NCBI GenBank assembly: GCA_963930775.1
Contig: OZ005701.1
Span: 4,347,669-4,411,668, forward strand
Length of the DNA: 64,000 nucleotides
Direction of reading: 5' to 3'
From: Cliona cf. orientalis
Taxonomy: Eukaryota > Porifera > Demospongiae > Clionaida > Clionaidae
Below are positions 1-64,000 of this stretch, one piece after another. The stretch's first letter is position 1, and each line of letters starts with the position of its first letter. The notes below the pieces were generated by a model. That model saw only the letters and a program-made list of their open reading frames with translations, was not told where the DNA came from and did no database searches. Made by a program: the position numbers and the translations under genes.

Positions 1-1458
1 CCATGATTTCTGGCCATGGTGCTGGCATTGATATCGATGTGTACGTATTCTATTGATGCATGAGCTTTACTACATGCACCATATTACACTATGCAGCTAT
101 ACTGGGGATATTATGGTCAAGTACATGTACATGTATATTCAATTTAATTCATAGGAAGAAAACAAACTAAAATAATTCATGGGGGTATTGGGAGCACTTG
201 GGGGCATAATTGATACTCACACTGGGCATGCAGAATGTGTTGAAACTAGAGATTTGACCTTTGATTCACACCTTAGAATTAAAGTTATGGCACTAATTAA
301 TTTGAAGTTTCCCCATATGTTAGTATAGGGAAGCCATACATTTTCAATGTTTTGAGTCCCAGTGTGCATTATTCCGAGCAAAGTGAGATCTCTACTCAGG
401 CTCGAGAGTCGTAGTATGGCTTCTGGAGGTATGTGTCTAAATCTTCTTTGGTCTCTTCAGTGATTGATCAGGCCTCGTCGCCAGATACTACTTTGTCAAA
501 AGTTGTAAGTTGTGGGTTCCCTCAACTTCATTACCCCATAGGGGTAAAGCAATCAGTTTATCTGTCTGTCATCGTTGTCGTCATCATTGTCATTGGCACA
601 AAAATAGCCAGATCTCACGTCTGTGCGTGCTGTAAGCACAACTGATTGGTAGATATTGGTGAAAAACTGGTTTGTACACACTTCGAATTGCTCAAAAAGG
701 CTTATTAGTGCTACAAATCATGCATTTTCTATTCAGCATGCCTGTGGTTTATTGACCACACCCAATCTTTTGGCATAATAGTATACTGATACGACTGCGC
801 ATACACAAGCTCAGTGTTGGAAAGGATCGTGAAGTCGTAAAACAGCTATGCCACAGAGTGTTAATTGCGCTACAGTGGCTACAGAGCGCATGGGGTATGT
901 GCTCTAGTTGTTCCAAGATTGACAACATCTCCTTTTGTTGCTAGCATAGACAAAAGGCACCACTCCCTTGTCATGTGATCTACATACGTGTATTACATTA
1001 ATTGACTTTTAATATTTTGCACATGCACGCATGAATGCTACCATAAAGCTACATTTTTCTGCGAGAGTTTTATTTATGCAAATTACGCAAGTCAAGCGGC
1101 AGTCACATAAATTTGTATCGCATAAATATTATCACGCCATATGTTTGCAATGCATGCAACATTTAAACGCATAAATAAAACTTTTCAAGAGGCCCGTTTT
1201 GACCGATTCGCATAATTTTTTCACGTACAGAAAAATGTACCTTTACGGTATATTATTGGGCCATGAGTCCAGAATCCAGGTTTTATACTTTAAAAGTATA
1301 CAAGTATAGCCATAGTTTTACATTGTGCACATGCATGTGCATGGATTTGTAGCACTCTAGCATAGAAACATGGATTCGTGCTGTTCGCCTGGTGACCTTG
1401 AGTACTGCAGTGGAGTAGGAAGCAATCGCATGTTGCGGGGGCCACTGGTACAGGTTAA

Positions 1459-1565
1459 TCTCGTGTACCAGATCACTCCCTCCCCAGCTCTGGATGTATT
1501 GCATCACCCAGTGCTGGTGATACAATACATTCAGAGCTGGGGAGGGAGTGGTCTGGTACACGAGA
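1459..1565. repeat. MITE-like hairpin with about 50 bp arms
   Basis: The left arm begins TCTCGTGTACCAGATCACTC and the right arm ends with its reverse complement (GTGGTCTGGTACACGAGA); a short loop lies near 1508-1515. The arms are nearly identical, so this is a young foldback element or a hairpin-forming transcript source. No coding content. Confidence 0.8.
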
Positions 1566-2099
1566 CTGTGGTACAGATTTGGGTGTGGCTTGGTTACTGT
1601 ATTTATTGCTGGTCATATTCATTAGTACACAAAAATTGGAAGAATACACATACATGTTTGTGGGGGGATCCCCCTGGCCCCCAGGGTTCCTACTCCACCT
1701 TTACTGAGAAAATTCCGCAATTGCCTTCTATGGTGTCAACTGTGTGTTTTCTGCACACAATGATCCTAGACTGTTGCATGATAGCCCATTTTCTTGTATG
1801 TCTCAACTATGTGGTTGCTCTGGGACAATTTTTTCTGCTTAGTGTGTCGGCTCGCTTGAAGAAAAGAAACTATTAAATAATCTAATTCATGGGGAATTTG
1901 GGAGCACTTGGGGAGATACATGTAATTTTTACATAAGCATGCAGAATGGTTTGAAACTATAGAGATTCGACCTGAGCCTGCTTGCATTGTATGGATATGC
2001 AATACGGTCTAGCTGTACTATGTGGGTTTTTTTTTCTGCTTGGTGTGTCAGCTTGCTTGAAAGAAAATTGCACACAGAAAAAGGAAGAATGAGAAATGG

Positions 2100-2312
2100 C
2101 CATTTTTTGAACATCTGGTTCTGGCATGTACAATTGTTTTCATCAATGATCTTGGTCTTGATAGATAGATAATTTGCTGGAGATTCTGATTTTGACACTT
2201 AGAAATTTCACAAAATTTACCTGTTTTACGATATTTGGGTGTTTGTAATGTATTATATAAATGGAGTGTCCATGCCATCCCTACTTATAGAGTCTATTGA
2301 CTCTATGATACA
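2100..2312. repeat. Fragment of composite repeat (third copy)
   Basis: The sequence from GGCCATTTTTTGAACATCTGG to GAGTCTATTGACTCTATGATA matches the outer end of the composite repeats at 28236-29885 and 47620-49345. Only this end is present, so the copy is truncated. Confidence 0.7.
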
Positions 2313-3142
2313 AAATTATATAGGCTAACCACTTCCCAGAGCCCCAGTAATTATATTTTCTACTTAGTGTGTACTATTCATTTATTATTGCTCTGAGGGT
2401 AACTCTTCAATGCCGTCTTGCATGGTTTGCTCATTCAACTCATTATCAATGGTCCAGTATACGGTTACAGTTACGGGTGACAGTTTGCATCAAGAAATTT
2501 ATGCGAGTAACAAGGTATTTGTAGCAGTTTTCTTAGTTCTGTAGCCAGAGAGGGGGGTTCCATCTAGCCTATCATCAGTACTTCTTAGATGCAGTCCAAA
2601 GGGGGGTTCCGTCGAAACCTCCGAAACCCGCCACTGTCCAGGATTTCCTGGAAGGGGGATTCCGGGGGTTCCAGTAGTACTGTTCCTAGTGAAGTTTTGA
2701 AATCATGCCCCTTTCAATCTTTTTGAGAGAAGCTACCAGTCCAGTCGAACGAATTTTCTGCTGAAGCGTACTAAGCCATAGCAGTAGTTTTCTCAGTTCT
2801 GTAGCCAGAGAGGGGGGATAGTCTATCAGTACTTCTTAGCCAATCATCAGTACTTCTTAGTGCTAGGTGCAGCCCAAACGGGGGTTCCATGGAACCCTAG
2901 GAACCACCCTAAATTCGCCACTGGAAGCAGGTATGAAGCTGAAATAGAAACGAATATACATGTACATGTATAGCATGGTGATAAAGGCAGCTGTCACAAC
3001 ATTGGAGTGGTTGTGGAAGTCAGGCTGTGACCGCCATTGTCACGATCTCTTACATCAAGACAAAGGCTTCTAGTCTACTTTTTTCTGCTTATTTAAGTAC
3101 TATATAAGTACGTACAGTGTACATGTGTGAAATTTACTACAG

Positions 3143-3273
3143 TGCTGGAGTTGGATTCCAAGCTCATAGAGCCTCCACAGAGGAAACTCTACACAGTGCT
3201 GACAGAGAAGGCTGTTTTAAGTCAAGTAGCGATGAGAAACCTCCATTTAGGGAGCGAATTTTTAAAAATAGTA
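3143..3273 (+). CDS. CFAP206: CFAP206 exon (first visible)
   Basis: Acceptor CTACAG and donor GTAAGA bound a helical segment containing LYTVLTEKAVLSQVAMRNL. It fits the region before the FIALCQ block of the family. The 5' boundary could instead be at 3118. Confidence 0.6.
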
Positions 3274-6200
3274 GTAAGAGGCCAATGCTATCAAGATGTC
3301 AAAGATGGTGAAATAGAACGATTCTTTGGTTCAAAGCTCTTGATAAGCATAGTGAAAAGCTACAGATGGTTGCTTTAATCAGCTATACCTAGTAAAGCCA
3401 TGAACTGTTGCCAATGGCACATGCTAAAGCTCAATACAGCTAAGGGTCATTGAATTACGAACTAGCATCAAATTTCTGTTTACAATGAGTTAAGTGGGCA
3501 CTCTTTCAAATTTATAAGTTTTTTAGGAAATTGAGACAAAACTGGGGGATGGGGAGACAATCCGTTACAATATTACAGTAACACTTAAACACTCAGAAGT
3601 GTAAATGTAGTCTGAGGATGTGGTAAGACTGAGTACTTACGTATAGTATAATTATGTACATGTACATGTACCATAGGAATCCCATTGCAGTGTAGCTACC
3701 CCTCCCCATTATCTAGCAATTAATGTGTGACATTGTGGAGTATACATTCTACCTTGTGTGTATAAACAAATTACAGCCACTCTTCATAGCCTTGTGCCAG
3801 ATATGGATAGGATTCCAAGATGAAGTGGTCCTCCTCAGTGTCCTCAGCAACCTCCTCAACAGTATGACTATCTTCACCAAGGTATTATACTGCATATGCT
3901 ACATTGCGTATACCGTATAGCCGGAAAATTTGGCGGTTTGGTGGTCTATATTACAACCGCCAAATTAAAATCCGCCAAATTTCCTACTCGAGTATATACG
4001 TATGGCGATCCCATACCGAACCGCCAATTTTAAATCTGCCAATATTCTTGCAATAGCGATTTTGGGCTCAACCGCCAAATTTAATTCCCGTCAATATTTC
4101 TGGCTATACGGCAACACCATGATTTGGACTCACAAACGAATTAATTGAACACACTTTGGACTCGCAAACGAATTAATTAAATGAATTATAGACTTTACGG
4201 TATGTGTACAAGTACAGTCAGTAATAGCACGAGCGACAGTGAGTGCTATTTGGCTGTATGAGTACACATAAAAGTACTGTTGCTGCCCTAATTGTGCAAG
4301 GATTAAAATGTGTGATAATGGTATAGAATTTGCCCTAGGCTGCTACTAGCAGGAGTACCAATTACCGAGTAAGAGTAAGAGTACAATTACACCATACTCT
4401 TGCCTATGGGAGTAATGTATTGTGATTGTAATCACTATACTATTATTGCACACTTAATTTAGCATGATGAAATTTTTGTCAGTGAGAACAGGTGGTGAAA
4501 GTGGCAAGAGCAAAATTTTCTATGTGTACGATATTAAATTACAGAAAAAGTAGAAGGGTAGTTGTATAGGAGTATTGATATTCATAATATTCATAGACTT
4601 GAGTCATGCATACACTTAGTCTAACTATACACAAGACTTGAATTATCTTGCAGAATGCCACTGAATTAGCTGAGAATTCAGACTTCAAAGCACTCCTGAA
4701 CTCAGCAGTGGTGATCACTGATGAACAAAGACGGATACAGGTAGAGGTTTTTGCTTCCAAGTTAGGTATACGAACCTGTCGCTGTATGTTTACTCAGAGC
4801 TCTGGTCCAGACCATCGTGTTGATCCTGATAAACACCGCAAAGCTAGTTTTCTCTTTCCAGAGTCAACTCAAGAATTTGAGCAACTTCCACTAGAATTCA
4901 GAGTGAGTGTTTGACATTTTTATGGTAAGGAGCATGTATCACGATATATCGTTCAATTTAGGGTTATTGTGGATATGTCTTCACTGTTCATGATCGTTTT
5001 CTCCTCCCTGCTAATCCTGACATTGGAGTCCTCCACCATAAAGGAAAATATTTTGCATTTTCTAGTAAAGAAGCAGCTGATAATTTTGCTGCTGATCCTG
5101 ATGAGTAAGCTAATACTTTTGGCACTAAAAATGATGATCATGATATGGACATCTATATGTAGGTATTTATCAGTAGCAGTTGAAAGCAGCAAAAAATCAC
5201 CTGAGCTGATTCAACTGTTGGATATGCACACACACTTCTCGGCTGGTACACCTGGAGCTAGGGTAATAAAATTTAATATTTTATTATACCGAGCATCAAT
5301 ATATACAAGTTATGTACATGTACCTACGTGTACGTGCATGTACAAGGGTAGAATATAAAATGCTTCATTCTATCATTCATTGTTTATATTTACTAAACAA
5401 TGACTAGGAATGTTATAAGTTGTTATTAACACAATTAATATGATATTATTTGATTCCTGGTAATCGATGAGGCATTCTGTCTCTAGTTTTAGTTCTAGTA
5501 ACTGTTCTACTTGAAAGCTTCTATCACAACCAATTAAGGTACCAGAATTATCATTCTCTTCATGTCTACAACAAGAAGATATGTCACATAATACTATTAT
5601 TATGGAAATGCTGTGCTTTTCTTGGCAAAAAGTATGCATGCAAGGTTGTAATACATAGAGAGAAATAACTGATATGTTGCATCCCTACAATCTACAATTT
5701 GGTGATCGATGTGTCAGTTATTTACTACTTACATGTACGTACCTCTACAATTTGAAGGTGGATGGAGTAATTGGATACTGCGTCAGCTAATATTTGAGCT
5801 CGGGCCGCTGTAAAGTAAGATACTGGCCCAATGTGTGAAATTTAGTACTGCACTGGCCAACAAGGAAGCTATTGCTGTGGAAATTCAAAGCATCTTAGCC
5901 TTGAAGGCTTGGCCATGAGCTGACGGTATTAAAGCGATACTAGATGCTGTGTTGGTGGGTGCTGCTCAACCTGACTAGTCTTTTATACCCAGCACTGTCA
6001 TTGCTACCAGGATGCGTTATCAGGACCATGTACCCCATGGTACGGGTCGATCGGTTATATACCTCAGTATATAACCTATACTTGTAATTACATGATTACT
6101 ATTTTGTTTGAGTGCCTGTTGTGCAGACTATAGTTACTACTTGTGTCCTTCCTTGGTATCCTGATTTCTATGTCCAATGTTAAAAATTTAATATCTTGGC

Positions 6201-7332
6201 TACCATTGTTTAATTTGGCTTGTAGGTTACCATAATATTATTATTATGTCATATCAACATCTCAGGGGGGACACGAGCAAATGATCAGAGCTCCAGTGAC
6301 CAAATGTGATACAGGAACTCAAACAGACACTCATTTTATGGAGTCAAACATTGTCAGATCATATGAGTGGAATGAATGGGAACTGAGACGCAAAGCAACA
6401 AAATTGGTAATAAATTCCAATTTCGTTAAATATTATTCTTCCCTTACTAACTCTTATTTAGGCCAACCTCCGTCAAAAGATAACCCACTCTATGCAAACA
6501 GAAATCTCACAATACAGGAGAGATAATGATACTCAAATTTACCCACCAAAGTGAGTCCTCTTTTGCAATAGTACATTATTACCCCGCGCGCATGCGCAAG
6601 GGGTAAAGTAATCGGTTGTGTCGTCGTCGTTGTTAGAACAAAAATCGCCATATTATCTCGAGATGTAGGCATCTAAGCGAGTCGTAAGCATAATGAATCA
6701 ATTGAATTTGGCGAAAAATGGCTCATTGTGCGTCAAATCGAGGGATACAGTCCACGAGCGTCATAAATAGTGCCTATTTGTTGGCCACCGTAGCCACGCC
6801 TATCGACAGTGCCCATCGACCATCAATGCATGATGCATGCCCATTGTGCTTTCTGCTCATGCGCACAACTAACAAACGTATGACTGGTAAAGATCATCGT
6901 TCTAAGTAATGCTCGTGACGTCTATAGTGATTGAAATCTGAAGCCCCATGGAACCAATCAGTATGTAAGATAGCTATATTATTATTACAATAAAATATAG
7001 ATGCAAGTTCATGTCTTCCTAGTCTGGGTGCAGAGAGGGCTGTTTCAAGTGTCACCGGAACAACTAAGCAGCATTTCCATTATTTCTCTCAAGTTCACAA
7101 AATTATAGCCATGCACCGAAAATAAATCTATAGATTGCGCAATGTGCACGCGGGGTATGTGCTCTACAGAGCTCTAGTTATTATGCTGGGTATGATTATG
7201 TGCAGGAATAATATGACTCAAACCAAGCAGGATATTGGCATAAGCATTCCACAGCCATCAACATTCATTGCTGGATTAAGAGGCAAAGATATTACTCCCA
7301 GAAATGTGGACCTAACTCTTCCAGTTGAATAG
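3143..7332 (+). CDS. CFAP206: CFAP206 (cilia- and flagella-associated protein 206), C-terminal part
   Basis: CFAP206 (FAP206) sits in motile-cilium axonemes and docks radial spoke RS2 and dynein c to the doublet microtubule. I join nine exons: 3143-3273, 3527-3577, 3777-3881, 4654-4902, 4962-5104, 5163-5262, 6266-6406, 6462-6550 and 7206-7332 (stop TAG). Phases agree at every join. Family landmarks in order are FIALCQIWIGFQDEVVLLSV, FPESTQEFEQLPLEFRGYCG, SPELIQLLDMH, KCDTGTQTDTH and IVRSYEWNEWELRRKA, then a C-terminal IAGLRGKD. About 378 codons are visible of roughly 620 in the family, so about 240 N-terminal residues are missing. The first two exons are the least certain. The last intron is almost filled by a repeat at 6580-7178. 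Identification rests on remembered family sequence and I regard it as very secure from exon 3 onward. Confidence 0.93.
3527..3577 (+). CDS. CFAP206: CFAP206 small exon
   Basis: A 51 nt exon (phase 0 to 0) after TTTTTTAG, reading EIETKLGDGETIRYNIT, with donor GTAACA. It is placed by phase and by the expected linker in the family; similarity is weak. Confidence 0.45.
3777..3881 (+). CDS. CFAP206: CFAP206 exon
   Basis: 35 codons from PLFIALCQIWIGFQDE to TIFTK between TTACAG and GTATTA. This is one of the most conserved blocks of the family. Confidence 0.9.
3913..4111. repeat. CCGTATAGCCGG-type TIR element
   Basis: Ends CCGTATAGCCGGAAAATTTG and its inverted counterpart TGGCTATACGG; the interior repeats AACCGCCAAATTTAA motifs. 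It lies in a CFAP206 intron and is the sister copy of 8634-8850. Confidence 0.8.
4654..4902 (+). CDS. CFAP206: CFAP206 exon
   Basis: 83 codons between TTGCAG and GTGAGT. It ends with FPESTQEFEQLPLEFR, matching the family block before the GYC segment. Confidence 0.92.
4962..5104 (+). CDS. CFAP206: CFAP206 exon
   Basis: Reads GYCGYVFTVHDRFLLPANPD, then a KYFAFSSKEAADNF block, between ATTTAG and GTAAGC; it ends in phase 2. Strong family match. Confidence 0.93.
5163..5262 (+). CDS. CFAP206: CFAP206 exon
   Basis: Continues in phase with EYLSVAVESSKKSPELIQLL and ends GTPGAR before GTAATA. Confidence 0.9.
6266..6406 (+). CDS. CFAP206: CFAP206 exon with TQT motif
   Basis: Holds CDTGTQTDTHF, a TQT signature typical of dynein light chain LC8 ligands, and the family hallmark RSYEWNEWELRRKA. 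Bounded by CTCAG and GTAATA. Confidence 0.95.
6462..6550 (+). CDS. CFAP206: CFAP206 exon
   Basis: Reads ANLRQKITHSMQTEISQYRR and ends at YPPK before GTGAGT. The intron before it is only 55 bp. Confidence 0.94.
6580..7178. repeat. GGGGTAAAGTAATCGG repeat, about 0.6 kb
   Basis: Begins TACCCCGCGCGCATGCGCAA and ends near GCGGGGTATGTGCTCT. A same-strand copy lies at 37481-38112 and an inverted copy at 50702-51297; shorter pieces lie at 520-910, 33190-33320 and 60580-60700. No transposase-like frame is visible. Confidence 0.8.
7206..7332 (+). CDS. CFAP206: CFAP206 last exon
   Basis: After GTGCAG it reads NNMTQTKQDIGISIPQPSTF, then IAGLRGKD, and stops at TAG (7330-7332). A second MTQTK motif echoes the TQT repeats of the family. 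Confidence 0.93.
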
Positions 7333-7394
7333 CATATTACATTACTATGAGCAAGTTATACTTCTTTTTATTTGCCATTATTCAAAGAGGTTTA

Positions 7395-8054
7395 TATGGG
7401 GTGCCAAATGTGTCAAAAACACTTACAAATGCTGTATTTGTATATCTCCCTCTGATATATAAATGTGGCACTGATTTAGCTAAATATCTGCCTGATTTAT
7501 TATATATCTACGTCACATTTATAAATGTTACATATATAAATATGGGGCAGATTTATATACCTGAAACAGATTTACATATGTAGGTCTGATTTATATATCT
7601 GATGCAGATGTATAAATATGGGATAGATTTATAAGCCTACATGTAGGAAGATTTTTGCATGATGGGTGTGGCCTAATTAATCTGCCATACCCACCACAAT
7701 AACATATATACATACGTACAGTACTATGGTATTATAGCTGTTGCAGTCCCCACGCATAACTACTTATACCACGCCCACCCTGACTCCACCCTTTTGCAAA
7801 CTGCCAGATTTATATATCTTACCCATATTTATAAATATGATCCATGTATATAAATCAGAGGCATGTTTATAAATATGGCACTGATATATAAATCAGGCCC
7901 ATATTTATAAATCTAAGTCAGATATATTATATCAAGCCCATATATATAAATCAGGCAGATATTTAGCTAAATCAGTGCCACATTTATATATCAGAGGGAG
8001 ATGTACACATACAGCATTTGTAAGTGTACGTTTTGACACACTTGGCACTCCATA
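7395..8054. repeat. 0.66 kb palindromic element
   Basis: The left arm (TATGGGGTGCCAAATGTGTC, then CTGATATATAAATGTGGCAC) is inverted on the right and ends TTGGCACTCCATA. The middle is filled with imperfect ATTTATAAATATGG units. CFAP206 ends 63 bp to its left. Confidence 0.75.
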
Positions 8055-8208
8055 GGTTTAGCCCTGTATGCATGCAAAATTTTACACTTCTCGCTTGATG
8101 GGTTGCTAGAGAGGTGTGGAATGTTCCGATTCCCATGAATGCCCTAGGGTTATATCCAAGGCCAGAACTAGTTCCCCCTAAGGAAAAATCACACATATAT
8201 ACACAATA

Positions 8209-8341
8209 AGTGATGAAGCCAGGAATCTTTGATGAGGTTTAGACCTAATGGGCTTGCCTTATAATTAATTAATTTTAGAAATTTCTAAATTAACCATAAT
8301 TTAGGTCTAAACCTCATCAAAGATTCCTGGCTTCATCACTT
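8209..8341. repeat. MITE-like hairpin
   Basis: Near-perfect inverted arms of about 38 bp: AGTGATGAAGCCAGGAATCT at the left, its complement ending CTTCATCACT at the right, with an A+T-rich loop. Confidence 0.8.
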
Positions 8342-8633
8342 AAGTTTCCCAATGGGAGGGGGGCAAAACGAGCAAGTATGAGAATAACGGGGAGCAAGAC
8401 CATTTTCCAAGTCATAATTAAGCGTACAATCTCTCTAGGGGGTATGCTCCCCCAGGAATTTTTGCATTTTAAACTCCCTGAGATTGTTCCTGGTGCATTC
8501 TGAGGCACGAATTTAATACTGTTTTTGAAGTATTTGTACATATTATAGCATTACTCAGCAGACACTTGGAATGCTCTTATAATAATTATTATTACCATTA
8601 CAATATATTATAATATTATTATGTTCTAATATA

Positions 8634-8850
8634 CCGTACAGCCGGAAAATTTGGCGGGGAATTAAATTTGGTGGTTTGGCGGTCTATGTTACTGCTGCCA
8701 AATTAAAATCCACCAAAATTTCCTACTAGTATATATGCATATGGCAATCCTGTACCGAACCGCCAAATTTAAATCTGCCAATATTCTTGTAATGGCAATT
8801 TGGGGCTCAACCGCCAAATTTAATTCCCACCAATATTTTCGGCTATATGG
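8634..8850. repeat. CCGTACAGCCGG TIR element with TA duplication
   Basis: The element CCGTACAGCCGG...GGCTATATGG is flanked by TA (8632-8633 and 8851-8852). The flanks continue an older repeat whose uninterrupted inverted copy near 44090 reads TTCTAATATAGGCGCC, which fixes the insertion point and the 2 bp duplication. Confidence 0.82.
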
Positions 8851-9124
8851 TAGCTAGGCACCCTTTGAGACCTGCGCAATTTTTTGGTTCTAATTTAAGG
8901 CGCCTTTCTGGACATCAATTTTTTAGGTGGCACCTATTTAATTGGAATGTATTGCCACATGCTATATCACTAGACCTTGATCTATCAAGCTATATAGCAG
9001 TTTAGATGTCAAACTATAAGCTGTCTTTTACATTTATATAATAATATTATATGGGCACTTCCGTGTACCTACTGCTTCAATGTTTTTCTGGAGTTAGAGA
9101 CAACCTTTCTGATCAATGCTACAG

Positions 9125-9280
9125 TACCAGCAACTTGAGCATGATTCAGCAGTCAGAACCCTATTTTTGTTTTCACCTGGAGTATTTAATATTATATGCA
9201 ACACACAAAGATCTCTTTCCAGATTTGACATCACAACCACCTTTGTACATGGGCCTGAATATCATAAAAGAGTACTTAAG
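9125..9280 (+). CDS. Orphan exon, unidentified protein
   Basis: 52 codons, phase 0 to 0, between acceptor CTACAG and donor GTAGCA, reading YQQLEHDSAVRTLFLFSPG, then SLSRFDITTTFVHGPEYHKR. It has the look of a conserved beta-rich protein, but I do not recognise the family and found no partner exons. The donor lies at the edge of a TTAAGGTA-type repeat, so the splice site may come from that insertion. It could also be a dead fragment. Confidence 0.4.
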
Positions 9281-9395
9281 GTAGCATTAAAGTGCGTGCA
9301 TGGGCGTGAGTGTGAGGATTGGCTAATTCAATTAGTGAATCGTGAGGGGGTGTGCCCAGAAAGCTAGAGCCAGGGATGATTATGCGTGTGTAATT

Positions 9396-9812
9396 GAAGG
9401 GGTCAGTGGAAAAAGGGGATAAGTCATATTTTAGTACTTTTGAGAAAACAGGCATTTAAGTATGGACATACATTGTTGCCTGTATCTCTGTTTTGGAGCA
9501 ATAAAACTTTTTAAAAACTGTTTTAGACACAGAGCATTGCACACACAGTATTCTAGTGTTGTAAGTAATGGGATTTTCAATCCGTTTTCGAATATTTGGA
9601 AATGGTCGTCACTTGCATAAACGCATTGCGGGTAAAAATTACGCGATTTGAAAAGTTTGTGTTCAAATAATTATTGCGGATCACCCAAAAAGATTGCGTG
9701 TGCGTGCTTAAAACATTGCGTGCGAATAGTAGATGAGTTGACCTTAGTAGCAGCATGCAAAACTCCATTTTATCAAAAACATGACTTATCCCCTTTTTCC
9801 ACTGACCCCTTC
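9396..9812. repeat. 417 bp TIR element with AATT duplication
   Basis: Perfect 32 bp ends (GAAGGGGTCAGTGGAAAAAG...). Flanked by AATT at 9392-9395 and 9813-9816. The related copy at 10217-10230 reads GTGTAATTAGCG without the insertion, which gives a 4 bp target duplication. Confidence 0.85.
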
Positions 9813-10065
9813 AATTAGCAACCGGAAGTGGCCCCTGAGGAACAGACGGGTAATTGCTCACATCAAAGCAAGATCAAAGCATTCTTTCATAACTATTAAC
9901 CCCAATGACTTACAATTACACACTAAGGGAAAAAAGCGATTGAATGTTATAATAATATTATTATACATAAAATAATAATTTAATTATTGGAGCTCTGGGC
10001 AACATCTATTATTTATATGGGCATGCAGAGTAACATGGGTTTATGATAAAGCCAATTCATAGCTT

Positions 10066-10312
10066 AATTTAAGGTAGCATTAAAGTGCGTGGACGTGAGC
10101 GTGAGGATTTGGCTAATTCAATTAGCGAATCGTGAGGGGCGTGGCCGAAGAGGCCATACGAGTGCTTTGGTCGATGGTGGCCGTGTCCAGAAAGAGCCAG
10201 GGATGATGACCATGCGCGTGTAATTAGCGACTGGAAGTGGCCCCGGCCCTGAAGAAAAGACCAGGGCAAGATCAAAGCATTCTTTCTTAACTGTTAACCG
10301 CAACGACATATT
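10066..10312. repeat. TTAAGGTA repeat copy
   Basis: Begins TTAAGGTAGCATTAAAGTGCG and matches 9277-9395 plus 9813-9925 (split by the 9396-9812 element) and, inverted, 24730-24987. It carries a conserved GAAGTGGCCCC block. Confidence 0.75.
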
Positions 10313-10775
10313 CACTGGCGTAAGAACCAGGGGGGCAATTGCCCCCCCCCCCCAGCCATAAGATTGGGGGGGGGGGGCAGAGCCCCTCTTTTTTTAGACT
10401 GCTGTACAAGCCAGGGGGTGGGGCTCACCCTCTGAGGTTTGCACTTTTCTTTTTTCATCTGTTGCCACAATCAGGGTTGAGTTATTTATGATTGTGGTGT
10501 ATCTTAGCCCCACGGTGTGTAGATATCAATAATTGTCACATGTGAACACAGATCAGTAGTCACTACTGATCTGTGTTCACATGTGACAAGCTAAGAGTCC
10601 AGAATGTCCTCGAAAATGCACTAGAAAAGCTCTCAGAAGGTCTAAAACCCAAAAATTTTCCTGGGGGAGCATGCCCCCAGACCCCGCTAGCTTTCGCGCG
10701 CTATGCGCGCGTAAAGCGAGTCTTCACCTGCTTACTTTCAGCCCCCCTGCTCAAAAACATCTTCCTACGCCACTG
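10313..10775. repeat. hAT-like non-autonomous element, 5 bp duplication ATATT
   Basis: Ends CACTGGCGTAAG and CCTACGCCACTG, flanked by ATATT at 10308-10312 and 10776-10780. It holds C- and G-runs and a perfect hairpin at 10533-10589. Confidence 0.75.
10533..10589. repeat. Perfect 28 bp hairpin
   Basis: TTGTCACATGTGAACACAGA... is followed after one base by its exact reverse complement. Either a foldback unit inside the host element or a separate small insertion. Confidence 0.85.
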
Positions 10776-11604
10776 ATATTACAGAAATTGCACACTAAGT
10801 AGAAGAATAAAAATTCACGGGGGGGGGGGGGGGGGGGGCCGTTTGGGAGTACTTGGGGAGATAATTTTTATATGGGCACGCATGGAATGGGTTGAAATTA
10901 GAGATTTGACCTTCGGGAACTGATTCACACCTTAGAATTAAACATACATGCAGCCCTTTGAAGTTGTCCCACTGTATAGGGAAGCCATGCATTCGCAATG
11001 TTTTCCGCCCACGCGCTACGTACGCATAAATGTGACGACCATTACCAACTTTGATTTATGGACTAGTTCTGTTTAGTGTGGTTACAAACTAGATAATCTA
11101 ATTCATTCACTTGGGGGATAATTTTTACATGGGCACGCAAAATTAGGTTTTGATTCATACCTTACAATGGCCTTTTGAAGTTTCCCCAGTATAGGGAAGC
11201 CATGCATTTGCAATGTTTTCCGCCCACGCGCACACTAACATGACGACCCTTTATCGAATATCGTGCATATTGCTATTTGGCTCTTAGTGTGTGGTCTCCT
11301 TAAAAGTTAGGCCACAAGTTATATGAGTACGCAGACAATTATCCACCCACGCGTGCAGTAACGTGACGACCATTACCCACTACGGTTAAAATGGATGCAA
11401 CTGTAGTGTTATCTATGCATGCCTTGGTGCACTGATGGCCGGGGGACGTTGGGTCGTGGACAGCAAGCCCGAATACTGCAAGGTCAAAGGTCAGTAGGTG
11501 TGCGCATGTGTAGTCTGCAATAAGCTTGCTCGTTAGTGCAGTGCAATGCATATCCCAGTCACACGCACTCTTTCCGTTATTACGATGCGTAGTTACGCGA
11601 CGGG

Positions 11605-13144
11605 TCACTTGCAAGGCCTTAGAGTTACAATGGTGGTGGTCAATGCTGCCATAGCTTTATAAAGTGTACGATCGCGAGTGTATTTCTCGTCTCTCAGTCG
11701 CCTACGACACCGTAAAGATTTCACAAAACTGGCCAGCTGAGTCTTGCCGCTGCTACCGGCTATGTCGATGACGCTATCAGCAGTGGGTACCGCGCTGCCA
11801 CGATGTTTTGTTGTAATATCACACGCTTGTGCAGAAGTGCCGGATATATCGCGGGGAGGCCAGCTTGGCTCAACGAGACGGATAGGCAGGGAAACGATAT
11901 TTGGCTTCCGCGCGCAATTAGCGCACATTTTGACCCGATGACATAAGTGGAAATGACTCCCCCTCAAAATGACTCCCCAGTCATTCATTCTAGCCTAGGC
12001 TCAAATGACCCCCCCCCCCCCCCTTCATTTTAACCTAGGTAGAAATGAATCCCCAGTCATTTCTTCCTAAGGAATAAACGACTCCCTCCAGGATAAAATG
12101 ACTCCCCTACAAAGTTGATGTAACTATTATTATTGTCTCACTTGACTAATATCATGTAGCTAGCTATACTCCTCATGTTCTTCACAGTTTGAACAATATT
12201 ATACCAAATTCACTCTGTGGTGCACGTTGACACATGCAAGGTAGCCATGGAACCATGCAATGATCACATCACAGGCCACCATAAATTTCAGAATGTCTGG
12301 ACACTCACAAATGCACACTTTACGTAGAAAGTTTGCTTTTTCTCCGATGTAAAGGCTCTGGGTACCTTGCATTCTTGACTGCGATGATTTCTTTACTTCC
12401 ATAGTTAGCTATCAAAATTTTGATAGTAAATTTTGCAGTGTGTTTATTCATAGCTAGTAACTAGTGGGGAAGGGGAGCGTGCTTTTTTTTGCACTGTGGT
12501 GCAAGTGATCAGTAATATATATTAATTCATTATTTAAGAGCCTGGCACTAGGTGAAATCATGTAATAGTGACATCCAAAAGCACATCATGGGGGAGGAGG
12601 CTGAGGGGGAACACGATGCGTGAAACTGCCACGCCCACTTCGCCGCCAAAATTTTTTTTTTTCTGGATGAAACCCTGGCTAGGTGCTGTTTGACAGGTCT
12701 TGACAATCAAGGTTCAAGAGATCCTTGACCTTCGCACGTTAAGCTTAAAAAAAAAATTCGAGGGAGTCTGAGGCTTCTTTTTGTGAGAGGCTCAGGCTTT
12801 AGAAGCAAAGGCCAATGGCATTGCACTTATTTAGGGGAGTCTGAGGCTTCTTTTTGTATCATGTCCAGAGAAGCTGCTCAGCTGCAGGGATGCGAAGAAA
12901 ACTATAAAATACCAATTATCTTGGGGAGTCATTTCCTCCTGGAGGGAGTCATTTCATCCTTAGGTTAGAATGACTGGGCTGGGGAGTCACTCTAGCCTGG
13001 GAGTCATTCTAGCCTGTGACACCGTATCCGGAGCCCGTTGCTATGGGCGCTCCCGCCAGCTGGCCCACAACGAAGCGCGTGATCTTGTACACATTTGCTA
13101 CCATGTGCTGTGATCTTTATGTCCGTTGATTGCATAGCACCCAT
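11605..13144 (-). pseudogene. CpG-rich reading frame split by an insertion
   Basis: On the minus strand, an ATG at 13144 (context GGCGGATGG) opens a frame running to 13022; leaving out the insertion 11944-13016 and one TGACA, the frame continues to a stop at 11605, about 153 codons in all. It contains IAGSSGKTQLA, which resembles a Walker A loop but has the wrong spacing. A second frame is also open for about 94 codons across the same junction, so CpG-rich composition alone may explain the openness. No family is recognised. It may be a disrupted gene, a first exon, or promoter DNA. Confidence 0.3.
11944..13016. mobile_element. 1.07 kb insertion with GGGGAGTCATT ends, TGACA duplication
   Basis: Both ends are built of repeated AATGACTCCCC motifs in inverted orientation. 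TGACA occurs at 11939-11943 and 13017-13021. The interior shows no transposase; it carries its own short repeats (GGGAGTCTGAGGCTTCTTTT twice, near 12762 and 12836). Confidence 0.6.
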
Positions 13145-14597
13145 CCGCCATGTTGGTGGTCAAGCGGCAATACCGCGTGTAGCAAAACCAGGTTGGACAA
13201 GATGCGCGCGCATTCGCTCAGGATAAACGTGTCGACTCAAGAGTATTCGACCCAGCCCTGTAGCTATTCAAGGTTTTTCTACTCGTAGGCTCGACACGGG
13301 AGATTTTGATATTTTACAAAGACTTCCTCGATTATCTACCCCCTCTCTCAACTCGGCAAGCGCTCGAACGATGTGCACCAGCGTTGGGCTAACCCGCTAC
13401 ATCTGATCATAACACGTGCCGATAATACTCGCAACTGCGTAATAATATATGGTGCGTTTCACACGATCACGTGCGCAGATGTATCCATAAGATGGCGGCC
13501 GCCGTGTGTCGTGGCTACGATCGCTAGTCGTTTTACACAAAGCTGCAGCTATGCATGGGCGCATATACTAGTTTAAATTCTCGTCCACCCTTTATATTCA
13601 AAATACCCCCCCCCCTCTTCCCACCATAATTATTAATATAATGTTCTACGTGTATTACCTCCCATACCCAACAACCTTTAAGTCTTCACCGTAATTTCAT
13701 TTCATCATCTTATATTTGCGGGCATGTAAAACTACACCCCCGTGAATGACCTCGGACACCTCAACAAACCGCGTATTGCACAATATTGTGGAGCCACTAC
13801 AGTTCGATAATTTGAAATTTTTGAATTACAGTAATATCCAACATAATAGCGAAAGTGATTTGAATTTTTCCAGATCCCAGTAGCATGCCCTCTCCCCGTT
13901 TGGGGTCTATAAGCCCTAGGTACTAGCTTGGGTGCACGTGCTCGATATCATAACAGCAGGTGGCCATGGTCAATCCTATCCGATTATTAATCATGATCGA
14001 ATTGACTTCTTGGCGATGACGGATTCAATTTAATAAGGGAAGGGGATGACGTAAACATCGGGTTTGTGTAAATTGTGGAGTACTACCACGATTTAGTACT
14101 CTACTAGTGATATCTTCTTGAAACTAAAGGTAGCGATATCAGACCTCCAAGGGCCTCCAGTAAATCGAAATTATCTCGGCTCTAGCTAGGAGTACACTCA
14201 CAGAAAAAATTTCGCTAGGTAGCTCACTAAATGAGCTATCTACTGATGCCTTAACTGTGCAAATTGGTTTAGCGGAACCGCCGCTAGCTTCGTTTTTGTT
14301 TGTATTAAGTTTCTATGGGGAAAGTTTAGGTGGGCGTGGCTACGTAACGGTTTTACGCACGGACGCGTTACAAGCGCCGTTGGATAGAGCTCGTGGAGAG
14401 CTATGTTCTGATGCTCGAACATTGATATTCCACTTTAAAATAATCCGCGGAAAAATAGGCGAAATTTGGGGGTCTGAAATCGCTAAAGGCACACCATAGG
14501 GGGAACCCCCCCCCCCCCCCCCGAGTGTGCTCGCCAAAGAAAGCAAATTGAGAGGATTGCCGTTAGTCCTTTAAAGCAGGCTTCACAGCAATTTTAT

Positions 14598-14685
14598 AGT
14601 CTCGAACCCACACCCCTCCCCTTACCACAGCGCTGGATTTATTGCATCACTGTTACGGAAATGGGAGGGGACCGGGTTCGAGACT
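14598..14685. repeat. Short TIR element, AGTCTCGAACCC ends
   Basis: AGTCTCGAACCC at the left and GGGTTCGAGACT at the right enclose about 65 bp. The unit abuts the triple array that follows. Confidence 0.75.
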
Positions 14686-14698
14686 AATTATTATTATT

Positions 14699-15123
14699 AC
14701 GTCCCGAGTCCCAATTAGAAAAAAAATAATAATTCGGCCGACCGATGAGTAATTGATGACGAAAGTAATGATGAAATGACGACGAAAGTAAATAATGACG
14801 AAATGATGATGAAATTGTTATGAAACTGTTTCAAAATGTTTAGCGCGCGTGAAAGGTTGTTGGGACCCAGAATTCGAACCCAGCGTAGAAGATATCGTGG
14901 ACTATCGATGAGATATGGCGATTCTCTCAGTTCGCTTTCTTTAGCGAGCTCGCACTCTGGGGAGATTTCCCTATTCAGTCTAGCACATGGCAGGTGGAGG
15001 TCACGTTCGGGTCAACCGGCTCAAGCCGCGCACCCCAATATTCGCGTATACGGAGCATGCGCAGTTTGTCGATGTGTCCTAGTTCAAAATTATGGCGGCA
15101 TATTTATGAGGGACTCGGGATGT
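14699..15123. repeat. Tandem TIR unit 1
   Basis: Starts ACGTCCCGAGTCCCAATT and ends GGGACTCGGGATGT. It contains a GATGACGAAA-rich segment and a block with GAATTCGAACCCAGCG whose reverse strand resembles a pol III B box (GGTTCGAATTC). Confidence 0.85.
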
Positions 15124-15140
15124 AGTCTAAGTTTTTCACT

Positions 15141-15572
15141 ACATCCCGAGTCCGAATTCAAAAAAACAATTCGGCCTCGCGATGAGTAATTGATGACGAA
15201 AGTAATGATGAAATGACGAAATTTATGTGATGAAATGATGACGAAATTTATAACAAAATTGGGGTGAAGACTGCTTCAAAATGTTTAGCGCGCATGTCAT
15301 GGTGTTCGGACCCAGAATTCGAACCTAGCGTAGAAGAGATCGTGGACTATCGATGACATATGGCGATTCTCTCAGTTCGCTTTCTTTGGCGAGCTCGCAA
15401 TTCTGGGGGGATTTCCCTATACAGTCTAGCACATGGCAGTGGAGGTCACGTTTGGGTCAACCGGCTCAAGACGCGCGCCCCAATATACGCGTGTACGGAG
15501 CATGCGCAGTTTGTCGACGTGTCCTAGTTCGAATTTTATGGCGGCTACGTTTTCATGAGGGACTCGGGATGT
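15141..15572. repeat. Tandem TIR unit 2
   Basis: Same layout and ends (ACATCCCGAGTCC...GGACTCGGGATGT), in the same orientation, 17 bp after unit 1. Confidence 0.87.
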
Positions 15573-15597
15573 AGTCTCTAAGTTGTTCATTATTATT

Positions 15598-16063
15598 ACA
15601 TCCCGAGTCCCAATTCACAAAAAACAATTCGGCCGCGAGATGCGCGATGAGTAATTGATGACGAAAGTAATGATGAAATGATGATGAAATTGAAATGACG
15701 AAATTTATGATGAAATTCATGATGTAATTGCTGCGAACACTACTTCAAAATGTTTAGCGCGCATGACAGGGTGTTGGGACCCAGAATTCGAACCTAGCGT
15801 AGAAGACATCGTGGACTATCGATGAGATATGGCGGTTTTCTCAGTTCGCTTTCTTTGGCGAGCTCGCACTCGGGGGGATTTTCCTGTTCAGTCTAGCACA
15901 TGGCAGATGGAGGTCACGTCTGCAACTGAGGCGTACTGTACAGTGAACCCACTATATTGACGACCCTTACCAACGCACCATTTCCACTATGCAGCCACCA
16001 AGGACATGGTCAAGTTTTCATTTCATCATATGTTGGCCAAATTCTGATTGGGACTCGGGATGT
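15598..16063. repeat. Tandem TIR unit 3, divergent right half
   Basis: The left two thirds match units 1 and 2. After the GGAGGTCACGT block the sequence differs, yet it still ends GGGACTCGGGATGT. It lies 180 bp from the stop codon of the semaphorin gene. Confidence 0.85.
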
Positions 16064-16241
16064 AATAGTTAAGGTTATACTATTAACTGATTATTGGTAA
16101 TGGATAAAAATTTAATTATGGGAACATATTAAATCATCATGACATTGTAATAACAATTAATAGTATCCTTATGAAAACAACTTTAGCTATATCGATCATG
16201 TATGTTGCAAAAAATAATAGTAATACATTTTACTGATAGCC

Positions 16242-17090
16242 TCAAGAGTCGTGACCAATTAATGATTTAGTTGACTGCATACTAGCTGTTCTGTCGTATT
16301 CAGGAGGCAATGGCTTGTCTTGAAATTTTTTAGCCTCATTGGAAGGAGATAGAGATTTACACATTATGATTGCAAGTATACTTCCCATCGTAATAGAAGA
16401 AATGACAGCAATTGAGGCAATGACAGCAACAATGATGAGTCCATTACAATCTTCTTCATCACTACTCTGAAGAGCACCAGTCTTGATTGTTCCATTGTAA
16501 TATGAACCCCATTCACCCATTCCAGCATTGGTGTATGCTCGTACACAGATAAGGATAGATTTAAAAAAAGATGTGTCTACAGAAAACGTTTCGTTGCGTT
16601 GAGTACTATTGGTGACGTTACATTCATTTGGTGATGCACACATTCTGTATGCATCATCGCAGTTATTCACATTAGTTACATACCACAAAACCTCATAGTA
16701 TGTCAGAATACCATTAGTCACCACAGGCTCAGTCCACTGAACTGTCAGCTTCTTTTCAGCAAGTTGAAGTTGGACATCACGAGGCCTTGAAGGTATGCCT
16801 TCAAGTGTCAGAAAGGTATATGGCCGACTTATTGGCCCTGTCACATTGCTTGTAACAGCTGTTGCCTGAACAACAAAGCTATAAAGTTTGCCACTACAGA
16901 GATTTTTAAGTGATAGTGTATTGCCACTGTAGTTCACTAGCAAAATATTTCCATCCGGACATGAACTGGTCATTTCTACAGTATATCTAACATTTCCCTG
17001 ATTTTCATTGGTTGGTGGATTCCAAGATACAGTAGCTGAAGAGTTGGTGATATTTGTAGCATTTAAATTTTTAGGGGCTTGTGGAGGATT
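16242..17090 (-). CDS. Semaphorin exon 25 (FN3 8-9, TM helix, tail, stop)
   Basis: Two FN3 domains (NPPQAPKNLNATN and SRPRDVQLQLAEKK), a hydrophobic helix encoded at about 16362-16442 (GLIIVAVIASIAVISSITM...), then a basic and serine-rich tail with KPLPPEYDRT. Stop at 16242-16244. Confidence 0.95.
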   Translation of the reverse strand, partial: NPPQAPKNLNATNITNSSATVSWNPPTNENQGNVRYTVEMTSSCPDGNILLVNYSGNTLSLKNLCSGKLYSFVVQATAVTSNVTGPISRPYTFLTLEGIPSRPRDVQLQLAEKKLTVQWTEPVVTNGILTYYEVLWYVTNVNNCDDAYRMCASPNECNVTNSTQRNETFSVDTSFFKSILICVRAYTNAGMGEWGSYYNGTIKTGALQSSDEEDCNGLIIVAVIASIAVISSITMGSILAIIMCKSLSPSNEAKKFQDKPLPPEYDRTASMQSTKSLIGHDS

Positions 17091-20000
17091 CTACATGGAG
17101 GGGAGAAATTATCAAAAAAAATATCAACCAGTGTACTACATAAAGGATAATAATCAGTGATAAAATAACATGTGTTAAAGTTTTTTGACTGCAACTTTAA
17201 CTATATTATTATGTAACATCATCTATTGGGATCTGCCCACATGATGCCAATTATAATTAGCTCATGAATTTAAATACTAAACCACAAAAATTAATTCTGA
17301 CGTTTTCTTAGACTTTCTATGAAATTAGCACCCCTGAAAATTACCCACCATACGGTATCTTATTGTATATAGTGCTGTATGTGTCTTGATCTGGGTGCCC
17401 ATATCCTCATCACGTACACAATGCACTCTTGCTGTAAAGGCCGGTTCACAGAGACACAAGGTGTTGAGTTGCCTGAATTTTGCGAAATGTAATTAAATAT
17501 TTTGGAACCATCTACCACAAGAATGGAAAGCAAGGGAACACAAGGACAGGATCCAAGTCCCTAGTATTGTGTTGTGAGGCAACGCAATGCATTGTGTAGC
17601 ATCATATTATGAACTGGCCTTATAATTATCTAATTCTGATCAAAATACTTTGACAATAGAAAAACTTACTGTGTTTGTGGTGAATTCAATTCTTGAACAA
17701 TAATTACCACATCCTTGTAAATTACACAATCTCAGATTGAATGTGTATGCAGTATTCCTTTGAACAAGAATAGTTAATGAGTTATTCTCAAAACTGTGTG
17801 TGTCAGTTGACACTATAGTGGTTGAAGTGGTGTCAATAAGTTGCCAGTTGACACTTAGCTCATCCAAAGCGAAAGGAGCTGATACAGTGAAACTGATGGT
17901 AATAGATGAGCCCCGGTTATCCACAAGAAAACAAATAGGAGGAGGAGGAACAGACTGGGGGATAACAGTGCTGACAGCAGCAGACAAATCACTGAGTCCA
18001 ATTTCATTGGCACTCTGAACCCGAGCGGTACACCAGGTGTAGGAACTTCCCAAATTGATGGAGGCGTTAATTAATACAGACGTACCGCTTGTTGTCATGC
18101 TACCATCCATTTCATTACACTTCCAGAAAACTATATAATCAGTGGCACCAGATTGAGCATTCCACTCCAAAGTTACAAAAGTATTTTCTATTAAGAATCG
18201 TACATTGTCTGGTGGACGTGGAAGTGATGGCTTAGTCATTCTATTCACAGTTGTGTCCATACTCATACCAACACTCGAAATGGCTGCCACATCAATTTTA
18301 TACTGAGTACTTGGTGTAAGACTCATATTCATAAAAAAGTATGTCTGGTCCAAAATTGTACTGGCACGTCCAGCAAAAGTGCTGGTATGTTCAGCAATAT
18401 TCACGGAATAACTAAGTCCAGGTCTCGCGTAGTTTAGAGGAGGTTCCCATGTAATAAACAGAGAATGATCACTTACTGCAATGGCACTCAAACTTTGTAC
18501 AGGATCGGGTACAATGTCACTAGTGCGAGCGTACACATTCACTACAGGTCCAGAGTTATTCATCGAGTTGCACAGATTCTCAGAATATACATGAACAAGG
18601 CAGGAAGTAAACGGAATCAGATCATTAGAAGGAATCAGAAAATATAGATTATTGGTTACGTAATATGGCATGGTGCGAGGACCACTCGGAAGGTAGCAAA
18701 TGTAGCTCACCTGCAGAAAAGATAACATGTTCAAGTGATATGTAAACAATAGTTTAGTATTTATAGGTTTCTATAATGTGATTTAGGAGACCGAAGGGCC
18801 ATACATAGGATCCTGAGCAAAGCGAGAATTCTACCGGCCCCGAGGGCTTCTAAACCATGTAGAAACTGAGTAAATAGTGTCTAACTTGCATAGATCCTAG
18901 CAACAATGGCCAAGAGCTTGATATACAAATTAACTCCTGCCTAGCAATGAAAGGCAAAAAGGGTCTTACAAGCTTTTATGGAGGAAGTGGGATCTAATAT
19001 ATAATACAGTAGAATCCATCATTATGTCCCTGCTGGTATTAGGTAAAAATGAGAAGGGTTGTGTATGGAATATTATGATATGTCAGGAAGAAAACTGGTA
19101 ATTACAGACAAACAACAATTGAAATGTCACATGGATGCACAGTCTTGACATTTTCTTGGGCAGTTTGATGGAGAAAACTTGAGAGAAGCAGCAAAATTAG
19201 TTATGGACAGTGCAACACAATGTTATATATCATATCAGTAGTGTACTGACTGAAGCTATATATAGTACATGTAGGCTAGAAGTATAATACTAAAAATTGT
19301 AGTTGATTTTTCTGCATAGAGTCTAAATGTGTGATCATAGAGTAATGTGCCTGTGATAAATATCTTACTATATATCGAATGTCGTTAGGATTTCCATTCA
19401 ATTGTGTAGGTGGCTCCCACGTCACATTTAATGACTGATTATTGACACTAAGATTTTCAACTTCACTGGGAGTACCACAGAGAGTCTGGAATGTCATGGA
19501 ACTAGAATTTCCTTCAGCTGTAGAGAAGGAAGGATCAGAGTATACATACGGATGTTGATATGCATTGGCGTATCTAGCATGGAGCTCAGCTAGGGTGCTG
19601 GAGCACCCCCCTCAGCTCTGACACAACAGCCAGCTCAGTACCTCAGCAGGCGCTGATCCAGAAATTTGCATGGAAGGTGGCTGATGGGGTGGCTACCCAT
19701 AGTAAACTAAACTGGTACAAGGGAGTGGCTGATTAGTAATGGTGGATGTCTCCTATGCTATACCGTAGGTTGGGTTTTGAATGCGAGATTCTTTTGATTG
19801 CGAATTGCGAGTTTTTACACAAGATGCAATCAAAAAAATCGCAGGAAAAAGAATACGCAACGAATAATGTTATACGTGACCTTTTGCATGCATACTTGCT
19901 TGTGATCCCACAGGCATGTATGTACAGCTGTCGATTGTCGAGAATGAGTCTCCTTCGATTCTTCAAGCCAACTGCCAACCTGCCAACACCGTAGCTAACG

Positions 20001-23000
20001 CCAAGCCAAGCGCAACCGTCGCTCGAGCAGTATGGTATTCTTAATAGCCCACCCACATGCAGCCTCACAAGCCACACCTCTATACCTAAGATTGAGGGTG
20101 TGGCTTTCTCGTTTGGCTATTCGCAATCATTAGAATCACAATCTGGCTTATATAGCACCATTCGCAATCGTTTAACTACGCATTCAAAACCCGATCTACA
20201 GTATATTGCATAAAAGAACTAGTGAAGCGGGGTGGCTAGCCACGTCCCTATCCACCCCGCTGGATCAGCCCCTGCTCAGTGACAAATATTGTCAATGATA
20301 ATCGATCACTGGCAGCTCCTACCAACAATAAACTTACTGGCCTCTAACATTCGCTCCTTAAACAGCGTTTTAATTCTCATTGTCACTAGGCCTAAAACTG
20401 CTTTCTTTGTCAGCCAGCTACATGTATCTTCAAGAACGTGTAGTACGTAAATGAGGGGCGTGACTAAAAATTTTGCACGCACACTTTGCGCACGATTGAC
20501 CTACATGTAGCACCTCCCTCCTTCAAATCCTGGATACGCCTGATATGATATGTTATACACTGTAATCTGATTATTTGAGCTCAAGGCAATAGTAAGGACA
20601 TCTATACATGTAGATCTTCTTCTTGTATTCCACATGCAATCCTGTAGTACCATGTATTCTGCCTAGTATGGGCACTGTTATGCTATAAAGATGTGCATAG
20701 GATGTACATATGCACCTGGTATACGTACACATGTACCAATATTCAATTAATGCTACTACTCTTATTTCTATACTTTTGCACTATTTGATTCTTAATTATT
20801 AATATACCGTAGGATATGCGATAATGCCATGAGCCAGACTCCACCCTTGGGGGTGGGATCTGAGCGCGAGACTACCTGCTCTAGTAGAGGCGAGGGCTAT
20901 AAGTCCTTGGTAGATCGAGGTGATTAATGCTGAAAGTGCTCACCAGTAGTTTGTAAATATCGAAGCGTACTTCTCTCTGGCTCTTTCCAGACTCAAATTA
21001 TTGTACTGTTCGGCCAAACAGACTGAGCACTAATTGCTAGCAGATCGATTGCGTGCAATCACCACATGTACATGGCACGCGCCTCGGCCGGCCGCCCTAT
21101 TGTGCAATGTATGTAATGCACATGTTTATTTTGCAATTTTTAATTGCGATTTCGCTAAAATTCGCATAATCGCATAACAAAATACCGCATAACATACCAA
21201 TCCTACGGTAGCTATGCCTATAGCTAGTATGCACAGTCATGACAGTCTACATTCAATATCTCAATCGCAGAGATGGAATCTGAGACCAATTCTCGACCTC
21301 AACAGTGATAAGATCTCAATACTTCAATCACATGCAAAGACCAATTTGACAGTAAAATCTGGAGATTAGTCATGCATGGCATGTTATAAGCATACTACAT
21401 GAACGCAACGCAAACTAGCTATATTTATAAGCGGGATTACGTAAGCCAAGGGAATGCAAGATGTTTGACCAGCCATACTTGTCAGAGAAAGTAACACCCA
21501 GCTTATAAGATATTTGCTGGGTACATGCGTTAGATATTCCAAATTATTATTTTAGTGGCTTTTTAGTATTAGAAGGCTCCATCGAGGTCATAATTATATA
21601 ATAGGTTTCATCATATATAGATACCTTATAACCACAGAAAAGTAAATGTAAATTGCTACTGGGGGATATACATGCTGTTACAATAGAAATAACACAATAC
21701 AAAGCTGACAAGATAGCACTTATAATCACCTGCTGTTGTACAAGCTTTGACCTCCACAGTATACTCGGTATATGGAATCAACCCATCAATTATGTATGAT
21801 GTGTGAGAATAATCCAAGACAGCACAACTCACAACCTACAAAATATTAATTTGCTCTGTAATTCTTTTGTGACTCTAATAACAGTTATTTTTGGAACTCC
21901 GATTAGCAATAGTTAGCAAAAGGTCATCACACGTATGCGATGTGTGCGAATACATTCCTCTAATATTAAGAACAGTTTGAGCATAAGATTTGAAGGATAT
22001 GAAATAGCTCCACATGAATTATTATGGTTTAAGTGTTATATACTGCATTAATTTTGATTGGTCCAACCAGGAACCATGAGTTAATTCTTGATCCGTAACA
22101 ATGAATGTACTGGAGTGCCGAACCCTCACTGCTACATGCATGCATGACTCATATGCGCGTGTACAGGCTCACTGTGTATACCGGCCTGTTCAATATCAGA
22201 ACAGAAGTAACTACATACCCTACACCTGAACAGGGTTCTGGTTCTCTTCAGAGTCAGTGGATCTAGGAATCACAGTAGGGGAAAGGCACCTGGCTATGCT
22301 AATTACTATAATATTATATCTAAACTGAAAGCCTCAGTGACATGCATGTACATGTACCTAAAGTGCATCATGCACTTGAGAGCCACTGCCTGTTAACACT
22401 ATCCACTACTGATCAGTGAAGCACAGAATGACAATCAGTCATGTAGCTGAGGTAGGTGTCATTTAAACACAGACTGGCAACAGCTGCACACTACTATACC
22501 ATGCACTAGTACTGGGCAGGACTTAATCCTTTATGCCGAGCTAGTATACTGGGACTCGAATGCGTGCCTTCTCTCTGATGACCCTCATCATTTAACACAG
22601 GAGGATTCGGATGCTTAATTAAGGTAGCACATTAGGAAGAGAGTACAACTTGCACAGTAGCACTCTACTAGCATTCATCCCAGTGGACCTCACTAATGGA
22701 AGCTACTGATCACTTAGTGTGGTCCTTTCTGCAGCTGTAGTAATTGAAATCAAACTCACTACAGTTTACAAAACTGCTAATAGAATTACAGTGGCCGATC
22801 CAGTGGTTCATTCGAACCCTGCTAACCCCAAGCCTACCTTGAGTAATAATACTGGTACATACGTACCTTCCAATGAAAAAAATTGAGTGAATCTTAACAT
22901 TATTAAATTTTGGGGAATCTTGGCCTACAATCAGGAAACTTACAGGTTCTTTCGTCATCTTTCTAGTGGCTGCATGCAAGTGTGATCGAAAAGGGGCGTG

Positions 23001-24278
23001 GCCAACCCAAATGTGGGCGTGGTCGATGAAACTTTTTCGCACACGAACCCCCCCCCTTCACAATATCCTGCATCCGCCCCTGAATTATCACTAGTAAGTG
23101 ACATAATTAATACAATAGTATTATCCCAGGTAGCTTCAGCACTGTACTCTTGTTAGTACTAGTGTTCATGTACTCTGGATTAATCATAACCATAGTAGGT
23201 GTGATTTATATGGGCATGGAGTGGGTGTATCTTGGGCACGGTCAATGTGTACCTGAAATCTGCCAAAAAAGGTTAGCACGGTATAGTAACAACACCATTC
23301 TATCTCCCGTCCGTACACTTATAGCTATAGGTGCATGCACATGTACATTTCATGATTTATGCATGCATGGGCATCCTTATAATGGTTAACTTCAGCCATA
23401 AGCCAGCTGTGTGATCCGTTTGTATTCGTGCATGCTAATTGATAACCGTCCACTATTGAGTGATTTGGTAGTGATTTTAAAAGTTGTTTGGCCATTTATA
23501 AGCACAATCGGTATCAGTATGCTATAATTTTTTCTTAAGGTACCATTAAATTGCGTGGGCGTGAGGTGGGGGATATGACACCTAAACCACATCAAAGTCA
23601 TTAGTGAGGTGCATGTTGTGTAACCACGCCCTTTTAATTGCACAGGTCTCAGGGGTGTGGCTGCTAGAGCCGGAAGTGTTCATTTAATATCCTCCATGGA
23701 CCGGAAGCCGAGCCGGAAGGGAGGGGCCAGGCCACGCCCAAAACAGCCCCACCCTGTTCCCCAAGGACCACCATTCTCAATCAAGTGCCTACTAACCACC
23801 GGATGTCCACCGGAAGCCCACAATCAATCCCAATTAAAACACACAGCTTCCTCAAGGCCAAAACACACACAAACACTTGGAGGCCGTTCTGCCACACCGC
23901 CCACGCAAGAGCTCACCTCATTTCCTGTGTGGGCGGAGTAACAACACGTCATCGCAACCACATCCGCTTCAAACCATCGTCAGCTTCCGTCCAGCCGTAC
24001 AGGCCCCTCGATCGCACCGCCGTACAGTGCCTCATTAACAGACATGGCCTCACCTTTGACCTCCTGCCACGCCCCCAAAGCATCCTCGCGGGGTTCAAAG
24101 GTCACCACCGCTTCCGGGACACGCCCACCTATCGCCGAGGCCAAGTCCCAGGCGCCGATGTCCAAGCACTGGCCCGTGAAGCCACGCCCAATCGGAAGCA
24201 ATAAAACCTGCATTAACGCACACGCACACACTCCACACAGTGCCAGGAACACGCCCACATGCTTAATTAGGCCTAATA

Positions 24279-24309
<31 letters not shown>

Positions 24310-27300
24310 CAAGGAGACCAGAACACTAAGCAGAAAAAAAAAATGTCCAAAACCACCACATAGTTGAGCTGGATGCTTAGTAGAGCCATACAATGCAAGC
24401 AGGCACCAATTTTGACCAAAACAGGTAAAGGTCGTCACGTTTGTGTGCGCGCGCCTAACGGGGATTCCCCGTTTTTCACGTAGCGCGTGGGCGGAAAACA
24501 TTGCAAACGCATGGCTTCCCTGTACAAACATATGGGAAAACTTCAAAGGGCCGTAACTTCAATTCAAAGGCGTGAATCAAAATTCTTTCAGGTCAAATCT
24601 CTAGTTTCGACCCATTCTGCGTGCCCATGTAAAAATTATGTCCCCAAGTACTCCCAAACCCCCCATGAATTAGATTATTTAATTATTTATTTATTTAATT
24701 ATTTAAATTTGCTTTTTTTTTCTACTTAGTGTTTAATAAGTCGTTGCGGTTAATAGTTAAGCAAGAATGCTTTGATCTCGCTTTGATGTGGGCAATTACC
24801 GGCCTTTTCTTCAGGGGCCACTTCCGGTCGCTAATTACACGCGCATAATCATCCCTGGCCGATTCTGGACACGCCCACCTTCGACCAAAAGCACTCGTAT
24901 GGCCTCTTCGGCCACGCCCCTTCACGATTCGCTAATTGAATTAGCCATTCCTGACGCTCACGCCCACGCAATTAAATGGTACCTTAATTAGCTCAAAAGT
25001 AAGCTCTGTGTGGGATGAGGGGCTCCAATTTTAGGACTATCCCGGACGATAGCTGATACTTGTGTATAAAGGTGAAATGGGATATGTTGTAATTTGTAAT
25101 TAATATGCACCCTCTCGTTAAGAAACTTACCACAGATCCATCAAGAGATATCGTATAGCCGCTAATCATCCCATTAGTTGAGGTGGGAGGAGTCCACGAT
25201 GCAGTTACTGACACATTCTTTGGCATAAGCTGTAGGTTTCCAACTGGTCCAGGTTTGTCCTCAAGCAAAGTAACACTCATGGATACAGGTGTACACAAGC
25301 TAGGAATGCTGTTGAATACTGTCACCCTACAATATAATATACATGTACTTTATTTGCTTGATCAGATACCGCAGCTACTATATATTTTATTTCATTGCCC
25401 GAGTTTGTGTGGCATTTATTCGAGAGTGACGTTTACTAATATCAGTAGCTTCCAGGGGAGCAACCCATTAGAAAAACCACTGCTAAACTAGAAGATCCTA
25501 ACCCCTTTGCTGATACAGGAGGAGGTTAGAACTTGTTTCTAGAAGACTGCTAAGTATTTATCGTTACTTTTCTTTACCTGCCATCGAGAATGAGTCATAA
25601 GGCATGACGTGCTACTTGAACCTGAGTAGGTGTGGTGTGCCAGGCTACTATTCGAGAGTGGAGATTCTTTTGTTTAGAGGTGCAGGGACCATCTGAGTGC
25701 AACGACTAATCGAGAGCTGTGTCTGACCGAGCTAATATGGTATATGTAACAACAGGCGGGCCCATATATTATCACAGCAATATAGCTAAGAGTGGACTTA
25801 TATAAATTTGATAGCTTGGTGATCTGCTGTCATAACCACGTGCTACAATAAATCAATCTGCCAATATACTATCGTAATATATGGTGTGCATTCGATATAA
25901 ATAAGAATATTGTTACACAAATTTCCAGCACAAAAGTTTACAAACGAAATTAACACTACATCACATCTTACATGTACGCCTCTGAAGATCCTGGGGTAAG
26001 ATTCTCAACTTTTAGACAATTGTCATCTGTGAAATTTTTTGTCCTTCTTCCATTAAGATCCACCTAGACATACACACATGTATGCAACAGATTTATATCC
26101 AGAGCTCTCTCTCTACAGCACTTACATGTACATGTTGTATATTATGTACCACGTGTGCACTGCATGCATAGTGTCGCATAGCATGCATACATGTGCTTTT
26201 ACAAGCCTCACATATACTATTTACGCCTATATCATATCATTATTTAGTTCGAGCATGCACAGTGGTAAAAGCATATGGCTTTACTATGTGTAGTAAATAC
26301 GCCATATTTCTCTCCCCTAGGAAAATCTTGTACGGAGATATATATAATATATTATTATATTTATGTATGACCCTATTTACCTCCCCCTGGCTTAGCTTAT
26401 AATTAGCTAACTGCAGGCCACAATATGTATATTGTCTGATTTATGTAGTCTATCCAAAACGCTAGTACTAGCTATAATAATACCATGTATAGTGTTCACA
26501 GAGATTGCTAAGTACTAGCTTCTAACACTTGATAGCCCCTGGCCATGGTGTCTCATTTCTACTGACCTCTGGTGACACGTACATGTATCTGCTTAAAATT
26601 AATGCTAATTATTTGCTGGCTGCAGGCATCGCAAAAGTAGCACACAATATATTAATGCAGTGGCGGATCCAGGATTTCTAGAAGAGGGGTTGTAGTTATA
26701 CTCTTTATAAGCCACGCCCACTTTGGGGCAAAACCACGCCCGTTTCAATCGTTTTTGAGACAAACAGCCCTAGCAGTCCAATCGATCTGTTTTTGAACGA
26801 ATTTTCTTCAAAGTTGAGGCATAGCAGCAGTTTTCTTAGTTTTATAGCCAGAAAGCGGGGTTCAATTTAGTTTATCATCAGTACTTCTTAGTACTGTATA
26901 GCGGGTAATTTTCGTGGGGGGCTAATTTTCGTTATTTTCTAACAGTCACGAAATTTACACCCCATGAAAATTTGCCACAGTAGGTAAAGGTCGTCTGGTA
27001 ACATTGCCGCGAGTGTGCATGCGATTGTGGTCAAAACGTATGGCATCTGCCTCCAATCTGTTGAGTCTCTGCCGGAGTGCGATAGTATGAGACTGGAAAA
27101 TTTCTGTTTCTGTCACTTCGATTCGGTGACAGTCATCGATAGGTTTGCTTGATGATGGTGAATGGGGCGTGGCAAGTGCAATTGTCAAGAGCCACGAAAT
27201 TTAGACCCACGAAAATTAAATTTGGAGGCTAAATCTTACTTTTCACAAAAATTAATACGCTCGAAAATTTCCCGCTATATGGACTATTAGATGCAGCTCA

Positions 27301-30300
27301 AAGGCATAGTTGCCAAGTTTATAGGAGGCAGTGGCGGATCCAGGATTTTGTGAAGGGAGGTTCCAATAGTATGGTTGCGCGCGAAATTTTTGAAGCCACG
27401 CCCACTTTGAGGCAAAACCACGCCCATTTCAATCGTTTTGGAGAGAAACTATCAGTCCTACTAGTCCAATCAATCTGTTTTTGAACGAGTTTTCTGCTAA
27501 AGCATGCTAAGGTGAGCCATAGCAGTAGTTTTGTTAGTTCTGTAGACAGAGAGAGGGGGGTTCCATTTAGCCTATCAATCAGTACTTCATAGCCTAACAT
27601 CAGTACTTCTTAGTGCTAGGTGCAGCCCAAAGGGGGGTTCCATGGAACCCTAGGAACCACCCTGAATCCGCCACTGGGAGGAGAGACCGGGACAAAGTAG
27701 AAAATAGAATTAACGTGTGCGAAATTTTACGGACCACTCCCACGTTTGGGTGACCACACCCACTTTCCGGTGATTATGTACTGCCACACCCAGCTAAACA
27801 TCGAGATATAGACGTGGACTGAACACGTCCATTTATGCAATCGAGCTGGATTCCGGGACAATGCTGCAAAATCAGGTAAACCGGGACACAACCGGGACAT
27901 AGGGGCAAATTCCGGGACTGTCCCAACCAAACCAGGACACTTGGCAACTATGCAAAGGGGGGTACATTTGCACCCCTTTACCCCCCTGGATCCACCACTG
28001 CAATGAGTCACTTCATACTGTATTGGGGGAATCTTGAGAAAACCCTTGCCAGTTGTGTTGCTATCAGTGAAAGATACATAAATATATACATGCAAATCAT
28101 CACTTAGAAGATCATAGGAAGATTGAAACATGATACATGCATATACATGTAGTTCAAGCATGCAGTATAGAAATTATTTTGTAAAATATCAACAGGTAGT
28201 TGAATTCTGAACTAAAAATGTGCCATGTACAATCATAGAGTCGGTAGACTCTATAAGTAGGGATGGCCTGGATATGCCATATATGTAATACATTACAAAT
28301 ACCCAAATATCTCAAAATAGGTAATTTTGTGAAATTTCTAAGTGTGAAAATCAGAATCTCCAGCAAATTATCTATCTAACAAGACCAAGATCATCCATCA
28401 ATTCAATTGTACATGCCAGAACCAGATGTTCAAAAAAATGGCCATTTGTCAATCTTTCTTTCTAGTTTCCAGGGCTAGCTCAAGATTGCCTTGACCTCTC
28501 ATCTTAGTTTAAGTATAAATCCATTCCATTTAGTAGCGCGCAGTGCAGTTACGTAAAAGTGGGTGTGTACGGTGCATTGACAATTAATTGGGCGTATCTG
28601 ATACCGTAGACTCTGGTTAATAAGCGCATGCGCTTATAGCGGTAAACGGAATGACAGTATGCGCTTAATAAAGGATATGCGCTTATATGGCACATAACCA
28701 CGCCCACAAACGTTTGAGCACGTGATGGATGCAAGGCCCGCTAGCAATCGATCGATCGATCGAGTACTTTAACGTTTACAGTTGCCGCTCAAGATGACGA
28801 GTGCTGGCGATTTGTCGATCTTCTTGTATGATAACGTTATTCGTGGCCATCATTTCTCCAAAGATAGCTGGACTCCAAATACTTTCCAGCCGGTTAAGGT
28901 CAGGTTCATAGAACGCCACGCCTATTAAGCGCATGCGCTTAATAAACAATAGCTTATGACAAGAAGAGGGCATGCGCTTAATAAATAATGTGCGCTTAAT
29001 AGCGAGGTGCGCTTAATAACCAGAGTTTACGGTATGCCATTTCGTGATATAATGCGCATGTTCAGAATGTGTTGCCATGGTGAAGTCATGTGACAGCACC
29101 CTGGCCCTAGGCCCAGGGCCCTCGAGGCCTCGGCGATTCCCTAGCCCTGCGCTAGTGTTGTAGTGCTCTGCTGGACTGATCAAGGATATGAAAGCGCAAG
29201 GCTCGAGGAACAGTAAGGCGCTAGGCATAAGCGAGCTACTCGCTAGCGCTAGTGTTCCGCTGAAATAGTTCATGGATATTGGAAGCCTGCGCAAGGCTCA
29301 AGGAGCTATAACGTACAAATTAGTTGCTGCCAACAATAAAATTTAGAACTTGGTTTTCTCCCTAAACGGAAGAGTCTCATTGCTACATCGATATTGGCCG
29401 CCTAATGTTGCCTTCTTTGTCAACCTCATAGGCATAGGAACGCAAGTTAACTAGAGGCGTGGCTAAGAATTTTGCGCAGATATGATGATGTTCATTCTTC
29501 TACACTGGAATATTGATAGCAAATTATGTAAGATGAATTATACTGAGAGCAATAAAAAAAGAACAGAAACAAGTATAAAAACAATATAAAATTGAAGGAT
29601 GAAGTAGGGATGGCAGGGTCAAAAAGTTCATAAACAAGATTTGTAGGGATAATCACATCCACTATAAATCCCTACACTTGCTTTTCTCGATTATCATGCA
29701 CCTATATAACTTGTTCGTTAAGCACTCTTGACTTGCATGCGTAAGATATTACTGTTTTTGCACCCCTCAAATAGCAAGTGTAGGGATGTATAGTAGATGT
29801 GATTATCCCTACAAATCTTGTTTATGTACTTTTTGACCCTGCCATCCCTACTTCATCCTTCAATTTTATATTGTTTTTATACTTGTTATAATAATAATTA
29901 TGAGGAATTCACTCACCTCAAATCTGTAATTTTCAAAATGGTCAGTAAGCACACCGATATTTACACAAACAGTAACATCTCGCTGACCAATGAAATGAAT
30001 GATATCCTGTTCACTTATGCATACAGGTGCTGCAATTACCATATGAATAATATAAGCTAAAGCAACATGGCATGCTTACAACAACTCACGTCCGGGAGGG
30101 GTAATTGTTGTATTGGTAAAATTAACTGACGATCCACCAGCTGGTCTGGCTTCAACAGTGCAGATGTAACTATGCAGACCAATGCTTCCACTGAATTGTA
30201 CACAGCCTATATTATAGACACAAAAACTATATACGCTGTGCCAAATAGATGTACCTAAGGCTAGTATATGCATATAAGGTACTGTACATGCAATTATAGT

Positions 30301-33300
30301 CTTTATCCCCAGGGGAAATTTGAATAGCCCCGTGAACCTAGCTAGTACTACAGTATCTCACTTAGGCTATTCAAATGGCCACTGCATGCATGGGGATAAA
30401 AACTATAATTATCATTACATCATATACTATTCTCATACTGCAGACATATGCGAGGTGTATGGTAATTGTTCTGTGTACGAGTGTATTTGTGTGTGTCTGT
30501 TACCACGCCAGCTGCTACATACCTGGTTTACACGATGCAAACAAGGTGCCATTAGACTTTACATGTATATGGCATTTTCAAGGTATGCATTATGTGGATT
30601 TTAAAATTGTTTTGTTCAAAAGTTTTGGTGACATTTGCTATCACCATGGCCTACTTCGCTTCTTGACAAGCTATTAATGGATAAAAGAGACTCGTCTGGG
30701 TGCCAGCCCCTTCACAAGAGGGAGGAATTAAGGGTCTAGTTCACTTTGCATCAATGACTTGTTCTGTCAGCAAAAAAGTGGGTGTGAACATAAATTTGAC
30801 GGGGGGGGGGGGGGGGGGGGGGGTCAAGTTTGAAATGGCTACTATCTTTCTTTTATGAACGTGATTGAATGATAATTCAGTCAAGAACAGAAATGCTTGC
30901 CCGCTACTATTCTTATTGCAAGAACCAAGCCCTTGCACGCTGACGGTGCAGCTAGTCTCGTACTTCCCGTGGCCTGGGTACGAACGGAAAGGTAGCACGG
31001 ACTTAAGCAGGGGTCCGCGACGATCTGTTTTGGTGTACGAGATTCGAAATCACAAGATTTCAAACATGGATTTCCTGATTTTAGCTGATTTCTAGTGATG
31101 GTTAATTTCCAATTACAAACCAGATTTCCTTCTTAGTGTTTGATTTCTGCTTTGATTTCTTACTATATGGATTTAATTTTTGGGATATTAAAACGAAAGT
31201 TCAGTATGAATACGCATGACAAATTATGGTATTTAGCTAGCTAAATCACAAATTATGATCTAAAATTTATTGTGTATAGGCTCTTATAGACAATGTCAAA
31301 AATAGCTAACTGAAAGAATCAAACAGTCAAACATTTTTCATTAATTTTTGCAACTCGCGATACAGTCAATCTTGGTGAAACCATTCACTACATCATACCA
31401 TGAGTCCAGCCTCAGGCAATCAGTAAGTAAAGGTGGACGGATCCACAACTGCAAGTAATTTCATCGGATGATTTCTAGTGATTTCTTGATTGATTTCCGT
31501 TGATTTCTAAGCAAGGTGTACGAGATTTCTTTCGTTGCGGACCCCTCGGACTTAAGCTTACACAGACGGAGATCATTTTTTGATCGCTCAGAGTACAACG
31601 ACACTTGGAGCTCTAAAGCTGATGATGATAAACCTATAGTTGGACACTGACTGCTGCTTCTTCGTCGCAAGAATTGCAGTACCACAAAATGCACTTTCTG
31701 GATCTGCAATAATTGGACCACTGGTTTATCGGCTAATCAATGTTCAGAACAGATGACACACCAACATAGTCTGCGTAAAACCATAGCTCACATTCGATCG
31801 TTTTATCTCGATATATCTCAGGCATGTACATGTATATGGGACAGGTGCTGTATAGCTATTTCAATAGCATGGAGAACTGTATCCAGACAACCACTTTGCT
31901 TCTTCAAGAAAGTTGAAAATCTTCTCCACCTTAGCTAAGGAGATGTTATCTCATTTGGCTATGATCAAATTTAACTGCTTCGAAGGATCCAAGCACAGCA
32001 AATACAATTGCGAATGTCATAGTAGTCTCGCGTGCGTAGGCGTAGGAGGGGCTGGTGCGCAGGACTATGCACAGCCACTCCAACGCTGAACTGGTGGGAT
32101 GCATCATGAGATGAGCAGGAACTACCGTATAGCGGGTAAATTTGGCGAATCACTCCCTTAAAGTTATTGGCAAATTTTAAATTTGGCGACTTGACAAATT
32201 ATGAGCGCAAGCGCATGACGCGATAAATTAGTGACGTAATGCATGGATCAGCTGGCTGGCCGGCCACTCCATTCGCCTGAGTTCTCTACAGCAAGAACGT
32301 GCTTCACTTCTTTATTCGCGTGGTCGAAGTCCTTCTTACTGAGAGACGAGTAGGCACATGTTGATGACGAAGGTAGCGTCGGATGTGAGTAGCGACATTG
32401 ATTCCTGACAAACGATTCTGTTTTACACCAAGGTTGCGAGCAATCAATCTAATTTTGCTGAATTCGCACTGCTTTCATTTACATGCGCATGCGCTCACGT
32501 AGTCATTACATCATAAAAATACATTATTTAAATATTGGCAAGTTTTAATTTGGCAATTCTCTTCAAAATTCGCCAAATCGCCAAATTAAAAATCTCACCA
32601 AAGTTTCCCGCTATACAGTACTTCTACTTCACCCTCTTTTGTCCTCTGAGGTGTCAGAAAGTGCAGGATATACATGTAACCTTGAGCTCAATCGGCGCTG
32701 TGTGCAAGAAGGGGGTTCAATATTTCCTAAGGGGTACCATTGGGGATACTGTATATCCTAAGGGTATGTGGCATGGGGGAACAAACTATCCTAGGATATC
32801 TTGCATGGGGGTACCAAAAAGGGGGGACGTCAGAATTACTGTGATACTGGATCCGTTCTATTTACACTCGAATAAGCCATTACCCAAATTCATTACTTTC
32901 TATTTAACACCGAACGGCTAGAGTGGCGATATTAATAATTATTTTTGGCTGTTCGGATAATTAGAGTGAGTACGGTAGGCTATCAACTATGCTTCTTGGC
33001 TTTACTTTGTACTAGATCTGCTGATCTGGCATGCACATGATACTATTATTATGTAATTGCGTGCAATCCATATTAGTGCATTCTTGTGGTTACTCTGAAC
33101 TGTATACTGTACAATAACGGTGTTGCTTGGCTTTAATTTACAAATTTGCAACATGCAGACTAGCTATGGTTTTGCACTATAGTACTTCATTACCCCGTGT
33201 GCATGTGCAAGGGGTAAAGTAATCGGTTTTGTCTGTTGTCATGTCATTGTCAGCACAAAGATGGCCAGATCTGGAGATCTAGGTGTCTAAGCGACTTGTA

Positions 33301-36300
33301 AGTATAGCATATCCGTCAATATCGTTGAAAAAGTGGGTTCAAACCACATCGTATCGTAGCTGTTGAGACCGATGGTCACCGAGTCATATCCTCATCCCCA
33401 GGTCCTCTAAGGGGGAGGAGGAGAAAGGGCCTGGTATACACTGTTTGCACATGCTCCATTACCCTAGGGGATCGGACACAAGGGAAGCAGCTATGAATCT
33501 GAAACAAAAACGAAATAGCTAACATGATGATAGAGACAGCCATCACAACGTTGAAGCGACCTTCCCGTCACGAAAATCAGGCAATGGCTGCCATTGCCAC
33601 ACACTCTTGCATCAAGTTTTACCTAGACAAAGGGGTCTAGTCTACTTTCTATAGCTTATAATTGTATGAAGTACCATAAGAAGGTAATTTACGCCAAGTG
33701 TAATGGTGGACCAGGTCGTTAACATGGCTGTCTAGCTGCCTTCTGACAGGTGGCCTTCAATTTTACACCAACTCCAGCCCTGCCCAGATGTCTGAGTAAT
33801 ATTAAAGATAAACACTTGCTTATGGTCAAAAGAGACGCGAAACTCGACGCAGTTTTCATTTGCGGTTCGCCTTGGTATGCTCCATTACTCACTATAGGAA
33901 ATGCCCGTGCATGGGCAAACTGTCACCCATAACCCAGAAATGGCAGGCTTGAATTAACGGTTTGAGTTTCAAGCGAGATTTTGAGGGAGCTCAAGGGATT
34001 TTGCCATATCGATCAACGAAGGACTCCAAACAAGAGTAGGCATGCGTTTAGCACGAGTGCTAGTACAAAGGTCAGAAGGTCATTCAGTATTAAGGCATAT
34101 GGACCATTCACTAATTTTGTCAGTATGTGGTAGGGGATTTTTACGAACGTTTTTATGGAGAGGTTGGTGCATGCGCAAACGGGCCCTTTCTCCTCATCCC
34201 CCTCAAAGGGCCTGGGGACGTGAGGCTATATCACATCGAACACTTGCTGTTAGCGTTTCGCCCTGGGTTTCCTAGTGATATTGCTGTTCGATCTGCTGTG
34301 TGCAGCGAGGTCTATTAGCTTGACAGGTTCAATTGTTGGCCATGAATGCAGTTAGTGCTGCTTCTACAAGTTACTGACTCGGCTAAACGAGTTCAATCGC
34401 TCCACCCATTCAACAATAGACCTGCCCACTTTTCGTTCATACATGTAGGAATCCTGCGATTATGCCCCCCCCCCCCCCCCCCAGCTAGACCCACTCCCCC
34501 TCTCCTATTCACAGTTTACTGTCTCCCTCGGCTATTAAACTCGAATAATAATCTGGAGAGGGGGACACTGGACTAGCTGGCTGGACCAATTCATGGCTGA
34601 TGATGCTATAATACCGTAGAATCCTACGATTACGCCCCCCCTCGCATATAAGCCCCTCCCTGCATTTTAGCTCAAGTTCCTCATGTTCCTGCATCATAGG
34701 TAGTTTTATCTCGCGTATAAAGCCCCCCCTCCCTGACAGTAAAATCGTAGATACTAGAGTCCTTAAGCTAATAAAAATAGTAGCCACAACGAATAAACTA
34801 GCTATTTGAGTCATAATATTATTATGCCTTACTTTATTGTTTTTCTCGTGTTTTGCCCACCAGACAGCCCGAGATCGCACGCCCACGTGGCATTCGCGGT
34901 CGGTAATGGTTGTCACACGAAACTGTTAGGATCCCGCGCACTTGCAATACAGTTACATAATTGGGGCGAGCCGAAGCGAGCCCCACACATGCAAGTGATG
35001 TCAATCGAGATTTTCCGTTTGTATGTATATATATATGTATATATCTGCTGTCCGTCATTCCGTATATACCTGTCTTCTATTTCAACGATATGCAATATTT
35101 CTTCCGTTACGAGCATGCGCACACGACGTAGGGGACACGGGAGCAAACACTTCGACGAGTGAGAAAACGCAGGAACAGATATCAGAAATAGGAGAGCTGC
35201 AGGGACTCAGCCTGAGAGGGGCAAGGCTACAGAGAAAAATACGTTGTTCTAGGCAGGCAGAGCATCTATGCATGGGTAAAGCAAAACATTTTGAGTGCAG
35301 AGGGTCCATGTGAGACTCCAAATTCAAGGCGGTAAAAAGATCAAGAATAAGTTACTGTTGCTAGCAAAATGATCATTGCTGAGCTGAGTAGCTAGAGACA
35401 CGTTCTAACCATAGCTTCCACTCCCTCGAGTCAATCATAAATTTAAATTAATTCCAATCTGTAGCTGTAGCTATACCATATTATTTGTACTTGTGTGGGG
35501 TTCGCGGAGGCTCGCCCCATTGACGTTACAACATCGTCTCTAGTAATAATATTATGTGCACACAGTAACTACATGTAGGCATGATCATATAAAATTACGT
35601 AGCCTGTGTTATAAATAAGAAACCTCCTAGGAGGTGTCTTCTAGAATAAGATACCTCTTATGCTGCAATCAGATTGGCCAAAATGCTATAATCATGGTAC
35701 AGGGGTGCAATCCCTCCCCTCAAGCTTGGACTTACCTTGAAACCAATGGCTAAAACTTAAATGCACAAAAACTGGCATACAGCAGTCACCTGTGGTTTTT
35801 ATGGCTGCCTTACACCTTATGCATGAGCATGAATATATATTATCAGCTCTAGGCCTTAAGAAATATTGCTGTAGTATGGGAAAGTTTTGCTGGTGTAAAA
35901 TTGTGTGAAATTGCTTGGGAACCCTTTTTTGTGGTTTTAATTTTCGTACTTTTCCACATGCTGCATGTATGATATTATTACCCTGCCCAGTTAAAAGTTT
36001 GCAGTTGTATTCGGTAGCACCCAACCAATATGCAAACTTTTGCACCATGTGAAAAGTTCCCGTAATAATATGGTATCTGGCTCTGAATACTACTGTAAAG
36101 ATTAGAGTGAGACGGTGGCTTTTTTAGGAGAATGGTATACCGTAGTGTCCCGGGTAAGCGCCCATAGGCGCTTAAACATAACTTGCAAGTTTGGCCTGCA
36201 TGGGTGCTTACCCGGGATCAAAATTCCATACGTTTGTATAGAAGCTGCTATAGTGGCCCCTTGAAATGCAGTACATGGGTGCTTACCCGGGAGTAAATTG

Positions 36301-39300
36301 CCTGGGACACTACAGTAAAGTATGCTTATAATAATTTGCACCTGCATTGGCATTCAAGGTGGGGGAAGTCAATTGTCCTCCACATGTACGTAGACTGTTT
36401 ATTTCAGGAATATTACTGCTGAATGTAATATTCATGGTATTAGTACACTCAGCTTCACAAGTAATAGTATCAGCACTGATAGCTCTGACAGTCACTTCAC
36501 AAACTGGAGCAGCTATTGAAAAAGTTTAGCAACTGCATAAGAAGGTGTATCTACAATTGAAAGAAGCAGCACATACCTAAGCACTCGGGGACACTGCCTG
36601 TATGGATATTTTGCCATAAGCTACATAAACAGTGATAAAAAATGAACACAAAATTAATGGTATTAATCAATGCGAAGTGTTATACTTACCCTGTTGGTAC
36701 ACTAGCTGTGGTGGATCCATCTGCTGATAGAGGGGTAGCCTGACATCCCACTTGGCTAGTGCGGTTATTCCAAATGCAATAAGGATCACGAGATCCAATG
36801 CACTCACTGTAAGGAAGTAGACAAAAGATTTAAGGGGAATAAAAATTAATACAGAAGCTTTCTGTTAACGCCAAAACATAATAAGCAATAATTACTTAAA
36901 GGCATTAAATGTAAACAATTAACCAGAGAAATTTTGTTGAGAAAGCATGCAGCTATTATTTCAGACAAAGGTTTGAATAAGCTCTCTGAAACTTGAGCAA
37001 GAAGGCTAGTGAACACATCTTATAGCTGGAACTCCATCTGGATAGAAAGCCTTAGCATTCCTTCTTTTATCGGGTATAATTGCCGCAATTGGACATGGTC
37101 TTTGATGAATGACTCTGGCTCCGATGATATAGTGAAGATAAGCATCCAATTCTGATCGATATACAATGATATGTGTGGGTATGTTGATTCTAGGCCTAGG
37201 CCCTAGGCTCGGCCATGTACGCCCCCTTGTTAATGTCTGCTAGAGTGTCTGAGTAATGCTGTGTATGTAGGATCAATCACTTACTCTATCACTTTTCAAG
37301 GGCAGCTCCCATTTTATGCAATTTATATCCTATGTTAATGCTAGCTGTCACCGACCAAAATCATAGATATTATAGACTATGTAAACTATGCCAAAATCAT
37401 GAGTTACCGTACCTATTCTAATAATATAAAATACATGAATGAAAAAAAACGCGCATTTTTCTGGTGAAGGTCATCACTCGTTACCCTGCACACATGCGCA
37501 AGGGGTAAAGTAATCGGTCGTGTCATCGTCATTGTTGTCGTTAACACAAAAATCGTCATATCTCGAGATATAGGCGTCTAAGCGACTTGTAATCACAACG
37601 AATCAATCGAATTCGGCGAAAAACTGGCTTCAGTGTGCGTCAAATTGAGGGATATGGTCCACGAGCGTTACAAATAGTGCTTTTTTGTTGGCCACCGTAG
37701 CCATGCCTATCGACAGTGCCCATCAATGCATATGCATACCAATTGTGCTTTCTGCTCATGCGCACAACTAAGTGGCCAAGCGTGTGACTGGTAAAGATCG
37801 TCGATGTTCTAAATATTGCTCGTGATATCTATAGTGACTGCCCTATGGAACCAATCATAATGTAGGATAGCTACATGTATATTTACTATTGTTACAATAA
37901 ATATAGATAGAAATTCATATGTTCCTAGTCTGGGCTAGGTCTGGGTGCAGAGAGCGCTTTTTCAAGTGTCACTGGAACCCCCAGTACAACTAAGCAGCAT
38001 TTCCATTATTTCTCTAAAGTTCACAAAATCATAGCCATGCACCGAAAGACTTTAAGTAAATCTATAGATTGTGCAATGTGCGCGTGGGGTATGTGCTCTG
38101 CAGAGCTCTAGTTTCATACAGAATTTGTAATTTTAGTGGATCATGCGTTCCAGAATAAGTATGGTCAACGGGTCGTTATACCCAGTCCTGACACTATTCA
38201 GAAAGTACATACATGCATGTTACCCTACACAATATCATATGTATAAGCTTGTCCTCACTTGCATCCTTGTAATCTTGAGCATCTTTGCAAAGGAAGTCTA
38301 TATACTCTTGATTCAGTAGCAGTATAAATATATCGTTCATTAGAAGCATCATCACTAACAATGCGTAATTCTTTTACTGCTTCTTCACTATCAGGATCAA
38401 GCTGTGCACGTACATGTACACATTATAACCAGAAGACAAATAATTATATATTTATAAGTAAATAAACTTTATTGACTTTTGCCTAGTAACCAAACTGTTC
38501 ATAGGCAAATTAGCAGCTACCAGGGGAGTTCTGCTGGCTCCCCATGGCTAAAAGATTTACATGTAAAATCGTTGGATTGATCTGCGTAGGGTATGTGTAC
38601 ATGATAATATTTTGTATGTATACATGAAAAATTTTGCCAGACAAAAACTTCACCTACATGTAGCCAGCCAACAGGCAAACTTTACGCAATTATTACACAG
38701 GACAAAAAAAATCACATGGTAAAATCTTCACCAATGGTAAAAATTTCCACGTTGATATCTCACTACATACTAGCTACATGTACTGCTAAGGCCCCTGCTA
38801 ATGACATTCTCCTGCCATGCAGGTAGATAAACAGGATGCAGGAAGGTGGCATGGGTACTCATTGTAATTATGTCATTATTTCTTTACCACTTCCTCTCAA
38901 TTATACATGTATATTATGGCCCAATTACCATCAACTTCTATGATTCGACTCATGAGTTACATACATGTATGTATGTAGTCAAAATTACGATGGCTACACA
39001 ATTCTTGGGGCTTTTAAAGCAGTGAGCTAGGTCCGTTTTGAGCACGTCCGCTAAGCGCATGTGCTTAATAGCGGGAAAATAATATGGTAATACGGCTAAA
39101 AAATTCATGCAGGCAGGGAAGCAGAAGCATAATTCCTCCATCCAAACAGGGGCTTAATATTAATGTTAAAAGAGAGGAAGTTGGTCGCCTAGCTATTGTG
39201 TGTGACATTGTAGCCTGTGCCATATCTACACTTGTAGATATTATATAGACTACTATAACGAGATGGAGCATGCAGTTGAAGTATTAGCTGTCGATCCCGT

Positions 39301-42300
39301 TAAAATTTTAAAACACATGCAATTTGCAAAATACTGTATACGTGTGGAAATCTTCGCTGAATTAAAAAATGTTTGCCAAGCCCAACTACCTTTGTACATG
39401 TATTGCAGAAAAATTTGATGGAAAAAATTTTCCGCCAATGCAGTAAGGTCGCCATACATGTATCTTCTATGCTATCTTTAACATATGGGACAAAAATAAC
39501 ATTTTGGCCAATGAGAGGATCGAGGTGGCGAAATTGGCAAAATTTTCTCTTGGTGAAGTACTTCTCCCCAGGGTAATGCACACTAATTAATTTTATCAGT
39601 GCTAAAATTAAATTTTATTGAATACCGTAATTTCTTCAGCAACAACTGGATCGAACGTAGATGGTTGAGAGCCAGACATAGAAAACACAATCTTCATTAT
39701 CTTTCCTGTATCTGTAAGATACAATACGTCACGTGCATAACAAATAGTCAACGTATCAGAAGACCCATCCATTCTCTTGCCGATACAGGAAATTTGTGTT
39801 TATTTCGTTGCCATGATTACATTACGACAAGCACAGGCACGCATGAACGGGCATCTACTATAATATTATCTTGTTTGCGACCACATCATAGTCAGCGTAT
39901 AATATACTCTACTACTGTGCATTTGCATTGGTCACCCTACTATTATGTGTGCATAGGGTGTAACTGCCGAAGGTCAGCGAACCAAGGAATCAGAGGTCAT
40001 TGAGGTGATCATGAGCAACATACATGTATTTTGTCCAGAAACTTACCAGATTCTAATCTTCACAAAAGTGGTGGAGACTATTATAGGCACTTAAATTAAT
40101 ATACTTGTGTGTGCACTAAACTTGTGAAGTTGGCTCAAAGACTTAGTTGTGGAAGACAGTGTCAGTATTCTAACTTCTTGCAATGAAAACGTAACCATGC
40201 AATTAAGACTACAACAGTTCAGCTTAGATGTAACTAGTTCTTGGTTCCAAAGCCTTTGCACTGGCTTTGTTGACACACAGTGCCAGCTCTAGTTGACCAG
40301 CTGTACATACTATGTCGTAACTTCTGCAGGGGCAAGAGAGTTGGCCATGGGGTCTTTGTGCAGGCTGTATGCACCTTCTCACCCTATTATTACTACGATC
40401 TGCTGAAATTATTCAATTACTTTACGTAATAACTTGGTAAAGTATGTTGGATAGTGGGATAAAACAAAATTTCTTGAGATACCTACATGTATTCTGACAG
40501 ATACAGATAATTCTTACACACACATTTTATATTTAACGTTATCAATTTTTGTGAATTTCTAGAAGAAATATGGTGCAATTTACCTGTTCCTAAGAAGAGT
40601 ATATCCTGGTTTTGACATTGGCGGGGATCAGTACTTGTCACCACACAAACCTGGTCCACGGCCATTTTAGTCACTCTGCAATGGAAGAAAAAAAACATTA
40701 TGTATATTCATAGAGAATCAGACCATTCATTGTATGACCTGACTGAAGTCAAAGATAAGACTAAGTGAGAACTGAAGTCAAAATTATGACTAAATGGGTA
40801 CCCAAGGGCCATGCACTGCAAAATTAAACTTTCTAAGAGTAAAAGCTTACATCAAACCATCAAAGACAACCAATGGGTCTTCACCAATCTGGCTAACATC
40901 CTGAACACTCAGAACATTATTAAAATCAAATGTCCGACCACCATCACGGCACTGTATAAGAAAAGCTGAAACAATAATACTATATCATTGTGGTGAGCTA
41001 TATGAACCTCAACAAAGGTATTCTCTCTCTCAGCCGTTGTACCATCAGGCATCACCACAGTGAGATCTTCACGAAATATGTCAAAGATACCTCGATTAAA
41101 GCCTGTACCACCTGTCGTTAAACTGTTGTCAGCCCTATAGGCACATATGGCTGTACCAGGTGGACCGATCCTATAGCAATGAATACAGTGTGAGTGTGTT
41201 ACCATATATGTAACTCTTGTCTACTGCCTACGTTGGTCCAGAAAATGCTCCATACATCATCTCAACCCATGAATTTCCTTCACCATAGCGACCTTTTCCA
41301 TTGAAAATCAAACTCTCTGCATGCAGTCACAATCATAATTAAGACTGAATGTAAAACTGACCAAGATCATAATATTGTTGACCAGCTTACGTATTTCATT
41401 GTAATGATAATCAACAGCTCCATTGAACTGCCTTCCTGGAGGTACTTCTCTTTCACAAAAAATCCGTGCTTTCATGTATGTTGAAAAGTGTCCCGATCCA
41501 TTAATACCTGGATCATTCTGTGGCACAAGAATATTAATAAGGATAATCTAGTGGTTGCATATTAGTTACAAATGGCAACCTGCCGAAATTAATTCTACGT
41601 GTACACCCTATTGATATATCACATGGCTGAAACTTCATGCTAGGAGAATATTTTGCTATGTACGTGCACTTGCAACTATTTCTCGTGTACATGTACATTG
41701 TAAATGGCAACAATGTGTGACACATACAAATATTGGTAAACTTTCTCCTACAAAACTTTCAGCTGTGCTGGATGATGGTTTTAATTGCATGCAATAGTAT
41801 GACTACATATATGTTGTACGCAAGTCAGGCCAAATAATACTGAATTATAGCAATGGTCGATCCCCTACAGCATTATAATATTAGTATACTCTCGCACTAT
41901 AAAGCTTAATTATGTTATTAATATACTGCAAACATAGAAAATCTTGTAGTTTGCAAATATTAGACTAAAACTGCTTGTTGTAAGGTATATGTCATGTATA
42001 ATTAATTAACCCAATACCCTGCAAATCCTTGCCACTCGACTGTAGATAATCTGTATAAGAGAGGGATTCTAAACTAGGATGATTACAGAAATATCAATTG
42101 CCGTTACCTCAAGGCCATTTATTCCAACCAATACTTCCCGAAGAAATACAAAATAAAACTGGTAGTCTTGATTCGATGAATAGTCAGCTCTGTAGTAGTC
42201 CACTAGCGTAACTGGCACTATAAGATAAATGAAGATAATGACATGCATGGTAGCTAGTATATATTCTATTAACCAGCACATGATTTTCTTTCTTTTATAA

Positions 42301-45300
42301 AGGTAAAGAGCAAAATGCCCCGCATTCCTCGTGTTTTAATAAAAGAATTACCTCAAGGACAGTTTTATTTGTGGGTACTAAATTTAGCAATTTGCCTATA
42401 TTCCGCTAAAAATTGTACCCGCGAATATTAATATTTTTAAACAAATAGAATGTTAATTTTGAAAAAAAGTGCTAAAGTGAATACCCGCTAAATGCGCTAT
42501 TTGTGAAATCCGCTAAAATATGTACCCAAGGTATTTGGTATCTCTAATAATATTATTTGACTTAATACTCTCCTCTTTTACTGAATGATGAAAATTAGTT
42601 CCTACAATAATTAAAGCATGCATGGTTATCACAAGTACAGCACATTTATAGATAGAATGTTGAATGCCCGCCCCTCAAAGCTGAAACAAAACAATTTGCA
42701 CCAGATTTGCTCACAATCATGCTTGCACATACATGTACATATAATCACCATCAGATTCACATAATATTATAGATCACACAATCACATCTAGTTTGAGCAC
42801 TCACAGTTCAACCAGTATAGGTCATCCTTTGCACCATACAGACTACGTACGGTGAGACTGCCAACAGTAGGCGAGTAAGTCACTGAATGAAAGGTGATGT
42901 TGAGATCTCGTCCTAATTGACGATTGCCACGGTAATAACCAGATGAAAAGAAATTGTCTAGAGAAAAGTATTCACTATATTATATATAATATACACAATG
43001 TATATAGCACATTAAATTTTATGTACATGTAGCATACATGTATGTCTTTAGTAATTATTTATCTAATCTGCATGTAATATGTAGCTGCCTTCTTCTAATT
43101 TGAAAAAAATTACATGATCAGAAAATGGAATTTGGTAACATACCAGTTGAATCATTAAGGAATTCACCAAACCAGTTGAATTCAGGGTACGATGATATCA
43201 AACTGTCTGAGGCAGAAACAGTAGAAGATACAGGTACTGTAGGACTAATAATATTCCCGCTAACCTGCAAATAATATTAGCAAATAGTGTACATGTACTT
43301 TGGCATGACATCGTATTATAAAACATGTCAGTTATAGATACCGCATACTTTCCAATATAGGCGCCGCTAAAAAATAATTATAGATCGCAAAGGCGCCTTC
43401 ACTTTTGCCCTGAGGATGACTAGAGCATCTAGTCGAAACATCGGCAAGTTTTATCGAGCAGTTAAGTTGTCCGCAAAGAATCTTCGTTTTATTCATAGAA
43501 CTGAAAAATTCGCCTTTTACACCGCTGGCTTATTTAAATTTATCATTGGATTACTCAAATCTATCGAAACTCTTTGGTGGTTGATCAGTTCCCACCCTTG
43601 CTACTCTCCTCTTTCTATCGTACACCAAACTGCTGTATACAAACCATCATCACATCACTAGAAATATAGTGCGAGGAGGTCAAAGGTGCCTAAATTATAA
43701 GGATTGAGGCACCTAAAAGTTGCAATTACATGTACATGTACATGTAGAATGTTTTGTCAGAGCGAAAACACTAACACTAACTGATCAGTACTATTTAGTG
43801 GCAGTGAATATGTCAGCTAGTGGCTAAAACAATAAAGTGATGGTTCTAGTTTCACTTCTTTTTGGCAGTTTCACTCTGATCATCGAATCATCAGAACGGT
43901 TGTCTCTAAGTTCTCATATAAATGTAAGAGACAGATTAGTTTGACAAGGTATCGTGATATTGCATGTGGTAATATGTTCCAATTAAAATAGGTGCTACCC
44001 AAAAATAATTGATGTCTGGAAAGGTGCCTTAAATTTAGAACCGAAAAAATCGTGCAGGTCTCAAAGGGCAGATGGCGCCTATATTAGAACATATATTATG
44101 GTACATTATGTACATGTACTTCTTTCTATCATGGTTGTAATATTCTGACTAATCAGATTTCTCAAATGGAGGTTGATAAATCATTTAATTATCAAACCTA
44201 CAAGATATTTATTTATCAAACTACATGTACAAGTTATTGCTGAGTGGGCACGTACTTGAAAGGCAATTAAGTGGGTGGAGTAATTGGATGCAAGGTCAGC
44301 ATTTTTCTAATTAAGTGCTGCATGCATGGCTGCTTCAATGCTGCAAGAAGAACCGTCATCTTTAGTGATCGAGATATCGCTGTAGTAGATGACGAAGGCC
44401 GTACGTGCTCACTGTATTGCAGGTCAGATTCTGGGAGCCTCGAAGGAAGGAAACTGCTTCAATCGTTGATGACTATCGCGGTCGCTCGATCACAGCTGCA
44501 TTCGAGCAGCTCTAGTGCTCTCCATTGATACAGAACTGAATGGCAAAACAAACGATAGCGTATAGGTACTCTAGCTAGCTACAGTATTAAATACTACTAA
44601 GCATATAGTTTGCCATGATATACACCTCGGTTGCGGTAGCTACGGTGATTTGTGGGCCCTTGGTATGATAGATGCCACCTCGGTGTATAACCTACATGTA
44701 TACACATACATGTACATCATTCATATTGGATGAAATTACTTTTCTGTCATGAGGTATATAGGTATGAGTAACCTTCGGAACAATTTCGAGGGATGAAAGT
44801 CAGCATATGATGAAATTGTATGATAATTGTTATCCAGCAACTTATCCTTCTTTTTCTACATGTAGCTACCTCCCCTTTACCAATCATGTTAATGGCTATT
44901 CAGCTATTAAACTATATATATATTACACCATAACTTCGGTAATTCATCTTATCAAAACTCATAATAGGGTGGCATGGAGGTGCCATCTCACCTCATGTAC
45001 ATGTACATGTAGCCCCAATATATCATGAGATTATTTTGCTGGCCGGCCCATAATCCATACCTGGATTTGCGTACTAGCCGGTACTAGATACTACATTGTA
45101 TATAATATATGGCCTGAAATTTTTGAAGGATCCAATTTTTGCGGAAGGTCCATCTTCAAAGATTTCGTGATCTATGGATGGCTGTTCCAGAGTTGCTCCA
45201 CTCATAACATCAGATACTGCATACGTGCCATGGTTTACATGTAAATCTTGTTAGAACCGGCCTGAAAAGCCGGCAAGTGATCGTCGATGGTACTTGTACT

Positions 45301-48300
45301 CAGCGGAGATCGAGAAATGGCACGAGAGTCACATATTATGATTGAGGCTAGAGCTAGGAGCTCAGTTACTGATCATGAGATACTATGTATGGAAAAAAAT
45401 ATAATTTCTGAATCAATTTTGAAAAGCACGCGCTTTTCTGGTAAAGGTCGTCAATCACTCCATATATACCGTATTCGCTCGATCAGACGCCGCTCTCGAT
45501 TAGTCGCCGCTCTCGAATAGTCGCCGCACCTCCGGAAGTGCTGAACGAAATAGTCGCCGCTCTCGAATAGTAGCCGCGCCACGCCTACTATTCGAGAACA
45601 CCAGCACATAGACGTGTCTCGCGACTCATTTTCGATGGCAGGTACACGAGAACCAGTCTAGAGCAAGTTTTTATCTTCTTCTACATCAGCAAAAGGGCCA
45701 GAATCTCCTAGATCAGTTCTGTCAATCGACAGTTTCTCTAAGGATTGCCTCTCTGGCAGCTACTGGTATTAATAAACGCCGCTCTCGAATAGTCGCCGCT
45801 CTCGAATAAACGCCGCATAAACTCGGGCGATGAAATAAATAGTAGCCGCGGCGTCTGATCGAGCGAATACGGTACATGCACACGTTATGAGAATTCGTAA
45901 AATGCTAATTTCATTGGATCATACATTGTATTCGATTAACTACGGTAGCTGCTCTGAAATTACGTGCATGGTTAATTCAGCTTCTACTCTTGATCTATAT
46001 GCCTTTATGCGCAAGGAAGTTGATACTCCTAAATAGGATATTGCTTAAGCAGGTGCCTGTCTGTCCATGTATGTCCACGTGTCTGCTGCCACGCTAGCTA
46101 GCTGCTACATGTACATGTACATGTACATAACACTTTGAAAACAGATGGATCCTAAAGATTACTTTAATTATATACACGGTATAAAAACCACATAAAAGAT
46201 CGGATCATATTTATTATCATGTTGGATCAAGTCTAGCCATTTTGAATGGTACAGGTACTAGGACTATGTCTTAATTTTATTGTGAGTAGTGAAATTACAT
46301 GTACATGTACATGTATATGTACTGTGCAAACTACTTTGAAATATGCATGCATATATGTAACAGTAGCGAGAGATGTACTCACATTCAGTGTTCTGCACTG
46401 AGGAGAAATGCCTCCTTGTGTTCCACATACAAGTATGATTGACTCCTGAGATGGAATTTTCTTGTAGACACGGATGTGATTTCTGCAAGCACTCTCCTAT
46501 AGCAAATTGAGAATAAAATATCACTAATGATTTAAAATACATGCATGTACTAAGTATGTTTGACGGCGATGCGCATGCTCTCACTCTGCTCAAACATCAA
46601 ATCTATCAGATTATTGACAGGCCTATCATAACAGAGAACAGACCTCACCTCTCACGGCCTGTTCAGTGAAGCCTAGGGACTTGATATTTCTAAAGAATTA
46701 ATATATTATCGTACTTTCATTTGATTTTAAACAAATCTTGAACTTCATGATCAGAGCTCTGACAAAGTCCCTTCACTGCCATTTGACAACTGCCTTGGTG
46801 TCAATTATTTTTCAAAAACTTGCTAAACATGAGTCGAGGTCGATCCTTCTCATAGCTTCTTTATTATATATTCTTCTGTCAAATGTTGCTCACTTCTGAT
46901 AGCTAAATTGGTCAAAACAGGCATCTTTAGCCCGAATTGATTTTCAGGCATATTTCTGAGGTCAATTGAGGCTCATGTTTATGGACAAATAAGCAGACAA
47001 AAACTAATATGAATTCCCAGCTTTACATGTACTGGGAGAATAATGCATGCGCACAGTGTGTACCGGCTAGGCCCTTTCTCCTCCTCCTTAAAGGGCCTAG
47101 GTACGAGGCTAAGCGACTGCTACTGGTACATGTAACTCCACCAGTTGCCGTGTCTGCAAATCAGCAGAAAAGATCGAAACTAGGAGCTTTTTGCGCGCTT
47201 GGAGGTATTTGCCTATTGTCTGTACTCGTTGAGCAAAGAGTGAAGGCGAAAGGCCCATGAGAGGCACTAAAGCTCTGATCAGGAAGAACTTGATTATCTG
47301 GAGCTAGCCCAGTAAGTCGCCTACAGGGTATGCTCGAAGCTACTATAACTATTGCGAGTTCTTACATGCAAGCCTTATTTCGGGATTTAAGGCTATCACT
47401 TGCTATCGTTGAAGGGCAGATAATAGTCAAGTAACACTATAGAGAAGCTTCTGGGCTCAAATGCAAAATTAATGTTATTAAAAAAGCAAAAATAAAATTC
47501 AAATCCGTTTTCTCAATAATTTATATCCGAAATAATGTTAGCTTTCTATCCGGGACTGCCATAATACATGTACATGTAGTATAAATATTATAATAATATT
47601 ATTGTATTAAACCTATATAAATGGAAGGATGAAGTAGGGATGTCAGGGTCAAAAAGTACATAAACAAGATTTGTAGGGATAATCACATCCACTATACATC
47701 CCTATGCTTGCTTTTCTCGTGCACTAACTTGTTCGTTAAGCACTCTTGACTTGCATGTGGAAGATATTACTGTTTTTTCACCCCTCAAAAAGCAAGTGTA
47801 TGGATGTACATGTATAGTGGATGTGATTATCCCTACAAATCTTGAAGTGACATCGTTCTCAGTTGCTCTGCATGAATAAACGAAGATTCTTTTCGGACAA
47901 CTTAACTGTTCGGTAAAACTTGCCGACGTTTCGACTAGATGCTCTAGTCATCCTCAGGGCAAAAGTGAAGCGAGGTGCGAACAACAGGCTTAATCGAGAC
48001 GAGGTGCGAACAACAGGCTTAATCGAGACGTAGCCCCCGATTAAGCCTGTCGTTTATTCCTACAAATCTTGTTTGCTGGGGTCTTCTTACACATCGAGAA
48101 GACCCCAGCAAACAACAGGCTTAATCGAGACGGGGGCTACGAGCTACCAGGCTGTTGGATCGCAACGATGAAGAAACTAGGGGGCGGGGGCAACCGCGCT
48201 AGCGCTAATCGCGCCAGCGCTCCACCCTCTGCACCCAGCCGCATGGGCGCGCGAGCGCAGTAGCCACGCCTAAAAGAGCACCACCCTTTTCGCACCTCGC

Positions 48301-51300
48301 TTCACTTTTGCCCTGAGGATGACTAGAGCATCTAGTCGAAACGTCGGCAAGTTTTACCGAACAGTTAAGTTGTCCGAAAAGAATCTTCGTTTATTCCTAC
48401 AAATCTTGTTTATGTACGTTTTGATCCTGCCATCCCTACTTCATCCTTCAATTTTATATTGTTTTCATACTTGTTTCTGTTTTTTTTATTGTTCTCAGTA
48501 TAATTCATCTTACATGGTTTGCTATCAATATTCCAGTGTAGAAGATGGAAGATGAGGCTGACAAAAACGCAGCGTTAGGCGGCCAATATCTATGTAGCGA
48601 TGAGACCCTTCCGTTTAGGGAGAAAACCAATTAGTTCTAAACTTTATTGTTGGCAGCAGCTAATCTGTACGTTAGCATTCCTCAAGCTTTGCACAGGCTT
48701 CATATCCATGATCTATCCAGCAGAGCACTATAGCACTGCACATGCTAGTGAGTAGCTCACTTATGCCTAGGCACCTTACTGTTCCTCGAGCCTTGCGCTT
48801 TCATATCCTTGATCGATCCAGCAGAGCACTAGAACACTAGCACTGCATGCATGCATTAGGGCTAGGGTATCGCCGAGGGCCATGCAGGGCCCTGTCACAT
48901 GACTTCACCATGGCAACATATTCTGAGCATGCGCATTATATCACAAAATGGCGTATCAGATACACCCAGTTGTCAACGTACCGTACACACCCACTATTAT
49001 GTAACTGTCAAGATAATGCAAAATTAATAGCATATCACTGCACTGCGCGCTACTAAATGGAATGGATTATACTTAAACTAAGATGAGAGGTCAAGGTAAT
49101 CTTGAGCTAGCCCTGGAAACTAGAGAGAAAGAATGAAAGATTGACAAATGGCCATTTTTTGAACATCTGGTTCTGGCATGTACAATTGATTTGATGAATG
49201 ATCTTGGTCTTGTTAGATACGTAGATAATTTGCTGGAGATTCGACCTGATTTTCACACTTAGAAATTTCACAGATATTTGGGTATTTGTAATGTATTACA
49301 TATATCCAGGCCATCCCTACTTGTAGAGTCTACCGACTCTATGATAATAGTATGTACAATGTACATGTATTATTATACACTGTATTACGTGTTGTACATT
49401 GTATATTATGTACATGTACATGTACCTCAATTCCTGCCTGTGTGCAAAGCATGAAGTTGTTGGTAGTAGTATTCCAATGAAAGCCATGTTGACACTCTAA
49501 TTCTCGATTCAGAAGAAATAACTGATCACTAATTCATATTCATAAGAAATTATACAAATATTAAGAGAATGGCATATTAATAAGTGATATTATATAGTTG
49601 CTTACGCAGCACCGGTGAGAATCATTTGTGGGATGGCATCAAAATTTAGTTCATTTCCAAAGTAACTATCACCATTGCGTAGAGAACACATTGCAGCATT
49701 GGAGTTATAGTCAGGAAATACTCTTCCTCTGCCCGTTTCTGGAACACACATACATGTATATATATATTATTACATACATATTATACAAACCGTAAAAAAT
49801 ACGTAAGCATAATACGTACATGTACATTGTAATACAGTTATGTTTTAAGCTATGCTTATGCTTGCTACTACTGCATTACTACACTTGATGTACCCATGCA
49901 GATTTATAAACAGCCTCAGAGTAGATGGTGTAAGATGTTTTCAGTGCGTCCAAGCTGTTCTCCAGATAAATATTCCCATTCAGTACATGCATGTACTTTT
50001 CAGTATTCTACAAGTATATATGTTTGATGTCACAATCATGGGATAATGTGGCTAATATATGCACGAGTCACTCACACACAGAGAAAATTTAAACAGTATC
50101 ATCTATGTCAACCATTAGTACAGTACACATACAGCAGCACGAACTTTGAACCTATTACTTCGTAGACCACACCCCTCGATGCAGCTGCTCGACTTCACCA
50201 CTGCAATGGCGATGTTCTTGCTATGCTCAAATGTTGAATCTACCATCACACTATGACAAAGAATAGGCCTCATCTCTCGCTTCACTCAGGGCTCAGTGGT
50301 ACGTGGCCTGTGTGGCTGAGCAGGCCTCTTGAAACGTGTGGTACTTCGTGCCGTTTGTTCGTTGAGAACGCATCTCTATGGCCACCCTTGTTTGTGCACA
50401 CGGCACTGTAATTTTGCCCAACTGTGGGCCTTCTGAACGCATCTTTTGTGCTCTCCAGGTTAAGATACGGACTATTTAATAGTCCGTATCTTAACCTGGA
50501 GGAATATAAATATATAAGAAAATTGTCACTCTGAAAATATTATATTTGTTGTATATAGTACAAGAAAGAGCTCCAATGTACTGTATATGATGTACATGTA
50601 TGTATTTATGGTCAGAATTCAGTAAACATATTAACAAATCTGTATACTTGGAGGCACTGTGTTTTGAGTAGTATAGAAAACAGATAACTATCTACTAACT
50701 GTAGAGCACATACCCCGCGCGCACATTGTGCAATCTATAGATTTACTTTCGGTGCATGGCTATAATTTTGTAAACTTCAGAGAAATAGAAATGCTGCTTA
50801 GCCCACTGGGGGTTCCGGTGACACTTGAAAAAGCACTGTCTGCACCCAGACCTAACCCAAACTAGGAACATATGAATTTCTACCTATATTTGTTGTAACA
50901 ATAGTAGTATAGATGTCTTACATTATGATTGGTTACAGATTTCAGTCACTGTAGACATCACGAGCATTATTTAGAACATCAACAATCTTTACCAGTCATA
51001 TGCTTGGCCATTTAGTTGTGCGCATGAGCAGAAAGCATAATTGGTATGCATATGCATGATGGGCACTGTCGATAGGCGTGGCTACGGTGGCCAACAAAAA
51101 GGCACTATTTGTGACACTCGTGGACCGTATCCCTTGATTTGACGCACACTGAAGCCAGTATTTCGCTGAACTCGATTGATTCGTTGTGATTACGAGTCGC
51201 TTAGACGCCTATATCTCGAGATATGGCGATTTTTGTGCTAACGACAACGACAACACGACCGATTACTTTACCCCCTTGCGCATGCGCGCGGGGTAAATAT

Positions 51301-54300
51301 ACAGACATGTACAAACAATGGCACAGAAATGTAAGGCCTGGGCACTATAGTGTCATAGAGTGCTGTTGGTAAGACCACAGAAGCTGCCAAGAAGACACAT
51401 CAGATTCTGAAACCATGTGAACAATGTATTCATACTTATAATCAAGATTTATGAATGTGCATCACACATTGCACGTGCAAATTAAGGTGCGATCACCTTA
51501 CTAAGTCTACCGCGCTCTGTAGCCACTGTAGCGTACTAGTATTGCAACGCTCTGAGGCATAGCTGGTTCATTGACGACCCTTTCCAACACTGAGCTTGAG
51601 CATGCGCAGTCGCATCAGCATACTATTATGCTAAAAGAGTGGGCGTGGTCGGTAAACCACAGGCATGCTGAACAGAAAATACACGATTTGTAGCACTATA
51701 TACTAAGCCTTTTTGAGCAATTCGAAGCGTGTACAAACCAGTTTTGCACCGATATCTACTGATTGGTTGTGTTTACAGCACGCATAGATGCCTAGAACGC
51801 GAGATCTGGCGATTTTCGTGCCGACAACGACAACAGACAGAAAATTTTGGAAATTTCAACACTCGGAGAACGTTTCTGATGCATTCTGGCAGCAATTTTT
51901 GGACTGATTTAGTAGCTATTTCTACTCGAGCTCTCTTTTGCAAACACCCAGAACTATGTTGCTGTAATTTTGTAGTATGTGCATGTGATAAAATGGGGGG
52001 GGGGGGGGGGGGGGGGGCTGAAGCCCCCTGCCCCCCTATTTCTCCGCCCCTGTTTGCGCGGCCACACCTACTTTTGGGCGATTTTATACTGCCACACCCA
52101 CTAAACATTGAGATATATGGATTGAAATTCAATGTTTATGCTTGTGCCACATCTCCATTTGTGCAATCGACCTGGATTCCGGAATAATGCTGCAAAATCA
52201 GGCAAATCGGGACACAACAGGGACATAGGGCCAAATTCCGGGACTGTCCCGGCCAAACCAAGACACTTGGTAACTATGATGATTTGGTATAACTAAGGCT
52301 AAGAAGGATCATTCTCTATTTACAGGCAAACAAATAGATAATCCTGGCTTCACTTTATTATTGCATGCTGAAAGGATCAGGAAGCACGACATGAGACACG
52401 AGTCAGGACAATCCTGCTATCTGCACCACATGTAAAGTATTACTGGGGTAGGTGCCCATGGGCGCTTAAACATAACTCATGATTTTGGCCCGCATGGGCG
52501 CTTACACGGGATATAAACTCCATACGTTTGTATAGAAGCAGCTACATTGACCCCTTGACAGTGGCGGATCCAGGGGGGGGGGGGGGTAAGGGGGGTGCAA
52601 GTGTACCCCCCTTTGGGCTGCATCTAACACTAAGAAGTACTGATTATAAGCTAAATGGAACCCCCTTTCTGGCTATAGAACTAAGGAAACTGCTGCTATG
52701 GCTCACCTGAGAATGCTTTAGAAGAAAAATTCATTCGAAAACAGATCGATCGGACTGGTAGGGCTGGTAGTTCGTCTCAAAAACGATCGAAATGGGCGTG
52801 ACTTTGCCCCAAAGTGGGCGTGGCTTCTAAAATTTCGCGCGCAAGAGTGTACTAAAACCCCCCTTTTCAAAATCCTGGATCTGCCACTGCTTGAAATGTG
52901 GTGCATGGGCACTCACCCGGGAGTGGGCGCTTGCCCGGGACACTGCGGGCGACTACATCTGCATGGACTAGTGCTTGATAATTCTGCAGATAACGATTGC
53001 TCTGCATATATAAATAGCAAAATACCATGGAATGCTTTAAACCTATAATATGTAAAATGTACTTGCAAATATAATTGTAAGGTACATGTATATACAGGGG
53101 GTGTGGCTAAAAAGATTCATTCATCAGCGTATTCACTCCCAGGGAGCTGACAGGAGCTACCATGAATATCGACAAACTAACACACCTTAATTCTGATCAT
53201 GTTTCTAAGCAATGTGTTAACTTAGCTTGCATGAAACAATCAGGAATTATGAGGAAGGCTCAAGTGTTATTTACTTCATAATTATTGTCAAGGGAAACTT
53301 GAAAGGGGTGTTGGTCACTACAGTGCAGTAAATAATAGTGCAACACAATGGAATTTTGACATTGAACCAATGTATGACACAAACAATTCATAATCTTGGG
53401 TTGTTTACCATGAAAGCATCTCCCACTCCCAAATCAAACATGCAGTAGGTTCACATTATACCAGCAATATAACATTCTCAGTTTACATGGTATGCCTCAT
53501 CCCACTAATGGGTGCTTGTATTAACAGAAGGGGGTGGGGAGGGGGGGGGTCCTACTGCGACTAACCATATTATAGTAGCATAGATGTATACAGTGCACCT
53601 GAAAAATATGTCAAGCTTGTAGATGGCTTGGCATGCCTTGCTGATCAGCTTTATTGAGCATGGCTTGTATTACGTGTAACTATGTTTGTTGTCAAGATGT
53701 TTCCTCACAACTTTACATATCACACGTACCTACTAGATTGTATCATGACAGTGTAAACCAGTACACACATAGGTAGCCTTGTCCCCACATAGCAGTGCGC
53801 CCAAGCTGTTCTCCCGTCTTTCAGTATAAAATTTTCCCATTTTTCAGTATTTGCATGCATTTTCAGTATTTACAAAGAGCTCCATAATATATTATTGGTA
53901 TATATGATGTACGTACTAAATTCCCCCCAGTTTTCAGAAAACAAAATTACCAATAAAACTGTATACTTGGAGGCACTGACATAGGATAATATATGGTATG
54001 AGAAAACTGGATATCACTGTCTGAATTTATAAATATGAAAAGAAAGGATTATGCAAAATCTATTATACTAAAATTAATCATGTAGCAAGGTGTGAGTGTA
54101 GGCATATTATTATAATCTATGGTGCAGGACAAGAACGACCACACTATTGTTAATGGTCATGAACAGCAGTTTAATACACAGACCACAGATAAATGCCTAT
54201 AGCTATGCATACTTGCTATATATTCTCAAGCCGTGACCTACGTACGATTGTCAACATGCATGTACACATGTACCCAGAAATTGAGAATGCTTATAGTCCT

Positions 54301-54412
54301 TACCGTTAAAGCTGACTTCAACCGTTTGAGTCCGGAATTGCTGATATCCAGACATCACCAGATGACTGGGGAGGACCACCAGTACGAAAATCGCTGCCAC
54401 TGGGACATTCAT
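16242..54412 (-). CDS. Sema-FN transmembrane semaphorin (Sema-PSI-FN3 repeats-TM)
   Basis: A type I surface protein, probably a contact or guidance cue or receptor; partners are not known from the sequence. 25 exons total 4608 nt and keep one frame at every join (1535 residues). In order: signal peptide (1 to about 21), Sema beta-propeller (about 45-535) with CRNHIRVYKK, LVCGTQGG, YQFYFVFLRE, STYMKARIFC and DILFLGTG blocks, PSI (about 538-580) with RDPYCIWN, about nine FN3 domains (about 592-1455), a helix at 1470-1496, and a tail of 39 residues with KPLPPEYD. There is no plexin RasGAP, kinase or Ig domain. The choanoflagellate class called Sema-FN has this layout. Exons 24-25 are large, the rest small; introns range from 56 bp to about 6.1 kb and carry most of the repeats. 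No cDNA supports the joins, but phase agreement is complete. Confidence 0.92.
17670..18710 (-). CDS. Semaphorin exon 24 (end of FN3 4, domains 5-7)
   Basis: A 347-codon uninterrupted exon. Domain starts are visible at VPDPVQSLSAIAV, PRPPDNVRFLIEN and VPPPPICFLVDN, with WEPP and YKIDVAAISSVG hallmarks. Donor GTAAGT. Confidence 0.95.
19369..19517 (-). CDS. Semaphorin exon 23 (FN3 domain 4)
   Basis: CGTPSEVENLSVNNQSLNVT, then WEPPTQLNGNPNDIRYI, a clear FN3 start. Confidence 0.92.
19563..20542. repeat. 0.98 kb element, 5 bp duplication ATATG
   Basis: Ends CATTGGCGTATC and GATACGCCTG, flanked by ATATG at 19558-19562 and 20543-20547. A CCGTAGG-ended element is nested inside. It lies in the intron between exons 22 and 23. 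Confidence 0.75.
19763..20201. repeat. CCGTAGGTTGGG TIR element, nested
   Basis: CCGTAGGTTGGGTTTTGAATG at the left, CATTCAAAACCCGATCTACAG at the right, TA on both sides. Confidence 0.78.
20807..21208. repeat. CCGTAGGATATGCG TIR element
   Basis: Ends CCGTAGGATATGCG and CCAATCCTACGG with flanking TA. The interior includes A+T-rich GCATAATCGCATAA repeats. Confidence 0.75.
21730..21835 (-). CDS. Semaphorin exon 22 (FN3 domain 3, second half)
   Basis: IDGLIPYTEYTVEVKACTTA is the L-x-P-x-TxYxVxVxAxT pattern of FN3. Confidence 0.92.
23535..24987. repeat. 1.45 kb TTAAGGTACC TIR element with nested insertion
   Basis: TTAAGGTACCATTAAATTGCG at the left is inverted at the right end. The left half is CpG-rich and keeps open frames on both strands (up to 188 codons), but none resembles a transposase. 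A second element (24323-24733) and a T29 run lie within it. Confidence 0.7.
24323..24733. repeat. ACACTAAGCAGAAA TIR element
   Basis: ACACTAAGCAGAAAAAAA at the left, TTTTTTTTCTACTTAGTGT at the right, about 410 bp. Related ends occur near 1830, 2035 and 10790. Confidence 0.72.
25131..25326 (-). CDS. Semaphorin exon 21 (FN3 domain 3, first half)
   Basis: KPGPVGNLQLMP...VTASWTPPTSTNG is a standard FN3 A-C strand pattern; donor GTAAGT. Confidence 0.92.
25367..25745. repeat. Old degenerate ATTCGAGAG element
   Basis: Scattered ATTCGAGAGTG and CGAGAGCTG motifs match the interior of the intact element at 45469-45872 in the opposite orientation. It starts about 40 bp upstream of the exon 21 acceptor. 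Confidence 0.6.
25972..26063 (-). CDS. Semaphorin exon 20 (FN3-like domain 2)
   Basis: VDLNGRRTKNFTDDNCLKVE, then NLTPGSSEAY, the E-F strand pattern of FN3. It joins exon 19 in phase across a 3.9 kb repeat-filled intron. Confidence 0.88.
26894..27283. repeat. GTATAGCGGGTAATTTTCGTG TIR element
   Basis: The left end carries TGTATAGCGGGTAATTTTCG and the right end AAATTTCCCGCTATATGG; the ends are near-complementary. Confidence 0.7.
27329..27676. repeat. hAT-like element, 5 bp duplication GGAGG
   Basis: CAGTGGCGGATCCAGG...AATCCGCCACTG flanked by GGAGG (27324-27328 and 27677-27681). The interior GGGGGGTTCCATTTAGCC block is shared with 2525-2920, 26830-26890 and, inverted, 52600-52690. Confidence 0.85.
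28236..29885. repeat. Composite repeat copy A, 1.65 kb
   Basis: Runs from the TAGAGTCGGTAGACTC end to the CTTCATCCTTCAATTTTATA end. The inverted counterpart is 47620-49345. It includes a foldback unit at about 29580-29880 and a nested element at 28604-29032. It lies in the intron between exons 19 and 20. Confidence 0.82.
28604..29032. repeat. CCGTAGACTCTGG element nested in copy A, TA duplication
   Basis: CCGTAGACTCTGGTTAATAAG at the left and CTTAATAACCAGAGTTTACGG at the right, TA on each side. Copy B lacks it: on its reverse strand the site reads TATCTGATACGCC. Confidence 0.87.
29917..30029 (-). CDS. Semaphorin exon 19 (FN3-like domain 2)
   Basis: PPVCISEQDIIHFIGQRDVT to ENYRFE, with a strong donor GTGAGT. 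Confidence 0.87.
30090..30206 (-). CDS. Semaphorin exon 18 (FN3-like domain 1, second half)
   Basis: Contains SIGLHSYICTVEARPAGGSS and ends TITPP, the typical closing strand of an FN3 fold. Confidence 0.87.
30801..30823 (+). repeat. G23 tract
   Basis: An uninterrupted run of 23 G. Similar runs are at 10819-10838 and 51995-52017; C-runs at 14506-14522 and 34465-34482. Confidence 0.95.
31009..31547. repeat. GGGGTCCGCGACGA TIR element
   Basis: AGGGGTCCGCGACGATCTG near the left, TTTCGTTGCGGACCCCT at the right. The interior is filled with TGATTTCT and GATTTC repeats. Confidence 0.65.
32125..32618. repeat. CCGTATAGCGGGTAAA TIR element
   Basis: CCGTATAGCGGGTAAATTTG at the left and AAAGTTTCCCGCTATACAG at the right, flanked by TA. 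Confidence 0.78.
36140..36315. repeat. CCGTAGTGTCCCGGG TIR element, uninterrupted
   Basis: CCGTAGTGTCCCGGGTAAGC at the left and TGCCTGGGACACTACAG at the right. It supplies the empty site for the insertion at 52559-52889. Confidence 0.8.
36342..36512 (-). CDS. Semaphorin exon 17 (FN3-like domain 1)
   Basis: APVCEVTVRAISADTITCEA begins the first divergent FN3-like domain. Followed by the largest intron, about 6.1 kb. Confidence 0.88.
36577..36593 (-). CDS. Semaphorin exon 16, 17 nt microexon
   Basis: Reads G-VPECL between GGCAG and GTATGT. Chosen over the 21 nt alternative (acceptor at ATACAG) because only this length keeps the downstream frame open. Confidence 0.7.
36690..36806 (-). CDS. Semaphorin exon 15 (PSI domain)
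   Basis: NECIGSRDPYCIWNNRTS is a textbook PSI core with the RDPYCxW motif and conserved cysteines. Confidence 0.95.
37481..38112. repeat. GGGGTAAAGTAATCGG repeat, second full copy
   Basis: Same strand as 6580-7178 and opposite to 50702-51297. It fills much of the intron between exons 14 and 15. Confidence 0.82.
38259..38401 (-). CDS. Semaphorin exon 14 (Sema end, PSI start)
   Basis: Contains ELRIVSDDASNERYIYTA and VYRLPLQRC, the final propeller strand, then the first PSI cysteines (CSRLQGC). Confidence 0.93.
39626..39711 (-). CDS. Semaphorin exon 13 (Sema)
   Basis: Completes GTG-DTGKIMKIVF and ends VVAEEIT, as expected after the LFLGT motif. Donor GTATTC. Confidence 0.9.
40584..40675 (-). 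CDS. Semaphorin exon 12 (Sema)
   Basis: Contains QDILFLGTG, the xDVLFLGTDxG motif near the end of Sema domains. Confidence 0.92.
40851..40951 (-). CDS. Semaphorin exon 11 (Sema)
   Basis: CRDGGRTFDFNNVLSVQDVS between ATACAG and GTAAGC; the preceding intron is only 56 bp. Confidence 0.88.
41008..41170 (-). CDS. Semaphorin exon 10 (Sema)
   Basis: PPGTAICAYRAD matches the AICxF motif; then FNRGIFDIFRED. The donor is an unusually weak GTTCAT. Confidence 0.88.
41232..41316 (-). CDS. Semaphorin exon 9 (Sema)
   Basis: 85 nt between GCATGCAG and GTAGGC, containing WVEMMYGAFSGP, a propeller strand; in phase on both sides. Confidence 0.88.
41391..41517 (-). CDS. Semaphorin exon 8 (Sema)
   Basis: NDPGINGSGHFSTYMKARIF followed by C matches the ND-x-GG...TF-KARLxC motif of Sema domains. 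Confidence 0.93.
42108..42217 (-). CDS. Semaphorin exon 7 (Sema, FFFRE motif)
   Basis: Contains YQFYFVFLREV, the counterpart of the YFFFRE motif; donor GTAACG. Confidence 0.93.
42805..42957 (-). CDS. Semaphorin exon 6 (Sema)
   Basis: Contains SVTYSPTVGSLTVRSLYGAK and DDLYWLN, equivalent to the LYSGT and WLNDP region of semaphorins. Confidence 0.88.
43144..43264 (-). CDS. Semaphorin exon 5 (Sema)
   Basis: Reads from VSGNIISPTVPVSS to YPEFNWFGEFLNDS. Low similarity, but phase 0 in, GT-AG bounded and in frame with both neighbours. Confidence 0.8.
43371..44090. repeat. Older repeat with inserted GATGACTAGAGC segment
   Basis: GGCGCC-ended repeat; 43402-43495 matches the ends of the 47876-48400 element (GGATGACTAGAGCATCTAGT). 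The outer part matches the flanks of 8634-8850. Confidence 0.6.
43728..43746. repeat. (ACATGT)n palindromic run
   Basis: ACATGTACATGTACATGTA. Comparable runs are at 45000-45010, 46107-46128, 46297-46316 and 49405-49425; single TACATGTACA units recur throughout the window. Confidence 0.85.
45469..45872. repeat. CCGTATTCGCTCGATC TIR element
   Basis: CCGTATTCGCTCGATCAGAC at the left and GTCTGATCGAGCGAATACGG at the right, TA on both sides; the interior repeats GCCGCTCTCGAATAGTC. Confidence 0.85.
46383..46496 (-). CDS. Semaphorin exon 4 (Sema hallmark)
   Basis: Carries ESACRNHIRVYKKIP and LVCGTQGGISPQC, the classic C-x-NxIRV...CGTxxxxPxC signature of Sema domains. Confidence 0.95.
47620..49345. 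repeat. Composite repeat copy B, inverted relative to copy A
   Basis: Matches 28236-29885 in the opposite orientation, lacks the 28604-29032 insertion, and carries its own insertion at 47876-48400. It lies in the intron between exons 3 and 4. Confidence 0.82.
47876..48400. repeat. Long-TIR element nested in copy B
   Basis: About 100 bp ends (AACGAAGATTCTTTTCGGAC ... inverted), with GGATGACTAGAGCATCTAGT near the inner edge and a GGCTTAATCGAGACG repeat within. Confidence 0.75.
49426..49528 (-). CDS. Semaphorin exon 3 (Sema)
   Basis: Joins as A-DQLFLLNRELECQHGFHW, matching the LYVGA-x-LF-L region of Sema domains; ends QAGIE before GTACAT. Confidence 0.88.
49606..49738 (-). CDS. Semaphorin exon 2 (Sema start)
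   Basis: Reads TGRGRVFPDYNSNAAMC, then FDAIPQMILTGA, the first propeller strands. Acceptor TTCCAG, donor GTAAGC. Confidence 0.88.
50453..50501. repeat. Near-perfect 24 bp-arm palindrome
   Basis: CTCCAGGTTAAGATACGGAC is mirrored to TATCTTAACCTGGAG with a one-base centre. Lies in semaphorin intron 1. Confidence 0.85.
50702..51297. repeat. GGGGTAAAGTAATCGG repeat, inverted copy
   Basis: Begins at the AGAGCACATACCCCGC end and ends GCGCATGCGCGCGGGGTA, opposite to the copies at 6580 and 37481. Lies in semaphorin intron 1. Confidence 0.82.
51480..51790. repeat. Repeat shared, inverted, with 655-910
   Basis: GGCATGCTGAACAGAAAATA and the CTTTTTGAGCAATTCG segment match 655-910 in the opposite orientation. 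Confidence 0.7.
52559..52889. repeat. hAT-like element, 5 bp duplication CTTGA
   Basis: CAGTGGCGGATCCAGG...ATCTGCCACTG inserted in a GGGCGCTTACCCGGG repeat. The intact sister at 36140-36315 reads CCCCTTGAAATG, so CTTGA (52554-52558 and 52890-52894) was duplicated. Confidence 0.87.
54304..54412 (-). CDS. Semaphorin exon 1: start and signal peptide
   Basis: The ATG at 54412 opens MNVPVAAIFVLVVLPSHLVM, a clear signal peptide, followed by a short mature segment. Donor GTAAGG; ends in phase 1. Confidence 0.88.
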
Positions 54413-54567
54413 CGTACCTTGGACAACTGCCGAACGCGCGTTAGTTAACGTTTGGTTGCAACGGAAGTGGTAGATTTATGATCATAGGTATGCATAATGC
54501 GTCTGATCTGCACGCGATCCGTATAATATCCGGATTCGGCGGGTATGCGTACAGTCAAGAGTGTATT

Positions 54568-54860
54568 AGGGAGAGTATGCAAGAACATACAGTAGTATGG
54601 CAGATACGTTGTGACTGAATGACATCACAGTGGTTGTACCAAAACAAGTCTTGTACAAAGTATTGGGCCCGGGCATGAATAACATGATAGTGATGCACAG
54701 CTGCAATAGCTAATTGGGTTATGCTACATGGTTGGCTGCCATGCTAATAGTATTCATGACCAACACCTTGTACTCTACTTGTACCTAGCACAACCATTGT
54801 GATGTCATTCAGTCAAAAGGTAACTACCATATTACTGTATGTTCTTGTGTACTCTCCATC
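54568..54860. repeat. Inverted-repeat element
   Basis: GAGAGTATGCAAGAACATAC and TGACTGAATGACATCACAG at the left recur inverted at 54780-54860. Lies just upstream of the semaphorin start. Confidence 0.7.
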
Positions 54861-55030
54861 TTGGTACAGTACAGAAGCACCTCCGGCTCCCTGGAGTGAG
54901 TGTCAGTGACTTACTACGGAGGAAGAGACTCCATGTATATGTACGTAGGTAAGTTGAATGTATGGCTGTAGATCTATTAAATTGGAGTACTGGTTCCCAG
55001 ACATATCGTACGTGTAAAAATTATAGTTAC

Positions 55031-56101
55031 TTATTGGGTCCTGAATGGCCTCAAACCGGCGCTGCATGATGTATTGCCGACCCTGCTTCCCAGATAGACA
55101 TGATTGAAGTTCTTAGCAGAGCAAACTTCACTGACAATTCACGGTTTGGCTGTAGCCAGTGTCCCATGTCTGATCATGGAGGCAAGGAGGCAAGCCTCTT
55201 GTAACATAAGATACCACCTCTTGACCATACCTCCCGTATTAATAAACTGCCATAGTTATTATTAGAATTTCAATTATGAATTCACTTCAGCAACTGGACT
55301 TACCTTTAATAGGTGACTATGTTTGTGGGTAGTACTATGTTTGATATTTTGTAGATTGACTGTAACAATGCAAATACAAATGCAATCCCGACCTGATCGC
55401 GATACGCCGGTATGTACGCCGTTGCGATCACTGGATGGGAGGGGCTGGGAGGTCAGGGGATCGGTCATGAATGATTAGCAGGGTTAGTCCCTAGGATTTG
55501 TCTATGATATCAGAGGCTGGGGTTAGCAGGATTAGTATCTAGGGTTGTCTATAAAATAGTGGCTGTCAGCAGCGATAATGGTGGTGGCTAAGTGCTTGGG
55601 CTCTTGTGTGTGGAACGGAATGGAGAGCATTCAAATCTTGCTATACACTTCGAAATTTTTTCCCTGTTGAATATTTCCTAAGTTTTGGTAGTTCATATTT
55701 GCGTCGTAACACCCGCTAATGTCTGACCCTTAATAAGAAAAAATGTGCCACGATATAAAGGCTATTTATAGTAAATTAGTCACTGTGTCATACGTGACAT
55801 AACCGCACCCATTAGATTGAAATCTGGCAGCCACTTTTTCAATCAATGATTGTAGTTTGCGGTAGCAGAACATGATTGGTCCAATAAAGGCTCAAGGGTT
55901 GGAGTTGGAAGATCTTCAGCTAGGGGGATGGGCGAGAGTTGGCCGTGCCAGAGTAGCGATGTCTATGTCTAGCACGTGCAAGGTAGTATCACGAGTAGAT
56001 TTACCTTTAGCGAGTGAGAGTAGGTCGAGAAGAGACAAAGATACCAGTCCTCTAGCAGCACCACAAGTAGCCAAGTCCTTGCCTTGTCCTTGGATGCCAT
56101 T
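55031..56101 (-). CDS. Two putative exons of an unidentified gene
   Basis: Exon 56005-56101 (acceptor CTTCAG, donor GTAAAT) reads NGIQGQGKDLATCGAARG, then SLLDLLSLAK. Exon 55031-55111 (acceptor CTAAG, donor GTAACT) reads LQSCLSGKQGRQYIMQRRFE, then AIQDPI. They join in phase with a shared E codon. The second exon looks coding by composition. I do not recognise the protein, and no start, stop or further exons were found. It may be a separate gene between the semaphorin and complexin, or a chance pairing. Confidence 0.35.
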
Positions 56102-56225
56102 CTGAAGTCCATAAGGAACGTGCGACAAAACTTTTGTGCATGTACGTGCTCTATTTATTGCAACGCTAGTCTGTATACTAGATTTAAAATAGTAAGGACT
56201 GTATGCAGGGCATTGCTGATTTTGA

Positions 56226-56395
56226 TACTGTGCTTTGCAAGTCAGTTGTCCAGTGGAAAGGGTAAATAGGCAGTGGCTCTCAAGTGCTTAATTCAGTTAT
56301 GCTACAAAGTCACAGAGGCTTTCAGTTTATATAGTGACAGAGACAAGTGCCATTCCCTAACTTTTTCTAGACAACTGACCTGCAAAGCACAGTAG
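56226..56395. repeat. Inverted repeat, TGTGCTTTGCAAGTCAGTTG
   Basis: TACTGTGCTTTGCAAGTCAG at the left is inverted as CTGACCTGCAAAGCACAGTA at the right, with a loop of about 115 bp. Confidence 0.75.
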
Positions 56396-57310
56396 AGAAG
56401 CTGAAGGAGAGGGGCGAGTGTATAGTTGGTACAATTGTCATGTTATGGTTTGAAAGATGTATACATTTTGGCATTCCTCAACAACCATTGATCTAATTTT
56501 GAATTGCAATTTCTGGCAAGTATTTCAAGACTATGAAAATTGGACTGGATACTTTCAGTATTAATTTTCTGACATAATGGTGGTTACAGAGTGCCAAAAT
56601 TTACATCTTTTGATGGACAAAAGAGACAGCAATGGCAACTTGAAAGGCATATACTGGGACTAGCCATAAATCCAACAAGACGGCTAGCTCGTCACTGATC
56701 GTAGCACACTTCGGCAACTCATAAGCACGAGTCAATTGAATTTGGCAAAAAACTATTCTTCAAATTATGGATAAGTCCATATGAGCATCACAAAATTTTA
56801 CTTAATTACCTTTTTGTTGACAAAGCACTATAGCTATAGACACGGCTAATGACAGTGCCTACTCAATGCATAATGTGTGCAGGTCATGTACTTTCTGCTC
56901 TTGCACACATGCAGCCAACTGGTGTAGTATATGTGAAGATCATCGAAATGTTCTAAATAATACTCACAATCTATCTGCTGACTGAAATGTGAACCCCTAG
57001 CTACATATACGTATATAATACCGTAGTTTCCCGCTATTAAGTGCATGCGCTTATATCTCCATAAGAATAAAACCTGTGCTTAATAGCGAGGTGCACCTAA
57101 CAGCGAGATGTTCCTAACAAAAATATCTACGTCCAAGTACGCATATGTGTCAGCGGGCATATTTAAGGGGCATGGCCAGTCGCTCAATCGATCGTTTGTG
57201 CTCGAAACAGATCTAGCACTGCTTTAAAATGCCTGAGAATCGACTGTAGCCATTGTAATTTTGACTGACTCGAAAAGGCTGGAACCCTGGGAGCAAGGAA
57301 GCATGCAGAC

Positions 57311-57653
57311 CAGGGGCGTAGCCAGGGGGGAGCACAGGGGGCATTTGCCCCCCCCCTTTTTCCCAGAGTCACGTAATATTTATCACTTCTTACCGTTATA
57401 CTAGCACCAAGTTGTTACAGTAGTCTTCAGAGTCAAAAATCATCATAGAAAGGCTGACTATAAAGCTATCTGTAAACCAACTTTCAAGCTATGCCTCGAT
57501 TGAGCAGTGTCTGGTCTGGAATCTCGAACGCTTGATGAGTTCAAAGGGCACAAAACGGAGCGCATGATTTGATTAGTGGGGGTGGTTTCCGGTCTAAAAC
57601 GTTTCGCGCGCAATCTTGCCCCCTTCTGTTATAAAATCCTGGCTACGCCCCTG
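57311..57653. repeat. hAT-like element, 5 bp duplication CAGAC
   Basis: CAGGGGCGTAGCCAGG...CCTGGCTACGCCCCTG, flanked by CAGAC at 57306-57310 and 57654-57658. Confidence 0.87.
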
Positions 57654-58426
57654 CAGACATCGAGGTCAAGGGTCACATGCGCTTATAGGCGAAATGCGCC
57701 TAATAGCGAGTGAATAGGACAACAAAATACATGTAACATGAGCTTATAAGTGAAGTGCGCCTATGGTATTACAAGTGGCAGTCCATAGGTCTGGGACAGA
57801 GAAGGTTGGAATATATTGGTTGACTGACATCACCGGGTGTAACGTACTACATGTAGAATTATATTGGGGCAGGTAACGCAAAAACTTTTAGCCACGCCTG
57901 CTTACGGCCCAAACCATGCCCATTTTGGGTGTTCTACCACGATATCGACCAGAGACAGTAACATGAGCAAAGTCTTGAAGTGCATAATACCACTTTAACA
58001 ATATTGTTAATCATCTCAGATTGGCTAGCTCTCAGAGATTGGAGCTATACTTTCTGCCGTAGTTAAAGTTCAAGTGTGCTTAGTCAGCAAACAAATGTCA
58101 TGGTATGCATACGGCACGGTGAGAGTTGTAGTGTATAGCTAGCTGAACTGATGACCGAGGTAGCTTCCTCAGTGGTTGATATACCCTTTACCGAATGATT
58201 GAAAATAGTCTCTAATTTTTGGCAGAGGTCGTCACACTATAATAGGGAATAGAAGTGTATGCAGATGAAGTGTTAACCTGAAGCTCGATCAATATCATTA
58301 TTAATTTTGCATGCCAAATTTTTTGAAGAAATACGGTATGCCTCATACATGTAGCAATTTTCACTATTTTCTATAGAAAGTATTCAAATGTAGAAGTTAG
58401 GAGTTGTCTTCCATCTTCTATAGATC

Positions 58427-58493
58427 ATGGCCTCAACTGTGGTTAAAGCTGTAATTGGGTCAAAAGTAAAGAGTCTAACAGAAGATGTTGAAG
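58427..58493 (+). CDS. Complexin exon 1
   Basis: ATG in context ATCATGG, 22 codons plus one base, donor GTAGGT. Encodes the N-terminal amphipathic segment. Confidence 0.85.
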
Positions 58494-61400
58494 GTAGGTA
58501 TGCAAGGCCTCTACCAGAAACATTAATTAATTTTACCTACAGTATAATGGGAGAGAGGGAACCAAGAGTCCAACTGTGTTGCAACCCTTTATATTAATCA
58601 TGGCTCTGTCAACCTTGCTGCATGTGAAGTCACCATAAAATTATCATAGAATGGATAAACAAATTTCCATTCGTGAAGAGATCTAAATTTATTATTATAC
58701 AAAGCTGTATAAGAAATAGCTTGCGTACATCTACATGTATCTATACATGGTCATTACTCAGAGATTTCAAACACAATGACTGTCACACTATCAGATGCAT
58801 TCTCTGTATGAAGAATACATTGTAGACACTTTAGGTAGGGGGCATAGTATCCATAGCAGGTTTCACTGTATATGGAAGCCAACAATAAAATAATCATCCA
58901 CTACCTTCCTCAAAGTAAGTAATTGCATATAATATAGCTACCAAACTGTTGTTTTGTGTGGTACAGACTAACATACATGACATTCTACTTGTTGTGTGAG
59001 TTACATGAGAGTATCTTGGCAGGGGCTCAAGAAGACAATACAGAGTTCAGTTTCAATACTGCTGTTAGAGGCTTCCACGCTTAGCACAGAGTTGGGCAGT
59101 GACTATTAGGGAATGTTTTTGTGATAGCTGGGGGGCATTTTGCAAGCTCAGTAGTCTTAATTTCACATAAGCCAATCAGATTGCAGCTCTACGATTTTCA
59201 TGTAATGTTATTGCATCCCATTGTGAAGCAATATTACATGTATGTCGTACAAGGTCGCAATCAGAATACCATAGAATCCCGCGATTACGCCCCCCTTGTG
59301 CATAAGCCTAGCCCCCCTGCATTTTTAGCTCAAGTTCCTGCATAGGTAGTTTTGTCTCGCGTATAATCCCCCCTCCTGACTGTAAAATGGAGTCCACAAG
59401 TCAATAAAAACAGTAGCTACAGCTAGCAAACTAGCTATTCGTGTCATATTATGCCTTACTTTGTCGTCTGAGGAATTCTACGGTATATGTAGCCCTAAGA
59501 TTTTGCATCCTATTGCATAGCAGCAGTGTTGATACTGGCATGTGATAGTTGACCTGGTCGCCAGGGAACCCATCAAAGTCACCAGACCCTCCCCCACATG
59601 AGCATTAGGAATGTGACTAGTCTTCAGCTGAATTTCTCGAACGTCCCTAATAATTATTTTTGACCATTGGGATAATTAGAGTGAGTATGGTAATTATTAG
59701 CTAGGCCAGGCTGAATGTGCATACACTTGCGTATTGTGTGCCATGTGACTGTAGTGCAGTGTCGTATAATATAAACTTTTATACACTTGTATAAAACAGT
59801 GCACACCTGGTCACTGCCATGCATAATAGAGTTTGGAGGGGGTTGTGCTCTTTTGCTGACTTGGTTGCATCCCTTGAAGTGGTACGTACATGTGAGTTTA
59901 TTGGTTGTTGCATGGCAGCTGTATACATTCCCATCTTTGAACCCAAGAAGCCATGTACTGCAGCTGTGCATTGCATCATGGAAAAAGGGGGACTGCATGG
60001 AAATGTGTCTATATAGCTGCTGAATGCTTCATACTGGGTACCACCCTTATTCTAATATTAGCCAAGAAGTGTTGTTGATAGTCTACTGTGATCAGTGATG
60101 AGTCAGTCTAGTCACAAGGACTATTGCTAGTGTTAAACACTAGTCATTTTGAAAAGAAGCCATCGCTGTCTCATTTCTCCATTGTGAGCTGGTCGAGAAG
60201 TGAAGAAGGCCAGCAAGTGTCACCAGAACTTCTGAATGAAGTATTTTCAATGAAGTGTACACAATGCAACGTTGAAGTCAGCATAGAAAGCTTAATGATA
60301 CCTGACTTTCAATGTACATGTATAAAGGAGGTATGTACATGTAGCAACTAGTGTGGTAACAGATAGTCGACAGACAGACACACACACAGAATGACTAATG
60401 TAACCCTCATGAAAATTAATAGAAAGGTTTGACAGTGCCTACGTGTAGCCTCATCCCCAGGCAGAAAATGTGGGAGTGGCATGGGGACAAGGCTATATTA
60501 TAAGGTCATGTGCTTTCTACTGTGCAGTGTATGTGGTTTGGTTGCAATGGTCAACCAAAGTCGATTCCTATTAAAATTATGCTTGTGGGTCGTACTTCTC
60601 AATCGAGTTTTTTTTGCTAAATTCATAATACAACTCACTCAGACGCCTAGATCTTGAGATGTGGCGATTTATAATTTTGTGCTCATGACAAGGATAATAA
60701 AATCCCCATATTATTATGCATGTATACCAGGTGAAAAAGATAAAGTGTTGTGGTTACGTACATGTATCATGATAGCCACCCTAATTAATTAGCCACACCC
60801 AATTTTCCTGTTGGTTATAAAAATTGGCCACCTTGAATTTGAACTTGTACTTTGTATACTTGAAATGAACACCGTATTACCAATATTGTGTATCTGGTAA
60901 TGGTATGACACTGTTCATGTGTGCAATTGATCATTAATTTTTCCTAGATAATAAGGCCATATAAATAACTTACTTGATTCTCATCCCCACCCGTCCCAAT
61001 TTTTACAGGCTGCCTCTATGAATTTTATTGCTATCGCGCGTGCGCAGTAGCGACCCTTTGCCAAATATCTCAAAAATATTATGCTCCAGATACTGCTCTT
61101 TCTAGTGTCCTGATGAGTAAAAAATAAAAATAAAATGCCTCCTCCCGCCCCTATTTTTTGGAAAAAGGTGGATGAGAATCAAGTAAGTTATTTTATATGG
61201 CCTAATATGAAAGTGTCATCAAAATTCTCTAATTGCTATGAATATAATTGTAAGATTCTGTCAGCACCTGGTCCCTTCGAAGTTTCACAGATTCTGAAAG
61301 AAATACCATCAATATGATGATAATCATTGTTCTATAATCAATCACTGCAGGAGCATTAGGTATTGATGAGAAGAGTTCACAAGCTGAGGCAGAAGCCAGG

Positions 61401-61604
61401 GCAATAGATGGTGAACGGAAATTTAATGAACAAAGGAGGAAAAAGGAAGAAAAGCGTGAGAGAGAGAAACAACAGCTGCATGCAGAGAGAGAGAAAGAGC
61501 GGCAAAATATCAGAGAAAAGTATCAACTTTCACATGATAATAAAAAAGATCAGCGTGCTAATCAGGAACATAATGCTAGTGACAAGAAGTGTAATATTCA
61601 ATGA
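58427..61604 (+). CDS. Complexin with C-terminal CAAX box
   Basis: Complexins bind the assembled SNARE bundle and clamp or promote vesicle fusion. Two exons (58427-58493 and 61351-61604) join in phase to give 106 residues. Residues 1-23 (MASTVVKAVIGSKVKSL...) resemble the amphipathic N-terminus; about 33-82 is a charged helix, with the central SNARE-binding stretch HAEREKERQNIREKYQL at 66-82, including the conserved KY pair. The protein ends CNIQ, a CAAX box predicted to be farnesylated, as in the membrane-anchored complexin-3/4 type. It is shorter than vertebrate complexins (134-160). The 2.9 kb intron contains an orphan exon and repeats. No expression evidence; identity is strong from the helix. 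Confidence 0.9.
59269..59483. repeat. CCATAGAATCCCGCGATTACG TIR element
   Basis: The left CCATAGAATCCCGCG and right GGAATTCTACGG ends are related; the interior (GCATAAGCCTAGCCCCCC, CTCGCGTATAA) matches 34613-34800. Confidence 0.7.
60157..60330 (+). CDS. Orphan exon inside the complexin intron
   Basis: 58 codons (phase 0 to 0) between TGAAAAG and GTATGT, containing SPELLNEVFSMKCTQCNVEV and IPDFQCTC. The paired cysteines could bind a metal. It does not fit the complexin phase and no partner exons are seen; no family recognised. Confidence 0.3.
60953..61203. repeat. MITE-like TIR element in the complexin intron
   Basis: AAGGCCATATAAATAACTTA...GATTCTCATCC at the left is inverted at 61168-61203. 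It lies 147 bp before complexin exon 2. Confidence 0.8.
61351..61604 (+). CDS. Complexin exon 2
   Basis: After CACTGCAG it reads G-ALGIDEKSSQAEAEARA, the charged central helix and the CNIQ end, with stop TGA at 61602-61604. Confidence 0.93.
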
Positions 61605-61720
61605 ATACTTGCATTATATATATGCACCATCTCATAATACCAGTTCTGCAGCACTCATACCGGTATTAGCCTCGTACCAAAGGGCCCGGGTACAAGTTTG
61701 AAGCTACACTTGTATGTTAT

Positions 61721-61789
61721 AGTTACAAGACCTTAATTGGGGTGCATGAGATGCATGGTCGAATGCACCCCAATTAAGGTCTTGTAACT
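61721..61789. repeat. Near-perfect hairpin between complexin and CUL1
   Basis: AGTTACAAGACCTTAATTGG...GGTGCAT is mirrored at the right, ending TTGTAACT; arms about 27 bp. It lies between two converging gene ends. Confidence 0.85.
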
Positions 61790-62278
61790 GTCTTATTGGC
61801 CCATGATCCCCTCTCGTCATTGGCCCTCTAGTCTAGTCAAGGGCTTATGTTTAGTGCACCATAGCACACAGGTACAATCAAGACAGAAGATCATCTTCAT
61901 GATCATATGCAGAGTTCTCCCATAGCACAAGGCACAATTGCCCATGAGTGTTTAGATAGTTGTGAGTCTTGCGACCACATCAAAGCCTTTCGTTTCTCAG
62001 AGATGCCAAGATGTGGGCTAGCATAATTATAGTAACTGTCACTTCATGTGACTTGGGGCACACTTGCATGACATTAAGTTTTACAAACTGTAGCTTCAAA
62101 ATTTATTAAATTACTGAGGTGAAATTGCTGATAATATCGTAGTTCTTAGGAATACATTTCATATCGTTGAATAAAAGCATCATTCATAATAAATTATAGA
62201 AGTGCAAAAATTCTAATGGTGTGGCGTGGAACAAATTATTATAATAATATTATTGAACATACTGACAATTAAGTTCCA

Positions 62279-62359
62279 TCATGCTAAATATCTATAAGTG
62301 TCCTTTTGCCCATCTACTCTGTCCAAGTACTCCTTTTCAATAAGAATGTCTATACATTT
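62279..62359 (-). CDS. CUL1: CUL1 last exon
   Basis: [20 protein letters not shown], then TYRYLA and the stop. Confidence 0.97.
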   Translation of the reverse strand, partial: KCIDILIEKEYLDRVDGQKDTYRYLA

Positions 62360-63430
62360 CTGTGGGCATTACAAAATGGTTACCTTTGTAGTAAGAATTA
62401 TTCTACTAATAAGGTAGCCTTAAATATTTCCCCAGGCTCCTAATATTTCAGCATGCTTAATTAAAAATCTTTGACATACCGATACTGTAGCTAGTTGGCA
62501 ACGTTATCACAATAACCAGAGGATGTGGAGTAGAGGGTCTACAATAACACAGGCCACGTTTGTGTACATGTGCGCATGACCTGACTACTCTGTCCAATTA
62601 TCTTCCTACACAAGTATGGCTTCTTATCAAATCCCTTCATTTCCTCCGCTATTTTACCTTAATAACTGGTACTTTTGGCTTGAATCTCGACGACAATTGC
62701 TGGAAAACCTCTGCTAATAATGGTTGGTGTTTGAGCTCTTTTCTCATTTTCATTATTCTCACAATAGCAGCCTGCAGCACAACACAAGAATGATCTTACC
62801 AAGTACAAAATTAAAGGTCAGTCATTACTGCTACATCTGTTGTGTAGCGAGGTGGTTGTGTGTTCCAAATAAATAAGGAACAGTGAAATTGATTAGCAGG
62901 TGCAGCAAGCAACTTTAATTTGTTTTGTTGTTGCATCAACTACATGTGTATACAACAATCGACAAATTTTGGGATTAAATTTTATTGAGTGGCTAAGACT
63001 CAAAATGCTTGATAAGTGCCATAAATTAGTTTGATTAGCCACACTATATCTATTAACCACAATCTATGAAGATAAACAACGAAAAAATTGTCATCGTACC
63101 TGAATAAGAAGTTTTCTATCTTCTTCCACATTCTTATGAGTGACTTCTTGCTCTTGCTTTTGTTCTACCTTCATAGGAATGTTGATATTAACCCGAAGCT
63201 TCTTGCTGTTAATTTATAACTGAAATCCAATTCATCATCATTATGATAATTAGAAAAACCTTACCTTTTGTAAGCCATATTTAGTCTTAATACTGAATCA
63301 GACCCTATCTCTTCATCATCACATAACTGAGGAATGGAGGATCGGTTTGCATGAGCATCTGTACACTAACCATGCCTCTTACCAGTAATTTGGATTTCAC
63401 AAGTGTCTGTACAACTTGAAGAAGTAAGTC
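62279..63430 (-). CDS. CUL1: Cullin-1, C-terminal exons
   Basis: CUL1 is the scaffold of SCF ubiquitin ligases: it binds RBX1 and is activated by NEDD8. Five exons are visible: 63383-63430, 63265-63326, 63100-63205, 62658-62771 and 62279-62359 (stop TGA). All phases agree. Landmarks: [53 protein letters not shown] (the first K of KMRK is the neddylation lysine), [12 protein letters not shown] and the terminal DTYRYLA. The motif set matches CUL1 rather than CUL2-5. The rest of the gene lies right of the window or in unseen exons up to 64000. Confidence 0.95.
62658..62771 (-). CDS. CUL1: CUL1 exon with neddylation site
   Basis: [20 protein letters not shown] and [12 protein letters not shown], part of the C-terminal winged-helix region. 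Confidence 0.97.
63100..63205 (-). CDS. CUL1: CUL1 exon
   Basis: [20 protein letters not shown], then [15 protein letters not shown]; donor GTACGA. Confidence 0.96.
63265..63326 (-). CDS. CUL1: CUL1 exon
   Basis: [20 protein letters not shown] between CCTCAG and GTAAGG; ends in phase 2. Confidence 0.92.
63383..63430 (-). CDS. CUL1: CUL1 exon
   Basis: 16 codons, [16 protein letters not shown], between CTGTAG and GTAAGA. Confidence 0.9.
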
Positions 63431-64000
63431 CTACAGCAAAATTATCTTAAGCAGTAAAAGAGTACCAGGGTTTCATCTAGCAACAAAAATTGGGGTGTAA
63501 GTGCAATAGGTGAGTGGGCATATGTACCATGCCAGGTTCCTTGGCATATACTTTTTTAGGAAAATTTCTTTCAGGGTATTTTTGGTGAAAAAGAAATACT
63601 AGTGGTTAGATTTTGTGACTCACTGTGTTTTTGGGGGCGGAGGGGAGCTAAACCTCCTAAACAGCGTCTAAGTTAGCTTAGCTACAGTGGAACATTGCTT
63701 ATCAGTCAACCATGATCAGAGAAGCAATCAGCTAAGCTTGCTTATAATGGGCAGCATGCAAGGTTCCAAACATTTTACCAATACGCACAGTACATTGATA
63801 CACTTGCAGAATAGTCACTACTACGGATAGCGGCCAGACCAGCGGTCCCAAAACACTGTGCAACTGTAGCTGCCTCAAGATAGCGGCTGCATACTATGGT
63901 CCTGTGGTGACTGCCATAATGAGGTTTCACTGTATTACATGCATCCAGTTGTCTAATATCTAACTTCTATGCTGCTAGGTGGCATTACTCAGATACATTA

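Follow-up and report, generated by a model that had tools for sequence, protein, structure and literature searches.

Semaphorin-plexin signaling predates neurons, and the layout of the first semaphorin is an open question. The name Sema-FN comes from choanoflagellate semaphorins that carry five to seven FNIII domains and a SEA domain (Junqueira Alves et al. 2019, PMC6374515, cited here and below for the parts of its text that were available). According to the same source, Amphimedon queenslandica encodes a Sema-FN1 with five detected FNIII domains, or up to nine judged by spacing, along with three semaphorins of the Sema-PSI type, two plexins of full length, and four whose intracellular parts are shortened; the Trichoplax Sema-FN1 has one FNIII. 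The semaphorins of A. queenslandica all fall in one clade of the published tree, and the authors considered Sema-FN to be possibly among the first semaphorins (PMC6374515). An earlier sequence-only reading of the DNA analyzed here had attributed the layout to choanoflagellates, which agrees with this source but is incomplete, as A. queenslandica and Trichoplax have a Sema-FN1 too. The layout is already known in sponges, and the predicted gene described below is a second sponge Sema-FN gene, with its introns mapped.

Gene model and its surroundings

The gene lies on the minus strand of the window, by which we mean the whole 64,000-nucleotide stretch of DNA that was analyzed. It runs from a start at 54412 to a stop at 16242 in one continuous frame, exactly as the sequence-only reading had proposed. 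A model assembled manually, guided by candidate exons, phase, and homology, comprises 26 exons, 4,668 bases, and 1,555 residues (Table 1); the multi-exon gene claimed earlier was thus recovered, but its counts of 25 exons and 1535 residues were not. From its N terminus the encoded protein has a signal peptide, the Sema and PSI domains, some nine stalk units that each span about 95 residues, one TM helix, and a short tail. All 25 introns are GT-AG with agreeing phases, which the model was built to require, and the frameshift at a junction that had been raised as a possible objection does not occur in it. The only stop of the joined frame is the terminal one; the other two forward frames hold 90 and 152 stops, and the model frame scores best for 25 of the 26 exons.

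Table 1. Exons of the semaphorin gene, in window positions
Exon	Position	Strand	Content	Observations
1	54304..54412	-	start ATG and signal peptide	hydrophobic start, donor GTAAGG
2	49606..49738	-	Sema domain start	phase 1 in, 2 out
3	49426..49528	-	Sema (ADQLFLLN)	weakest acceptor of the model; junction common to C19a and C19b
4	46383..46496	-	Sema (CRNHIRV, CGT)	codon/splice search, model, PDB sequence match
5	43144..43264	-	Sema	codon/splice search, model
6	42805..42957	-	Sema	codon/splice search, model
7	42108..42217	-	Sema (FLRE)	codon/splice search, model
8	42018..42050	-	Sema (IIYSRVARICR)	33-base exon; similar 33-base exon in C19b
9	41391..41517	-	Sema (KARIFC)	codon/splice search, model
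10	41232..41316	-	Sema	codon/splice search, model
11	41008..41170	-	Sema	weakest donor of the model; at FVE/CRD, the residues match those of unsplit paralogue exons
12	40851..40951	-	Sema	codon/splice search, model
13	40584..40675	-	Sema (ILFLGT)	model
14	39626..39711	-	Sema	model
15	38259..38401	-	Sema end	model
16	36690..36806	-	PSI domain (SRDPYCIW)	Pfam PSI 22.3 bits, cut-off 23.1
17	36577..36620	-	linker exon (QNIHTG)	followed by phase-1 intron; similar exon in three paralogues
18	36342..36512	-	stalk unit 1, first part	phase continuity; no fn3 match
19	30090..30206	-	stalk unit 1, second part	phase continuous over 6.1-kb intron
20	29917..30029	-	stalk unit 2	model; no fn3 match
21	25972..26063	-	stalk unit 2	codon/splice search, model
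22	25131..25326	-	unit 2 end, FN3 unit 3 start	unit 3 fn3 E = 2.5e-13
23	21730..21835	-	FN3 unit 3	codon/splice search, model, fn3 match
24	19369..19517	-	unit 3 end, FN3 unit 4 start	unit 4 weak fn3, E = 0.0095
25	17670..18710	-	remainder of unit 4, units 5-7	fn3 E: unit 5 7.2e-10, unit 6 0.023, unit 7 none
26	16242..17090	-	FN3 units 8 and 9, TM helix, tail with PPEY, stop	fn3 E: unit 8 5.4e-12, unit 9 7e-07

A codon and splice-site search returned the same start and stop at intron penalties of 6 and 8; because the training of its codon table drew on a paralogue and on parts of the exons in question, its result is not independent of the claim. At the lowest penalty (6) it found 21 exons, of which 15 were identical to the final model, two had one end in common with it, and four were absent from it. 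At the highest penalty (10) it retained three exons only, the first at 25280. The model is weakest at two splice sites, the exon 3 acceptor and the exon 11 donor. At the former, an intron stands at the same place in both of the paralogues scored (C19a and C19b, described below); at the latter, both paralogues read straight across with matching residues. The intron that separates exons 11 and 12 measures 56 bases (40952-41007), and C19a, C19b, and a third paralogue, C1, have one unsplit exon there. As a prediction from DNA sequence, the gene is real, and the earlier observation of it is confirmed.

Apart from the exon frames, ten open frames of the flanks and introns were compared with Pfam and had no match at E ≤ 0.01; exons 4 and 14 are overlapped by two of these, which read in a different frame or on the other strand. 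A tandem repeat (14821-15919; period 445, 2.4 copies) lies just past the 3' end of the gene. Similar repeat-like stretches were seen by eye in two introns, at about 47600-48600 and 29520-29880, with shared phrases such as 'aagatttgtagg' and 'catccctacttcatcctt'. The first intron holds, also by eye, a hairpin-like inverted repeat around 'taagatacggactattaaatagtccgtatctta' (about 50453-50497).

The earlier reading had called the source a probable sponge, and the genome supports this. Three cathepsin-like sites on contig C12 (3668001-3676000) read CGASYAF, with Ser replacing the catalytic Cys, which we take to be the mark of a silicatein; such silicatein-type sites fit a demosponge. A cathepsin search of the genome gave 116 matches, and 12 loci were examined; the motif was recognized in 11, and its catalytic Cys was the normal one in each. 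Five more cathepsin sites (L040, L041) also have the normal catalytic Cys.

Domain content of the predicted protein

Pfam profiles run on the joined protein, a check proposed with the original observation, gave matches beyond chance for both Sema (N-terminal; 41.4 bits, cut-off 23.7, E = 1.9e-10) and fn3 (E = 1.3e-42, in five stretches). The PSI domain follows Sema directly and scores slightly below its cut-off (E = 1.7e-4); ECIGSRDPYCIW of this region aligns with PDB semaphorins. Among the paralogues, PSI is above the cut-off in C19a and C1 and below it in C19b (20.9). Every hallmark named earlier (CRNHIRV, CGT, FLRE, KARIFC, and RDPYCIW) is present. A PDB sequence search with the 616-residue head gave 36 matches, the top 13 of which (E 1e-33 to 4.5e-13) comprise 11 named semaphorin chains and two fly clone names that are presumably semaphorins as well. 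Fly Semaphorin-1A was matched at E = 1e-33 and Semaphorin 6D at E = 1.3e-24. The best plexin, plexin-A1 (5e-11), came after these 13, and Semaphorin-7A lower still (1.6e-8).

Plexins and MET likewise begin with Sema and PSI, a point in favor of a plexin or MET-like receptor. The other observations speak against one: Ras-GAP, kinase, and IPT are absent among the Pfam matches at E ≤ 1, the 38-residue tail is too short for a GAP or kinase domain, and the best semaphorins rank far above the plexins in the PDB search. A plexin or MET identity was rejected on the Pfam matches and the PDB ranking and is hardly credible. In the joined protein, no IPT, SEA, thrombospondin, GAP, or kinase family was matched at E ≤ 1. 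The claimed Sema-PSI-FN3-TM semaphorin is borne out by Sema and fn3 above their cut-offs, PSI near its own, and semaphorins at the top of the PDB list.

The stalk is less uniform than the claim of about nine FN3 domains implied. When the nine units were given singly to Pfam, four (3, 5, 8, and 9) exceeded the fn3 cut-off, two (4 and 6) matched weakly, and three (1, 2, and 7) had no match at E ≤ 1. Because units 1, 2, and 7 lack an fn3 match, the figure of about nine rests on spacing for these three. Against 2,000 shuffles each, and with a local fn3 profile built from six units of the window, they ranked 883rd, 206th, and 112th, and by sequence they are not clearly FN3. Unit 8 was also matched by a phosphatase N-terminal family, at 30.6 bits against a family cut-off of 30, and other Pfam matches on the FN3 units, all below cut-off, were to DSCAM-type, Ig_RIMBP2, tissue-factor, and other families. 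An AlphaFold prediction for exon 25 alone (units 4b-7) had a mean pLDDT of 38 and was uninformative.

One TM helix and a short tail, both claimed earlier, are present. When 19-residue windows were ranked by hydrophobicity, 11 of the top 12 mapped to one TM stretch and the other to the signal peptide; the TM hydropathy peak lies at about residues 1488-1517, and 12 residues separate the TM from the last stalk unit. The 38-residue tail has no Pfam match and contains PPEY, which we take to be a motif of the WW-binding type. The protein is quite likely to be a Sema-FN semaphorin that spans the membrane once, from what is probably a demosponge, a judgment made jointly with the history of head and stalk put forward below.

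Paralogues with other stalks

The genome (216.8 Mb, 149 contigs) was searched with the window head and with the Pfam Sema profile. It holds at least five semaphorin loci besides the window gene, and contig C15 has a weak fragment that contains stops. One of the five, C16 (C16:5640k), is intronless, with one open frame of 891 codons that contains Sema and PSI and, judged by eye, encodes a TM helix as well. When it was compared with the window by low-stringency tblastn, the CRNHIRV exon was matched at E = 7e-4 and other exons only as weaker pieces. Another locus, C13:8328k, was seen in pieces and is a distant or plain semaphorin. The remaining three are close paralogues of the window gene: C19a and C19b stand head to head on contig C19 (276001-316000), and C1 lies on the contig of that name (4704001-4724000). 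They were modeled by a program of the same type, which additionally rewarded similarity to the window protein, and their exon ends were corrected by hand, which makes these models not independent of the window model.

In the head, identity to the window gene is 52% for C19b, 48% for C19a, and 45% for C1, and C19a and C1 are 73% identical to each other. Junctions were scored from J2 to J17 in C19a and C19b, with J1 and C1 outside the comparison; C19b has 14 of the 16 in common with the window gene and C19a 12 (within one aligned column, same phase). J11 is absent from both and J7 from C19a; J5 is in phase and four columns off in both, and J14 of C19a is in phase and 17 columns off over an alignment gap. 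By the author's reading, C19b has one GC-AG intron. In all four genes a small linker exon follows PSI, encoding QNIHTG in the window gene, C19a, and C1 and QNVHTD in C19b, and in all four this exon is followed by a phase-1 intron.

Beyond this intron the genes differ. The C19b stalk has ten Calx-beta stretches (Pfam E = 3.5e-176, a value obtained with the program's own model, which still lacked the linker and included two doubtful exons that were later dropped) and, by eye, a TM segment. C19a has one Calx-beta-like unit, which scored 15.9 bits with a profile from seven C19b units, against a highest score of 11.2 among 2,000 shuffles; Pfam found no Calx-beta match in this stalk, and its Calx-beta nature is suggestive only. 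A TM segment, again seen by eye, follows it. In C1, whose model has no settled 3' end, the stalk begins with an Ig domain (I-set E = 5.7e-9) on an exon that is phase 1 at both ends. An FN3-like segment after this domain ranked 246th against shuffles with the local fn3 profile, and we do not claim FN3 in C1. The C1 head carries an in-frame TGA, and the locus may be a pseudogene or contain an assembly error. On the same strand 3' of C1 are frames with a weak LDLa match, Calx-beta just below cut-off, and a hormone-receptor domain above cut-off. Because these are preceded by what appears by eye to be a new start with a signal peptide, they were assigned to another gene, possibly adhesion-GPCR-like. 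The firmest contrast is that between FN3 in the window gene and Calx-beta in C19b; the C19a and C1 stalks are weaker evidence.

The paralogues also bear on whether the window model joins two genes, a Sema-PSI gene and a separate FN3-TM gene, through annotation. Such a fusion would find its place in the 6.1-kb intron between exons 18 and 19, but this intron sits within presumed stalk unit 1, which itself has no fn3 match. Upstream of it, exons 16, 17, and 18 stand within 465 bases with agreeing phases; the linker exon and the phase-1 junction are kept in three paralogues, which have short introns to their own stalks; and A. queenslandica Sema-FN1 has the same domain order (PMC6374515, available text). 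A two-gene split was rejected on phase, on the position of the long intron inside unit 1, and on the linker exons common to the paralogues, and we regard it as very improbable. Head and stalk as one gene is supported because the paralogues share the head, the linker, and the phase-1 junction.

An unrooted tree was built from eight Sema heads trimmed by eye, with C1 kept despite its in-frame stop. With 100/100 support, it set the four intron-rich sponge genes apart from C16 and the three bilaterian semaphorins. The tree program flagged C16 as a long branch; without it the four sponge genes stood against the bilaterians at 100/100, which leaves two groups and adds little. C19a and C1 were sisters (100/100), yet their stalks are Calx-beta-like and Ig, respectively. 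For the place of the window gene among C19a, C19b, and C1, the tree gives no resolution.

Origin of the layout and comparison with known semaphorins

Stalks appear to have been exchanged within this sponge lineage; they look exchangeable because, past a phase-1 intron in the same position, three paralogues have stalks of other kinds. Under the phase-1 rule of module shuffling, stalk differences at a phase-1 intron are expected, and those seen here match that pattern. We think it fairly probable that a single Sema-PSI-linker cassette underwent duplication and that its copies came to be attached, at a shared phase-1 intron, to FN3, Calx-beta, and Ig stalks, at least three kinds in all. The head would then be a cassette present at least four times in the genome, each copy joined at that intron, and the window copy would be the one that received FN3. 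On this history Sema-Calx-beta would be an undescribed class of semaphorin, sponges would have an Ig-bearing semaphorin gene (perhaps decayed), and the sponge Sema-FN stalk may be a product of domain exchange and not a relic. In passages of four open-licence PMC papers that mention both semaphorin and Calx-beta (PMC8242945, PMC11788884, PMC5460417, and PMC4030831), the two words stand far from each other in meaning and no Sema-Calx-beta protein is described; two further such papers, PMC12482511 and PMC4417276, concern integrin beta 4 by their titles, and descriptions elsewhere may exist.

Alternatively, the layout may go back without change to the ancestor shared by choanoflagellates and animals, the other sponge stalks being later replacements. 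That choanoflagellate semaphorins too are Sema-PSI-FNIII-TM, that A. queenslandica and Trichoplax are reported to have Sema-FN as well, and that the 2019 authors suggest it may be one of the first semaphorins all accord with such retention, but the same paper reports a SEA domain in the choanoflagellate proteins, which has no match in the window protein, and places the A. queenslandica semaphorins in one clade without singling out Sema-FN1 as the oldest (PMC6374515, available text). Close paralogues that differ in stalk, including a pair that is 73% identical and of which one member (C1) has an in-frame stop, also speak against it, and we hold retention to be possible but somewhat doubtful. 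The sequence-only reading had concluded that the gene keeps the pre-metazoan layout; given the lack of a SEA match and three paralogues with other stalks after the same phase-1 intron, this is not established. Because close paralogues differ in stalk at one phase-1 intron, the sponge Sema-FN cannot be read as a relic by its layout alone. One head on several stalks at one intron is a warning against inferring ancestry from stalk type.

The gene may act as its family does. Because plexin cytoplasmic-domain exons stand at two places on contig C4, a plexin receptor is probably present in the genome. The stalk would hold the Sema head off the membrane, and the head would bind plexin on a neighboring cell; the plexin GAP domain might then lower Rap signaling and loosen adhesion, the semaphorin itself being predicted to bring no enzyme. 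For early plexins, lowered Rap-dependent adhesion via the GAP domain was proposed in 2019 (PMC6374515, available text). PPEY in the tail could recruit a WW-domain protein and so lead to removal from the surface. According to the available text of PMC8242945, LPS treatment of the sponge Halichondria panicea was followed at 6 h by a rise in both a Sema-domain gene and a plexin-group receptor. The paralogue set would offer natural ligands for asking whether the stalk matters in plexin binding.

Fly Sema1a and vertebrate Sema6 resemble the window gene in carrying Sema and PSI on a transmembrane protein, and they are among its best sequence matches; in the three bilaterian rows compared, heads are 27-31% identical to the window head in aligned columns. 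To our knowledge, these bilaterian transmembrane semaphorins have no FN3 stalk. Choanoflagellate Sema-FN1 (Monosiga brevicollis and Salpingoeca rosetta), as described in the available text of PMC6374515, shares Sema, PSI, an FNIII stalk, and a TM with the window gene but also carries SEA, whereas the window protein has no SEA match at E ≤ 1 and only 12 residues between its last stalk unit and the TM. A. queenslandica Sema-FN1, likened by its published description in the same text, resembles the window gene in having Sema, PSI, an FNIII stalk of five detected and about nine possible units, and a TM.
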